Part shown: piece by piece, positions 1 to 64,000 of the stretch
How positions within the stretch are numbered: the stretch's first letter is position 1
How the letters are laid out: each line of letters starts with the position of its first letter
From: Watersipora subatra
Lineage: Eukaryota > Bryozoa > Gymnolaemata > Cheilostomatida > Watersiporidae
Reading direction: 5' to 3'
Assembly: GCF_963576615.1 (NCBI RefSeq)
Contig: NC_088709.1
Location: forward strand, 22,825,243 to 22,889,242
Length of the DNA stretch: 64,000 nucleotides
Position numbers and translations under genes: made by a program
The notes under the pieces: model-generated
What the model was told of the DNA's origin: nothing
Seen by the model: the letters and a program-made list of their open reading frames with translations, nothing else
Databases searched by the model: none

Positions 1-1270
1 GTTATGTAATCAAATCATTCTCAGCCAAGACATTATTAATTTTTAGATTTATGTCTAACAGCAGAATCTGATTGACAGCTAGAGCCTCCCATATTTTGGC
101 CGAACTGGCACAAACTTTTTTCTCTTTCATAGATTCATATCGAGTAACAAGAACATCTGATGAATTGCGCATATACTATTTACACAGCAAACAGTTGCTG
201 CAACAACAGTGAAACAGTTTGTATAAACATGTTCAGCAATATGATATTTTGCATGGTAAACGTGTTGAATGTTTCATTTTTGCACATTTGTTATTCAAAA
301 ACTGTATTTAGAGAAGAGTTGAAGGCCTTATCATCTTTCACTCAAATGTAACTTTCAAAAGGTTACCTGGCTAACAAGCATGCTGCTAAGAATATATTTA
401 TAAGGAAATGGGGTTTGCAGAATTTGTCGCAGATTTCATTAAATAGTTGTTCACCCGACCTCCTTACGGATAGAAGTTTGATCAAAACTGAATAGGCAGC
501 AATATAATGTTAGTGTATCAGCACCCCTGTTGTTTAGAAACAAAGGCTATGTGTGCAATTCCATTAAAAGTGGTTTTATGATCATTGTAGATTTTTTATA
601 AGAGGGAACCTGTGTGATGATAACATGAGCTTAACCTGCAAATGGTTGTACTATGCCAGCCTAGTTTTGGTAAGGTTGTGTTAAGGTTGTGTAAAGATTC
701 CTTGAATAATTTGTTACACACATTTGAATTCAACTCATACACTCTTCACAGTTTTAAGAAAATGTGGTAGTTTTGTTTTGAATTTTGCTGTTGAAAAAAC
801 TGAATGATTGCTTAGCATCTCACATAAGCCAATGTCTCTACTCATAAATAAAGCTACCACTTCCAGCCTTTACTTCAGTGTCTGGACATTGTCAGTCTGC
901 ATACCCAGCCTCTGTTGCATAGAATAAGATGCCTGCTGCCATCCGGGGCTCCAAAAGCAGCTCTTGAGGCAGCGCTTGCTGTCAAGGCTGGAGTAGTCAG
1001 TGTTCAGTTTGGCTGTCTTTCTTCATTTTCCTTTAAATTATAGTGGTTTTTTTCTCTATGTAAGCCACACAATGCTCACTGACTGCTAACAGAGCTTTGC
1101 ACCCAGTTAGCCAAGCTATTGTGTACATGCAGCATTCATCAATAGTTTTCATAGTGTGTCTTTTTCGAACTTGTCTCGCTTCATAAAAATTCAAATTCAA
1201 CTTAAAACCATTTGAGTGATACAAAAGTTTAGAATAAAAAGAAGGCAAGTTTTTGATAAGACTCACAACA
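1..1270 (+). repeat. LINE-like dispersed repeat, third copy (inverted relative to copies in A and B)
   Basis: This segment matches, in reverse orientation, 16440-18440 and 48950-50410. Two islands show it. One (about 250-420) reads YSKTVFREELKALSSF and resembles the minus-strand reading YSRAVFTEELKVISSF at 18010-18201. The other (about 880-1260) carries the tract for the C-terminal motif EAWKQLPAD-like followed by a shared 3' untranslated stretch ending in TTTTTCTCTATGTAAGCC. That C-terminal pattern is typical of non-LTR retrotransposon reverse transcriptases. The reading frames carry stops, so this copy is dead. The assignment to a LINE is inference; the three-way sequence match is seen directly. 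Confidence 0.55.
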
Positions 1271-1479
1271 TCCAATAACACACGAGTTTTCTGACTTCCC
1301 GCAGCACAAAAAATGGAAATAGAAGTTCAAGAAAACATAAAAACTCTCAGGTTTCATAGATTTAATAGAATTAATAGAGTTTCAATTAATACATTGCTTA
1401 GCACGTGCAATTGACAAAAGGATTTATACAGTATACAGTAAAAGCTGTAAGCCATGCGAGCCATCGCAGACTTGTGAAT

Positions 1480-1600
1480 AGACAACAATTCCCAAGCAGG
1501 TTGATTCTCAACCTGCTTTTGCAATCTTTGTGAGTCGAGATCCAACAGAATGCGAAGTTTTGATTCTAATTGCAATAGCTATAGCTGGACATACTGAACT
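1480..1600 (+). repeat. tRNA-derived SINE fragment, family 1
   Basis: It has a B-box-like GAGTCGAGATCC followed by the family tail AGCTATAGCTGGACATAC. The same tail occurs at 30690, 35200, 39720, 45040 (reverse), 45770 and 52350 (reverse). The 5' part is poorly preserved. The tail runs straight into the CA microsatellite. Confidence 0.5.
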
Positions 1601-2395
1601 GCACACATACATGTACACACACATACACACGCATTCACACACGCACGCACGTGCACACAAGCACATGCGCACCCGCACACACATGCACACACATACACAC
1701 ACACATGCACGCATACACACACATGCACACACACATGCACATGCACACACATGCACATGCACACACACGCAAACGCACACACGTACATGCACACACCCAC
1801 ATGCACACACACATGAACACCGAAACATGCACACACACGCACACACACACACACGCACACACACGCATACACACACATGCACACAGACATACATACGTAC
1901 ATACGTACATACATACTTACATACGTATGTACATACGCACGTACATACATACATACATACGTACGTACATACGTACGTACGTACATACGTACATATGTAC
2001 GTACGTACATACGTACATACATACGTACGTACATACATACGTACGTACATAAGTACGTACATACGTACGTACATACATACGTATGTACATACGTACGTAC
2101 ATATGTACGTACATACGCACGTACATATGTACGTACGTACATACGTACATACATACGTGCATACATATGTATGTACATACGTACGTACATATGTACGTAC
2201 ATACGTACGTACGTACATACGTACGTACATATGTATGTACATATGTACGTACGTACATACATACGTACATGCGTACATACATACATACGTACATACATAC
2301 GTATGTACATACATACGTACGTACGTACATACATACATACAGACATACATATAGACATATAGACATACATACAGACATACATACAGACATACATG
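1600..2395. repeat. Compound microsatellite (CA)n then (GTAC/ATAC)n
   Basis: About 270 bases of CACA with CATG interruptions pass into about 520 bases of ACGTACATAC-type repeat. Open frames on both strands (Thr-His or Tyr-Val runs) are by-products of the repeat and are not genes. It ends in a short run of ACATACAGAC units. Confidence 0.97.
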
Positions 2396-2550
2396 ATAAT
2401 GATCGATGATAATCAATTATAATCAGGTATAATTTGATGATAATCTATTATAGGTGATCAATTGATCAATCAATCCTTATCAATTTCTATGATAATTATT
2501 GGACACTATTTAGGAGTCGAGAGCACTAACTGCTCTCAACTATTATATCA
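2395..2550. other. Degenerate GATAATC-rich AT tract
   Basis: Imperfect repeats of ATGATAATC and ATTGATCAATC, with no coding potential seen. It lies immediately upstream of the left edge of duplicon A. Confidence 0.5.
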
Positions 2551-2657
2551 CAATTATTGTGATTTGATGGTGTGGGTGGTGGTCAGATTATGGACGGTGT
2601 GTGATTGACGGCAATGCCATAGTTAAATGTTGATGCCATAGTGTTCAGGATGCTAGG

Positions 2658-2717
2658 TATATAAGCAACTCAAGATACTGCCGGTGGCCTCAGTCTACAG
2701 TGATGTTTCAGGTAAGT
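2658..2717 (+). promoter_or_regulatory. TATA box and possible first exon with splice donor (copy A)
   Basis: TATATAAG at 2658-2665 is followed about 38 bases later by ATGTTTCAG and a consensus donor GTAAGT (2712-2717). In copy B (about 32400-32470) the aligned sequence has lost the TATA, the ATG and the donor. This could be the promoter and 5' exon of gene 1A, whose coding exon opens directly after an acceptor (TTTGCAG|GATG). Joined that way, ATGTTTCAG would form a short upstream frame overlapping the real start. No transcript evidence is available. Confidence 0.35.
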
Positions 2718-3169
2718 ACAGTATATGCATTTTATTCAATATGGCCTTCCCTGTTACAAGTAAAGAAATTAATACCCCTAACTAGGGAATTACGTCACAT
2801 AAGTGAGAACCTTTCATGTCTTGGAGTACTTCTTTACCCGGGTGAAAACCTGTCCAACATATCACTACCTGAACTATTTTTCATGGATGGTAAAGAGCCA
2901 ATAGTTTATTACAAGAATTTCCACCTTTGCTATAAACTTAGCAAGTGTAGGCAACATAACTGTATTCAGATTTACTTTTTAATTTTAAACTATCAATTCC
3001 AATGTCGCTATCGTTTTTAGCACCAGTGATAGTCGACTCCAACTCTCTAAACAAATGTCAAGCTTTCAATTTGTTAGACATATGATGTAAAGTCAAATCA
3101 GTCCCTGACATTCAGTCTATAGCATTAACTGTTTCTAGCACTTAAATTGACCAAACCATTCACAGCTGA

Positions 3170-3830
3170 AGCTACACAAAAGCGTTATCTTAAACTGTCA
3201 TAAAAATCAGTCTTTACTCACCTTTTGTATTCTCACCAGCTACTTCGTCTCTTCCTCCCCCAAAGCCTAGAAAATTTGAAACACATTTCATCTTCCTCAC
3301 TAAAACACTCTGTCCTCTTTTTTTCTCATAATGTCATCTCAAAGGATTAAAAGCTGCTGTCTAATAGGCATCCACAGCCTGGCTTGCAGCACTCAACCTT
3401 AAACCCCTAAGTAACTGCAATTTCTTGTTACCGACTGCGATCGCTATAATCAAACTGTTTTGCAAGTCCACTTCACAGATTTGATAGCATTAGCAAACGA
3501 TAATGCAGCGGATGATATTCAATCGATATAAACTTTTGTCAAAAACACAGAAATATAGGAATGCTATATTATACTGAGCACTTGTTAAACCGTCTCAGTC
3601 AGAAACAAAAACAGTGTTCAACAGTAACAAAAAATCACATGTATTGCAAGTTAGAAATCTTGCACTAGACAGAGGCATATTGCACAATAATAATTACAAC
3701 ATAATCGGTCCTAACTTTTGAAAAACTTTTCTTTAAAAGCTAACCTTAGCGCAAAAAGAGAATACTATGGAAACAAAGCAACTATCTAATTGTTTTGGGC
3801 CAATGACAAGCATGCTAGAAATTTGAATTT
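3170..3830 (-). pseudogene. Decayed minus-strand coding remnant (copy A)
   Basis: Reading the minus strand, this segment aligns with the better preserved open segments at 32640-33560 but carries several stops and frame changes. A perfect splice-donor-like AAAAGGTGAGT is kept on the minus strand near 3220, where copy B has GTGAAT. No family is recognised. It is best treated as a degenerate copy of whatever lies at 32640-33560. Confidence 0.35.
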
Positions 3831-4108
3831 CATAGACGCTCTGCAGCCAAAATCCATATCAGCACGCAGGCGAGATTCTTAAGTTACAAAATGACTTCGT
3901 AGAAATATTGTTTAGACGCATGATATTTGTTTTTATATATGAAAACAGTTTTAGTTTTAAACAAACAAGAAACTGCTTGTTTCATATGTTTAAAAAGCAA
4001 AACAAAAATAAAAAACAGAAAAACAAAAAAGAAAGACATTTTAATTTTTCTGTATGCGTTCATTTGGAGACTATTGTGTCTGTTTTCAGTTTATTGAGAC
4101 TGTTCATT

Positions 4109-4340
4109 TTAGGTATTGCATTTTTTTTCAACTGACACTGTTGGCTCTCTCCTCCCAATGTTGCACATTTTAAACCTATCATATATCACATACAAGGTGG
4201 GACAACTTGAGCTTTTAGCAACATTCAGAAAAGATTTATTCTGTAGAAAAAATGAGAAAACATTACAACACCCACTCTTGATACAATATGCCCAACCCCA
4301 TATCATCAGTACTGTGGAAGTCTGCATCACTTCCTAAATT
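4109..4340. other. Conserved block open on both strands in both duplicons
   Basis: This aligns with 33870-34075. On the plus strand both copies keep an open reading with the pattern STDTVGSLLP...ITY.VGQ.ELL.TFRK.LFC. On the minus strand both also stay open. I cannot tell which strand, if any, is coding, and no protein family is recognised. An acceptor-like TTTTAG lies just upstream at about 4108-4113. Confidence 0.3.
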
Positions 4341-4409
4341 GAGTAGACAACCCTTTATGTGCTGTTTTGGTCCCTTCTATTTGTTCTTGACATAGCTACT
4401 GTCACATGA

Positions 4410-6170
4410 GAAAATTAAATTAATATAATAATGTTTAGTATAATATACTTGAATAATATTAGCTTTATAAATTGTATAAAGAATTTATTTAAACTATAAA
4501 TTTTAGTTTTAAAATTAATAAAATGAAACTTATAAATATAATAGTGTTTTTGTGTAGTTCTATATAACGCTGTGTAGGGTAACATTCTTGACTGAATTTC
4601 TCATGTAACAAATAAACTTTTCGAACTGACAAAGTGGCTCTTCCTGCCAGGTGAAGAAAATGTTCTCCATGTTAATCAGCTGTCCACCTCAATCCTGCGA
4701 AGTTGTATATGATTTGTTAGATACCCTATTTGTAACTCTGACACAAGCTGTCTTCTTCTGAATATTTGTATAAACGCTCAGTTCAGTAGTTGTCTTGCCT
4801 CGCTTGGGCACCAATGTTCGTTCTTCTGTAGTATGAGTGTTAGCCCTTTTCCTATTACCAGTATGCAGCCTCTCATGGGCGACAAATACCAATTTTGTGT
4901 GCAAACTCAAACATCGTAGTCGCCGTATCAATGATAGATTGGCTTATCTCAGGCTTTGATGTATTGTATATTTAACAAGAATAAGCCTCACTTGGGCATA
5001 AAATGAACAAAGAAAAATCATCCAAATAGTTTGTAGTATATAATGTATATCTAATCAAAATGACAGCAATTAAAGTTGTCCTGAAAAACCAATTAGTATA
5101 GTAATAGTACTCTACCAAATTGCCTTATCGTGATAGTTCACCCGCTTAGCCTCTTTGGCCCTCTCTCTGATTTAATCACTTTCAGAGGCTCTCTTTATAC
5201 AAGCCCTTTGAGAATAATAAGTTTATCTGGTTTTTTGTCAGCATTTTGCAAGTTATGTGCAAATGCTGACAAAGCCTAGTGAAACACATCAGCTGTGATT
5301 GAGCATATGAGCTCACTTTTCTGGGAAGACCACAATGTTTGAAAAACTTCGCCATTTTTTACAGTGTAGAATTACTAAAAGTGTTTCTATCTCTTTTTTA
5401 GGTTTAAAATTCTATAAAAATATGGAGTACGTATTTTGTTTAATGCTCTCAGCTTTTTTAATGTCATACTTCTAAAAAACTTTTAAAAAGTACTAAAGCT
5501 TAATTTTTAGGGGCTCTGCTAGAAGCCAGCTACTTGGTATATTCCACGATTAAATGGGATGCCAGGAAAACATAGTAACTGTTGAAATGACTGTTTTTCA
5601 TGAGTTGGATGGTTTCTGAGGACAGCTTTGACATAGCCAGTGTTCAAAGTAAAAATTAGTATAAAATATAAAATTCAAAACTAACATAAAATCAAAAAGC
5701 ATCAAAAATAAAGATTAAAGTGTAAGCTCAATCCACACAATTTTCTATTATATGCCATACTTAATATTTTTTATTGTAGCTCGTGGATGTACTCATGGAA
5801 GCTCTTCTACTTTGTTTAGACCTTTTATAGGATAGCTGTTCTGTTCTCATGTCTAGCCTTCCAATGTTTATGCAATATTTTGATGCGTTTTGTTGAATCT
5901 GAGTAAATATATAAATAAATGTATATATTATGGTGAGATATAGTGGTTTGTGGTTTTCCTATCCAGTTAGCATCTGACATCTTTAGGGTGCCTTTTGATG
6001 GTATGTGTGTTGTGTCTAAGATGAAAAGGTTATTAAATTACCTTTCTGCATGTATTGTTGTCATTTTGAGTCATAGTGGTTTCTGGTTTCTTTAGGAAAA
6101 TAGGTCTTTCAGATTTTTTCCAGAACTAATATATCTGGTACTATTTTCTATTCTTCATTGTATTTCTCTT
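4410..6170. other. Copy A-specific stretch, no gene seen
   Basis: Absent from copy B, where the flanking blocks (ending near 4400 and starting near 6175) are adjacent at about 34130-34150. It has only short frames and no clear terminal repeats. It is either an insertion in A or a deletion in B. Confidence 0.45.
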
Positions 6171-6174
6171 ATCA

Positions 6175-7064
6175 AGAGAATTCATAGAAATGCCCGTTTG
6201 TCATTTCTGTTACACCTACTGTACATATTTTAGCACGGTGTATTAGGCTATGTTTCATGTTTGTATGCCAACCTTTTTGCTTCTACCTCACCCAGTTTTG
6301 GTATTCAAGGTATTAAAATGGCAAATAGAATCATTATGCTACCGGAATAAAATCTTCTTAAATTATCCATTATTTTTCTGCCAATAACTGTCCTTATTTT
6401 TCTGCCAATAACTATTTAAATGCAATAGCAACAGCTTAAACAAAACCCACCCCCTCTGCATCTCTACTTCTACAGAAAGTCCCTTTCTACATGTACTCGG
6501 AGTCAGCTTCCAGAACAAATTTAGTTCATAGGTAGAGTGATTTTATAAGTTATTTTCTTAAGCAGCTAAAACTTTTAAAAAAGCAAAACTTATTTCATCA
6601 ACAACAAAAGTTTACATTGCCGCTTTGTTGCTTGATAATAGGCCTACGCATTACAGAAAAGGTATATGTAGAACCAAGTCTCTAACAAATATAAATAAGT
6701 TTTTCATTACTGCACTTTTTACTTTTTGGTCAAAGTTTGTGACCTGCTGCAGTATTCCGGATTAATTACCAACTGTACAAGTAAGCTGTGAAGTTGCCCA
6801 CACTAGTCTGTTCTTCGTCACCATGCTTGTTTGTACTATTGTAATCTGATTGATTGCTGGTTTTGCCTTGATTCATATTTGCATGCTGATAAAACCAGTT
6901 TGATTAGAGCTTGTCAAACAAAAGATTGCCAATCACTGGAGTACCACTCGACATCTTGGGCACGTAGCACGTTAGTACAACTTGTCTCAGTGTTTGAGTT
7001 TGTGTTTCCTACGTCTTTACACGTTCTCTCACCTTTCCTTTCCGTCAGATCTCTACAAAGACGG
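6175..7064. other. Conserved non-coding block then unique sequence
   Basis: 6175-6440 aligns with 34150-34390 in copy B (shared GGCAAATAGAATC and CTATTTAAA tracts). The rest is AT-rich with no supportable gene. A frame over 6831-7190 has no recognisable domain and overlaps the following repeat. Confidence 0.4.
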
Positions 7065-7285
7065 ACTTTGAAGAAAAGATATCTTGGTTGTCATCAGGTA
7101 ATACATTATGTATTCTTATTATGTGGTACAAGAATAAACAAACAAGGAGTTATACAGGTTTCATCGGCTTACAATGTTGATTCGTTTTAAAAACGCAGCA
7201 TAATTCGAATGCCATGCCAGCCTGAATATTGCCCGGTTAAACAACATCGATGCTGCCTGTAGCTGAATGGGAAGAATACATTGAT
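7065..7285 (+). repeat. Dispersed repeat of about 220 bp, copy 1
   Basis: Closely similar to 22415-22640. The match runs from TTGTCATCAGGTAATACATTATG through GCTG(C/T)CTGTAGCTGAA to ATTGATAAGTGGGCT, where it stops abruptly. The second copy has inserted in intron 1 of gene 2A and supplies an acceptor-like CTGTCTGTAG there. The element type is unknown. Confidence 0.7.
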
Positions 7286-7844
7286 AAGTGGGCTACTGGC
7301 TTAAAACAAAAAAAATGAAACCTCATGCAGAGTTAGATTTTTAGCGAACCTCAGAAGTATGGCTACATGGGCATGGCTATTCATACACTATATACATGTA
7401 CAGTTTTACTTCAACATACAAGAAATTTGAGATATGAGCCTACTTTTAATTAAGCAAGTATTAGCACTAACGTACGAGCCATGTTTAAAATACGAGCACG
7501 GGAGTCGATGCCCAAGTATCTCGGAGGTGTTTTATGAGAACAGCATCACTCTGCATTTTTCAACTGCTCAAGTTTTACTTTTGTATTGTGTTTATGTGCG
7601 CGTCTTTCAGTGCAGAATTATGTGAAATGAAACTACTGTGCGTAGATCGAAAGTTTGTCAGTTCAATTAAGGATAATGCAAAGAAAAGCCAATGATAACA
7701 ATTGATATTAAACGTGAAATTATTGAAAAACATGTGAAACGTGTATGGGTGATTGATCTAGCTCAGCAATGTGACAGAATTACATTCACAATTATCGAAC
7801 AGAAAAATTATATTGAGGGCATTTAGTTTGCTCTCAACTACGCT
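7286..7844. other. No gene seen
   Basis: AT-rich unique sequence. Short frames such as 7434-7625 have no recognisable features. Confidence 0.4.
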
Positions 7845-8165
7845 CTCAGGGTAGTAGTAGCTCTTTGTTTAACACATTTTTTCTAGTACTTCAAAGTAGC
7901 CTACAGTTATAAAAAAATTGGCTTAAATTTATGGTGGTAGATTAGCTTTCAAAACAGCGCCATAGAAATAATTACTGTCTCAGGCGAATAGGGGTTTCAT
8001 GTTTAACGCGGTCCTGATACTTCGAAGTACATGCATATAAAAACAGTTTAAATTTACGATGGTAGATGAAACTTTAAAACAATGCCATAAAAATCACTAC
8101 TGTGTCAGGCTAATAGTAGTTCCTTGTTTAACACAGTTCTAATACTTCAAAGGAAAGACATATGA
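7845..8165 (+). repeat. Degenerate tandem repeat, unit about 130-140 bp, about 2.5 copies
   Basis: Units share GTTTAACAC...AATACTTC(A/G)AAG, then GGTTTAAATTTA(T/C)G(G/A)TGGTAGAT and AAAACA(G/A)(C/T)GCCATA(G/A)AAAT. The copies are diverged, so the array is old. Confidence 0.7.
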
Positions 8166-9299
8166 AAACCGATTTGCAAGTTTGGATCAAAGGTTATGCA
8201 AACAAATTTTTAGCAAGCAAACTTTTACGCGTTGCATTAGTGCTAAATGCAACGCATGAAAGTTTTACTCTGCCAAATAAATTGTTTGGACACTAATATA
8301 GACTAGTTCAGCAGTGCAGAAGAAAAGTTGAGGCCAGAAAATATTGTGAATGGTATTGGACAAATAGAAGGTGTTAGTTCTGTTTTGAACATTGTTGTGG
8401 GGTATTTAACAGACAATATATGAGCGCTATCGTTGAGTAAACTTTTATTTAGATTGAAAGTGGATCAGCCACATCCTAAAACCGGAGACAAAAAAATAGG
8501 TATTTACAAACGTTAACTAAAACCAGAGTACATAGTGTAGACAACTTCAACACCAGTTTCATCAAAAGCAACAATCAGAACGCAGCTATCTGAGCAAGCG
8601 ATGGAAATGTTTTTGTTTCTGCATATAATATAAGTATGGTTTGTTTATGTCACTTGCTCATGAATATATACTTGTATCATTTCACAGATTATTGCTGTAT
8701 AACTTATAAATATGCAGGTTTATAGCATGTTATTTAATAGCATCTTTGCAGCTATCTTAGCGCAGCTTACAATGGATTGATGCTCACAACTTCACCTCTA
8801 CTGCACATGAAAATTTACTCTGTGCTGCAAACTGTAACAAGCATATCTGTGAGTGCAATGAGCATTCATTCAACGATGTTAAATATAACATAAAAAAATA
8901 TGTCTTCAACTTTAGAATGAAATGAAAATTTAAAATTCAAAAAAACTGCAAAGAAGGACACAGGCTATAATATCATCACAGGTCAATTGCAAGCAATATA
9001 TATCAACTGGTAGAGATATTTCTCAGTTTATCGATGCATATTTATTGAGAGATCTTTGACAAGTTAGAGGTACATTAAGTTAGCAGTTTTATTGCATTCA
9101 AAGTATTTAATATCGGTCCATCAAAAAAGAGGGTAACATAGAGGCTACATCCGCTTTGCCTGTAGCAGAGGTAAATTTATCTTCCAAAAATTCTAATGAG
9201 CTATTTGAAAAATAGACCGCCAGCCTATATTTGAACATCGCCTCCGATTTCCGCCACCATTTAGGAGAGGATGAAAACTAGAGCGCCAAGGCATTCAAT
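8166..9299. other. No gene seen
   Basis: AT-rich sequence with no open frame of note and no strong repeat. Confidence 0.4.
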
Positions 9300-9540
9300 T
9301 AGAAGTTTTTTTTGTAACTCTAGTTCCTAAGGTTAACATAATGTTTTTTTATTATTTATTTATAATGATGATTTTGATGATTGTTTTCCAGGAGGTCTTT
9401 GCATTAGATAATTACTATAGGCTTTTATACAAACCTATACGATATTTTTGCCTTATGATGCCATCACTGAAACAAGCCAAAATCATATAATTGTATGCCA
9501 AATAGTTTTTCATGGTAATCGTAGCAAAACAGCAACAGTA
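9300..9540 (+). repeat. Dispersed repeat related to 52900-53140
   Basis: Shared landmarks include TGCATTAGATAATTACTA, ATGCCA(T/A)CACTGAAACAA and CATGGTAATC. The second copy is part of the longer Helitron-like element described at 52320-53458, so this is probably a fragment of the same family. Confidence 0.6.
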
Positions 9541-9900
9541 ATATATACACTATATAACATTTATGGTGTATATATAATATATACTATAATATATATGCTA
9601 TATAGTATATAAAGTGTATATATAGTATATATACTATAAAAGGTATGATATGATGTATATAGTTTATATATAATATATAATATAATATATACTCAAAACA
9701 CTATATATAATATATTTGAGTATACTTTCCCATACAAAGTGTATATATGTATGTATAAATGTATGTATGCATGTATGTATGCATGTGTATATGTACGTAT
9801 GTATGTGTGTACATATGTATGTATGTACATATGTACGTATGTATGTACATATGTTCGTATGTACGTATGCATGAATGTACATATGTACATACTCTGTACG
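9540..9900. repeat. TA-rich then (TATG/TACG)n microsatellite
   Basis: ATATAGTATATA-type sequence is followed by about 160 bases of GTATGTATGTAC repeat. Tyr/Ile/Val-rich frames here are repeat artefacts. Confidence 0.95.
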
Positions 9901-10339
9901 TCTTGTCGGTAAAAACAGTGTCAGTGTGGATAGCTGTTGAAAGTTGATGAAATAAAGAAAGTGATGAAAAGAAGAGTGTTTGTTGTCCCAATATTGTGTA
10001 TGGTTCTGCAAATGAATCTTTAAAAAAACTGCATAGATATTGATATCAGCAGAATCTACATATTTTTATTGTTTTAATTTAAATAATTTTGTATCAATAG
10101 CTCCTCTTCATGGTTTTTTGTGTTGACAAAAATAACGTTGTGTGGCCTTTTTAGGTTTTGTTACGACAGAATTCACAATCATCTTGTTACTCCTATTATT
10201 TAATGGCTACCCAGAAGTTCTTAACTGTATCAGAGAGAAAAAGGGGGGGTCTTCTCCAAACTCTTGTTTCACCCCCTACCCCTCCCCCCTCACACCTCTA
10301 GGACTGCCAATGGACCTGCGAACTTATACACAGTAGCCA

Positions 10340-10560
10340 TGACATAGTCACCATTCAATGCTGAGTAGGTGTGGCTTAGTGATCTAGACCTCTTGACCTG
10401 CAAGCGAAGATTCGGTGTTCAATTTCCATAAGTGGTAGCAGGAATAGCATTCAGCCTCAACTTGCTCCCTGCAACTAGCAATGTATCAAGTTGTCAAAGT
10501 TCCCTCACCACTGAACTCAAACACGCTCAGCTAAGACAGAGCCAATGTTTGTTCTTAAAA
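10340..10560 (+). repeat. tRNA-derived SINE, family 2
   Basis: A-box-like GTGGCTTAGTGATCTAGA and B-box-like GGTGTTCAATTTCC are followed by a shared body ending AGCTAAGACAGAGCCAATGTTTG. Related copies lie at 21650-21880 and 54140-54430. This is a repeat and not a functional tRNA gene. Confidence 0.65.
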
Positions 10561-10624
10561 AACATACCGCTTCTGCTTGAAATTATTTGAGCAGACATCA
10601 CATTTGATCTTTAAAAAAATGCTT

Positions 10625-10715
10625 AATCGGACATGCATGCATGCATGCGTGCACATGCCCGTTCACAAGCACAAGCTTGCACATGCACACGCGCATGCAC
10701 ATGCACACGCTTATT
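10625..10715. repeat. (CATG)n and CACATGC simple repeat
   Basis: CATGCATGCATGCATGCGTG followed by alternating CACATGCACACGC. Confidence 0.85.
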
Positions 10716-11025
10716 AATTATGACAACCCAATGCCTGAAAGTGTGTAACAAGCCAAGCATTTTCTAATACACACTGATATTGCACTCATTTTCTTTGCTA
10801 GAATAGGTAAACTACAAATATTGTGTTATAACACTAAAAACCGAACAGGTATATTGATTGTGTATGCTCTAAAATAAGCAACCCACACCCTACCAATTGA
10901 AAGACACCTGTAGATTAACTTAGGAGCAATTTAGCCCCCTTTTTTCAACTACATAAGACTGCTTAAGATCCTCCAAACCTTTTGACTCTCCGTATTACCC
11001 TCACTCTGTACATAATATTTGCAGG

Positions 11026-14000
11026 ATGCCTCGAGATATTAATCATGGCAGCCTACTCAAGCTACTATTACTAATGTCACTGATCACTCTCAGCGATGCT
11101 TTCAACTCCACAACATCAGCTAATGACACTGACAGTTGCAAGTTCTCCTGGAAACTTCTAGGGGTTACGATTGGCATCTGTTTAGGAGTGATTGTAGGCG
11201 CCATCTTACTGTTTTTCCTTTTGTTATGTGAGTATTCTAAAATATCAATAGAAGGTCTCTTTCTTGATAGATATTATTGTTTAAATAAAGTAAAGCCAAA
11301 TAAATGTAAACGAACAATGTTGTGTGATAGACAAGTTTTCTGTATACAACCATGTGACAGATTGCATTAGCAAATAGTCAATAGAGATATCGACTAATAG
11401 ATCTATCATCCATTAAAACCTCTACCCATGTTTTTATAAATCACAAAACTTGTGATCAATAGAGCTATCAAACAATAGAATAATCAATCAAGTAAACTCT
11501 TACTAATGCTAGAAACTGATGCTGGAAACCGATGCTGGAAACCAATGCTAGAAACCGATGCTTTTCATTGTGGCTATGGCCTGGTTTCACACACAGACGG
11601 AATGCGCAGAGAAAGCAAAATAGTTAGTTGTGTTTGTACCTCTCATTACCGGTAGAGACCTAAACGTATTTCTACAAGTGATGGTTTTACGATTGGGTCA
11701 CACATATTTCTGATAACTATCTTTTTAACATGGAGAATGAGGGTCTGCGTTCTCTTTTAACTACGAAACTGACATTACCTTTAGCAGCAGGTTTCACAGA
11801 ACTAAAAAAAATAAAAAAGGCTTTCGATTGGTGAATGCATTGATTCTGGAGCAGAACTTTTGCCTGAAACCCCTATCAAAGAAACTCTAGCTTCTCTATC
11901 ATTCACTTATCTTTCAACCCGTCTATCTCATGCAGCATCCATAATCGAGTTTGTTTCTTACAGTAAGCTGTTGGATGCTCCATTTTTGATTTAAGTTGAC
12001 TACTTGTCATATTTTGCAGCCTTAAATCATATCCGATTCATTTATAGATTTTTTTAATAAATATGGCAAATGTCTGACACTTTCTTACTATACTAGCACA
12101 CCATGCTCTACCATACCACCAGACCTTGGGCAACAAGGACAGCCGAACAAGTGAAATTCTTCCAAATGCATTTTGCGCAGCAAATTTAGACCCTATTGGT
12201 TCAACGGTGTTAGTCTGAGACAATGGTAAATTCTGAAACTGAGCTTACTTTGGGCAGAAAAATCTTGCTTTGACATTGCATAAACTATGTTTTTTGTAGC
12301 TAGCAGATTGAAAGGGTAGCGGAAACTGGAGAATATTAAAGAGTTGATATCCCTCGTGTTGTTAGTGTTTCACACTAACTATTTACTACCAGATTTTCAT
12401 ATTGCAGTCATTTTTCTCTGAATTGCAGGCATCTTAAAGATAATCCCTAGTTTGTCAGACTTCATCAACTTTTTGTAGTTTCTTGATTATACACCACATT
12501 GAAAATCTATATTAACCTCGATATCAGCTGTTATTGATTTTTAATTTTTAAATTTCTGCCAGGTCCCATGTATATGTTCAAACTAACCAAAACTTGAATC
12601 TTGAGTTCTCCTTATCATTTAGGTTGCTGTGGGTTTGCCTGTCAAGGTATTAGAAAGGGCTCGTATGCTGCAGGATATCAAAGTCTTGGAGGCGTGGAAT
12701 CAGGTTCATGTTTTTCTTGCTGTCAGTCAACAGGTAATCATACCTCAAAGGCAGCATGTAACATGAAATTTGAATATACAGTGTAGTATAATTTATGAGT
12801 TTAAATTATACATTGGCATCTACTTTGTATCCATACACTGTATAATTCATACTTTGTGTACTGGGTATATGTTAGATATTATGAATTTTCTACTAATTCC
12901 TTTCTTAAGACAGTATATATTAGATATAACACAACTTTATACAACATGTATTAGATACTACACAATGTTATACAACATGTTTTAAATAATATACAGTTTC
13001 ACACAGCTTGTATTAGAAATTGTGCAACTTAATACATGGATTAGATATTATACAACCTAATAAAACTTGTATCTGAGATTATGCAACTCCATGCAACTTA
13101 TACAATATGTACTAGATATTATACAACGTTATACAACATGTATTAGACATTATACAGCTTTTTACAATGTGTATTAGATATTTTACAACTATATATAACA
13201 TGTATTTTAAATCTTTATACAACTTGTCTTAGAAAATATACAACTTTACACAACATGTATTAGACATTATACAGCTTTTTACAATGTGTATTAGATATTT
13301 TACAACTATATATAACATGTATTTTAAATCTTTATACAACTTGTCTTAGAAAATATACAACTTTACACAACATGTATTAGACATTATACAGCTTTTTACA
13401 ATGTGTATTAGATATTATACAACTTTATATAACATGTATTTTATAACTTTATACAACTTGTATTGGAAAATATACAACTTTATACAACAGGTATTAAGTA
13501 ATTTAAAACATATTACGACAGTATATTGCATTGTATTTAAAGCCAGTTTATGAAGAAAGTACCAAAGAATCGGTACCGCACAGTATAATCTGTATTTATA
13601 GTATAACCTGTAAAATTACCAATAAAATCTGCAAAATTTATTTACATGCGTCTTCATACATATTCATACTTATACGTACATATACATACACATACATACA
13701 TATATATATATTATATACATATATATATATTTATATGCATATATATATAAATATATATATTTATATAATATATATATTTGCTGATATGCATATTTATCCA
13801 TTAATATTTTGTTATCGTTATATTTCGTTATTTCGTTGTGTATATGTGCGTCTGTTAGTCTGCGTAAAACACACCTTTTGGCTGATTTTAATCCATCATG
13901 TTCCATGCCTCCTGGCAGGGTACAAAATTATTTAGTTTCAAAGATAGGCTGGTTTCTGAGTACCAGCCTATTAAATACCAATATTTGATTAAAATACTTT

Positions 14001-15125
14001 TGGCAACTTGGAGCTTTAACAATGTGCTATTAGAGTGTTCCTAGCTGCAAATTTGGCAACAATTTTTGTTTTTATTTGGGGTTGTATGTCAGGCATTTAG
14101 TATTTCAATTTAGCTTTTTAATTTTACTAGATTTTGCTAATGCAGTCGCAAAGATAAATTGGTAATTGTTTACCCATGCGTTTTTAATAATATGCAAATT
14201 TGGCTCACAAAATGGTATGACCTATACATAACCTTGAAGATGAACTTGCACAAAATATTAGTAGATTTTATTAGGATGTATCGTTATTTTTCTGTCGTTT
14301 GTGATTGTTTTTGATGTTTGAGGTGATCTGATTGCCAGGGTGTTTCCAGATTAAAATAGACGAAACATTAATACATCTAATACATCAACTAGATTAAGGT
14401 TGAAGTGTTCAGATAAGAATAACTTGCGCAATGATGTCACTAGTTACAAGAGTTGCTATTGTTGACATACGTTATTCCATTAAAGTTACAGAGTTGCCCG
14501 TCTCCATTCTGTCGTTCTCTTTGCGAATATAGACTTCATAATTTAATTTTTGCTGGGTCTGAGCATTTTAGCCGCGATCGAGCTATGTCAATCTCAATCC
14601 TGCAACATCCTGACAGTTCAATTACTCAAACATACCAAAATACTGATAGTTTTTTATAAAATCTTTCAAGCTTTCGTGCGAGTTCATATTTAATCATGCC
14701 TCTGGTGTCCATAGCTGTTCGGGTTTTAGTCAATAAAAATGGTTATAATTAATTTGCTTTGTAACATCTTATGTTTTTTCTCCAGTTCTTATACACAAAT
14801 TGCAAAATAATTTTAGATAAATGGCACCAAAGCTGCTTTGAGCTTAGGTATTTGACAGATAATTAAAACTCAATTACACAAGTTTACAATAGTCATACAC
14901 ATTTCAGCTCTTAGATTCTAAAAGAAATGATTAATTTTTTTTTACTGCTGGTAAATGCTTCAAATTTCAGCTCATACATCTTTGCCTGGTGTTTTAGGCC
15001 AGGGCGGACAATGCAAAGTAATTTGCATCATAATCCCCATTGTATGGATAATTTTGGTTGCTATCTTTATCACTGTGATGCTGACTGGTGCTGGCTTACA
15101 GGAGTTATGCGAGAAAGAAAGATAA
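11026..15125 (+). CDS. Gene 1A: small cysteine-rich two-membrane-segment protein, three coding exons
   Basis: Coding exons are 11026-11227, 12623-12733 and 14998-15125, giving 146 residues. Borders are TTTGCAG|GATG, TTAT|GTGAGT, ATTTAG|GTTG, ACAG|GTAATC and TTTTAG|GCCAG. Both introns are phase 1, and copy B uses the same borders. The protein has a leader rich in Leu (about 8-25), sequons N27-S-T and N33-D-T, a Gly-rich membrane segment (44-67), a cysteine-rich link starting CCCGFAC (68-110; CC pair at 100-101), a second membrane segment (112-134) and a short tail ending QELCEKER. With the glycosylated part outside, the Cys-rich link would face the cytosol and could be acylated or bind metal. 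If it is luminal, disulfides are likely. I do not recognise the family. Intron 2 holds a minisatellite. Splicing is inferred from conserved borders in two paralogues. Confidence 0.75.
11510..11566 (+). repeat. Short tandem GATGCTGGAAACC repeat in intron 1 of gene 1A
   Basis: About four units of GATGCTGGAAACC and variants (AATGCTAGAAACC). Not present at the equivalent place in copy B. Confidence 0.7.
13000..13505 (+). repeat. Minisatellite in intron 2 of gene 1A
   Basis: Degenerate units built on TTATACAACATGTATTAGA, with a higher-order unit of about 115 bases repeated around 13135-13440. Copy B has only a short version at 43990-44130, so it expanded in copy A. Confidence 0.85.
13670..13790. 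repeat. (TA)n/(CATA)n microsatellite
   Basis: TACATACATA followed by TATATA with TTTATATGCATA interruptions, in intron 2 of gene 1A. Open frames over it are artefacts. Confidence 0.9.
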
Positions 15126-15149
15126 AGGCACATTAAAGTCATCATTTAA

Positions 15150-15400
15150 TTTTTATCATCAATATGTCATCAATAACTTATTGATATTTCATCATATGCC
15201 AACGATATGTCATTGATACGTCATCGAGATGTCATCAATTTGTAATTGACGTGCCATCGAGATGTCATCAATATTTCATCGATATGTCATCAATTTGTAA
15301 TTGACGTGCCATCGAGATGTCATCAATATTTCATCGATATGTCTTTGATATATCCTCGATATGTCATCAATGTGTCATCGAAATGTCATGAGCATGACTT
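15150..15400 (+). repeat. Degenerate ATGTCATCAAT tandem repeat 3' of gene 1A
   Basis: Units of ATGTCATCRATAT about 11-13 bases long, with a 53-base block (ATCAATTTGTAATTGACGTG...) duplicated. The equivalent in copy B is 47110-47345. Confidence 0.85.
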
Positions 15401-16079
15401 TGTGAAAAAACTTTTATTAATTGGTTACTGATTTCAAAATCTTTTAATTTTTCACTTTGAATATAAAACTTCTTGACTAACCAAGTAATTGTAATTTTGA
15501 TAATAGTGTCAATATCTGCTCTTCTTAGGTAAATTTTGCAAATATAACAATTGATCAGTGTAAAACCCAACTGCTTGTTCATGCTAAGTTAGAAGTTAGA
15601 AGTTATTGCCATTGTCAAGTATTTTTGGAGCTAGAATGTGAAATTTACCAAAGTGCAAAATTTAAAGATTTCACAAAATATTTAAAGAAAAAACTGCAGT
15701 AAATATACTAGATATAAGACTTGAGTAGAAGGAACATCATGAGCAGCGTTAAGAATGTTCATCACATTATCATTTTTATATTATTAACTGATAAAAAATT
15801 GGCAGCAGATGAGAAAAACAGAAGTTCTACTTTTAATTAACTTTGTGAAGTGTTTCTTAGTTGAACCTTAATTCTTTGCATCTGAAAAAACTGCAATGAA
15901 TGCAAGTAATTAATGTACGTATACATGTAATTATACATATAATACAATACATATAATATAATTGTACGTATACATTTTTAGCATCTTTAATCATTAACAA
16001 AATGATGTGTGTCATTACCTGCCAAAAGAAAAAATAACAAAAAAACAACGAAATCCGAAATTATTGAGTGAGGTGAACA

Positions 16080-16345
16080 AACGTGTTTTAAACCGTGGTA
16101 ATCTAATAGTATTGCACAGGAGGCAGGATAGTGACTATAAATAAGTTAGTAATAAGATAGTAAATAAAATATAACCATTTACAAGTTGTTATAACAAACT
16201 CAATAAGTACAGGTACAAATGTGTTTAAAAGTTGGTAATCTAATAGTACCATCGAGGAGTCAGGATAGTGACTATGACTAGAATAGTAATATGATAGTAA
16301 ATAAAATATAACCATTTACAAGTTACTATAACAAACTCAATAAAT
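16080..16345 (+). repeat. Tandem duplication of a block of about 130 bp
   Basis: Two copies share GGTAATCTAATAGTA, AGGATAGTGACTAT and ATATAACCATTTACAAGTT. Copy B has one copy only (48770-48895), so this is a local doubling in A. Confidence 0.85.
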
Positions 16346-16439
16346 ATATGTATGTTTATTCATTGCAGTACTCATAAACCTCTCCAGAAACCTGTTTTGT
16401 AATCAGAAAACTTGTGTGTTGTTGGATGTTGTGATTCTT

Positions 16440-18440
16440 ATGAAAGGCTTTTCTTATTTTCAATTCAAACTTTTTTTATCACTCTATTTGTTTTGAATTT
16501 GACTTTTATCAATGAGTAAGACAATTTCGAAAAAACACATCATGAAAACCATGGATGAAAGCTCTGTGTACACAATAGCTTGGCCAATCAAGGTGCAAAG
16601 CCCAGTTGGTAGGCAGTGAGCATTGTTTGGCTCACATAAAAGAATTACCACTGTAATTTAAAGGAAAAAGAAGAGAGACGCCTAACGACACATGGACTAC
16701 TCCAACCTTGACAGCAAGTCCTGCTTCAAGGTGGTCCTAAATGGATTAGTGATTTTAAATCACCAGATGTCAGCAGGTAGCTGATTCCATGCTTCAGAGG
16801 CTTGGTATGAAGGCTAACAATGCCTAGAGGATAAAGTAAATGCTGGAAGTGGTAGCTGGAAAAGGATTTATGAGTGAGGGTGAGTAGTTTTATAGAGCCA
16901 ACGACTGGTATAGTACAGGTTGGAGCAGTGTAACAAAAAGTCGGGTAGCTAAGTTTGTTTTTTATAGAATTCCACAAATACTTCTTAAAATTGGTGTAGC
17001 TAGTTTAGTAACCAAAACTGTTGCATAATTTACACTTTGCCACTGAATTTGTTATTAGCATAGCCTTAAAGCAGGATGTTAAGACATCATTCAGTTTTTT
17101 CAACAGCAAAAATGAATCCAAACCCAACATATTTTTCCTAAATCTGTGAAGAGTACAAAAGGTGAATTCAACTGTAGGTAACCAATAATACAAGGAATCT
17201 AAACACAGACTCATTACAACTACAGCAGCAAGCATAACGTACAACTGTTTGTATGTAGATTATGCTTAAGTTAACATCATGCAGGTTGTCTTTTAAAAAG
17301 ATCTGCAATGACCATAATAGTACTTTTATTAAAACAGTGCACATAGCCTAATTTCTAAGGAACAGCGGAGCTGGTATACCACTTATATTAAAACAGTGTG
17401 CATAGCCTAGTTCCTAAAGAACAGCAGAGCTGGTATACCACTTTTATTAAAACAGTGTGCATAGCCTAGTTCCTAAAGAACAAGAGAGCTGTATAGCACT
17501 TTTATTAAAACAGTGTGCATAGCCTAGTTCCTAAAGTACAGCAGAGCTGGTATACCACTTTTATTAAAACAGTGCACATAGCCTAGTTTCTAAAGAACAG
17601 CGGAGCTGGTATACCACTTATATTAAAACAGTGTGCATAGCCTAGTTCCTTAAGAACAGCAGAGCTGGTATACCACTTTTATTAAAACAGTGTGCATAGC
17701 CTAGTTCCAAAAGAACAGCAGAGCTGGTATACCACTTTTATTAAAACAGTGTGCATAGCCTAGTTCCTAAAGAACAGCAGAGCTGGTGTACCACTTTTAT
17801 TAAAACAGTGTGCATAGCCTAGTTCCTAAAGAACAGCAGAGTTGGTATACCACTTTTATTAAAACAGTGTGCATAGCCTAGTTCCTAAAGAACAGCAGAG
17901 CTGGTATACTATTTTATTAAAACAGTGCACATAGCCTAGTTCCTTAAGAATAGCAGAGTTTGTATGCTATCATTCTATTGCTCTCTATTCATTTATAAAA
18001 TTTCTATCTTTAAGGGGTTGGATGGAGGTGGATCACCATTCTAATGATATCTGCAGCAAAATCTGCAAACCCTATAATCTTACATATATTCTTAGCATTG
18101 TGCTTGTTAGCAAAGCAAGTTCTTAACAATAGCAGTTCAGTGAAAGATGATATGACCTTCAACTCTTCTGTAAATACAGCTCTTGAATAACAAATAAGCA
18201 AGAATTAAACACAATCAACATGCTTAGTAATTAAAATATCATATTTCTAAGCGTGTTCAGACTTGCCATTTTCCTGTTGTCATGGCAACTGCTTGCTGCA
18301 TAAATAGTATTTGAGCATTTCATTAGATATTCTTGTTATTCAATACGACACTTGAAGAAGAAAAGAAAACATTTATAGTTTTTGACCGAAACATAGAATG
18401 TTTGTGCTGCCAATTAGATTCTGCTATTTGGACATTAATT
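16440..18440 (-). repeat. LINE-like dispersed repeat inside duplicon A
   Basis: The minus strand carries, in order, a coding-like island reading YSRAVFTEELKVISSF...ANKHNAKNICK...GFADFA (18010-18201) and then a C-terminal island reading AWNQLPAD (about 16690-16810, broken by a stop). Both are followed by a shared 3' end. The equivalent is at 48950-50410, and a third copy in opposite orientation is at 1-1270. It was present before the duplication because both duplicons share it. It is interrupted by the minisatellite at 17321-17950. Confidence 0.55.
17321..17950 (+). repeat. 60-bp minisatellite, about 10 units
   Basis: Units are about 60 bases: TTTTATTAAAACAGTGTGC, then ATAGCCTAGTTCCTAAAGAA, then CAGCAGAGCTGGTATACCAC, with few differences between units. 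Copy B keeps a single diverged unit at about 49855-49920, so the array arose in copy A after duplication. Confidence 0.95.
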
Positions 18441-19080
18441 CATAATTGATAATATTTTGGCAAAAAGCAATTTAAATATATAGCCTTATCAATTGAGTTT
18501 AAAACTTTTGGATGACATTTAATACCATTTTATATAAACATTTCTGTCTTTTTTATTCTATTAATTGTTTTATGTTCTAGTTTGATTTGAACGTCATTGA
18601 CCAAGAATAGCAAAGTCTATAACTACAGTGTATCTACTTATCTATTTAGTTATTTCCTACCAATCTATCTATCTATCTATGTATCAATATGCATCATCAA
18701 TATAAATAGAGATAATCAAAATCATCACACCATTTTTTTATTCCCATAACTTATCAAACCTTTTACACGTACCATTGACAGACCTTGATACAGCACCATT
18801 TATGCTAACAGCTGCACCGGCTGAGCAAATAAATTTTGTAAAAGACTAAAATCTGCTTTTAGCAGCAAACAAAGGTGGTAACACTTTAACGATTTTGGTC
18901 TTTACTTGTGTGAATGTAATAAATTAACTGGTACGGATGTCAAAAGACAGACTCTTTTTCAACTTACAGTCTGTTTACAGAGTATCAGCATTTAAATATT
19001 AGGTATCTGCAAGAACTGCAAATACTTCTATTGAGAGTTTGTGTTAATATATAGGGCACATTAAAGTTTAATCATGCTTG
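18441..19080 (+). other. Conserved 5' flank of gene 2A, with stops in the frame open in B
   Basis: This aligns with 50410-51060. In copy B the frame at 50697-51038 stays open with LTAAPAEQIHLVKC. Here the matching frame is broken after LTAAPAEQINFVKD. It is more likely non-coding flank than an exon. A (CTAT)n tract lies near 18660. Confidence 0.4.
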
Positions 19081-19180
19081 CGTATCTCTGACCGCTTTTA
19101 TATTCTCCGACAGTTTTCTGACTTTCATATTGCTGTCAAAGCATTTGTTCGTCTGCTTACGTCAGAGAGAGGAGCAAACT
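19080..19180 (+). promoter_or_regulatory. Putative promoter and 5' UTR of gene 2A
   Basis: CTTTTATATTCTCCGACAG, with a TTTATATT TATA-like core about 80 bases upstream of the ATG, is nearly identical in copy B (about 51080-51164). The leader GAGAGAGGAGCAAACT immediately before the ATG is also identical. The conservation is seen; promoter function is inferred. Confidence 0.45.
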
Positions 19181-22100
19181 ATGAGGACCATGAGGAGTGT
19201 TTTTGTGGTAATATTGTTGTGTTTCCTTTTTCAACTTGACAAAAACTGTTCTTTACCTCGAGCAGACGATTCCTGCTCTTCAGAGGATAGACAATGCAAG
19301 GCCTTGAACACAGAAGGTAAAAAAATTATTTTTAAGTTTTTTTAGATGACACATATATAGTCATAAAAAACTGTACATACTCAGATGTTGCACTGGTATG
19401 AAGTATTAAACTGGGCAACGTCTATGAGCCCCCACATTTTTTGACAAGGAGTCACAGGTACTTGATGGTTAGGCTCATTCACTGCTCTTATTTTATTGGC
19501 TAACATATTTCTCATTCACCTCGTGATTACAATTTTAACATTTTTACTCAAGTATCAATAAATCGCAATTTTATTTTTATCTTTATTTTGACGTACTATA
19601 AAATAGTTATAACATTGAGGTAAGTTTTATATCACCTGCATGGATAATCCCACCCCTACACCAATACAGTAAGTGTGCTGTTTTATATCATCAGGAGGTG
19701 TATTCTACATCCTTATATTGATATTGTAAATAGGTTTGTACTGTTTTATACCTACAGGCATATTCTACACTACTATATTGATAGTATAAATAAGTGTACA
19801 CAGTCTTATATCTATTGAAGGAATATTCTACACCCATACACTGATATTTTCAATAATTGTACACAGTTTTATATCAGCTGTAGGTATATTTTACATCCAT
19901 ATATTATATTAATATTTTCAATAATTTTACACAGTTTTATATCAGCTGTAGGTATATTTTACACCCATATATTGATATTTTCAATAATTGTACACAGTTT
20001 TATATCACCTGTAGGTATATTTTACACCCATATATTGATATTTTCAATAATTTTACACAGTTTTATATCACCTGTAGGTATATTTTACACCCATATATTG
20101 ATATTGTAAATAAGTGTACACTGTTTTATATCAGCTGTAGGTATATTCGACATCCCTATACTGATATTGTAAATAAGTGTACACAGTTTTGTATCACGTG
20201 TAGGTATTTATCGCCTGGTGTAACAGTGGGGTAAATATAAACTAGCAACATGCCGCCTTAGGTGTGTCAGCAATAGAATGCTTGGTTTAGCAGTAAACCA
20301 ACATGATATGCTATTGGTTGATTTGTATATAGAAATTACTTCAAACCATTGTAGATGTGTTGCTAGTGACTACAGGTAGAGCATCTTCATACATATTATT
20401 TATATAAGACTGTTTGCTATCCGCGGTCTGAGTTGGTTTGGTGTAATCTTTGTAAAAACGTATTCCATGTCGTAAACCGACCAGAAGCCAACACCTATTT
20501 TGACCTTTCGGAGGAAACACAACTCCAACAAATTGTCATGTAGTGAACACATTTTAACTTGCTGTGCATAAAATGGCTGCCGTCTTCAAATATCAAAGAT
20601 AGGCTATTAATGATGTTTCCAAACAAACAGGTTGGAGTCTTTTGTAATAACTGGATATAGAGATTTCTAGATTTTCTAGAGGACTAAGCAAAAAGTGGCT
20701 CAGTAATGTTTTGCTAAGTAAAATGTCAGAATTTCTAGAGAAGCAAGTTATGGTATATTGTTTGTTACTTGTTTATTCACACCTCATATATTATATCTTT
20801 TACAAAAAATCTAATTTCTAACATTTGATATGTATAATCGGCTCGCCTTTGATATCAGGGATCTATGAAATTTTAATGAGCTCTCCACCTTTATTGACCA
20901 ACGTATCAATGTTTGTTAGTCATTCATTATCAATTACTAATACTTGGCCAGTCCTGAGAGACATGAGACATCGTCATGTGTAACAAGTAGTAAAGAAGTA
21001 AAAATTTCATCAACAACAATCAGCATTTTCTAATACTGCTGGATCACAAAATTGCACCACCACGTGCATCACAAAACCATGAGCATCTTAGGCCACATTT
21101 TCTATTGATTTTCTACATAACGAGCAAGCCAACAGTCGTTCAATATTTTCTCATCTTTAATTTTCCAAACGATCAAAACTTTTGCTTACTTAAAACAAAA
21201 ACATACTTCTGAAATATTGATTTTTTAAATTGGATACATATTATGATAGCTGTCTTGTGTGAAAACTACTTACATCAGGATTTGGTGTAACAATGCTTGA
21301 AAGCTTGATAGAAAGACATTTTGTTACCACGGTAGCGAAATTGGAAGTAGACAGTAGCAAAACACAAAAGGAAACTGGAAGATAAAACAAAAGTTTGTGT
21401 TTAACAATTTGATATGAAAAGTAGTAATATATAAGATAACAATCTGAGCAAGAGATGGGTTGACTCTGAATAAGCATACGCTATGGTGACTTATACAGGG
21501 GATCACAAAGGCTTTGAGGCGGATATGGTAGATTAGATCATTTGGAGTATTAGTGAAACAAGCAGGAAAAAATGAATAAATATACTGCGAAATGAAGGCA
21601 AAAACCTGAGAAGTTGACCTATTAGTTACCTATAAGTAGTAGTTTATAAATTCAGCTGTAGCCTATTGGTCTAAAAAAGCTTGACCCACAAACAACAGGT
21701 CGGGGTTCAATTTCCACAAAATGTTTCTGGTTAGGATATGAATAATATTCAAACTTAAATTGTTTTCTTAAACTGAGCATGTTCCCAGTCATAGAAGTTA
21801 TCTTGAGATTAGACTGAGACATATTCAGCCAAGACAGAGTCATTGTTTGTGCTGCAAGGCTCTTTAAAAATAAGCACTGCTTAGTTTGTTATCTGCTTGC
21901 AGTAAGCTAAAAATGCATCATACTCATCTTTGAGTGATCACACGCATGCACATTTGAAAGGTACAGCTTCTGTCCTTTGTTATATATAAAATTATTCCGA
22001 TAGCAAAACTGTAAAAGACTTCATCTGGATATAAGCTCTAAAAGGTTTAAGGTCAATCACATGCTGCTCATTGAAATTCTGAAAATGTTTTAGACTCGAC

Positions 22101-24278
22101 CAGATGAAACTGAAAACATATGTAGAACCAATTCCTCTAATGGGTTTGGCGAATATTCTAAAGTACTGTTCATCCAAGTTCAATGTTTATGAATAGGTAA
22201 CAGTGTCCAATCTATCGAAAGTTTGTAAAAATTTAATGCCAATAATCTTTACTATAGTAAGATCAGTGTACATTCGTCTGTCCGAAGTTACTTTAAAAAA
22301 GTAAAATATTTGTCTCACTCAGGAATTGAACTCACACTGTCTGTTTCACAAACGACGTTCATAACAATCTCTCATTGTGTACGGGACTGAAGCAGTCCCG
22401 TACTTTGAAAAAAAAACTATCTTTGTTGTCATCAGGTAATACATTATGTATTTTGATTATGTGATACAAGAATAACCAAACAAGGAGTTATACAGATGTC
22501 ATCGGCTTACAATGTTGGTCAATATTTTTTTAAACGAAGCACAACCAGAATACCATACCAGCTTGGTTATTGCCCGGTCAAACCACATTGGTGCTGTCTG
22601 TAGCTGAACTAGGAGAATACATTGATAAGTGGGCTTCACAACCATACTACCACGCTCAGCTGCTGCTGCTGCAGCAGCTGAGCGTGGTAGTAATAACAAT
22701 ATTAGCACAAATGACAATAACAATAATAATATTAATGATAGCAATAATATCAATGAAAGCAGATGTTAAAAACATGAGCTCTGAAATAAAGCACATGCAA
22801 GAAATCAACCAGTTTGACAAAAAAAAACTATGCCATGGAAGTTCATTTTAGCCTTGTAAGTCTGTAAGACTCTTACATTTAGGATGTTTTAGGATTTTTA
22901 TTTACAAAAAAACCAGCGTTTAGCTCATCTAAAGCGTGCATGTGTACATTTAGTACTATTCTGGAATCAGATAACAAGTTTACACTAAACTTCACAAAAA
23001 TTTCACAATTTGTCATCACATTCAATGGGTGACATTCTGAGCATACAACTCCAACTTATAATTAATAGTCTCGTAGCTCAGGTTCTTGAGATTTTGCTAT
23101 TTGGTTATGTTGGTTTCGAAAAATTTAAATTCAGTGGTAAATGGTAGTTAATTTAAATTCACAATTTTGAGATATTTGTTTGTTTTAAAATAAACTTCTT
23201 AACATGCTTCTACCTCCCACTCTAACAAATCTGAGATAATGAAAGTAATGATAATTTGCTAGTGAGCCATGCTGTGTATACTGCTTCAGCTGTTTCTTTG
23301 GTGCTTTCTCACTTGAAGTCTGTTTACCTTTTTTGAACAGAGCTGAGGAGAAGTAAGCGAGATACTTCTGGCAGCAAGCGCTCTTCGGTTAAAGTTCAGG
23401 TAAAGTTCGTCCCTGACAGCAACTCAGCTAATGCTTCAGCAATAGCAACATCAGCAACCACGTCGACTACACATTCCAAAACAACAACAACTGCAACTAC
23501 AGCAACTCTACCTGTTTTAACAGTAACTACGCCATTATCTATTACAGCACCTATTCCGATAACAGCTGCGCCTGCCCCAACAACTACACTTGCTCCAGCA
23601 ACGACTAAACTTGCTCCAACAACAACTACACTTGCTCCAAAAACAACTACACTTGCTCCAACAACAACTACATTTGTTCCATCAACAACTACACTTGCTC
23701 CAACAACAACTACGCTTGTTCCATCAACAACTACCCTTGCTCCAACAACAACTACCCTTACTCCAACAATAACTACACTTGCTCCAACAACAACTACACT
23801 TGCTCCAACAACAACTACGCTTGTTCCATCAACAACTACCCTTGCTCCAACAACAACTACCCTTACTCCAACAACAACTACACTTGCTCCAAAAACAACT
23901 ACACTTGCTCCAACAACAACTACATTTGTTCCATCAACAACTACACTTGCTCCAACAACAACTACGCTTGTTCCATCAACAACTACCCTTGCTCCAACAA
24001 CAACTACCCTTGCTCCAACAACAACTACACTTGCTCCAACAACAACTACATTTGTTCCATCAACAACTACCCTTGCTTCAACAACAACTACCCTTACTCC
24101 AACAACAACTACACTTGCCTCAACAACCACTACACTTGCTCCAACAACAACTACACGGTTGCCTACTACAACAGCTGCCCCAACAACAGTAAGCGCATAT
24201 TCAACAGCAGTAACTACCCTGCCTGCCAATAATGGTAATAATGGTAATGGTGGTGGTAATAATAATAATAAAGGATAG
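19181..24278 (+). CDS. Gene 2A: secreted mucin-like Thr/Pro-repeat protein, two coding exons
   Basis: Coding exons are 19181-19316 and 23341-24278 (donor GAAG|GTAAAA, acceptor TTGAACAG|AGCTG, phase 1), giving 357 residues. Exon 1 encodes a signal peptide (about 1-24; core SVFVVILLCFLF) and a short segment with Cys at 23, 32 and 39. Exon 2 begins with a basic stretch holding RSKR at 49-52, a match to the furin site R-X-K-R. It then has a Ser/Thr-rich region, and from about residue 125 to 330 seven-residue repeats of the TTTLAPT type with LVPS and FVPS variants. It ends in an Asn/Gly-rich tail, NNNNKG, with no membrane or GPI signal. Dense Thr and Pro imply heavy O-glycosylation in the secretory pathway. 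AATAAA at 24767-24772 is a candidate polyadenylation signal. Long minus-strand frames here (VVVVGAS) are shadows. Confidence 0.75.
19620..20215 (+). repeat. Minisatellite of about 62 bp in intron 1 of gene 2A
   Basis: About nine units built on ACAGTTTTATATCACCTGTA, GGTATATTTTACACCCATAT and TTGATATTGTAAATAAGTGT. Copy B has about five units at 51600-51955. Confidence 0.92.
20216..21649. other. Intron 1 of gene 2A, no other feature seen
   Basis: The first part (to about 20280) and the part from about 20940 align with copy B. The middle differs. No coding potential is recognised. Confidence 0.4.
21650..21880 (+). repeat. tRNA-derived SINE, family 2
   Basis: B-box-like GGGGTTCAATTTCC is followed by the family body with CCCAGTCATAGAAGTTA and CAGCCAAGACAGAGTCATTG. 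The same insertion is present in copy B at 54140-54430, so it predates the duplication. Confidence 0.65.
22245..22380 (-). repeat. tRNA-derived SINE, family 3 (minus strand)
   Basis: On the plus strand it starts AGTAAGATCAGTGTACATTC and includes CAGGAATTGAACTCACACTG, which is a reversed B box. The copy B equivalent is 54790-54960, and a related copy is at 26490-26640. Confidence 0.6.
22380..22404. repeat. Perfect short palindrome
   Basis: GTACGGGACTG and its exact reverse complement, separated by a 3-base loop. It sits where copy B reads CAGTGTACGAAACTG, at the left edge of the inserted repeat. Confidence 0.9.
22415..22640 (+). repeat. Dispersed repeat of about 220 bp, copy 2, in intron 1 of gene 2A
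   Basis: Matches 7065-7285 from TTGTCATCAGGTAATACATTATG to GATAAGTGGGCT. Absent at the matching place in copy B. Short perfect hairpins flank it (22380-22404 and 22647-22690). Confidence 0.7.
22604..22851 (+). other. Candidate alternative terminal exon of gene 2A encoding a hydrophobic segment
   Basis: After the acceptor-like CTGTCTGTAG, the frame that fits the phase-1 donor of gene 2A exon 1 stays open for 81 codons. It reads AELGEYIDKWASQPYY, a run of about 30 hydrophobic residues (VVVITIL...IIILMIAII), then SMKADVKNMSSEIKHMQ and a stop. Copy B has a counterpart at 54995-55236. The start lies in an inserted repeat and the hydrophobic run comes from ATA/ATT-rich sequence, so this may be chance. 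Confidence 0.25.
22647..22690. repeat. 44-bp palindrome with 20-bp perfect arms
   Basis: CTACCACGCTCAGCTGCTGC is mirrored by GCAGCAGCTGAGCGTGGTAG around a 4-base centre. It lies at the right edge of the inserted 220-bp repeat. Confidence 0.95.
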
Positions 24279-25130
24279 CCACCACACAACACAGTCATGG
24301 CTACAACAGCTTTCAATACACTGCAGCAACTAACATTTCTTGAGCAACAGCCAAAACATAACTATCGACAGACTTGTACTATCATCAGTGGTATTTCAAC
24401 GCAGCAGATAAGTTTTTGACTACGTATAAACTGTATATACAGTATATGAATCTTACAACTCCACCATGGCTGACTTAGACATTCCAAAATGCACAGTTGT
24501 TTGACTTTCAGGAAAACAGAACTTACTGCAGCTCAGGTTTTCGCTAAAGCACGATTTCTTTTTGTAGTTTTTTGTAGTTCTTTTCTATGTGTTTGAGCTG
24601 AAGCCTGTTGAGAGTAGGCCTGATGCTCAAGCTAGCTAGCCAACTCTTATCTAACTCAACTGGTGATAATAGTTTACATGTACATCCTTCTCAAACAATA
24701 GCTGTTTTGTGGAGTGAAACAATATTGAACTAGAAATCCTGTAAATTGTGACAGCTAGAAAACTAGAATAAAACCTCAGATTTTGGTTAAATGAGATCTT
24801 CTAATCCCAAAGTTGATGTTTAATTCAGTGAATATGTTTGATACTAGTTAGTTTAACACGGTGATAGTCTAAAACCACCTGTCTTACTTTATTTAACTGT
24901 TTTGCCTGTTTTAAAGGATTCTCAGCTGTGAGTACATTTTCAATTGTAAGCTCTCATGACAGATATAACATTAAATTCATGTCCCATTTGTTGATGTTTA
25001 CAGGTAAAATCTTTGTTATACTATCATGTGTAGATGTATAAGAATGATGTAATATTTTACCCACTAATATGATAAATAAACAAGTTTAGGCTATATATCT
25101 ATCAATGTTTTGAGTTCAATAATTCAGTTG
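24279..25130 (+). other. 3' flank of gene 2A, conserved with copy B
   Basis: Aligns with 57007-57850, including CACCATGGC(T/C)GACTTA and GAGAGTAGGCCTGATGCTCA. It holds the probable 3' UTR and the AATAAA at 24767. No further gene is seen. Confidence 0.5.
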
Positions 25131-25670
25131 CTAGCACTTCAATATAAGATATGTTAACATACCAGCTATGGTAATATACAAACTATGTTAACATACAAGC
25201 TGCGTCATCTTACATGCCATGTAAACACACATTCTGTGGTGAAATACAAGTTACTTTCAGATGCAAGCTCTGTCAACATGTAAGCTCTATTAGCATACAT
25301 ACTATGTTAACCTACGAAATATGGTAACATGCAAGCTGTGTTAACCTGCTAGTTATGTTAACTTGCATGCTATATTTACAAACAAGCTTTTTCGACATAC
25401 AAATTATGTGAAGACGCAAGCTGTTTAACATGCAAGCTATGCTAACCTACAGGCTATGTTAACAAACAAATTATGCTAAAGTACTAGATATATCAACATA
25501 CGAGATACATGTATATCTAAGCATACAAGCTATCCTAACATGCAAACTATGTTAACTATCATGTTAATTTATGTTAACGCAATGCCAAGTTAATGCACAA
25601 ACTATGCCAACATGCTATGTCAACATGCAATAGATATTTTAACACACAAGCTGTTCTATCACACAAACTT
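25130..25670 (+). repeat. Degenerate array of a roughly 20-bp unit ACAAGCTATGTTAACAT
   Basis: About 27 units such as ACATACAAGCTATGTTAAC, heavily diverged. Copy B has only three or four units (57855-57925), after which it is interrupted by (TA)n and a retroelement. This array marks the right edge of the duplication. Confidence 0.88.
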
Positions 25671-25689
25671 TGTTAACATATTAAGAATG

Positions 25690-26000
25690 TGGTGTAATAT
25701 GCTGTATATATAAATATATATATAAATATATATATAAATATATACATAAATATATATATATATATATAAATATATATATGAATATATAAATATATATATA
25801 TAAATATATATATAAATACATATATGAATATATAAATATATATATAAATATATATATGAATATATAAATATATATATGAATATATAAATATATATATGAA
25901 TATATAAATATATATATGAATATATAAATATATATATGAATATATAAATATATATATGAATATATAAATATATATATATATATATATTTATATATTCATG
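25690..26000. repeat. ATATATGAATATATAAAT satellite
   Basis: About 300 bases of a 24-base period (ATATATATGAATATATAA...). Ile/Tyr-rich frames are artefacts. Confidence 0.95.
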
Positions 26001-26001
26001 A

Positions 26002-26111
26002 AAAAATTTGTTAATCAAACCTGTCATCATTAGTTAGCATATTCAAACCATTATTACTATAGTAGCATATGTAAAAGAAACAGCTCTTGTCTTGTAGCCA
26101 AGGCTATGTCA

Positions 26112-26201
<90 letters not shown>

Positions 26202-26311
26202 TGACATAGCCTTGGCTACAAGACAAGAGCTGTTTCTTTTACATATGCTACTATAGTAATAATGGTTTGAATATGCTAACTAATGATGACAGGTTTGATT
26301 AACAAATTTTT
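26002..26311. repeat. Long perfect inverted repeat around (TA)n
   Basis: Arms of about 112 bases (26002-26113 and about 26199-26311) are exact reverse complements. The left arm begins AAAAATTTGTTAATCAAACC and the right arm ends with its complement. They are separated only by about 85 bases of (TA)n. No coding content was found. It could form a large cruciform. It may be real or a fold-back assembly artefact. Confidence 0.95.
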
Positions 26312-26489
26312 CCATCTCCGGTGTCTGCAACTTGACAATTATACCATGTGGATAGAAAACGGATAAAGTTTTCATGACTCTCAAAAATGACATGCAACAT
26401 GATATGGTCAGCTGCACTTGTGTACATATAATGACATATTGAGAGTACCAAATAAAAATTCCTCAATCAAAAATGGATAATGTTTACTA

Positions 26490-26640
26490 TAATAAGAGCT
26501 GTGCCAGTTCATCTGTCTGAAACCATGTTAAGAGCATTGGGAAAAAGGTTACCTCGCACTGGAATCAAACTCGCTTAATTTTGCAGCCTTGCACACTACC
26601 AACACTGGACCACCCTGCTGATCTAAAAATTAGTCTGCGG
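26490..26640 (-). repeat. tRNA-derived SINE, family 3 (minus strand)
   Basis: Begins TAATAAGAGCTGTGCCAGTT and includes CTGGAATCAAACTCGCTTAA (reversed B box) and GCACACTACCAACACTGGACC (reversed A-box side). Related to 22245-22380 and 54790-54960. Confidence 0.6.
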
Positions 26641-27349
26641 ATACCAATTAAATTTGAGGAATTTTCATGACGCATTGTATTGCCAGCGTGCAATCTATTT
26701 AAAAGCAGAGACCATAGCTTCGCTTGCATCTGCTTAGGCTATCTTCAGCTTTAAAAAAGCGGCAATTAAACTGCCCTCTATCTATTTTCACCTTTGGTCA
26801 TGAGTATTTCACAGCAGCCAGTGAGCAAAAAAGATTACACTCCTGTACACAACAGCCTCTTAAAACCAGTAACACATCTTAGTCAACTAATCTTAACTCG
26901 AAAATAACAGTCATCCTCTGCTTCTAAACATGCTCACATCCATTAAGGTTGACAGATAAAACTGTCTCCATACATGTTTATATTTCACATCCTGTCTAAA
27001 AAGTAAAGTTTTTTCTACTGCGATTGATGAAATTGCTGCCTTAATATCAAACATCCTTTATAGCACTACTACCGTAAGAATTGGGCAAGTTATTAGTTTA
27101 CACTAATAGTTATACAGAAACTAATTATATTTGATTCTATTAACATTTTAATAATCAGCGATGGTTTTCTTGTGCCAATCAGTTGATCTGAGCTATTTTT
27201 TCCTGTGCGGTGTTATTCTCTGAGGACAACATTTGCTTTTAAGAATAGCAACAACAAACATGTACATGTATATGTTTCATGATAAGCTACAGATGCTTTT
27301 GTTATTAACAAACATAGTTATAATTTTAATATTGATACTATACATATAG
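26641..27349. other. No gene seen
   Basis: Unique AT-rich spacer between the duplicons. No frame or repeat worth calling. Confidence 0.4.
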
Positions 27350-27357
27350 ACTGTACA

Positions 27358-27449
<92 letters not shown>

Positions 27450-27499
27450 TATATATATAGTTATAGTTATATATATAGTTATATATATATATATATTTT
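27350..27499. repeat. (TA)n microsatellite upstream of a retroelement 3' end
   Basis: About 140 bases of TA with a few AGT interruptions, joining directly to the retroelement tail at about 27500. Confidence 0.97.
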
Positions 27500-27691
27500 A
27501 TAACACCGGCACATAAAATGTGGCTTGCCCAAATACCAACAACAATCAACTCAGGTGAGTTGCAGAAAAGTGCGCTATTTGGAACAGCTAAGATCTTGAG
27601 GCGAGTGCTCAAACTCCCAAGTCTCTGGTAGGAGACCCGAGTTAGAGCAGAATTTACCACCCATACGGGGTATCCGGGGTGAGGAAACAAT
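27500..27691 (+). mobile_element. 5'-truncated 3' end of an endonuclease-bearing non-LTR retrotransposon
   Basis: Nearly identical to 58345-58536, with only a handful of differences. It keeps the last codons (reading [20 protein letters not shown] to the stop after LPSLW) and the 3' UTR ending GGGGTGAGGAAACAATTTT. It is embedded between (TA)n on both sides, as is the longer copy at 57977-58535. The flanks differ, so the two are independent insertions. The high identity points to recent activity. Confidence 0.85.
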
Positions 27692-27747
27692 TTTTTATAT
27701 ATATATATTTATATATAAGAGAATATATACCATAAGAGAATGTATCA

Positions 27748-28179
27748 CTAGCTGTAAGATATCTGGCTTATGGAAAAACCTGTGATGCACACAACGTACA
27801 TCCTGTAGCATAGCAAGAATTTAGACAAGCAAATGAATTGCGTGGAGAGCTTGATTAATTTCATAAATATATAGATAATACTAAAATACAGTAGGTTGAT
27901 TGTAGACGCCTCACATGACATCAAATCAGGTAAAAATCTCAGGAATGTTGCTGATAAAACCATTGACAGAACAGCATCGGAACCTTTCAGTACCCCATAT
28001 GTTGCCATAAACACAGAAATTGGGAGTATATTATAAACCTTAAAGCTATAAATTGAGCAGAGTGTGTGTTGATTGCCTGCAGGTGTCACCCATTGTCTCT
28101 TCATTATAACTTTAAGTGAGAGGAATAATTCCAAAATATTACTGCCCCACAGCTGTTTAAAGTTAATAGTTTGATGCAT
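27748..28179 (-). CDS. Uncertain hypothetical ORF, 143 codons
   Basis: This minus-strand frame begins MHQTINFKQLWGSN and is rich in hydrophobic residues, but matches no family I recognise. No splice or promoter context supports it. In AT-rich sequence a frame of this length can arise by chance, so treat it as doubtful. Confidence 0.12.
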   Translation of the reverse strand: MHQTINFKQLWGSNILELFLSLKVIMKRQWVTPAGNQHTLCSIYSFKVYNILPISVFMATYGVLKGSDAVLSMVLSATFLRFLPDLMSCEASTINLLYFSIIYIFMKLIKLSTQFICLSKFLLCYRMYVVCITGFSISQISYS

Positions 28180-29140
28180 ATTTTGTTACACAGCTTTGCA
28201 AATACTTCCATAATGTGCTATAAGGTGATGCAAGTTTAAGAAAGTATGGGGGCCTAGAAAAATTATTTTAAACTACTTGTTATACATGCATGAGTTATTA
28301 ACTTCACCATGCAGTAGGAACTTAGGCTTAACAGAATTAGCAACCTTTAAGCTACCTGTTTAATGATAATAGATTAACAGATTATGTCTGTCTATCTCAC
28401 CCCATTGCCTGCTGCAACAGATGGACAATATTTATAGCTATATTTACTTCAGACTTCCTCCTTATTGAGTTATGTACACTAAAAACTACTTATGGTTTTC
28501 ACATGATGATTTTAAACAGGCGATTCGCTCACTAATTGATGTATGCCAAGGTGACCCAATTTGTATAACAACTAATGCTATGATTAGTTGGATATTTTAT
28601 AACTTATTAAAATGAACATGAGAAGACAACTCTAGAAAAGACTTTGATTAAGCATTGCGCATTAAAGGTTTGACGGACTAATATTTATCATTCACGATAT
28701 TTGCTGAGGCTTCGTTTATGACAACAAAAAAGTAACACTTCCTTCTTCAGCTAACTTTCCTAGGATTTTCTAGTCTACATCCTTTTCTGCAAGTTTATCA
28801 AGGTCTTGTAAAGGTTCTTAATTTTACTCCACCGCGCCGCAGTCTCTCAGGCTACGAATAATAGAAACTAGTTAAATACCGGACATTAATAATACAGCTT
28901 TTATTGTAGCCTTTGTTCTACTGCAATTTATAAGATAACTAGCAATAGCTAATGATTTCACAGATCAATTTATTCTAATAGCACAAACCACAGGTTATTT
29001 ATTAACATTGGAAACATAGGAGACATAAAATTATTAATCATGTCACGGCTTTCCACGACTATATAACTACAACCATACTATACACTACAAGACTAGTAAC
29101 TGCTGCTACAACTTTTACTAGTACTACTATAACAGTACTA
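28180..29140. other. No gene seen
   Basis: Unique spacer sequence with short frames only. Confidence 0.4.
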
Positions 29141-29149
29141 AGAGTACTA

Positions 29150-29640
29150 CAATAGGCAGCACTCTACAAGTCACTATAATAGACAGCACTCTACAAGTCA
29201 CCATAATAGTCAGCACTCTACAAGTTACTATAATAAGCATCACTCTACAAGGCACTATAATAGTCAGCACTCTACAAGTCACTATAATAGGCAGCACTCT
29301 ACAGGTAACTATAATAGACAGCGCTCTACAAGTCACTATAACAGACAGCACTATACAAGTCGCCATAATAGGGAGCACTCTGCAAGCCACTATAACAGGC
29401 AGCATTCTACAACTCTCTATAATAGACATAACTCTACAAGTTACTGTAATAGACAGCATTCTACATGTCACTATAATAGGTAGCACTCTACAAGTCACTA
29501 TAATAGACAGCCTTCTACATTTCACTATATTATGCAGCGCTCTACAAGTAACTATAATAGACAGCACTCTACAAGCCACTATAATAGACAGCATTTGACA
29601 AGTCACTATAATAGACAGTACTCTACAAGCCACTGCATTA
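29150..29640. repeat. 27-bp minisatellite, about 18 units
   Basis: Units read CACTCTACAAGTCACTATAA then TAGACAG. Because 27 is a multiple of three, a 168-codon minus-strand frame of a 9-residue repeat (CRVLSIIVT) stays open. No start context or conserved flank argues that it is translated. Confidence 0.95.
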
Positions 29641-30204
29641 GGTAATAAGTAATATGAATTCTAAAATTTATTACATTGGGCAACACTCTACAAATTAATA
29701 GTGCAAACTAGTTGATATGTGGTAATATAAAAATGGAACGTTTTTATTTGTATTATCATAAACTATAAACTTGTATATTACTATAAACTAATGTGCATAT
29801 TGATATAAGTTAAAGTGAAACAATGAATATTTTACTTATTTTGTATGGTCTTGGTATTTTAGGGTTATGTTGAAGGTCACTAACGCTGCTATCAGTGTAA
29901 CCATACCAGCCTCACACTTGCTATTATCAAAAGCATAGATGCAGTTTTTTGATTACATAGACACCACGTAATCCTTACACTACACAAAAATATGATGAGG
30001 TTTTAATATTGCTTGTTGTGCTCCTATATTGTTAGGTATTGTGTTGAATAGTATGCGAGTATTCGAGGTACTTGTTGTTACTAGTTACTTACCTAATTAC
30101 CTATCTACAATTATTAACTAACTGAATGCATGGCACTGTAAAGGTAATGAAAAACATTTACTGTACTAACTTTTAAATGAAGATGTTTGTTTAATTCTGT
30201 GTAG

Positions 30205-30327
30205 GCTCAGTTAATGCACAATTCAATTATTTGAAAGTCCAAGACATATGTCAAACAGTTGGTAGAAGCATTTCTTACTTCAAATGCTACACATTCTTCA
30301 AAGACTTAAAACAGTTTGTAAACAGTG
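30205..30327 (+). CDS. Orphan coding-exon candidate, phase 1 to phase 1
   Basis: It is bounded by a good acceptor (TTCTGTGTAG) and a donor GTAGGT, with 40 open codons between them. The reading is SVNAQFNYLKVQDICQTVGR, then SISYFKCYTFFKDLKQFVNS, with two cysteines and a balanced composition unlike the surrounding AT-rich noise. Both borders are phase 1, the usual class for extracellular modules in animals and the same phase as genes 1 and 2. No partner exon was found, so it may belong to an unseen gene in the spacer or be fortuitous. Confidence 0.3.
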
Positions 30328-32289
30328 GTAGGTAATGTAGCAGCCATTGGCTAGATTTATTTACCCAAAAAATTTCAGTTGTGTTTGTCCTTTCATCTGG
30401 GCACTAAGAAAGAGGAATACACCTCACAAGAATTCAACCCATATACTGTGTAGATGCAAAGATGTGACAACAAGCGCACTACCATTATGCTACATGGCTA
30501 ACTTGTCACAGTTTGTAATAATTGCCCTTATAATCGTTTTGTTTCACGATCTCTCATGCAATCATGATCTTCAAGTGATTTAGATTTATTCAATCATGCT
30601 AATTATTCTATAACAATGTATTGGATAGAATACCAGTCTGCATGACTGTTGTTTTCAAGTTCACATGCCAGGGCAAAGCAGATTTTGCTATCCTATAACA
30701 TTATCGCTATAGCTGGACATACGAACAACTGACTAACAAACAAAAACAAACTTGGATCTATAAATAAATCACAAAGTTTGTTTGTCTATTATTGGTTTGT
30801 TTGTCTATCTTCACTACTTCTAGTTCTAGCAGTTAACATCTAGGAACAGAAACTTGCTCTGCATTAGACTTGAACCCGTGACATCCAAATCTCAAGTCTA
30901 CAAACAAGCACGGTTAAGCTCAAACATTTCATCTAACGATATTGAAATGGAGTCGTTTAACACTATCATCATAGATTCATCTATCGCTAACATCATAGAT
31001 TTATCTATCTCTATCACACTCATTCTCAAGCATTTCTTCTGTATTGCTATCATGATTGAAATCACCAAATCTGTACTTGTTAATAAATGTACTTGTACTT
31101 TGCATTTTTTTAAGTTTTTCAAAAGCCATATTAAAATCTATTAGATATTTTTTAAATTTCTACTTTTCAAATGTGCCATTTCAATTTTAAATGTGTCAAT
31201 TTATTCCTACTTTCGGTTATACATTTGCCAAAGTCACTAAATTTGTAAAAGTTACATACTTTTCAAGTTTACAAGTACGCACAAGTATCCTTGTACGCTT
31301 CACTGCTATATTTTATACCAGTATCGCAAGGCACCAGTATTGTCTATTGAAACTTAAAGAACAATGAGCTTTTGCTGCAACAGTAACCTTTTTTCTTACG
31401 CATGGTTACCGTATTTGTACTCATTGCTATTATTAACTTAGCATATTAATGATTTTTAATTTGTTTTCTAAGTTTGTATTATTTGTATCAAATCATTTCT
31501 CATCGCAAGTTCACTGTAACATTACGTGCTAATTATTTCACATTTACACACATTTACTGTTGTTTTATTTTTTGCTCATTTCATTTGAACTGCATTCAAC
31601 ACTTGTTTTCATCATATGAAATCTAAAAGTTCAAATGATAAATTTTGTAAGAAAATATTATTTTTTGCGCAGAGGCTTTTACTAACACAGCATTGTTTGT
31701 ACTCACATTGGATATTAAGCCTAACATTTTCTTTACATATATGAACTAGCCAGAATTCGTCTAATTTATATACATTGTATGTATAGATTAAAACGATTAT
31801 TACTTAATTATTGGTGAAAATAACTTCCTTATGATTGGCCAGTAATACAAAAGTCAGCTTACAACGAAAGCCAATGAACTGGGAGACAAGACTCGCTATA
31901 AACAACTGTGATACAGTGTTGTGACAAAAATAGGCGTTCAAAGAAAAGGAAGAACAGATAAAACGCGCTACCGAGTTGACATGCTCATCTCTTCAGCTGT
32001 CAGCAAACCTTCAGTGTGTGGTGGTCTGCATGGACAGGAACTACCATGAAGCAAATGTGGGAGTTGTTGAGTTGTGCACAGGTGTTGGCGGTATGAGGAC
32101 TGCCAAAACCTCACTTTTGTGAGGTTAGTTGTAGCTTTCGTGCTGCCGGCACACGTTGTGTTGGTGAAGGCTGGTGGCATAAAGGAGGTTGGAGTGACAT
32201 CGTTGCAGCTTGGTGCTGCATAAGAGGTTTTTGTTGTTTGCTCACATTATTTAGCGAAACTACGTTTATGATAATGGCCCGACACTACT
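30328..32289. other. Spacer with SINE and Helitron-like fragments, no gene seen
   Basis: A SINE family 1 tail (CGCTATAGCTGGACATACG) lies at 30690-30740, and a reversed B-box tract (TTAGACTTGAACCCGTGACA) at about 30865. Sequence at 31450-31690 resembles part of the element at 52320-53458 (shared TTTCATCATATGAAATCTAAAAGTT-like tract). 31968-32180 is less AT-rich and open on the minus strand but unrecognised. Confidence 0.45.
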
Positions 32290-32639
32290 AGGTGTCAAGG
32301 TCAATGGTGATATGATTGTGTGGAGGTTGTCATAGTACGACAGTGAGTGATTAAAAACAATGCCATAGTTTAATGGTGATGCCATAGCAATGGAGTTGCT
32401 TAGTAGGTAAGCCATTCAAGACACTGCAATTGGCCTCATTCGGGAGTGTCGTTTCAGATAGGGATATGCACTTTATCCGACATGGCCTTACCTGTTACAA
32501 GCAAAGCGAAGAACATCATTAGTGAGAAAAACACTTCGCATAGATGAGGACCTTTCATGACTTGGAGTACTTTTCAATCAGGTGAAAACCTGTTAAATAT
32601 ATCACAATTAGAACTATTTCTCCTGGACAATATGGAACC

Positions 32640-33560
32640 AAAATTTCATGACAAGAATTTTAACCTTTACTACAAACTTAGCTAACTTAGTAACATATCT
32701 GTCTTCAGATTCACTTTCTAATTTCTCATTACCAATTCCAACATCGCTATCTTTCTTAGCACCACTTAAAATAGACTCGACCCTTTAAGCAAATTTCAAA
32801 CTGTCAGTTTGTTGGTCAATTAATGTAGTCATATCAGTCTCTGATATTAACTTATTTCTAGCATTAGAATAGACCAAACCATTCACAGCCGAAGCTCCAC
32901 AAAAGCGTCGTCTCAAATTGTCATAAAAAATCAGTCTTTATTCACCTTTTCTATTCTGACCAAGTACTCCTTGTCTTTCTCTCCAAAGCCCATGAAATTG
33001 AAACAAATTTCATCATCCTCACTAGAACACTCTCCTCTCTCCAAATGACCTCTCAAAAGATTTAAAGCAGTCTGATATGCATCATCTGCCCTGCTTGCAA
33101 CACTAGACTCTAACTCCTTAAGTAACAGCATATTCTTACTAACAGCTATACCATAGATATAGTAAACCTACTATATTTATTAGCTATACTCACTATAATT
33201 AGAATGGCTTGCGAGTCCACTTTACAGATTTGGTAGCGGTAGCAAATGATAATGCAGCAGATACGATTTAATCAATATAAATCATTGTCAAAAACACAGA
33301 AAAATAGAAATGCTATGTTACACTGAGAGCTTGTTGTACAATCTCAGTCAGGGACAATATTCAACAGTATCAAAAAATTGTATGTCTTGCAAGCCAGAAG
33401 TCGTGCACCTGACAGAGGTATGTCTCACAAAAATAATTGCAACATAATCGGTCCTAGCTTTTGAAAGACTTTTCTTTAAAAAGCTAGCCTTAGCAAAAAA
33501 CAGATTACTGCGGAAACAAGGCAATGGCTTTGGGCTAACAACCACCATGCTAGAAAAATA
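32640..33560 (-). pseudogene. Minus-strand coding remnant of unknown family (copy B)
   Basis: On the minus strand three open islands lie in order. 33548-33348 includes KARTDYVAIIFVRHTSVRC. 33131-32931 includes ASRADDAYQTALNLLRGHLE and CSSEDDEICFNFMGFGEKDK. About 32928-32660 includes DNLRRRFCGASAVNGLVYSN and ILSGAKKDSDVGIGNEK, in another frame and with one internal stop. Acidic and basic residues alternate as in real protein. Copy A has the same segment with more lesions. The family is unknown. It is either a decayed gene or transposon, or exons separated by short introns. Confidence 0.4.
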
Positions 33561-33869
33561 AATCTCATAGACTCGTTACCTCAAAAATCTATATCAGAAC
33601 CCAGGAAAAATGTTTAAGTTACAATGTCCTTTTGTCAAAATATTGCTTCAACTTAGGAATTAGGCTTCTAGATAAAAAAGACATAAAAGCCTTGTTCTAT
33701 GGTTTGAAACGAATGAGGGATTTTTTGTTTTATTTGTTTGAGAAATCAAACAAAAATAAAAAGGAAAAGCAGAAAAGAAGAGCATTTTAATTTTTTGCTA
33801 TGTTTTCATTTTGAATTCACTGCGTCTGGTTTGAGTTTATGGAAAGTTCATTTTTGAACATTACGCATC

Positions 33870-34075
33870 TTCTCAACTGACACTGTTGGTTCTCTTCTCC
33901 CATTGTTGCACAAGTTTAACCAACAATTTATCACATACAGGGTAGGGCAACCTGAACTTTTATCAACATTCAGAAAAAATTTATTCTGTGAAAAAATGAG
34001 AAAACAATTTAACATACTCTTGATACAATACTCTCCAACCCAAATCACGAGTACTTTGGAGTTATGAATCACTTC
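33870..34075. other. Conserved block open on both strands (copy B)
   Basis: Counterpart of 4109-4340. The plus strand reads STDTVGSLLPLLHKFNQQ, then GQPELLSTFRKNLFCEKM, to a stop. The minus strand is also open. Function unknown. Confidence 0.3.
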
Positions 34076-34694
34076 CTAAATTGAGTAGACAACTCTTTAT
34101 ATGCTGTTTTGATCCCTTTAATTTGTCCTTGACATTGCTATATTTTACTGTTCAAAAGAATTCTTATAAATACCTATTTGTCATTTCTGTTACACATACT
34201 ACACATATTTCAAGACAGCGTTTTAGTCAAAGTGTTAGTTTGTACGCAAACCTTTTAGTTTCTACCTCATTCAGTTATTGCATTTTTGTTTTAAAATGGC
34301 AAATAGAATCTCCGCATTATCAAAATAAAATTTTTACAATTTATTCCTTATCTTTATGCAAATACCTATTTAAAATGTTTGATGTTAAGATGTTGCCTTG
34401 TTAATAAAAAGTATTTAAGCAAAAAATGATTACTATTTAACATATAACAACATTTGCCATTCAAACTACATATCATGAGAGATATGTTTTGTGTAGTTGT
34501 AATAAAGTAAGAGAAAAAATGAAAACAGCTGTGAAAGTTTTTAAACTTTGTCAAGCAATTGTAATTTTCAAACTTCACATCGTGAGGAAAATGTTTTGTG
34601 GAAAAAAATAAAACAACTATAAAAGGGTTTAAATGTAAATGCGAAGTCTGTTTTGCTACGATTACAATAAAAGATGATTAAGTAATGATACAAT

Positions 34695-34772
34695 CATGTG
34701 TGTGTGTGCGTGTGCGTGTGCGTGTGCGTGTGCGTGTGTTTGTGCGTGTGTGTGTTTGTGTGTGTGTGTGTG
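34695..34772. repeat. (TGTGCG)n/(TG)n microsatellite
   Basis: About 78 bases of TGTGCGTGTGCG-type repeat. Cys-Val frames are artefacts. Confidence 0.95.
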
Positions 34773-35087
34773 AAAAAGGATATTGTTCCACCAGAAGCTG
34801 GCCATCAAAACTTTGAATACGACGATGCTAGTACTTCTCTACACTGTTACAAATGTACAAATCGGATATCGGACTGTCTTTGTCTGACCAAACGGTAATA
34901 GAATGTAGAGGCCATTCCTACTCGAGATAATACAACTGTCCGCATGAAAAGTTTGACCTTCATCGCGATTTAGCAATTGAACCTTACAAAAAGCCGGAAC
35001 CAGAAAATCCCGAAAACGCACAAAGCATCGTGTTCTATCGAGTTTGTAGAATTCATAGAGTTTAAAATCAAAACATATTTCATCAGT
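34773..35087. other. No gene seen
   Basis: Unique sequence. The open frame across the microsatellite into HCYKCTN is not supported by any context. Confidence 0.4.
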
Positions 35088-35280
35088 ATTCCCTGCATAG
35101 CTCAGTGGTAGGGTGCAGGGATGTAAAACATGCAGTTACAATCTCCATGAGTTCAAATCCATCAGTATGCAGAGTTTCATTCTCAAGATTTTAATAACTA
35201 TAGCTGAACATACCGAAGGACTGATCGCAGAAAACAGATGACAGATGACAAACTTTGAGAAATATGTCTATATTATTTAT
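35088..35280 (+). repeat. tRNA-derived SINE, family 1
   Basis: A box GCATAGCTCAGTGGTAGGGT and B box GAGTTCAAATCC are about 50 bases apart. They are followed by the family tail AACTATAGCTGAACATACC and CAAACTTTGAGAAATAT. The tRNA-like head is clear, but no cloverleaf is complete, so this is a SINE and not a tRNA gene. Confidence 0.75.
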
Positions 35281-35399
35281 ATTATATACATATCTAAATA
35301 AAAGTATAGGTTGAGAAATATATCTATATTTGAGAAATATATCTATACTTCTCTATAGATTTCTTTACAGAAGCAACCTATACTAACAGTTGCTTTATT

Positions 35400-35560
35400 T
35401 TTTCTCGTAATATATTTAAATTGCGTAACACACTTTTCTCATGACATGAAGTTTGAAAGTTGGAATGGTAACTGTTGTTATATGTTAAATAAAAAAAGAT
35501 TTCGTGCAAAGACTTTTTGATTACCCAGGCAACGGCGGGCTCACAGCTTGCATGAATATA
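35400..35560 (+). repeat. Helitron-like 3' end fragment
   Basis: CATGACATGAAGTTTGAAAG, then GATTACCCAGGCAACGGCGGG, matches the 3' part of the element ending at 53458. The terminal CTAGT is altered here (CAGCTTGC). Confidence 0.4.
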
Positions 35561-36039
35561 TAGATATATAGCCTATTCTAGTTATGGAAAATAGTTGTAC
35601 TTATCTAGCAGCTACTGCATGGCAGTTTCAAGACTTCTTCTGTCAATCTTCAGGCCGCTACTAAAATTTAAGATGGTATCTTAAATTTTAGTGCAAAACA
35701 GCTAAATTAAAAATAAACCAAACAGCTCTAAAACTTTTCTAATAACTGTAAATCTAAAATTTCATAACATTCCTCTTTCTCATTGTTCGAGATCCGAAAC
35801 AATTTTTCCCATCAGAATAAATGTATGTAAATTTTAATCCATTCCAAGGCAAGAAATCTACTTTGGTAAATTATTTTACACCATAAACTATACTGTATAC
35901 TGCATACTATAAATAAAAGCGGGTAGATATAGATTGTGTTTAATTTTGATAAGAGGTTTTCTATTTAGGATGATAGAAAAACAGAAGTAAAAATTTTGGA
36001 TGTTTTGCTCTTAAAACATCAATAACATTAAAAGTTAAG
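35561..36039. other. No gene seen
   Basis: AT-rich sequence between a Helitron-like fragment and the LINE remnant. A direct double occurrence of ATCTTAAATTTTAG is visible near 35670. Confidence 0.4.
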
Positions 36040-38705
36040 ATACAATAATGAGATAATGGAAAAACTTGCAAATCAGCAAATTCTTGACTTATTAGAATCT
36101 AACAACTTTCTCAATCAAAATCAATTTGGCTTTAGGCCGAGAAAAGGCACAGCGGATGAAATATTATCTTTTACTGATCAAATTTTAGTCTTTTAATAAA
36201 AGTGAATGTGTAATTAGTATTTTCATAGATTTTAGTAAGACGTTCGACATCATTGATCATAATATATTACTTAAAGAATAGAAAAAGCATAATATTATTA
36301 TGCTTTATTATTTATTTTGAGGTGTTGACTGATGTTTTTTAAAAAGAATCAAGGAGATTGACCAACCAGAAGCTGAGATATAGCCAGCCTAACACAGGTC
36401 TACCAAAAGACATAAGTGTTTTGGTAATCCTCATATTAGCATCAGTATATGACGTATGAAATCGACTTGTGTGCCATTGGTCAATTAAGCCAACTAATGC
36501 GCTCTTCTATAACAATCACGGCGTTTTAATTGGTTTAATCCCTGGAAGTATAGAACAATCAAATTGGGCCTCACAATCACTGCTCTGAGAATTCCGAACC
36601 AGTCCCTCTGACGTGTAGATTAGTTTTAGCATGAAATAATTACACGCATCTATAATTTCACAATATTTCGCTATCTCGCTAGTTCAGTTCAGTTTTGTTG
36701 TTCTCCCACTTAGCTTTCCTATTCAGACTCATCTTTAGCGCTGTTCAGATTTTTTTTATCTATAGCTAATAAATGGAATCAATTAAATCAATCATCGATC
36801 TCGGGTATCATTTGGAACTTTCTACAAATTATATTAGTTACATCATTTCTTCTATACACAGTTATATTGTTATTTTGTATAATATGCATTATGATTATTA
36901 TATTAATCATAAAAAATAGTTTTTTTAATTTAATCATAAAAAATAATCATAGATAAGATAATAGATAAATAGTAGAATCAAATCAAAAGTTATCGTTTTA
37001 TTTTCTTACAGCAAGAGCAGCACGGTCAATTTATTCTTTTTAAAATTATGGCTGTAGTGAACTTACAGTCTGTTAATAGTGACAATAATCATGCAAATCA
37101 ACTGAATGCTGCAGTAGGTACACAGTAGAAAGATGATAAATGAGCAAAAATTCACATTCCCACTTCTTATTCTAAACAAATTACAAATCACGAATATCGT
37201 ATAATATAGACTATACACGCGCCGTTCGTTGAACAGAGGATCTTCGGAGCACATCCGTGAAAATCGAGTTAAAATTTGAGGCGCAATATTGAAAATCTGC
37301 TCTTCTGTTTTGAAAAATCATGGCAAGGGGTTGTGGGCAAATGCCTTTACCACACAATGTTTGCTTGGTTTTCCTGAGAAACCAGAGCTAGTCTGTAAAT
37401 TCGTTACTATCGCGAGAAGCGTTTCACATCTCATAGCCGAAAACAATCAGTATGCGTAATGGCAGTAAGGGTGCGCAACTCCGGCACATCTCCAATAAGT
37501 CGATTTCATACGTCACAATTCTCGGGATTTTCGAAGGGTTTTTCCTCTGATTCGTTATTAGGTAGACCTGTGTTAGGCTGGCTATATCTCAGCTTCTAGT
37601 AGGTCAATCTCCTCTTTTCTTTTTTAGAACTTCAGTCAACACCTCAGGATAAATAATAAAGCATAATAATATTATGCTTTCTCTATTCTTTAACAGGTTG
37701 AGCAATTGTAATTTTAATCCATTGAATATTAATTGGATCCATATTTATCTGTCGAATAGAACTCAAGTCACACAAATAAATGATTCATACTCTAATTCTA
37801 GCGATATAACATGCGGTGTGCCTCAAGGTTCTGTGTTAGGGCCAACTCTGTTCTTACTATATATAAATGATCTTTGTCAATCTCTGAGGTATCTAACTTT
37901 AATTTTGTATGCTGATGACACATATTTGTTTTTTTCTTCTTCTGACCTAAATGATTCTCACACAAAAATTAATTCTGATCTTCGAAGACTGAACCACTGG
38001 TGTCAGGTAAATAAACTAACTATTAACTGTGAAAAAACAGTTTACATTGTTTTCAAAAACCACCAAAACAATTTTTAAATTTGAACTCATTAACTTTAAA
38101 TGATAAAAATATTGCTGAGGCTGATAAAATCAAATTTTTAGGTATTACAATTGATAAGAATGTGAGTTTGTCCTCAAATATGCAATTTACTGATTGACTT
38201 AAGATCTATTTCAGGACTGTTTTTTCGATTAAGCACTGCTGTTCCAAGAAGCATCCTGATAGTGAATTACTACTCTTTTATTCACTCTAAATTATGCTAC
38301 TCTAAAGAATCATGGATAAACGCTTTTTGGGTTCACCTTGACAAAATAGTTAAGTTTCAAAAGAAAATATTGCGTATTATTTATAAAAAGTATTTTAGTA
38401 ACCCAACTTTTGATTTATTTCATGACTCTGAGATTTCGGCTGCTGATAGAATGTATCATTACAAATCATTTATTAGAGCACACAAACTGTATCGTTCAAA
38501 AACATGTCAAAAACCTTCACACTATAACACCCGATTTCAATCATCCTCACTTCCTACTCTTTTTTGTTCTTCATCTGCTGATCAACGAACATTTAACTTT
38601 GTGATGTCTGCACTGTGGAATAAATGGCCAGCATCGTTGAAATTAATAAAACCTATTAGTGGGTTTAAGATGGAGATAAGGTTCTACCTTAGCTCGGCTT
38701 GGTAA
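36040..38705 (+). pseudogene. Broken non-LTR retrotransposon reverse transcriptase, split by a nested element
   Basis: Reverse transcriptase landmarks appear in order: NQFGFRPRKGTADEI (about 36120), FIDFSKTFDIIDHNILL (about 36220-36272), GVPQGSVLGPTLFLLYINDL (about 37810), the catalytic YADDT (about 37908), and a C-terminal region with MSALWNKWPASLK (about 38600) ending in a stop at 38705. The pattern fits CR1/Jockey-type LINEs. Lesions include a stop and frameshift near 36195, a frameshift near 38075 and a stop near 38196. A 1415-bp inverted-repeat element also sits between 36274 and 37690. The 5' end with ORF1 and endonuclease is missing. The 3' UTR runs to the CA microsatellite at 38885. 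Confidence 0.9.
36275..37689. mobile_element. Non-autonomous inverted-repeat transposon with TTAA target duplication
   Basis: TTAA at 36271-36274 and at 37690-37693 flanks a 1415-bp insert. The ends are long inverted repeats starting AGAATAGA and continuing through a near-palindrome (AAGCATAATATTATTATGCTT type). They include GCTGAGATATAGCCAGCCTA, ACACAGGTCTACC and GACGTATGAAATCGACTT, so each arm is about 190 bases. Removing the insert plus one TTAA rejoins the LINE frame exactly (ILL then NRLSNCN). No transposase frame lies inside. TTAA duplication is typical of the piggyBac superfamily, but the termini do not start with CCC, so the class is uncertain. Confidence 0.85.
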
Positions 38706-38884
38706 ACATTAATATCTACGCTTTATGCTGTCGACTTGGGCCTGCGACCGATTTAGCTTTGCTATTTTGCACTGGCCCCATCGTTTTACTTTTGTTTGAA
38801 TGTTGATATACAATTGTTTGAAACTTTGCCTTGTTTTCTTTTTCATATGTATGCAATTGTATGTACTATGTATTTGATGAAAAA

Positions 38885-39015
38885 AATCACACACGCACAC
38901 ACGCACACACGCACACACGCACGCACACACGCACACATCCACACGCACACACGCACACACGCAAAAACGCAAAAACGCATACACGCACGCATTCACGCAC
39001 ACTCGCACACACAGC
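38885..39015. repeat. (CGCACACA)n microsatellite at LINE 3' end
   Basis: About 130 bases of ACACGCAC-type repeat with some AAAACGC units. It directly follows the LINE 3' UTR. Confidence 0.95.
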
Positions 39016-39629
39016 AAAAAAATGCTACAGATCAGTTACATCATTAATCCTAGAAAAAAGAAAATATAAACAGCAATGTCGCGTTTACTTTACACCTTTG
39101 AAGAATAGTCCTCCTCTAAAACAATTTAGATTAACTCGACTGGAAGGGTTATCTAGAGGAACCATCTGAGACGTCGTCCTAGATGGTTCCTCTCTTTTTC
39201 TAAAGAACTTATGAAGCGTAAATTGCTTCTCCATTTGTTAATGAAGGTTCCCATACTGTTTCTGGAGCTGGTCCAATTCCAATGCGCATGCTCCGGTTTG
39301 GTTGAGAACCAAATTTATGTTTGAGAACCAAAATGAACAAATCTCAAAAATCAGTGGTCAAAAACCGAAGCGTTCAAGAACCGAAGATCCATTGTATATA
39401 ATCAGTACACAAATCGCCAAAAATTAGGGTTGAGATTAATTATTGTCGATATCGTGGAGCGTAACAAATTAGCCCTTATGAAATAAAACACCGAAGAAGC
39501 ATCACGTTGCATATACCTAGGTTCCAAAACATTTCTGAACAGAAGCATCGTAACTCGTAGACACAAGGCTAAAATAATTAGCACGCGCATGGTGTATTCG
39601 GTATATAAAAATGTCTTTGATCACTATGC
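39016..39629. other. No gene seen; one short inverted repeat
   Basis: AGAGGAACCATCTGAGACG and CGTCCTAGATGGTTCCTCT (39155-39195) form an imperfect hairpin. No coding features are recognised. Confidence 0.45.
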
Positions 39630-39770
39630 TGTTCTAGCTCAAAGGTAGAGCGCCCGGATAAGAAGCTTAATTGAATTCAAATCCATCAGTACACTGACGT
39701 TTATTATCAAGATTTTAAAATCTATAGCCGGAATGACACACATACACACGTACTTTGAGAAATATATATA
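39630..39770 (+). repeat. tRNA-derived SINE, family 1
   Basis: GTTCTAGCTCAAAGGTAGAG (A box) and TTGAATTCAAATCC (B box) are followed by the tail ATCTATAGCCGGAATGACAC and CTTTGAGAAATATATA. It runs into a reversed Helitron-like terminus (GCGTTGCCTGGGTAATC, about 39800-39840). Confidence 0.7.
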
Positions 39771-40564
39771 TATATATATATATATTCAAGCTGAATGACC
39801 TGCGTTGCCTGGGTAATCAAAAAGTCTTTGCACAAAGAGTTAATATGTGCAAAGACTTCTTATAGAAGTTACAAAAATTGTAGAAGTTTTTAAATTTCCT
39901 TTTATCATCATTATTTAAGAGCTGCTAATTTTAAACATAATTTGAATGTAGCGTTTAAAGTTTAAACATTGTTAATTTCCTTAGCAAGGTTATTATCACT
40001 TAATTGGTTTCTAATCTTCCTTTATTATTAACATGAATTTATCATCAAATCATTTTTTCAGACATTGTTATAAAATTTCACTTACAAATTACTTCCATAT
40101 TCAGTATAAATTTTATTTTAAATTAATCTGTTAAATACATGTATTCTGAAAAGTTTTACATAACGTAATGCTTCCAAACAATGAACCTGCAATCAATCAC
40201 TTCTCGGGTGGTACTAAATGACTCATGTCTACGAATATTCAAATTTACAATTAAACAGCTTCATATAAAAGTTAAAATACTAAATGTTGTATGTGTTAAA
40301 TAAAATTAATTTGTTGTGCAAAAATGCTTTTATTCCTCAAGCAACACTGGAGTGAATAATACTAAAAACCTAATACGGGTGTATTTATTGTGTATTCTCC
40401 AAACCAAACAGCCAGCCTAAAAGCCAGCCAAACCTATCGAAAAACCTTTTTTGCCTAACATATGAGCAATTCAAAAGCCTCTTTTAAGTACATAGGAATG
40501 TTTGAGGTGCTCCAAACCTCTTGGCTATCCATATTACCCTCACTCAACTCATAATATTTACAGG
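39771..40564. other. Gene 1B 5' flank
   Basis: Includes a reversed Helitron-like fragment (39790-39850). From about 40360 it aligns with the 5' flank of gene 1A (about 10835), up to the acceptor TATTTACAG. No TATA-like first exon is preserved next to it. Confidence 0.45.
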
Positions 40565-43500
40565 ATGCCTCGAGATATTAAATATGGCTGCCTACTCAAG
40601 CTACTATTACTAATTTCACTGGTCACTGTCAGCAATGCTTTCAACTCCACAACATCAGCTAATGACACTGACAGTTGCAAGTTGACCTGGAGACTTTTAG
40701 GGGTTACGGTTGGCATCTGTTTAGGAGTGACTGTAGGCCTTCCTGTGCTCTTCTTCATCATATTATGTGAGTATTCTAAAGTATCAATGACAAGTCCCTT
40801 TCTTGATAGATATATATCATTGTTTGAATGCAATAAATCAAAATAAATATATGCAAACAATATTTTGTGGTTGACAAGTGTTTTATGTTCAATAATGTAA
40901 CATATTTAGTTACATAGTTTGAAATAGTCCATATAGAGATACTGACTAATAGATGTTTTGACCATTAAAGCTGCCACCTACATTTTATGAGTCTCAAAAT
41001 TTTTTAACCAACAGATCTATCAAACAGTAGAGTTGTCAATCTTTCAAAAATTTTCCACCTAGCTTGCTATAGTAAAAATGGTAAAAGTACAAAACACAAA
41101 CAATGAGAATAAATGATTTACACTTGTTTTCTATGCCCCTTAAAAAACAAACTAAAAGTCTCAGAGCTCACCCAAAGCCTATGCAAAAGAACAGAGCTCA
41201 CCCAAAGCCTATGCATGAACTCTACTCCAAGACTACAGCGCCTTTTTGCTAAGTAGAAATGGCAGCTTACAAAACATGGATAAAACAGTTCTTCCAAGGG
41301 GACTCCAAAACTAAAATCTGTGAACCGTTTTATGGATTCGGCTTTCTTAAAGAATTCACATATAAAATTTCAAGAAAAAGGTGTTGAACCAAGCTGTTTG
41401 CAAGCTGGCATAGGTAGCCAGGTATTTGCAAAAGATCTTAAGTTCATTCTGGCAAATTAAACATCCTTCAAATTCAGAATACAGAGGAATACATGTATGG
41501 TGATAGAAGGCTACAGGCGGCTCAGCAAGAAGGTGAAACATGCATAGAAATCATTTGGTAGTGTAAGTTTGCATAGCCTTCAGGCAAGAAAATGGATATC
41601 TTTCAATACACTCATAGTGGGAAGTCCAGTGTCACCTCACTGTAGTTGATGGTCTACCCGTTTTATGACAATATAACTGGGGTGCTACTAAATTCTAAAC
41701 CCAATACTCCAGACCAACCAGGGCATCATCAAGTGCTGCCTGACAACTGGGCAATTTACTTGTTAACCGAAGAACTAAACTGAACACGGGGAAATGACAC
41801 ACAATTGCAAGACATACAAGATGAGTTTAAGCCCACTGCACTATTCAGTTATTTTTTCACTATCACCCTAGAAACTGTGAGTTAGACTGAGAGTGGATCT
41901 CTTTGAATTCAAAAAGCCTTACTTTCTTTTGCTAGCCATTTGTCACAGTAAATAGACAAAACTCGCTTCCATCAACAAACTCCATCAAAACAAAAAAGGT
42001 CATACTCTCTACCCACAGCATATGTAAAACATCTTGGGTATTGGTTCGCAAATTTTTCAGCAGATTTTGCAGTTTCGGATGCTTACCAAACTTATCCGCG
42101 CAACCATTTCTAGAGGTTACCTATTAGATTACCTACATTACCCACGTGACATTTTAAAAAAGCACAAACAGCGGCAGCCAATGTCTAGAAAGTATTATGA
42201 GATGTTGAACCAGGTGCAGAGTGTTTTTGATTCGATGGAAAGTCAGTAAGAAATAAATAATACAAGTACTTGATCAGCTTGAATCTCTACAATAATGTGA
42301 GCTGTGTCTGTTTGTCCTTTTGTTTGTCCGGGGTTAAGATCTGAATAAAACATCTTTCAGCGGGTCTCAAACTCTTGACATTCAGATTTGCAGATCAACA
42401 TCCTAACAATTGCACAAATTAATTGCTTTGTGGCAATTCAGAATAATTATGTTGATAGTCTTTCTCTGCGCTTTATCATCACACCTGAAGAATTCTCATG
42501 GCACACTCAGCTACCAACATAACTCACTGGCTAAGTTCTCAAAATTACACCTGAGGATAAAAAAGATGCTTATGTAAAGAAGCCGTAAGGAATAAATTTA
42601 TTTTGGCCAGCAAGCAGCAGTGACTATCCTTCATGTCATCAAGTACATACACACACCTGTGTCAGCATGTCAACAGATATGCAATTAGATAACATGCATG
42701 CATCAAGCCAGACAAGAAAAGATAAGTATTATCATAAAAAATCAGATAGCAGATGAAACTTGCTAGCATCATGTCTTATTACAAGATTGTAGCAGTATAA
42801 TGATTACAAACCTTCGCCGTAACAACCCCCTCAAGTAAAATAGATGAAAACTCAAACTCTGAACGGGTTCAAGTGACATCTGTACAATTTACTCACTGCC
42901 ACAAATCAGAGCCCTTTGATTGCTTTGATCTTAAACGCCAGCACAGGAGCGGTCACTAGTGTCACCAGGTCAATGAAAAAAACAAAGTCGACCTGTTATT
43001 AGAAGATAACTAAACTTATTTACTTTTAGTGTTTCAGCAAATTATTCTGATATAAGTTGGTTAACTGCCAACTTGTGCCCCTTAAATTATTTTTTTATTT
43101 TATAGATTTTTTAATAAGTGCTCTAAATTCATGACATTTTGTCACCATACCAGTACACCACGCTCTGTCATACCACCAGACCTCGCACCACTTTCAACTT
43201 CCCATTTAAACAAGGATAGCTGGCTGAGATGAAATTTATTCCAAAATCGTTTTGCGCAGCAAATGTAGCTCTATCGATTCAACTGTGTTAGTCCGAGACA
43301 ATGGTAAATTTTGAAGCTGAACTTAATTTGGGCAGACAACTCTCAATGTTTTATTTTGTAGCTAGCAGATTAAAGGTATAGTGCAAACTAGAGGGTACTA
43401 AAGATTTTATATACTTCGTGTTGTTAGGGTTTCACACTAGCTATTCACTATCAAATGTTCATATTGGAGTCATCCTTCTTTTAATCGCAGGCATCTTAAA

Positions 43501-44209
43501 GATCATCTCTAACTTTTTAGGCTCCATCAACTTCTATAGTTTTTTGCTATACCACCCATGGACAATCTAGATTAATCCTGATATCACCTGTTATTAAACT
43601 TTACTTTCTTACTTTTTTGTCAAGTCACACGTGAACATGAATTTTTGATCAAAGTAAAACTTAAATCTTGGATTCTCTTTATAATTTAGGTTGCTGTGGG
43701 TTTGCCTGTCGAGGTATTAGAAAGGGCTCGTGTGCTGCCGGATGTCAAAGTAATATTGGAGATGTGGAATCAGGTTCCTGTTTTGCTTGCTGTCAGTCAA
43801 CAGGTAATTATACCTCAAAGGCAACATGTAACAAGAAATGTGCATATACAGTTTAGTATATTTTACATTGTATACCTCTGTATTTATATTATATATTGGC
43901 ATTCATTTTGCATCCGTACACTGTATAATGGATATTTCGTGTACTGGGCATATGTTAAATAATATGAATTTTCTACTGATTATTTCCTTAAGACGGAATT
44001 TATTAGATGTAATACAACTTTATACAACATGTGTATATTACATAATATACACCTTCATATAACTTGTATTTAATATTATATAAATTTATACAACATATAT
44101 TAGATATTATACAACTTTATATAACATTAAGTATAATGAGTTGTACTTAAAACCATTTTATGAAGTTAGAACAGTGGAATCTGTATTTTAATAGAATCCT
44201 ATATATACA

Positions 44210-44257
<48 letters not shown>

Positions 44258-44722
44258 TCATGCTACAGACAGTACTGTTTCGGCTATTGAAGCCTCATCA
44301 GTGCAGCTCAGAGCTTAGGCAAGGGACACGAATCCCATTACCAATGAGAGTTGACTTCCTGCCACGAAACAACTAAGTTGCCTCGCAGACTTTAAGAAAG
44401 TCAATGTGCTGGCACCAGAGTGCTCAAATCACAAAGGTGATGAGCTTTGCACAAAGGCTAATAGTGCCGCACCTCTCACAGAGTGCTCAACCAAACCGAA
44501 GTAAGGGAGCATATACTCATGCTACAGACAGTACTGTTTCGGCTATTGAAGCCTCATCAGTGCAGCTCAGAGCTTAGGCAAGGGACACAAATCCCATTAC
44601 CAATGAGAGTTGACTTCCTGCCACGAAACAACTAAGTTGCCTCGCAGACTTTAAGAAAGTCAATGTGCTGGCACCAGAGTGCTCAAATCACAAAGGTGAT
44701 GAGCTTTGCACAAAGCTCATCA

Positions 44723-44771
<49 letters not shown>

Positions 44772-44833
44772 ATGAGATATATATATGGGATGATGAGGCT
44801 TCAATAGCCGAAACAGTACTGTCTGTAGCATGA

Positions 44834-44927
<94 letters not shown>

Positions 44928-47090
44928 ATATATATATGTATATATATATACATATATACATGTATATACTCTATATTTATCTAGATATCTATATATGTAT
45001 CTATTATTTTATGTATATAAATCTAATAGTTTGTGTGTATTTCGGTGTGTCTGGCTATAGCTATTAAAATATGTGAATGAAGAGTCCGTATCGCAAAAGA
45101 TTTAATCTTGGAACCTCCCATTTGCCAGGCAAATACTTTATTAAATATACTAAATACTTTACTGAAGGATTCATTGGGCAATCTATGTTGCTATGTGGGT
45201 CAAGATATACATGTATATACATATTTACATATAATATATTAGTATATAATATAACATTCATTATATAGTATATAATATAACATTCATTATATAGTATAAC
45301 TATATACTTAGCTGTATATAACTAACTATATATATAGCTGAGAAAAAGCCTTCTGTGCAGCTGGAATAAATTAGTAGAGAACTAAATGTAGATGTAAAAT
45401 AAATGGTAAGTATGAAAACTAGGAAATGTTGATGCAACGTGTACCTTTTGGTAGCGTATATAATCAGCACAACAATTACCAAATTCTGAATTGGAGATAA
45501 ACTATTAGCTTTAACGAAAAAAGATGAAGAAGCACCGCAATGCATATACTTATCTTCCAAAATATTTCTGAACAGGGGAATCATAACGCATGGACGTTAT
45601 GCTAAAATAATTAGCATGCACATGGGGTATGCGGCATATAAAATCATCCCTGATCAATATTCCGTTCTAGCTCAGTGGTAGCGCGTCCTGATAGGAAACT
45701 TGTTGATGCATTCATTGTGATTTCAAATCCATTGGAAAGCGGAATTTTAATATCAAGATTTTTATAGCTATAGCTGGAATGCAGACAGACATACGACATA
45801 CTTTGAGAAATACATATATCTATGTATATATGTATGTTTATATATATTTATAAATCTTATTATTTATATATTTGAATATATATATAATAAGGAAAAAATA
45901 ATAATAAAATTTTAGGCAGAGAGTAAATTTTCAGTAAAAGCACTAGAAAGCTGGTGCTAAAAACCTGCAAAATCTGCATATACATGAACATGTACATGTA
46001 TATATAAAATAAATATATACGGTATATATTTTAATATATAGGCTATAAGAGTGCTCGTAGCTGCAAATTTGGTAGCAATTCTTGTTTTTATTCAGATGTG
46101 TATGTTGGGCATTTAGTATTCCAGTTTAGCTTTTTAGTTTTGCGTTCACGAAGATAAATTAGTAATTGTTCACTCATGCAATTTTTGAGAATAAGTGAAT
46201 TTGGCTCACAAAATGGTATAACCTAAACATAACCTTAAAGATGAGCTTATATAACATATTAGTAGATTTTGTCAAAAATTATTGTTGTTTTCCCATCATT
46301 TGAGATTATTTTTTATGTTTCAGGTGATCTGATTGCCAGGGTGTTTCCAGATTAATATCGATGAAACATTATTATATCTAATACATCAACTAGATTGAGA
46401 TTAAAGTGTTCAGAAGAAAATAAATTGTGAAATGATGTCATTAGTTGCTATTCTTGACATCGGTTATTCCGTTAGAGTAGCAGTGTTACCCGTCTCTATT
46501 CGGTTGTAAACTTGCAATTATAAACGTCTCTTTGCTGTTTGGTCTGCGTGCTTTAGTCGTGATCAAGTTATTCTGATGTTAACCTTGCAACATCCTGACA
46601 GTTCGACCACCCAAACATACCAAAATACTGATAGTTTCTTATAGAAACTTTCAAGATTTTGTCAAGTTTATTTTAATCACACCTCTGGTGTTCATACCTC
46701 TTTTGGTTTTGGTCAATAAAAATTGAGAAAAATAAATTCCTCTGTAACATTTTTTCCAGTTTTTATACACACTTCAAAATAAAATTTAAATAAATGACAC
46801 CAATGCTTCTTGAAGATTAAGTATTTGACAGATACTTATAAATTGATTACACAAGCTTGTAATAGCCGTACACATTTCAGCGCTTAGTGTCTAAAAGAGA
46901 TAATTTACTGCAGGTAAATACTTCCCATTTTAGCTTGTACATTTTTTCTGTTGTTTTAGGTCAGGGAGGAAAATGCAAGGTTTGCATCATAATCCTAATC
47001 CCCGTCATATGGATAATTTTGGTTGTTATCTTTATACATGTGATGTTCACTGGTGTTGGCTTACAGGAGTTATGTAAGAATGAAGGATAA
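40565..47090 (+). CDS. Gene 1B: small cysteine-rich two-membrane-segment protein, three coding exons
   Basis: Coding exons are 40565-40766, 43690-43803 and 46960-47090, giving 148 residues. Borders match gene 1A (TTAT|GTGAGT, AATTTAG|GTTG, ACAG|GTAATT, TTTTAG|GTCAG) with phase-1 introns. It has the same layout: leader (about 8-25), sequons at 27 and 33, membrane segment 44-67, CCCGFAC link, and a second membrane segment from about 116. In the link, residues 82 and 86 are Cys where gene 1A has Tyr, which adds two cysteines. Exons 2 and 3 each have one extra codon relative to A, and no frame is broken, so it is probably still functional. Upstream, the TATA and first-exon match seen in copy A is lost, so its expression may differ. 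Confidence 0.75.
41100..43050. other. Copy B-specific block within intron 1 of gene 1B
   Basis: The flanks align with gene 1A intron 1 (about 11500 and 12040), but this 1.9 kb does not. It carries a repeated AGAGCTCACCCAAAGCCTAT (41163-41215), the exon-like frame at 42061-42249 and a reversed B-box tract near 42360 (GGGTCTCAAACTCTTGACA). Confidence 0.5.
42061..42249 (+). pseudogene. Exon-like ORF fragment, possible captured last exon
   Basis: A pyrimidine-rich acceptor ending TTTTTCAG precedes 62 open codons reading [60 protein letters not shown] and a stop, then AATAAATAATAC. The charged, helix-like composition and the use of CGC and CGG codons look like real protein and not AT-rich noise. 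I do not recognise the family. It lies in the B-only block, so it may be a transduced or retro-copied gene end. Confidence 0.3.
44218..45000. repeat. (TA)n with a 259-bp tandem and inverted hairpin repeat
   Basis: (TA)n is followed by a unit of about 259 bases starting CTCATGCTACAGACAGTACT (44256). A second, truncated copy starts at about 44515. Its end folds back at a palindrome (GGTGATGAGCTTTG mirrored by CAAAGCTCATCACC, 44697-44727). After more TA, an inverted 50-base piece of the unit start appears (44787-44837), then a long TA run. A related diverged unit is at 63075-63285. Open frames here are artefacts. Confidence 0.9.
45035..45180 (-). repeat. SINE family 1 fragment (minus strand)
   Basis: GTGTGTCTGGCTATAGCTAT is the reverse of the family tail. 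The tRNA-like head is not clearly preserved. Confidence 0.5.
45655..45830 (+). repeat. tRNA-derived SINE, family 1
   Basis: A box GTTCTAGCTCAGTGGTAGCG and B box GTGATTTCAAATCC are followed by the tail TAGCTATAGCTGGAATGCAG and CTTTGAGAAATACATA. It lies in intron 2 of gene 1B and is absent from A. Confidence 0.75.
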
Positions 47091-47109
47091 AGGCACATTA
47101 GATTCATCA

Positions 47110-47345
47110 TCAAATTTTATCATCAATATGTCATCAATAAGTTATTGCTATGTTATCAATATGTCATTGATAAGTCATTGATAAGTCATTGATAGGCCAT
47201 TTCACATTTCATATGTCATCATATGAAGTGTGATGTCATATGAAATGATGACATCACATTTCATATGACATTGATAACGTCACCTTTCACATTTAATATG
47301 TCATCGATATGTCATTGATATGTCATCAATACATCATTAGCTGAA
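47110..47345 (+). repeat. Degenerate ATGTCATTGATA repeat 3' of gene 1B
   Basis: Equivalent of 15150-15400. It contains an inverted pair, ACATTTCATATGTCATCATATG and TCATATGAAATG, around 47205-47265. Confidence 0.8.
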
Positions 47346-47479
47346 CTTTGTAAACGTACTTTTATTGATTGGTTATAGATTTCAAACTTTTAAAAATTTT
47401 AATTTGGTTTTAAGACCTTTTGATTAACCAAGTGATTACAGTTTTGATAATAAAGTCAAAGGTTATTCCTCTAGTGCAT

Positions 47480-47496
47480 AATACATAATAATAATA

Positions 47497-47547
<51 letters not shown>

Positions 47548-47550
47548 CGT
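47480..47550. repeat. (AAT)n microsatellite
   Basis: About 60 bases of AATAAT. The poly-Ile frame on the minus strand is an artefact. Confidence 0.97.
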
Positions 47551-47999
47551 AGTACACAATGAATGAAACAATTGATAAGTGTAAAACCCAAATGCCTGAT
47601 TATCCTAACACGAGGCTTTCTAGAAGTTATTGTCATTGTTAAGCAGTTTGGAGTCAAATGTTAAAGGGAGAGAATCGCAAAGTTTCAAGATTCTACAAGA
47701 TATTTAAAGGTTTGACTTGCAACAAAATTTACATTACAGTTATTTGGTATTATAAAGGCTCACTATGTTTTACTCTGCTGTGTTTTAGTGGCAGAATATG
47801 TGATCACAAGCTCTTAAAAGCTCAAAAATGAACAGTTAATCGCAATCATCATGAAAACGCCATAATTTTGAATAGCTTTAGTTTGACGACGTACTCAACT
47901 CGATGTGGTTATGGTTTTGACACATGCTGTTGTTACTAGAAATGAAAGGCCAATAAAAGACTCAATATAAAATACTTTGTAGCACTGGTTTATGACAAG

Positions 48000-48770
48000 C
48001 GCTACGGTTTTACCGGAAAACCCTTATCAATTATAGATGCTCGCTACTTTACAGTCACTTTTCAGTTCGGTTTCATCATCTAGTTGTAATCTGATCCTGT
48101 GACTCATACTTCCTGTCAAATGGTGGGAACAATTTCTGAAGTATTTTTCAACTATCACAGGTGGCCAACAGGCTCTTCATGTTTATCAGAAGACGATATG
48201 CACTCCTTCTTGACTAACCAAGTACATAATTGCAATTTTGAAAATAGCGTCAAAGGCTGCCCCTCTAGTGCAAATACAATAAATATAATAATTGATAAGT
48301 GTAAAACCTAACTGCATTCTTATGCTAAGTTAGAAGTGATTGTCATTGTCAAATAGGTTTGGTGCTAAAATGTGAAAGTAAAAAAATTCCCAATTTAAAG
48401 ATTCCACAAGATATTTAATGAAAACACTGCAGTAAATATACTTGATATAAGACTGGAGTAGAAGGAACATAATGAACAGCATTGAGGATGATCATTATGT
48501 CATCATTTTTATATTATTAACTGATCAACAGTTGTAAGCGGCTGTAAAAAAACAGAAGTTCTATTTTTAAAGAATTTCTTGTAATGCTTCATAGTTGAAC
48601 CTTAATTCTTTGCATCTAAAAGAGACGGCAATGAATGCAACTAATTAATATATGTACAGTATAACTTTTATTAGCATCGGTAATCCTTAACAAGGATGTG
48701 TTTTGTTACATGCCAAAAGGAAAAAATAAGGAAAAGACAGAAATCAGGAGTTATTGAGTGAGTTGAATAA
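48000..48770. other. Conserved flank of duplicon B, no gene seen
   Basis: 48205-48660 aligns with 15475-15920 in copy A (shared AACTTCTTGACTAACCAAGTA-type tract and GAGTAGAAGGAACAT). A piece of this flank is also duplicated at about 47400-47600. No coding support. Confidence 0.4.
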
Positions 48771-48949
48771 ATGTGTTTAGAAAGTTAGTAATCTAATAGT
48801 ATTGTGGAGGAGTCAGAATAGTGAATATATATAAAATAGTAATATGACAGTAAATAAAATATAACCATTTACAAGTTGCTATAACAAACTCAATAATTAT
48901 GTTTATTCACTGTAGTACCCAAACCTGTTCAGAAATCTGTCCTGTAATC

Positions 48950-50410
48950 AGAAAACTCGTGTGTTGTTGGATGTTGTGAGTCTTATCAAAGGCATTTCTT
49001 ATTTTCAGTTTAAACTTTTTTATCACTCTATTGGTTTTGAATTGAATTTGACTTTTTTCATTGATTAAGACAATTTCGAAAAACATACTATGAAAACCAT
49101 TGATGGAAGCTCTGCGTACACAATAGCTTGGCTAATCAGGGTGCAGAGGCCAGTTGGTAGGCAGTTAGCATCGTGTGGCTCACATAGATAAAAATCCACT
49201 GTAAATTAAAGGAAAAAGACAGCTCAATGATGCACAGACTACTCCAACCTTGACAGCAAGCGCTGCTTCATTATCTTCTTAAATAGACTAGCGCTTTTGG
49301 CTTCTCGGGTGTCAGCAGGCAGCTGCTTCCATGCTTCTGAGGCTTGGTATGAATTTTGATGATGTCCTAATGCTGAAGTAGATATCACAAGTGGTAGCTG
49401 TTAAAGGATTTATGAGTGAGGGTGGGTGATTTTATAGAGCCAACAACTGGTATGGTACAGGTTGGAGCAGTGTAACAAAAAGTTGGGTAGCTAAGTTTGT
49501 TTTTTATAGAATTCCACGAATACTTCTTAAAATTGGTGTAGCTAGTTTAGTAACCAGAACTGTTGCATAATTTAAACTTTGCAACTGAATTTGTTATTAG
49601 CATAACCTTAAAGTAAGATGTTAAGAAATCATTCAGTTTTTGCAACAGCAAAAATTAAGCCAAACCCACCATATTTTTCCGAAATCTGGGAAGAGTGCAA
49701 GAGTTTAATTCAAATGTAGGTAACCAATAATGCAAGGAATCTAAACACAACCTCATCACAACTACAGCAGCTATCATAGTACAACTATTTGTAGATTAGG
49801 CTTAAGTTAACATCATGCCGGTTGTATTTAAAAAAATCTGCAATGACCATAATAGTACTTTTATTAAAGCAGGGCACATAGCCTACATAGTTCTTTAAGA
49901 ACAGCATAGCTGGTATGCTATCATTCTATTACTCTCTATTAATTTATCAAACTTCTATCTTTAAGGGGTTGGGTTGAGGTGGATCACCATTCTAATGATA
50001 TCTGTGGCAAAATCTGCAAATCCTATAATCTTACCTATATTCCTTGCAATATACTTGTTAGCAAAGCAAGTTCTTAAGATTAGCAGATTGATTAGCAGTT
50101 CTTAAGATTAGCAGCTGAGTGAAAGATGATATAACCTTCAACTTTTCTGTATATACAGCTCTTGAACAACAAATATACAAGAACTAAACACAATCGACAG
50201 GCTTAGTACTTAGCTTAGTATTTAAAATATCATGTTGCTGAACGAGTTTAGACTTGCCGTTTTCCTGTTGTCGTGGCAATTGATTGCTGTATAAATAGTA
50301 TTTGAGTATTTCACGAGATATTCTTGTTATTTGATATGACACTGAAAAGAAAAAAACCTGTTGCAGTTTTTGACCAAAACATGGAATGTTTGTGTTGTCA
50401 ATTACATTGT
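48950..50410 (-). repeat. LINE-like dispersed repeat inside duplicon B
   Basis: Equivalent of 16440-18440 without the 60-bp minisatellite expansion. The minus strand keeps the clearest C-terminal reading, YQASEAWKQLPADTREAKSA, then LFKKIMKQRLLSRLE and a stop (about 49255-49370), which resembles the end of non-LTR reverse transcriptase proteins. Confidence 0.6.
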
Positions 50411-50689
50411 GTTATTTGGACATTAATTCATAATTGATAATATTTTGGCAATGAGCGATTTGATTATATAAGTCTTATCAAATGAGTTGGAAACTTTTGG
50501 ATGACATCTAATACCAATTTATATAATTATTGCCAGGTATTTTTTATTTTATACTTTGTTTTGTGGTCTAATTTGCTTTGAACGCCATCAACCAGTGATA
50601 GCAAAGTTTATAACTATCTACTCTTCTATTTTCCTACCAATCAATTTATCTATCCATTTATCTATGTATCAATACGCATCATCGATATA

Positions 50690-51038
50690 AATATAGATGA
50701 GCATAATCATTACACCATTTGTGTCTTCCCGCAACCTATCAAACCTTTTAGACGTACCGCTGACAGGCATTGAGGCAGCACCACGTATGCTAACAGCTGC
50801 ACCGGCTGAGCAAATACATCTTGTAAAATGCGAAAATCTACTTTTAGAAGCAAACAAAGGTGGTAATACTTTAACGATTTTGGGTTTCACTTGTGTGAAT
50901 AAAGAAGTTAACTGGTATGGCTGTCAAAAGACAGGCTCTTTCTTAACTTACAGTTTCTTTACAGAGTATCATCATTCAAATATTGAATATCTGCAAAAAC
51001 TACAATTACTTCTATTGAGAGTTTGTGTTAATATATAG
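50690..51038 (+). other. Open frame upstream of gene 2B, doubtful
   Basis: The frame contains LTAAPAEQIHLVKCENLLLE and FTCVNKEVNWYGCQKTGSF. The matching sequence in copy A (18770-19050) has at least two stops. It ends just before the gene 2B promoter. It could be an upstream exon or neighbouring remnant kept only in B, or a chance frame. Confidence 0.2.
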
Positions 51039-51063
51039 GGCACATTAAAGTTTAATCATGCTT

Positions 51064-51164
51064 GCATTTCTCCGACAGCTTTTATATTCTCCGACAGTTT
51101 TCTGACTTTCAAATTGCTGCCTAGGCATTTGTTCGTCTGCTCACGCCAGAGAGAGGAGCAAACT
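51064..51164 (+). promoter_or_regulatory. Putative promoter and 5' UTR of gene 2B
   Basis: GCTTTTATATTCTCCGACAG and the leader GAGAGAGGAGCAAACT match copy A closely, better than nearby intergenic sequence does. Confidence 0.45.
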
Positions 51165-52239
51165 ATGAGGACCATGAGGAGCGTTTTTGTAGTAATATTG
51201 TTCTGTTTCTACTTTCAACTTGACAAAAAGTGTTCTTTCCTTCGAGCAGATGATTCCTGCTCTTTAGAAGATAGACAATGCAAGGCCTTGAACACAGAAG
51301 GTAAAAAAGTTATTCTTATGTTTTTTTAGATGACATGTATGTAGTCATAAGAGACTGCAAACTCGTAAGTTGCGCTGGTATGAAGTATTAAACTGGGCAG
51401 CTGCTATGAGTCATCCAAAATCTTTGACAAGGAATCACAGGTACTTGAGTGTTAGGCTCATTCGCTGTTCTTATTTTATTGGCTAATCATTTGCTCATTC
51501 GCCTCATGACTCCAATTTTTACATTTTTACTTAAGTACCAATAAATCTCAGTTTTCTTTTTATCTTTATTTTGACATACTAAAATAGTTATAACAATAAT
51601 GTTAGTTTTATATCACCTGCATGGATAATTCCACCTCTACATTGATACAGTAAATAAGTGTATTGTTTTATACCATCAGGAGGTGAATTTGACATCCTTA
51701 CCGTATATTGAAATTGTAAATAGTGGTACACAGTTTTATATTACCTACAGGCATATTCTACACCCCTATATTGATATTATAAATAAGTGTACACAGTTTT
51801 ATATCTATTGAAGGTATATTCTACACCCATACATTGATATTGTAAACAAGTGTATAGTTTTATATCAGCTGTAGGTATATTCTACACCCCTATACTGATA
51901 TTGTAAATAAGTGTACACAGATTTATATCACCTGTAGGCATTTATCACCTAGTGTATCAGTGGGGTAAATATAAACTAGCAACAAGCCGCCTTAGGTGTG
52001 TCAGCAGTAGACTGTATTGTTTAGCAGCGATATACAGAAGCATGACTCCTACCTCCACTAATCAGCCAGCAGTATATTCATGTTTTTATAATATTTCAAA
52101 ACTTCTATCATGGTAATTAAGGTAATATAACTTCCATAATCATAAGACAGTTTGTTATTAGTTACTATTTGAAATTGAATTAATAATTTTCATTTACAAT
52201 TATTCAGAGCTCGAATTTGCTTAGTAATATACATATATT

Positions 52240-52309
<70 letters not shown>

Positions 52310-53515
52310 ATATATATACTTCTTAATGTTGGTTGTCTGTCCTTTGGTATGTCCAGCTATAGCTATTAAAATTTTGGAATTAAAATTTTAAATTCTGCTC
52401 GACTTAAGCTCCTGAAGATTACAACTGCAGTTATGTAATCGAGTGCATTAACCAGGGCATTACATAAGCTTTTTCAATTCATCGCTTTTACCGCATAGCT
52501 TATAAATCTTTTTTCGTTTTCACACCCAAAACTACGTTTTAATTTAAAGCTCTTTGAACTCTTTTAGCTCCATGAAACAAGATGCTTTTTGTTTTTGCCA
52601 TACTAGAGCTAATTTGTTTTTAGCAAAACGAATCCAAAATAATCCTTCTCGAAATTAAAACTTGGCAATTATATCTCAGTTCAACATCATCAACTATAGT
52701 TAAAACGGTTTGCAAACAGAGAAGTGAGAACTTTTAGAGAACTTTTAGTTACAAGTTTACTAAAATGTTTTCTAAGCTAAATTCATATCAGTTGGATTCA
52801 GCGTTTATGTTACACATCTGTCTTGATGGTAAGAACCCTGCATGTAGTACACTGTAATGTTACATTTTTTGACAGATCATACCCACAAAATGCACCAAAG
52901 ATATTGTAGGTAACTACATGTATAGTTACTAAGGTTAACATGAAGTTTTGTTAATAATTTTAATGATGATAATTTTGTTGATTTTTAACAGTCAGTGATT
53001 GCATTAGATAATTACTACGGGTATTTATACCACTCTATATGTCTATACAATATTTTCACTTTACGATGCCAACACTGAAACAAACTAAAATCACATAATC
53101 CTATACCAAATAATTTTTCCTTGTAATCATAACTAAACAGACTATAATTAGGCATTACTTGCTAATGATTTCACATTTCCATTTAAACACATTTACAGTT
53201 TTTTATTCCTACTAATTTCATTCAACAAAACATTTATTTCATGGTATGAAATTTAAAAGTTGTTGTTTGAAAAAGCTTGAAAACTTTAATAGTTGTTTTC
53301 CTTTTTTCTCAAGTCATTTGAACTGCACAAAAATATTTTTCATGATATGAAGTTGAAAAGTTGAAATGGTGAATGTTGTATATTATTTATTAAATATTAA
53401 TGAATTTTCTGTCCAACGACCTTTTTATTACCTGGACAACACCGGGTAGTACAGCTAGTATATACATATACATATATATACATATATATACATATATATA
53501 CATATATATATATAC

Positions 53516-53597
<82 letters not shown>

Positions 53598-56500
53598 CTA
53601 ATATGCTGGCAGTTTTTGCAACATGAGAGATTGTCATGTGTAATAACTATTCACGCTAATGACTATTGATGCTCACGATGAAGTTGTGATAGAGAATGTC
53701 TAACAATATCGCTCCGCATGAGCTTGCTGAGTGAGCTCTAGCGCATATTAGCGACACGCAGCGCGATATCGCACTAAATATTGCCAAGTGTGTTTGCACC
53801 TTAATACTGCTGGGTTATAAAATTACATCATCATTTGCATCACAAAACCATGAGCATCTCAGGCCACATTTTCTATTGATTTTCTACATAAAAAGAAAGT
53901 CATCCGTCATTTAATATGTTTCAGTCTCTTGTTTTGTAAAAAAAATCAATACTTTTGCTTACTTGGAACGAAGAAATTTTTCTGAAATATTGAATTTTAA
54001 AATTTGATACATACTATGATACTTTCTCTGCGTGAAAACTACTTGCATCAGCATTTGGTGCGACAATGCATGAAAGCCTGTTAACTGTGCTACAAAATGG
54101 AGGTAAAGACCTGAGAGATGGGCTCAGCTCGCTAGTAATTTAAAGGTTCGGCTGCAACTCTTTGGTTTGAAACACTCGACCTGCAAACAACATGTTGGGT
54201 TCAGTTCCAAAAAATGCCATCAGGGGGACCAAAATGACATCAGGGGGACCAAAATGACATCAGGGGGACCAAAATGACATCAGGGGGACCAAAATGACAT
54301 CCAACCTTAAACAGTTCTTTGCAACTAGGCATGTCCCAGTCATGAAAGTTACCTGGCCACTGGACTGAGACATGTCTAGCCAAAACAAAGTTATTGTTTG
54401 TACTAGAAAGCTCTCTAAAACTAAGCACAGTCTCTGCTTGCAATAAGCTAAACAGACATCATACTAATCATCGAGTGATTACATGAATGCACGAACACTT
54501 GGAAAGTACAGCCTCTGCCCTTCATTGTATAGAAAATTCCGCTAATAGCAAAACTGGAAAAGACTTCAGCTGATATGAGCTCCAAAACAAATTTAAAATC
54601 AATCACATGCTGCTCATTGAAAATCTTAAAATGTTTTGGACTTGACCAGATGAAACTGCAAACATATGTACAATCAATTCCTCTAATAGGTTTGACAAAT
54701 ATTCTAAGGTGCTGTTTATCTAAGCTCAACGGTTATGAATAGGTAGTAGTTTTAAATCTATCAGAATTGTGCAATAATTTAGTGATAATAATACATGTAT
54801 GCACTATAACAAGATCAGTGTACGTCCGTCTGTCTGAAACTACATTGACAGAGTGAAAAAATTGTTTTGCCCAGGTATTGAACTCATGCTGTCTGTTTTA
54901 CATACCGACCCACTAGCCACTACTCTACACAACCACCTTGCCACTTCAACAAATCATCATGAGCATTCTGATCGCTCATGACAATCTCTCACAGTGTACG
55001 AAACTGCTGTGCATGCTAGTGATAGCATAATAGCAATAATAATAGCAATAATAAAAATTTTATTATTAATAATAGCAATAACAATAATAATAATTTTATT
55101 ATTAATAATAGCATTAATAATAATAATAATTTTATTATTAATAATAGCATTAATAATAATAATAATTTTATTATTAATAATAGCATTAATAATAATGGGA
55201 ACAGATGGTAGAAACATGAGCTTGGAATTGAAGTAAATGCAAGAAGTACGTTGGTTTGATACAAAATCACTTCATGTAAGTTTGCAAATAACAATAGTGA
55301 ATGACATTTGACCTTAACCTTAATCAGTTTAATAAACTTCCAAATATTTGCTTGTAAAGCAAAACATACTTATTTGGAGGTTTTTGAAGCCTCAAACCTG
55401 TAACATATAATAACTTCTTTCAGCAATCAAAACACTTTTTCCATTTTCATTATTTAAATACATAATCAATACAACATCTTAATGTCTAGCGCTGTTGAAA
55501 CAGTTTTGAGAGTAAACGAGCTTTTGATTTAATATACAAAAAATGCTTCATCTTATGTTCTGAAGCCTAGGCTTGAAATATCCTTTAAGTGAGGATTTTG
55601 ACCAATTTGTAGTTTCCAAAGTTGAGATTATTTAGCCAAGACCAAACTTTTTCAACATCCCTTGTTTTCTTCTGATTGTTGAACTTTTAGAGGTTAATGT
55701 AAAAGGACTAACATACATATCTGAGTGTCAACTTGTAATAAACACATGATAACAAGTGGTCATTAGAACTGCTAATTATTTTTAATTCAAAAATTTGAGG
55801 GGTTTATTTGTTTTAAAATAAAATTCTTAACATGTTTCTGTCTCCCAATATATCACAACTGATATATTGAAAGTAACGACAACTTGCTAGTGGCCATGCA
55901 GTATATACTGCTTCGGCCTTTTCATTAGTGCTTTCTCACTTGAAGTCTATTTCCGTTTGTCAACAGAGCTGAAGAGAAGTAAACGAGATACTTCTGGCAG
56001 CAAGCGTTCTTCGGTTAAAGTTCAGGTGAAGTTTGTCTCTGACAGCAGGTCAGCTAATGCATCGGCAGTGACAACATCAGCAGCTACGTCGACTACGCAT
56101 ACCAAAACAACAACAACTGCAACAACAGAAACTTTACCACTTCCAACAATAACTACTCTCGACTCTACAACAAATACGCCATTATCTGCTACAACACCTA
56201 CTTCGGCGACAGCCACGCCTGTCTCAACAACAACCACACCATTGCCTACCACTGCAAATGCCTCAACAACAACTACATTTGCTCCAACAACAATTACCCT
56301 TGACCAAAGAACAACTACACTTGAGCAAACAACAACTACACTTGCTCTAACAACAACTGCACTTGCTCCAACAACAACTACACTTGTTCCAACAACGACT
56401 ACACTTGCTCCAACAACAACTACACTTGCTCCAACAACGACTACACTTGCTCCAACAACAACTACACTTGCTCCAGCAACAACTACACTTGCTCCAACTA

Positions 56501-57006
56501 CAACTACACTTGCTCCAACAACAACTACACTTGCTCCGACAACTACACTTGCTCCAACAACGACTACACTTGCTCCAACAACAACTACACTTGCTCCAAC
56601 AACAACTACACTTGCTCCAACAACCACTACACTTGCTGCAGCAACAACTACACTTGCTCTGACAACAACTACATTTGCTCCAACAACAACTACGCCTGCT
56701 CCGACAACAACTACATTTGCTCCAACAACAACCACACTTGTTCCAACAACAACTACACTTGCTCTAACAACAACTACACTTGCTCCAACAACAACTACTC
56801 TTGCTCCAACAACAACTACATTTGCTCCAACAACAACTACACTTGCTCCAACAACAACTACACTTGCTCCAACAACAACTACACTTGCTCCAACAACAAC
56901 TACACCGTTGCCCACTACAACCGCTGCCCCAACAACAGTAAGCTCGTATACGACAGTAGTAACTACACTACCTGCCAAAAACGGTAATGGTAATAATAAA
57001 GGATAG
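51165..57006 (+). CDS. Gene 2B: secreted mucin-like Thr/Pro-repeat protein, two coding exons
   Basis: Coding exons are 51165-51300 and 55967-57006 (donor GAAG|GTAAAA, acceptor TGTCAACAG|AGCTG, phase 1), giving 391 residues. It has a signal peptide, Cys at 23, 32 and 39, the basic stretch KRSKR (furin-type cleavage after residue 52), a Ser/Thr-rich linker, then about 30 repeats of the TTTLAPT type (about 150-360) and an Asn/Gly tail NGNNKG. Repeats are more uniform than in gene 2A, which uses LVPS/FVPS variants in a 12-unit pattern. The N22 sequon of copy A is Lys here. AATAAA at 57485-57490 lies in the same relative place as in A. The long minus-strand frame (VVVVGAS) and the LLQQQ frame are shadows. 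Splicing is inferred. Confidence 0.78.
51600..51955 (+). repeat. Minisatellite of about 62 bp in intron 1 of gene 2B
   Basis: About five units with ACAGTTTTATATCACCTGTA, ATTCTACACCCCTATA and GATATTGTAAATAAGTGT. Shorter than the copy A array. Confidence 0.9.
52250..52320. repeat. (TA)n microsatellite
   Basis: About 65 bases of TA at the left edge of the Helitron-like insertion. Confidence 0.97.
52320..53458 (+). mobile_element. Non-autonomous Helitron-like element, with a reversed SINE-type head
   Basis: The right end reads TTATTACCTGGACAACACCGGG, a short hairpin, then TAGTACAGCTAG followed by T. This fits the hairpin plus CTRR terminus of Helitrons. The left part holds TATGTCCAGCTATAGCTATT, the reverse of the SINE family 1 tail. 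Fragments of the same sequence occur at 9300-9540, 31450-31690, 35400-35560 and, reversed, 39790-39990. (TA)n lies on both sides. It is absent from copy A intron 1. No Rep/helicase frame is present. The class is inferred from the terminus alone. Confidence 0.45.
53459..53600. repeat. (TA)n/(CATA)n microsatellite
   Basis: About 140 bases immediately after the Helitron-like terminus. Ile/Tyr frames are artefacts. Confidence 0.97.
54140..54430 (+). repeat. tRNA-derived SINE, family 2, with internal 20-bp tandem
   Basis: Shared with copy A at 21650-21880 (GGGTTCAGTTCC, CCCAGTCATGAAAGTTA). Inside it, CATCAGGGGGACCAAAATGA is repeated four times without change at 54218-54300. The array is absent from the copy A insertion and so is recent. 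Confidence 0.75.
54790..54960 (-). repeat. tRNA-derived SINE, family 3 (minus strand)
   Basis: Starts AACAAGATCAGTGTACGTCC. CAGGTATTGAACTCATGCTG is a reversed B box, and CCACTAGCCACTACTCTACAC the reversed A-box region, giving a complete tRNA-like end. Shared with copy A. Confidence 0.7.
54995..55236 (+). other. Candidate alternative terminal exon of gene 2B encoding a hydrophobic segment
   Basis: After AATCTCTCACAG the phase-1 frame is open for 79 codons: [11 protein letters not shown], a long Ile/Leu/Ala run, then [13 protein letters not shown] and a stop. Most of the hydrophobic run is an imperfect 33-36-base repeat of AATAATTTTATTATTAATAA type (55045-55195), so it could be a microsatellite artefact. 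Copy A shows a similar plan from a different acceptor. Confidence 0.22.
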
Positions 57007-57850
57007 CCACCGCACATTACAGTCATGGCTACAACAGCTCTACAATCTACTGTAACAACTAACCTTTCTTTAGCAACAGCCAAAACATAACTATCAAAAG
57101 ACTTGTACTATCAACAGTGGTATTTCAATGCAGCAGATAAGTTTTTGACTACGTATAAACTATATACACAGTATACGAACCTTGCAGCTCCACCATGGCC
57201 GACTTACAGTTCCCAAATGTGCAAAGTTGTTTGACCTTTAGAAAAACACGATTTTCTGCAGCTCAGGCTTTAGCCCATGCCTGACTATTTTTAATCAAAT
57301 TGCTTTCACCAGATTTTGAACCGATGCCTGTGTGAGAGTAGGCCTGATGCTCAAGCTAACTAGTCAACTCTTCTCTAACTCAACTAGTGATAATAATTTA
57401 TATGTACGTCCTTCTCAAACAATAATTGTTTTAGTGAAGATGAACAATATTGAAATTGAAATTCTGTAAAGTTCGATAGCTAGAAATAAAACTACAGTTT
57501 ATGAATGAATGAGATCTTTTAAACCCAAACTTGATGTTTAGTTCAGCGAATATGTTTGATACCAGTTAGTTTAACACGCTAACAGTCTAGAACTACCTGT
57601 CCTTTTTTATTTAACTGTTTTGCCTGTTTTAAAGCCTTCTCAGTTGTTAGTACAATTTCAATTGTAAGCTTTCATGACAGATATAACATTAAATTCATGT
57701 CCCATTTGTTGGTGGTTAGAGAAAAAAGCCTATTCTTACTATCAGTCGTATTTGTATAAGAATGATGTAATATTTTACCAACCCTAATGACAAATAAACA
57801 AGTTTGTTTATTTATTGGTGTTTTAACTTTAGTATTTTAGTTGCTAGCAT
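57007..57850 (+). other. 3' flank of gene 2B
   Basis: Aligns with 24279-25110 of copy A. Holds the probable 3' UTR. No other gene is seen. Confidence 0.5.
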
Positions 57851-57919
57851 CTTGTTATAAGATATGTTAACATACAAACTATGTTAACTCACAAGCCATG
57901 TTAACATACAAGCTATGTC

Positions 57920-57924
<5 letters not shown>

Positions 57925-57976
<52 letters not shown>
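57925..57976. repeat. (TA)n microsatellite
   Basis: About 50 bases of TA between the end of duplicon B and the retroelement. Confidence 0.97.
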
Positions 57977-57980
<4 letters not shown>

Positions 57981-58535
57981 AGCGACATAATCATGTCGCA
58001 GGTGTTGTGTATAGAAGTCTATGTGATGAGTATGGCCTTAATAAACCACAACACTGGTGGGAAGCTCCTGGTAAGGTCAATGAAAATGACCGCGCTAAGA
58101 TCCTCTGGGACTTCTACATCCAAACTGACAAGCATGTCCTAGCAAACCAACCAGATATAGTGGTGGTAGACAAGGAGAACAAGAGGGCTACTATAATAGA
58201 TATAGCAGTACCCAATGACTACAATACAGCCAGCAAAGAAAAAGAAAAGATAGAGAAATATCTCCCTCTTGGAGAAGAAATTGAAAAATGCTGGAATGTA
58301 AGAACAACTGTAATCCCAGTAGTCATTGGGGCACTGGGCGCAATAACACCGGCGCATAAAATGTGGCTTGCCCAAATACCAACAACAATTAACTCAGGTG
58401 AGTTGCAGAAAAGTGCGCTATTGGGAACAGCTAAGATCTTGAGGCGAGTGCTCAAACTCCCAGGTCTCTGGTAGGAGACCCGAGTTAGAGCAGAATTTAC
58501 CACCCATACGGGGTATCCGGGGTGAGGAAACAATT
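57977..58535 (+). mobile_element. 3' end of an RLE-type non-LTR retrotransposon (endonuclease domain), 5'-truncated
   Basis: The frame is open from 57977 (KERHNHVAGVVYRSLCDEYG) to the stop at 58472-58474. It carries QPDIVVVDKENKRATIIDIA followed by VPNDYN, then EKIEKYLPLGEEIEK and VIPVVIGALGAI. The PD...D pattern with the following conserved block is that of the restriction-like endonuclease found C-terminal to the reverse transcriptase in R2/R4/Dong-type elements, where it nicks the target for reverse transcription. The reverse transcriptase and zinc fingers are missing. The 3' UTR ends GAGGAAACAATTTT, and (TA)n lies on both sides. No internal stop, so the insertion is young. Confidence 0.85.
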
Positions 58536-58539
58536 TTAT

Positions 58540-59184
58540 ATATATATATATATATATATCAACATACAATATATGCTGGCATACCAAAAAGTACAAATCG
58601 ACGGAGAAGTTTCTTTACAAGATTGATAAACCATTACGATGACGATGATGAAAAAAGCAAAAGGCCAAATTCACTGAAGAACAAATCTGAAGTAAACTTT
58701 CTTGATAAAAGTAGTTGGCAAAATCAATGAAAGCCATTAGCTAAAATCTAGGTAAAAAAAACGCGTATGTACTTTGGTACTTTTTTGCATTTAGAAATAG
58801 ACATCTGCTAGTTGGTACAGAGCTAGAGTTGCTATTTCAAATATTTATGTATTGATATTATACCTCTTGTAGCAAGTATCTGCACAATTACTGCACAATG
58901 CAGCGAGCTGGGTAAGTGGCACAGATGGTAACATGTTTGTCTGCTTCCCTGAATGCATGAGTTCAAATTCTGTGGGATGCGATCTTTTTCTGAACACCCC
59001 ACTGTGGTTTAAGATGGGTTGACATGGCTGTTATTATAATAAAAATAAAATGCTTAGTGAGCAGTAGTCAGCTGGTTATTATGAGAAAGTGATAGCGAAA
59101 GCGCAAAGTGAATATAAAGTTTTTTTAATATCAAGCATTTCATTGTTTATGGTGTTACTGTCTCTATGCATATTAGTTGGTGTA
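58540..59184 (+). other. Spacer with a weak tRNA-like SINE head
   Basis: At 58905-58990, GAGCTGGGTAAGTGGCACAG and GAGTTCAAATTCTG resemble A and B boxes about 50 bases apart. No complete tRNA fold was seen. The rest is unremarkable. Confidence 0.4.
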
Positions 59185-60850
59185 CTATTAGCTGTACTCT
59201 ACTAGCTGATAGACTATTAGCTGGTACACTACTTGCTGGTACACTACTAGCTCGTACACTACTAGCTGATACACTACTTGCTTGTACACTACTTGCTGGT
59301 ACACTACTAGCTGGTACACTACTTGCTGGTACACTACTAGCTCGTACACTACTAGCTGATACACTACTTGCTTGTACACTACTTGCTGGTACACTACTAG
59401 CTAGTACACTGCTTGCTGGTACACTACTAGCTGGTACACTACTTGCTGGTACAATACTAGCTGGTACACTACTAGCTGATACAATACTAGCTAGTACACT
59501 ACTAGCTGGTACACTACTAGCTGGTACACTACTAGCTGGTACACAACTTGCTGGTACACTACTAGCTGGTACACTGCTTGCTGGTACACTACTTGCTGGT
59601 ACACTACTACATGGTACACTACTAGCTGGTACACTGCTAGCTGGTACACTACTAGCTGGTACACTACTAGCTGATACATGATTAGCCGGTACACTACTTG
59701 CTGGTACACTACTACATGGTACACTACTAGCTGGTACACTGCTAGCCGGTACACTACTTGCTGGTACACTACTAGCTGGTACACTACTAGCTGGTACACT
59801 ACTAGCTGGTACACTACTTGCTGGTACACTACTAGCTCGTACACTACTAGCTGATACACTACTTGCTTGTACACTACTTGCTGGTACACTACTAGCTAGT
59901 ACACTGCTTGCTGGTACACTACTAGCTGGTACACTACTTGCTGGTACAATACTAGCTGGTACACTACTAGCTGATACAATACTAGCTAGTACACTACTAG
60001 CTGGTACACTACTAGCTGGTACACTACTAGCTGGTACACAACTTGCTGGTACACTACTAGCTGGTACACTGCTTGCTGGTACACTACTTGCTGGTACACT
60101 ACTACATGGTACACTACTAGCTGGTACACTGCTAGCTGGTACACTACTAGCTGGTACACTACTAGCTGATACATGATTAGCCGGTACACTACTTGCTGGT
60201 ACACTACTACATGGTACACTACTAGCTGGTACACTGCTAGCTGGTACACTACTAGCTGGTACACTACTAGCTGATACATGATTAGCCGGTACACTGCTTG
60301 CTGGTACACTACTACATGGTACACTACTAGCTGGTACACTGCTAGCTGGTACACTACTAGCTGATACATGATTAGATGGTACACTACTTGCCGGTACACT
60401 ACTAGCTGGTACACTACTACCTCGTACATCACTAGCTAGTACACTACTAGCTGGTACACAATTAGCCGGTACACTACTAGCTGGTACACTACTAGCTGGT
60501 ACACTACTAGCTGATACACGATTAGCCGGTACACTACTAGCTGGTACACTACTAGCTGGTACACTACTAGCTCGTACACTACTAGCTCGTACACTACTAG
60601 CTTGTACACTACTAGCTGATACACGATTAGCCGGTACACTACTAGCTGGTACACTACTAACTGGTACACTACTAGCTGGTACACTACTAGCTGGTACACT
60701 ACTAGCTGGTACACTACTAGCTGGTACACTACTAGCTCGTACACTACTAGCTTGTACACTACCAGCTGGTACACTACTAGCTCGTACACTACTAGCTTGT
60801 ACACTACCAGCTGGTACACTACTAGCTTGTACACTACCAGCTGGTACATT
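59185..60850. repeat. 15-bp minisatellite with higher-order structure, about 110 units
   Basis: The unit is CTAGCTGGTACACTA with variants (CTTG, CTCG, CTGAT, ACATG, GCCGG). A block beginning CTCGTACACTACTAGCTGAT at 59341 recurs at 59836, an offset of 495 bases or 33 units, and matches for several hundred bases. A 105-base (7-unit) pattern repeats near 60136-60340. Frames such as TLLAG or VYQLV are open on both strands only because 15 is a multiple of three. Confidence 0.97.
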
Positions 60851-62190
60851 ACATTTGGGTTATATATGTGATTTTACAAACTCCAGCTAATAAAGCTATC
60901 TATAGTAAACTGATTAACAAATGACTAACAAGCCATCTATTTGTAATCATAATAGGTGCACATGTCAATGTCAAAAGACTACATTCAACACATCTTTGTC
61001 TCTATAGGATAATAAATTGCTTTTAGCATGTTACCAGAAAACTTATGGTTTGGTATTTACCAAAAGATTCATCATAAAACAGGAGGCATGTTTTATGAAT
61101 GATTGTTTCAGCTTCTGTACCAGTGGTAGTATGCAGTGTGATACAAGAAGCGTCCACGTCAAATCATGTATACTTAGGAAAACTATGATAGTTTTGGTTA
61201 TACTTGTGGCTGAACAACAATAAAGTTGGATAGGCTCTAGGGAATGTGAATAACAAATGAGTAGCAGTGCAGCAGGAAAAAACATTGACTGAGGTATTTA
61301 GTATTATTTTAATGTTTTAAAGGCTACAATAACTAAAGCCTGGTGTTATTACAAATAGTTTAGTGTATGCTAAAATGATTTTCTTGGTTTCGATATCGGG
61401 CCTTTGACAGAGCCATTACTGTGTTGATCACGCAACACTGAAAGTGAATAAGAGAAGATAACTCTATGTTTATTGATACATAAACGCTCATCGCATCTAT
61501 AATTATACTCTCTCGCAACAAAAATCTCTTTGACGGGTAATCAGAAAAAAAGTCAGGGAGAATTAGAACACACAACTTTGTATTAGCATTCATTATACAA
61601 GTAGATAAGATAATTATTTGCTGGCTACAAGGTCTTGCGAAACTGCTTCAAGAAGAAACAAAGACTACTACATAAAGAGTTGATGGGAAAAATAGATCGA
61701 ATTGAAGCCAAATTTGTTTTTACGAGAACAGCCATTTAAAACCATTTAAAAACCACGAGTATTTCAATATTTTGTCTTGTCACATATTTGTGTGTTAAGA
61801 AATACTAGAATTACGCGTTGGTATGGCAGAGATATAGATGATAGTTATGATGAGCTTGCTGCACCTTGCTCTAACGTACACTTGGATGTGACAGAGCACA
61901 GGCTACGAATGATGATAGATGGCGGAACTTATTCAATAAGATGAGTCATGACTGAGCGCTGGATGGTTTTTAGTTTAGAAGTGTGTAATCAAATATCAAC
62001 TGTTGCTGACCACAAAAATTCATCAGCTCGGACAAGTTCAGCTATCTAGCCATGATATAAAAGCATGATCAATAGTTCTGGGTAAATAATATATTCCTGA
62101 AGGCTCATCCCAGCTGATAGCAAACAATGAAATCACAAAATAACGTCTCAAAGTGATGCAACTTCAATGAATCCGTAGGAGTTTTGATTA
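60851..62190. other. No gene seen; 5' flank of the GPCR
   Basis: Unique sequence. Short frames at 61017-61223 and 61360-61593 have no recognisable domain. Confidence 0.4.
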
Positions 62191-62205
62191 CTTTTTCCTT
62201 CTCAG
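62191..62205 (+). promoter_or_regulatory. Splice acceptor in the 5' UTR of the GPCR
   Basis: CTTTTTCCTTCTCAG is a strong pyrimidine tract plus CAG, 26 bases before the ATG. It suggests that an upstream non-coding exon lies further left. Confidence 0.5.
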
Positions 62206-62231
62206 AGAGACCTTTTCTCATTGGGAACAGC

Positions 62232-62876
62232 ATGGAGTATTACCTAAACTCAAGTTGGGCTGTAGAGTACAGCATCGGAGACACACTACCTGAACAAGTG
62301 TACATTAACATCTGCTTGACTTTGGGAATCCTGCTAAATGGATCTACGATATTCGTTATCGCTCTCGGTGAACATACAGGAAGCAAAGTCAAGATTCAAC
62401 TCATCAATATGGCGGTAGCTGATTGTCTCTCCGCTATTCTCCATTTTGGATATTTGAACTCTGACATTCTTTTTGAGTCACCCGTGTATTACTTCTGTTC
62501 TTTCGTAGGATCAAATGTAGCGTATACCGGACATATCGCTATTAGTATTGAACGTTGTGCCGCTATATTTTCTCCATTCAGAACAAAGAATTTTCGAACA
62601 ATACACGAAATAATAGTAGTTTTTATTGTTTGGCTGTTTGGTGGTGTGTACACAGTTCTACAACTTCTCAGAGAATACAACTATGTAGGCTCACCTACTA
62701 TGTGGACTATTGTGGCAGTGCTTCAATATTCGGTGCCTACTACCATCGCAATCGTCTGCTACACTATGGTCGTTGTCAAACTCTGCATGAGAAAACGTAG
62801 TGATATTTTTAAAAGTTCTACAGATCTGGAAAAAGACACAACTATAAAGGTTGGTGATATGGTGGTTGATAGATGA
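62232..62876 (+). CDS. Rhodopsin-like (class A) G-protein-coupled receptor, first coding exon, TM1-TM5
   Basis: From the ATG at 62232 the frame runs 214 codons. It begins with a short extracellular N-terminus with a sequon (N6-S-S), then TM1 (24-46, with N36 in LLNGSTIFVI), TM2 (55-78, with the LxxAD-type MAVAD, D64), and the conserved Cys before TM3 (C89). TM3 ends in ERC (107-109, in place of DRY). TM4 (125-145) has W134, and TM5 (158-185) has P169 and Y177. A basic third intracellular loop starts at about 186. TM6 and TM7 are absent, and the frame hits a stop at 62874. The coding exon probably ends at a donor near 62845-62860, with the rest beyond the window or lost. The ligand is unknown. 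ERC instead of DRY is atypical but tolerated in the class. Confidence 0.8.
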   Translation: MEYYLNSSWAVEYSIGDTLPEQVYINICLTLGILLNGSTIFVIALGEHTGSKVKIQLINMAVADCLSAILHFGYLNSDILFESPVYYFCSFVGSNVAYTGHIAISIERCAAIFSPFRTKNFRTIHEIIVVFIVWLFGGVYTVLQLLREYNYVGSPTMWTIVAVLQYSVPTTIAIVCYTMVVVKLCMRKRSDIFKSSTDLEKDTTIKVGDMVVDR

Positions 62877-63074
62877 TACATATTAAGTTTTGTTTAATAG
62901 CTCAAAAAAGTACCAAAAGTTTTGAGTTTTGGAAAACAAATCTTTTGTCTAAAGTCTTTAGAGGCCTCTATCTATCTAAAGTAGATAAAGGCTGATACAA
63001 GGTGCGGCTGCAGGTGCATTACGTAATAATTAACCCAATCCATCGTTTTATATCATATATACCATGAAACAACT

Positions 63075-63285
63075 AGGCTTTTTCACAGACTTGAAGAAAG
63101 TCAAGATGCTGACACTAGAGTGCTCAAATCACAAAATCACAAATCACACAGGGGATGAGCATTAAACTAAGACCAATATTGTCACATCTCTCACAGAGAA
63201 CTCAACCAAACCACAGTAAGAGGGCAAAATACTTATGCTACAGACTGTACTGTTTCAGCTGTTCAAGCCTCATCATGTATATGTA
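63075..63285 (+). repeat. Diverged copy of the 44.2-kb hairpin repeat unit
   Basis: ACAGACTTGAAGAAAGTCAA, CTCAACCAAACCACAGTAAG and ATGCTACAGACTGTACTGTT match the 259-base unit at 44256-44513 in the same order. Confidence 0.8.
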
Positions 63286-64000
63286 TGTATAGTATATACA
63301 GTAGGTGCTTTTTGAATATTCGACTCACTCTTTTGTGGTACAGTAAGGGCTCCTACATCATAAATAATTCGTTCCAGGAACATTTGCGTTACGGGGATTT
63401 TACGTTATAGGAACAGTAAATGCATGTAAATTGCCCAATCCATTTCAAGATCTTTTCAAAATCACCCTTTTAACCTTGAAAAATGAAAAACTTAATTTAG
63501 CTCATCTAACTTGTTGGCTATACTGTTACAGTAGTATTAGTGGTTTGTATCGGGAACTTTTCTCCTTTTTCTGATCAATCTTACAGAGTTTATAGTCCCT
63601 GATTACGGTAATTTTACAATAAGTTGATAGAGAGCGCACATCTTAAACATTCATTTACTATGGTTTGCTTATTTTTTTCTAAACAGTATAAAGTTTATTC
63701 TGCAAAGTAAAACTAATAAGAAATATTTTATATGTCTACAATAAAGCAAAACAACAAAATAATTTTCTATAAAAAGCGGTATTACCCGCTAGCTATCTAT
63801 TTGTACCCTTGAGTCAAGATTGGGATAAAAAAGAACTTTAATCTGTAATTTCTATTACACAGCAACTGCTTTCTATTTTTCGTCACATCTGACAACATAT
63901 CACGATGAACTAGAATTTTGCGAAAATTGTATATGTAATGGATATAGCTTTATACGTATTATTCGTTTTTTCTCTTGCGAGTGTGGCAAGATTAGGTATC
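63286..64000. other. No gene seen; possible dispersed repeat at 63350-63450
   Basis: ATTCGTTCCAGGAACATTTG and GTTACGGGGATTTTACGTTA look like a partly self-complementary repeat, but there is no second copy in the window. No TM6/TM7 exon for the GPCR was found here. Confidence 0.35.

Follow-up and report, generated by a model that had tools for sequence, protein, structure and literature searches.

Local duplication of a divergent, cysteine-rich Ifi-6-16 relative together with a mucin-like gene in Watersipora subatra

Introduction

Does the shared duplication of two neighbouring genes mean that they work together, or do they remain side by side because they were copied together? The question is raised by a 64,000-nucleotide stretch of the bryozoan Watersipora subatra (NC_088709.1, positions 22,825,243 to 22,889,242), hereafter the window. 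A sequence-only reading had proposed that it holds a tandemly duplicated cassette of a small Cys-rich membrane protein (gene A) and a secreted mucin (gene B), neither belonging to a family it could name, and had taken their joint conservation as a sign of cooperation. Our analysis groups gene A with the ISG12-type genes, which are a subject of research on antiviral defence and on cell death, and the evidence speaks more for the ordinary local growth of a gene family than for a new system of two genes.

Results

Gene models and the duplicated block

In each copy in the window, gene A has three exons and gene B has two, all on the forward strand, and all six introns of A1, A2, B1 and B2 have GT-AG borders and phase 1, with no internal stops in the coding sequence, which confirms the proposed tandem duplication of both genes. 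Exon 1 of A1 (11026..11227) encodes a signal-peptide-like N-terminus and a predicted membrane segment, TM1, with a GxxxGxxxGxxxG motif (topology assigned by hydropathy only) and ends at a GTGAGT donor; the phase 1-1 exon 2 (12623..12733) encodes an Ifi-6-16 core with six Cys, and exon 3 (14998..15125) encodes the predicted TM2, the tail and the stop codon. The corresponding A2 exons lie at 40565..40766, 43690..43803 (Ifi-6-16 core, eight Cys) and 46960..47090. In B1, exon 1 (19181..19316) encodes a signal-peptide-like N-terminus and a Cys-containing propeptide, and exon 2 (23341..24278) an RSKR site, a KVQVKF segment and 21-bp/7-aa Thr-Pro repeats; B2 occupies 51165..51300 and 55967..57006. 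Predicted proteins are 146 (A1), 148 (A2), 357 (B1) and 391 aa (B2) long. The frame that would follow A exon 1 if the intron were retained is not the same from copy to copy.

Blastn self-comparison, after removal of rows shorter than 80 bases, delimited two forward-strand duplicons, at 2556..25215 (A1 and B1, alignable with gaps) and 32304..57928 (A2 and B2); the blocks 15469-16209 and 16217-17377 fell outside the alignment chain. Introns have changed length between copies, as had been claimed (1395 vs 2923 bases for A intron 1, 2264 vs 3156 for A intron 2 and 4024 vs 4666 for the B intron), but the A-to-B gap is nearly constant (4055 vs 4074 bases). Noncoding DNA is still alignable, so the duplicated unit is the entire block, not the exons alone. 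Other frames shared by the duplicons, such as 4113-4333, showed no trusted coding-like pattern (10/11/17 differences by codon position over 182 sites), and Rfam and tRNA searches returned nothing.

The window covers half of a cluster in which A occurs at four loci and B at three within about 0.22 Mb, mapped by blast without self rows or rows shorter than 150 bases. The third pair, A3-B3, is inverted, with B3 at C2:22728195-22722800 on the minus strand and a frame change inside its repeat. Copy 4 consists of gene A exons 1-2 only (A4, partial), the next 24 kb having shown neither A exon 3 nor B, and a B exon-2 remnant with an early stop lies at C2:22558161. Order, orientation and spacing of A and B (about 4-6 kb) are kept in the three pairs; length differences among A1-A3 always amount to whole codons, splice sites are kept, and the copies resemble each other more around B exon 1 than on the side of gene A. 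At 1..1294, on the reverse strand, lies an orphan, inverted piece of the sequence upstream of B that has no B gene attached and shows 70-76% identity to 16403-18461 and 48948-50471. We rejected it as a sign of a third B just past the left edge because the 185 kb leftward held no adjoining B exon, the nearest being B3.

Constraint on both genes

Aligned exons differ less than introns in gene A (50/437 vs 442/2216 differences, p = 1.5e-5) and in the non-repeat part of gene B (29/276 vs 312/1812, p = 0.004). The dN/dS comparison suggested by the sequence-only reading came out below 1 for both genes, at 0.58 for A1 vs A2 (bootstrap 0.34-0.99) and 0.31 for the first 97 codons of B1 vs B2 (0.13-0.73), with B repeat codons excluded here and from the exon count. 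Across the cluster copies, dN/dS point estimates were below 1 in all nine pairs, while upper bounds exceeded 1 in three of six gene A pairs (1.03, 1.76 and 1.89), two of which involve the truncated A4. Differences in the non-repeat part of B concentrate at third codon positions (6/5/18, p = 0.0014); gene A lacks a third-position excess (24/12/24, p = 0.17), and its first 42 codons hold nine nonsynonymous and no synonymous differences. The open reading frame of the B repeat is weak coding evidence, since several frames of the 21-bp repeat are free of stops, and coding support for B comes from the non-repeat part. Together, these data support A and B as genes that look real and are under constraint, duplicated in tandem.

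Gene A belongs with the Ifi-6-16 family

Gene A matched the Pfam model PF06140 (Ifi-6-16; ISG12/IFI27/IFI6) above its gathering score of 29.1 bits in A2 (33.7 bits, E = 3.5e-8) and A1 (29.8 bits, E = 5.8e-7), while spliced A3 (25.1 bits) and partial A4 (20.5 bits) stayed below it; searched as genomic stretches, three of four copies passed, one only with its in-frame neighbours. A 42-aa segment, mostly exon 2, scored 30.8 bits alone, and no match at E ≤ 10 was obtained from ten segment-wise shuffles, five loop shuffles or one reversal. PF06140 found 11 places in the 784-Mb genome, four of them exon 2 of A1-A4, and matched one of 14 control genomes, under the cut-off. The exons read at five of the other places, on contigs C1 and C8 (two more places lie on C8), are all bordered by AG and GT, 114 nt long and of phase 1-1; four scored above the cut-off and one, C1:57871184, just below it (28.4 bits). 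Exon 2 of gene A is likewise phase 1-1 and 114 nt long in A2 and A4, and 111 nt, one codon shorter than the other family exons, in A1 and A3. Ungapped, A2 shares 19, 20, 17, 16 and 13 of 39 residues with these five exons and A4 shares 16, 18, 14, 13 and 13, values reached by none of 20,000 shuffles each.

Among 177,635 distinct PDB sequences, an A1+A2 profile matched one chain at E ≤ 10, IFI27-like protein 1 (2loq, E = 0.26), and the match was lost with a four-copy profile; phmmer searches of PDB with A2 and with the 42-aa segment gave no matches, NCBIfam none for A1, and scans of viral_contigs and genome_contigs no confirmed relative of gene A. TM2 and the tail had no convincing family match. 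The TM1 glycine zipper is complete in A1, A2 and A4, with Ser for the last Gly in A3, and occurs at a frequency of ~0.001 in shuffles, the pattern having been chosen post hoc. The loop Cys residues next to this segment are invariant in all four copies, and the core exon holds 6-8 Cys vs 0-1 in other family exons of the genome. Judged from these comparisons, gene A belongs to the Ifi-6-16/ISG12 family as a divergent member rich in cysteine, so that the earlier statement that no family could be named survives for gene B, which has no above-cut-off match, and fails for gene A.

Gene B is a secreted-looking, threonine-rich protein

After the RSKR site, Thr makes up 42.3 and 46.6% and Pro 11.5 and 10.6% of B1 and B2, respectively; the B1 N-terminus is hydrophobic, and neither protein has Cys after residue 39. 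The whole B1 protein had no Pfam match at E ≤ 10, and the first 97 aa of B2 had none above cut-off in Pfam or NCBIfam and no significant one in PDB. We judged as chance the resemblance of the B2 N-terminus to Pfam Yopt (E = 0.13, 12.8 bits vs a cut-off of 25.5) and, with E = 0.28 in either case, to yopT and a subunit of acetolactate synthase in PDB, and discarded an IBB match to the first 165 residues of B3 (E = 0.092, under its cut-off). Gene B has neither the VWD nor the cystine-knot domains of gel-forming mucins; a Thr/Ser/Pro-rich repeat region behind a secreted-looking start makes it mucin-like by sequence. Like other secreted Thr/Pro-repeat proteins, it has a signal-peptide-like start, long 7-aa Thr-Pro repeats and a Cys-free repeat part, but it differs from them in an N-terminal part without an above-cut-off match and in a Cys propeptide with an RxKR site, which, within the range searched, it shares with its same-contig paralogues. 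By its sequence features, gene B is a secreted-looking, Thr-rich protein with a furin site and of no named family.

Relatives of each gene also occur apart within the stretches searched

Two B relatives had no convincing A in the surrounding stretches searched, which reached C2:23358300 on the right with gaps at 23336001-23337800 and 23352801-23353000, and the Ifi-6-16 loci on C1 and C8 had no B-like match. Candidate A matches near the B relatives, all scored without composition correction, were dismissed as a valine run (A2 vs L031, E = 0.012), an eight-residue match, CCCGFACR/CCCCFCCR (exon 2 vs L034, E = 0.034), cysteine runs containing a stop (exon 2 vs both L030 and L031, E = 0.089), or low-complexity or short alignments (A3 vs L031, E = 0.12, and L030, E = 0.51; A2 vs L034, E = 0.55 and 0.73). 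Openings of abstracts among the best-matching literature records do not name an A-B pair. Every A-B pair seen sits inside a copy of a single duplicated block, noncoding DNA included. The most likely reason for A and B staying side by side is that they were copied as one, and the pair is better regarded as two passengers on a single duplicated segment than as a proven working unit.

Discussion

We consider it likely that the locus arose by local expansion in which a 23-26 kb block, with a divergent Ifi-6-16 gene and a mucin-like gene on it, underwent segmental duplication and inversion. Gene A shares with the Ifi-6-16/FAM14/ISG12 family (PF06140; IFI6, IFI27, IFI27L1) the core motif GF..xGI..GS.AA..QS..G.V..GS.....QS.G, a phase 1-1 exon that equals those at this genome's other family loci in length or is one codon shorter, and small size, hydrophobicity and a glycine zipper; zippers are also reported for porcine ISG12A in excerpts of PMC5578005. 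It departs from the family in its 6-8 Cys and charged residues in a core that is mostly Ala elsewhere, in its polar loop, in a signal-peptide-like start with two hydrophobic segments, and in a middle about five residues shorter than IFI27L1 in the alignment. As described in excerpts of PMC9144789, shrimp LvIFI6-16 resembles gene A in being an invertebrate protein ordered as signal peptide, transmembrane segment and Ifi-6-16 domain; those excerpts mention neither a Cys-rich core nor a mucin-like neighbour, and the likeness is one of description. One oyster transcriptome lists 25 IFI27 sequences, according to part of PMC4892480. Partial texts of PMC3124438, where 'FAM' numbers are repeat names, and PMC8917759, where IFI27 is merely an abbreviation in the main text, were set aside.

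The predicted layout of gene A, with a signal-peptide-like start, a glycine-zipper helix, a polar Cys-rich loop encoded by the Ifi-6-16 core exon and, last, another hydrophobic helix, suggests a protein that would enter the endoplasmic reticulum and might oligomerise via the zipper, with membrane-proximal Cys holding or regulating it through acylation or redox. By analogy with its relatives, it may take part in responses to infection or in cell death from within the membranes of organelles. Gene B would probably be cleaved by furin after RSKR and O-glycosylated, and could add to an extracellular coat.

Because its polar, Cys-rich loop is unlike the Ala-rich core elsewhere, gene A may differ in function from its relatives. 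It is possible, although we lean against it, that it kept the Ifi-6-16 exon for a new job as a palmitoylated hairpin of the secretory pathway or cell surface and is not an organelle or cell-death protein; the signal-peptide-like N-terminus, the cysteine enrichment and the invariant TM1-adjacent Cys point that way, but shrimp LvIFI6-16, which also has a signal peptide and TM, still has an antiviral role and affects caspase transcripts (PMC9144789, in part). That A and B form a functional cassette, co-expressed, cooperating in, for example, mucus or coat secretion and held together by selection, as first proposed, seems unlikely: the conserved arrangement of three pairs and the constraint on both genes fit it, but one duplicated block accounts for the linkage, copy 4 has neither B nor A exon 3, the B3 repeat has changed frame, and there are B relatives with no recognised A as well as Ifi-6-16 loci with no B.

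It is rather improbable that the cluster is decaying, with most copies pseudogenes and conservation reflecting recent ancestry or gene conversion. The truncated A4, the B3 frame change, the B exon-2 remnant, the greater similarity around B exon 1 and the missing third-position excess in gene A would suit such decay, but exons less diverged than introns, dN/dS point estimates that are all below 1, whole-codon length differences and kept splice sites argue against it. Most speculative, and very doubtful, is an immune-barrier cluster whose Cys-rich membrane module derives from a remodelled ISG12 exon and is joined to a secreted mucin-like gene, the two being co-induced and co-amplified as a paired cell-intrinsic and surface defence.

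Should the locus be merely the local expansion that we favour, its importance would be for annotation. A gene that could not be named by eye proves to belong to ISG12/Ifi-6-16, its core exon having kept length, within a codon, and phase while an alanine-rich core turned cysteine-rich. Such a cysteine-rich branch, beside a mucin-like gene with changing repeats, would offer a site at which to test whether the family has changed its role in invertebrates.

Tandem duplication and gene models

Self-comparison revealed one long tandem duplication in the window, with alignable parts at 2556-25215 and 32304-57928 that are 73-85% identical with gaps counted and take in both noncoding and coding DNA. 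Each duplicon carries gene A, a small cysteine-rich membrane-protein-like gene of three exons (copies A1 and A2), and gene B, a secreted-looking, threonine-rich mucin-like gene of two exons (B1 and B2). Spliced models gave intact proteins (A1, 146 aa; A2, 148 aa; B1, 357 aa; B2, 391 aa), and 6/6 introns were GT-AG and in phase 1. The sequence-only reading of a cassette duplicated in tandem was a sound observation.

Identity varied along the duplicons. The copies agree more closely over the tract comprising B exon 1 and upstream DNA (16217-19955 vs. 48769-51941) than on the side of gene A: 250-base bins starting at 17750 were 84-91% identical, against 73-88%, and 16217-17377 was 84.7% identical with gaps counted. 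From B exon 2 onwards, bins ranged between 77 and 90%. The shift sits near a 137-bp repeat, and gene conversion or regulatory constraint are possible explanations for the closer tract. Past both duplicon ends, a 217-bp stretch (27500-27716 and 58343-58559) was 97% identical and is probably a younger mobile element.

Other elements in the window included a LINE-like reverse transcriptase fragment in duplicon 2 upstream of A2 (37653-38705; RVT_1 E = 2.8e-17 for 37653-38075), a partial rhodopsin-type GPCR reading frame (62157-62873; 7tm_1 E = 2.5e-8) and a 1.7-kb minisatellite with a 15-bp unit (59184-60852). Several frames of the minisatellite are open; one of them, on the minus strand, spans 570 codons and matched nothing in Pfam at E ≤ 0.01. 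A unit of ~205 bp occurs at 44252-44890, beside AT runs, as a 99% identical tandem pair with an inverted piece, and a related piece lies at 63062-63275.

Introns, the reverse transcriptase fragment and the rhodopsin-type frame point to a probable animal genome. A DNA search of the 783.7-Mb assembly (239 contigs), in which the window lies at C2:22825243-22889242, located the gene A region four times. The third copy pairs A with B on the minus strand of the same contig (C2:22740027 to 22722800). Its A is intact; its B drops out of the Thr-Pro reading within the repeat to finish in a Gln/Leu-rich frame, which may be a sign of decay or of misassembly. The fourth copy retains A exons 1 and 2 (C2:22666413-22664642), and a search of the next 24 kb turned up no A exon 3 and no B. 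The first 1.3 kb of the window hold another inverted piece of the DNA upstream of B.

Constraint on both genes

Across aligned positions of the window copies, exon differences were ~0.6 times as frequent as intron differences, both in gene A (50/437 vs. 442/2216, p = 1.5e-5) and in non-repeat gene B (29/276 vs. 312/1812, p = 0.004). dN/dS was 0.58 (0.34-0.99; 2.3% of bootstraps ≥ 1) between A1 and A2 and 0.31 (0.13-0.73) over the first 97 codons of B1 and B2; a value near 1 in both genes, which had been named as refuting the cassette, was thus not seen. Among all copies, gene B pairs gave 0.31-0.32 and gene A pairs 0.31-0.75, with upper bounds above 1 in 3/6 of the latter. Counting against constraint on gene A, its differences did not concentrate at third codon positions (24/12/24), and codons 1-42 contained nine nonsynonymous and no synonymous differences.

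Family membership of gene A

The gene A protein has a hydrophobic N-terminus and further hydrophobic segments within residues 39-79 and 106-144. PF06140 (Ifi-6-16) was the sole Pfam family over its cut-off of 29.1 bits (A2 33.7, A1 29.8), and a 42-aa segment, mostly exon 2, scored 30.8 alone. The match was absent in 10/10 segment-wise shuffles, 5/5 loop shuffles and the single reversal. Pfam alone is not decisive, because neither A3 (25.1) nor the partial A4 (20.5) reaches the cut-off. Against 177,635 distinct PDB sequences, an A1+A2 profile matched one chain at E ≤ 10, IFI27-like protein 1 (2loq, E = 0.26), which was lost once the profile was built from four copies. The first helix contains GxxxGxxxGxxxG (~0.001 in shuffles, the pattern being picked post hoc), with Ser replacing Gly at its last position in A3; this spacing is reminiscent of glycine zippers reported in porcine ISG12A (PMC5578005).

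The decisive test was comparison with exons of the same genome. PF06140 scored at least 11 places, a lower bound for large families: exon 2 of A1-A4, four on contig C8 and three on contig C1; 1/14 control genomes gave a match, under the cut-off. The C8 places seem to represent two loci and form two pairs of identical score; the two exons recur ~410 kb apart (C8:32190393-32206411 and 32599243-32616421), through either segmental duplication or an assembly duplicate. We compared five of these seven other places, namely every C1 place and one member of each C8 pair. All five exons have AG/GT borders, a length of 114 nt, phase 1-1 and the frame of gene A, whose exon 2 has the same length in A2 and A4 and is one codon shorter (111 nt) in A1 and A3. 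In ungapped comparison, A2 was identical to these exons at 19, 20, 17, 16 and 13 of 39 residues, counts reached by 0/20,000 shuffles for each exon, and A4 shared 16, 18, 14, 13 and 13; the exon sharing 13 with A2 is itself just under the cut-off (28.4). Shared exon length, phase, borders and ungapped identity place gene A, on sequence grounds and at the level of the core exon (comparison exons being read as exons alone), in the Ifi-6-16 family, which was missed when neither gene was assigned to a nameable one. Its core exon carries 6-8 cysteines vs. 0-1 in other family exons.

Gene B and its relatives

Gene B combines a hydrophobic N-terminus, which we take to be a signal peptide, with cysteines at 14, 23, 32 and 39, an RSKR site (presumably for furin), a conserved KVQVKF segment and 7-aa Thr-Pro repeats. 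Pfam gave no match to the whole B1 protein and a single match, far under cut-off, to the B2 N-terminal part. Genome-wide, the N-terminal part hit 13 places at E ≤ 1, six being exons of B1-B3. Four form two exon pairs (C2:23338299-23342025 and 23353527-23357586; 51-55% identity) in which an RNKR site and KVQVKF are retained (exon 1 E = 1.4e-4; exon 2 only E = 0.07 and 0.016). A further place, C2:22558161, is a remnant of exon 2 with an early stop, and two on contig C6 look like chance.

Linkage and likely roles

The proposal that A and B work together as a two-gene system is not supported, as their linkage is explained by the copying of one block. Ifi-6-16 loci lacking B lie on C1 and C8, and the two further B relatives had only short or low-complexity matches and no convincing A nearby (30.3 kb searched in and left of them, with gaps of 2 kb in total; a much diverged A could escape such a search), which together argue against a required partnership. 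Gene B is likeliest a component of a surface coat or mucus. Gene A shares its putative order of signal peptide, transmembrane segment and domain with shrimp LvIFI6-16, which is reported to respond to poly I:C and to virus with increased expression, and whose silencing raises virus load (PMC9144789). By analogy with its family, gene A would likeliest act in membranes during infection or cell-death responses. As a cysteine-rich ISG12 branch, it represents a variation on a known family, of modest interest.
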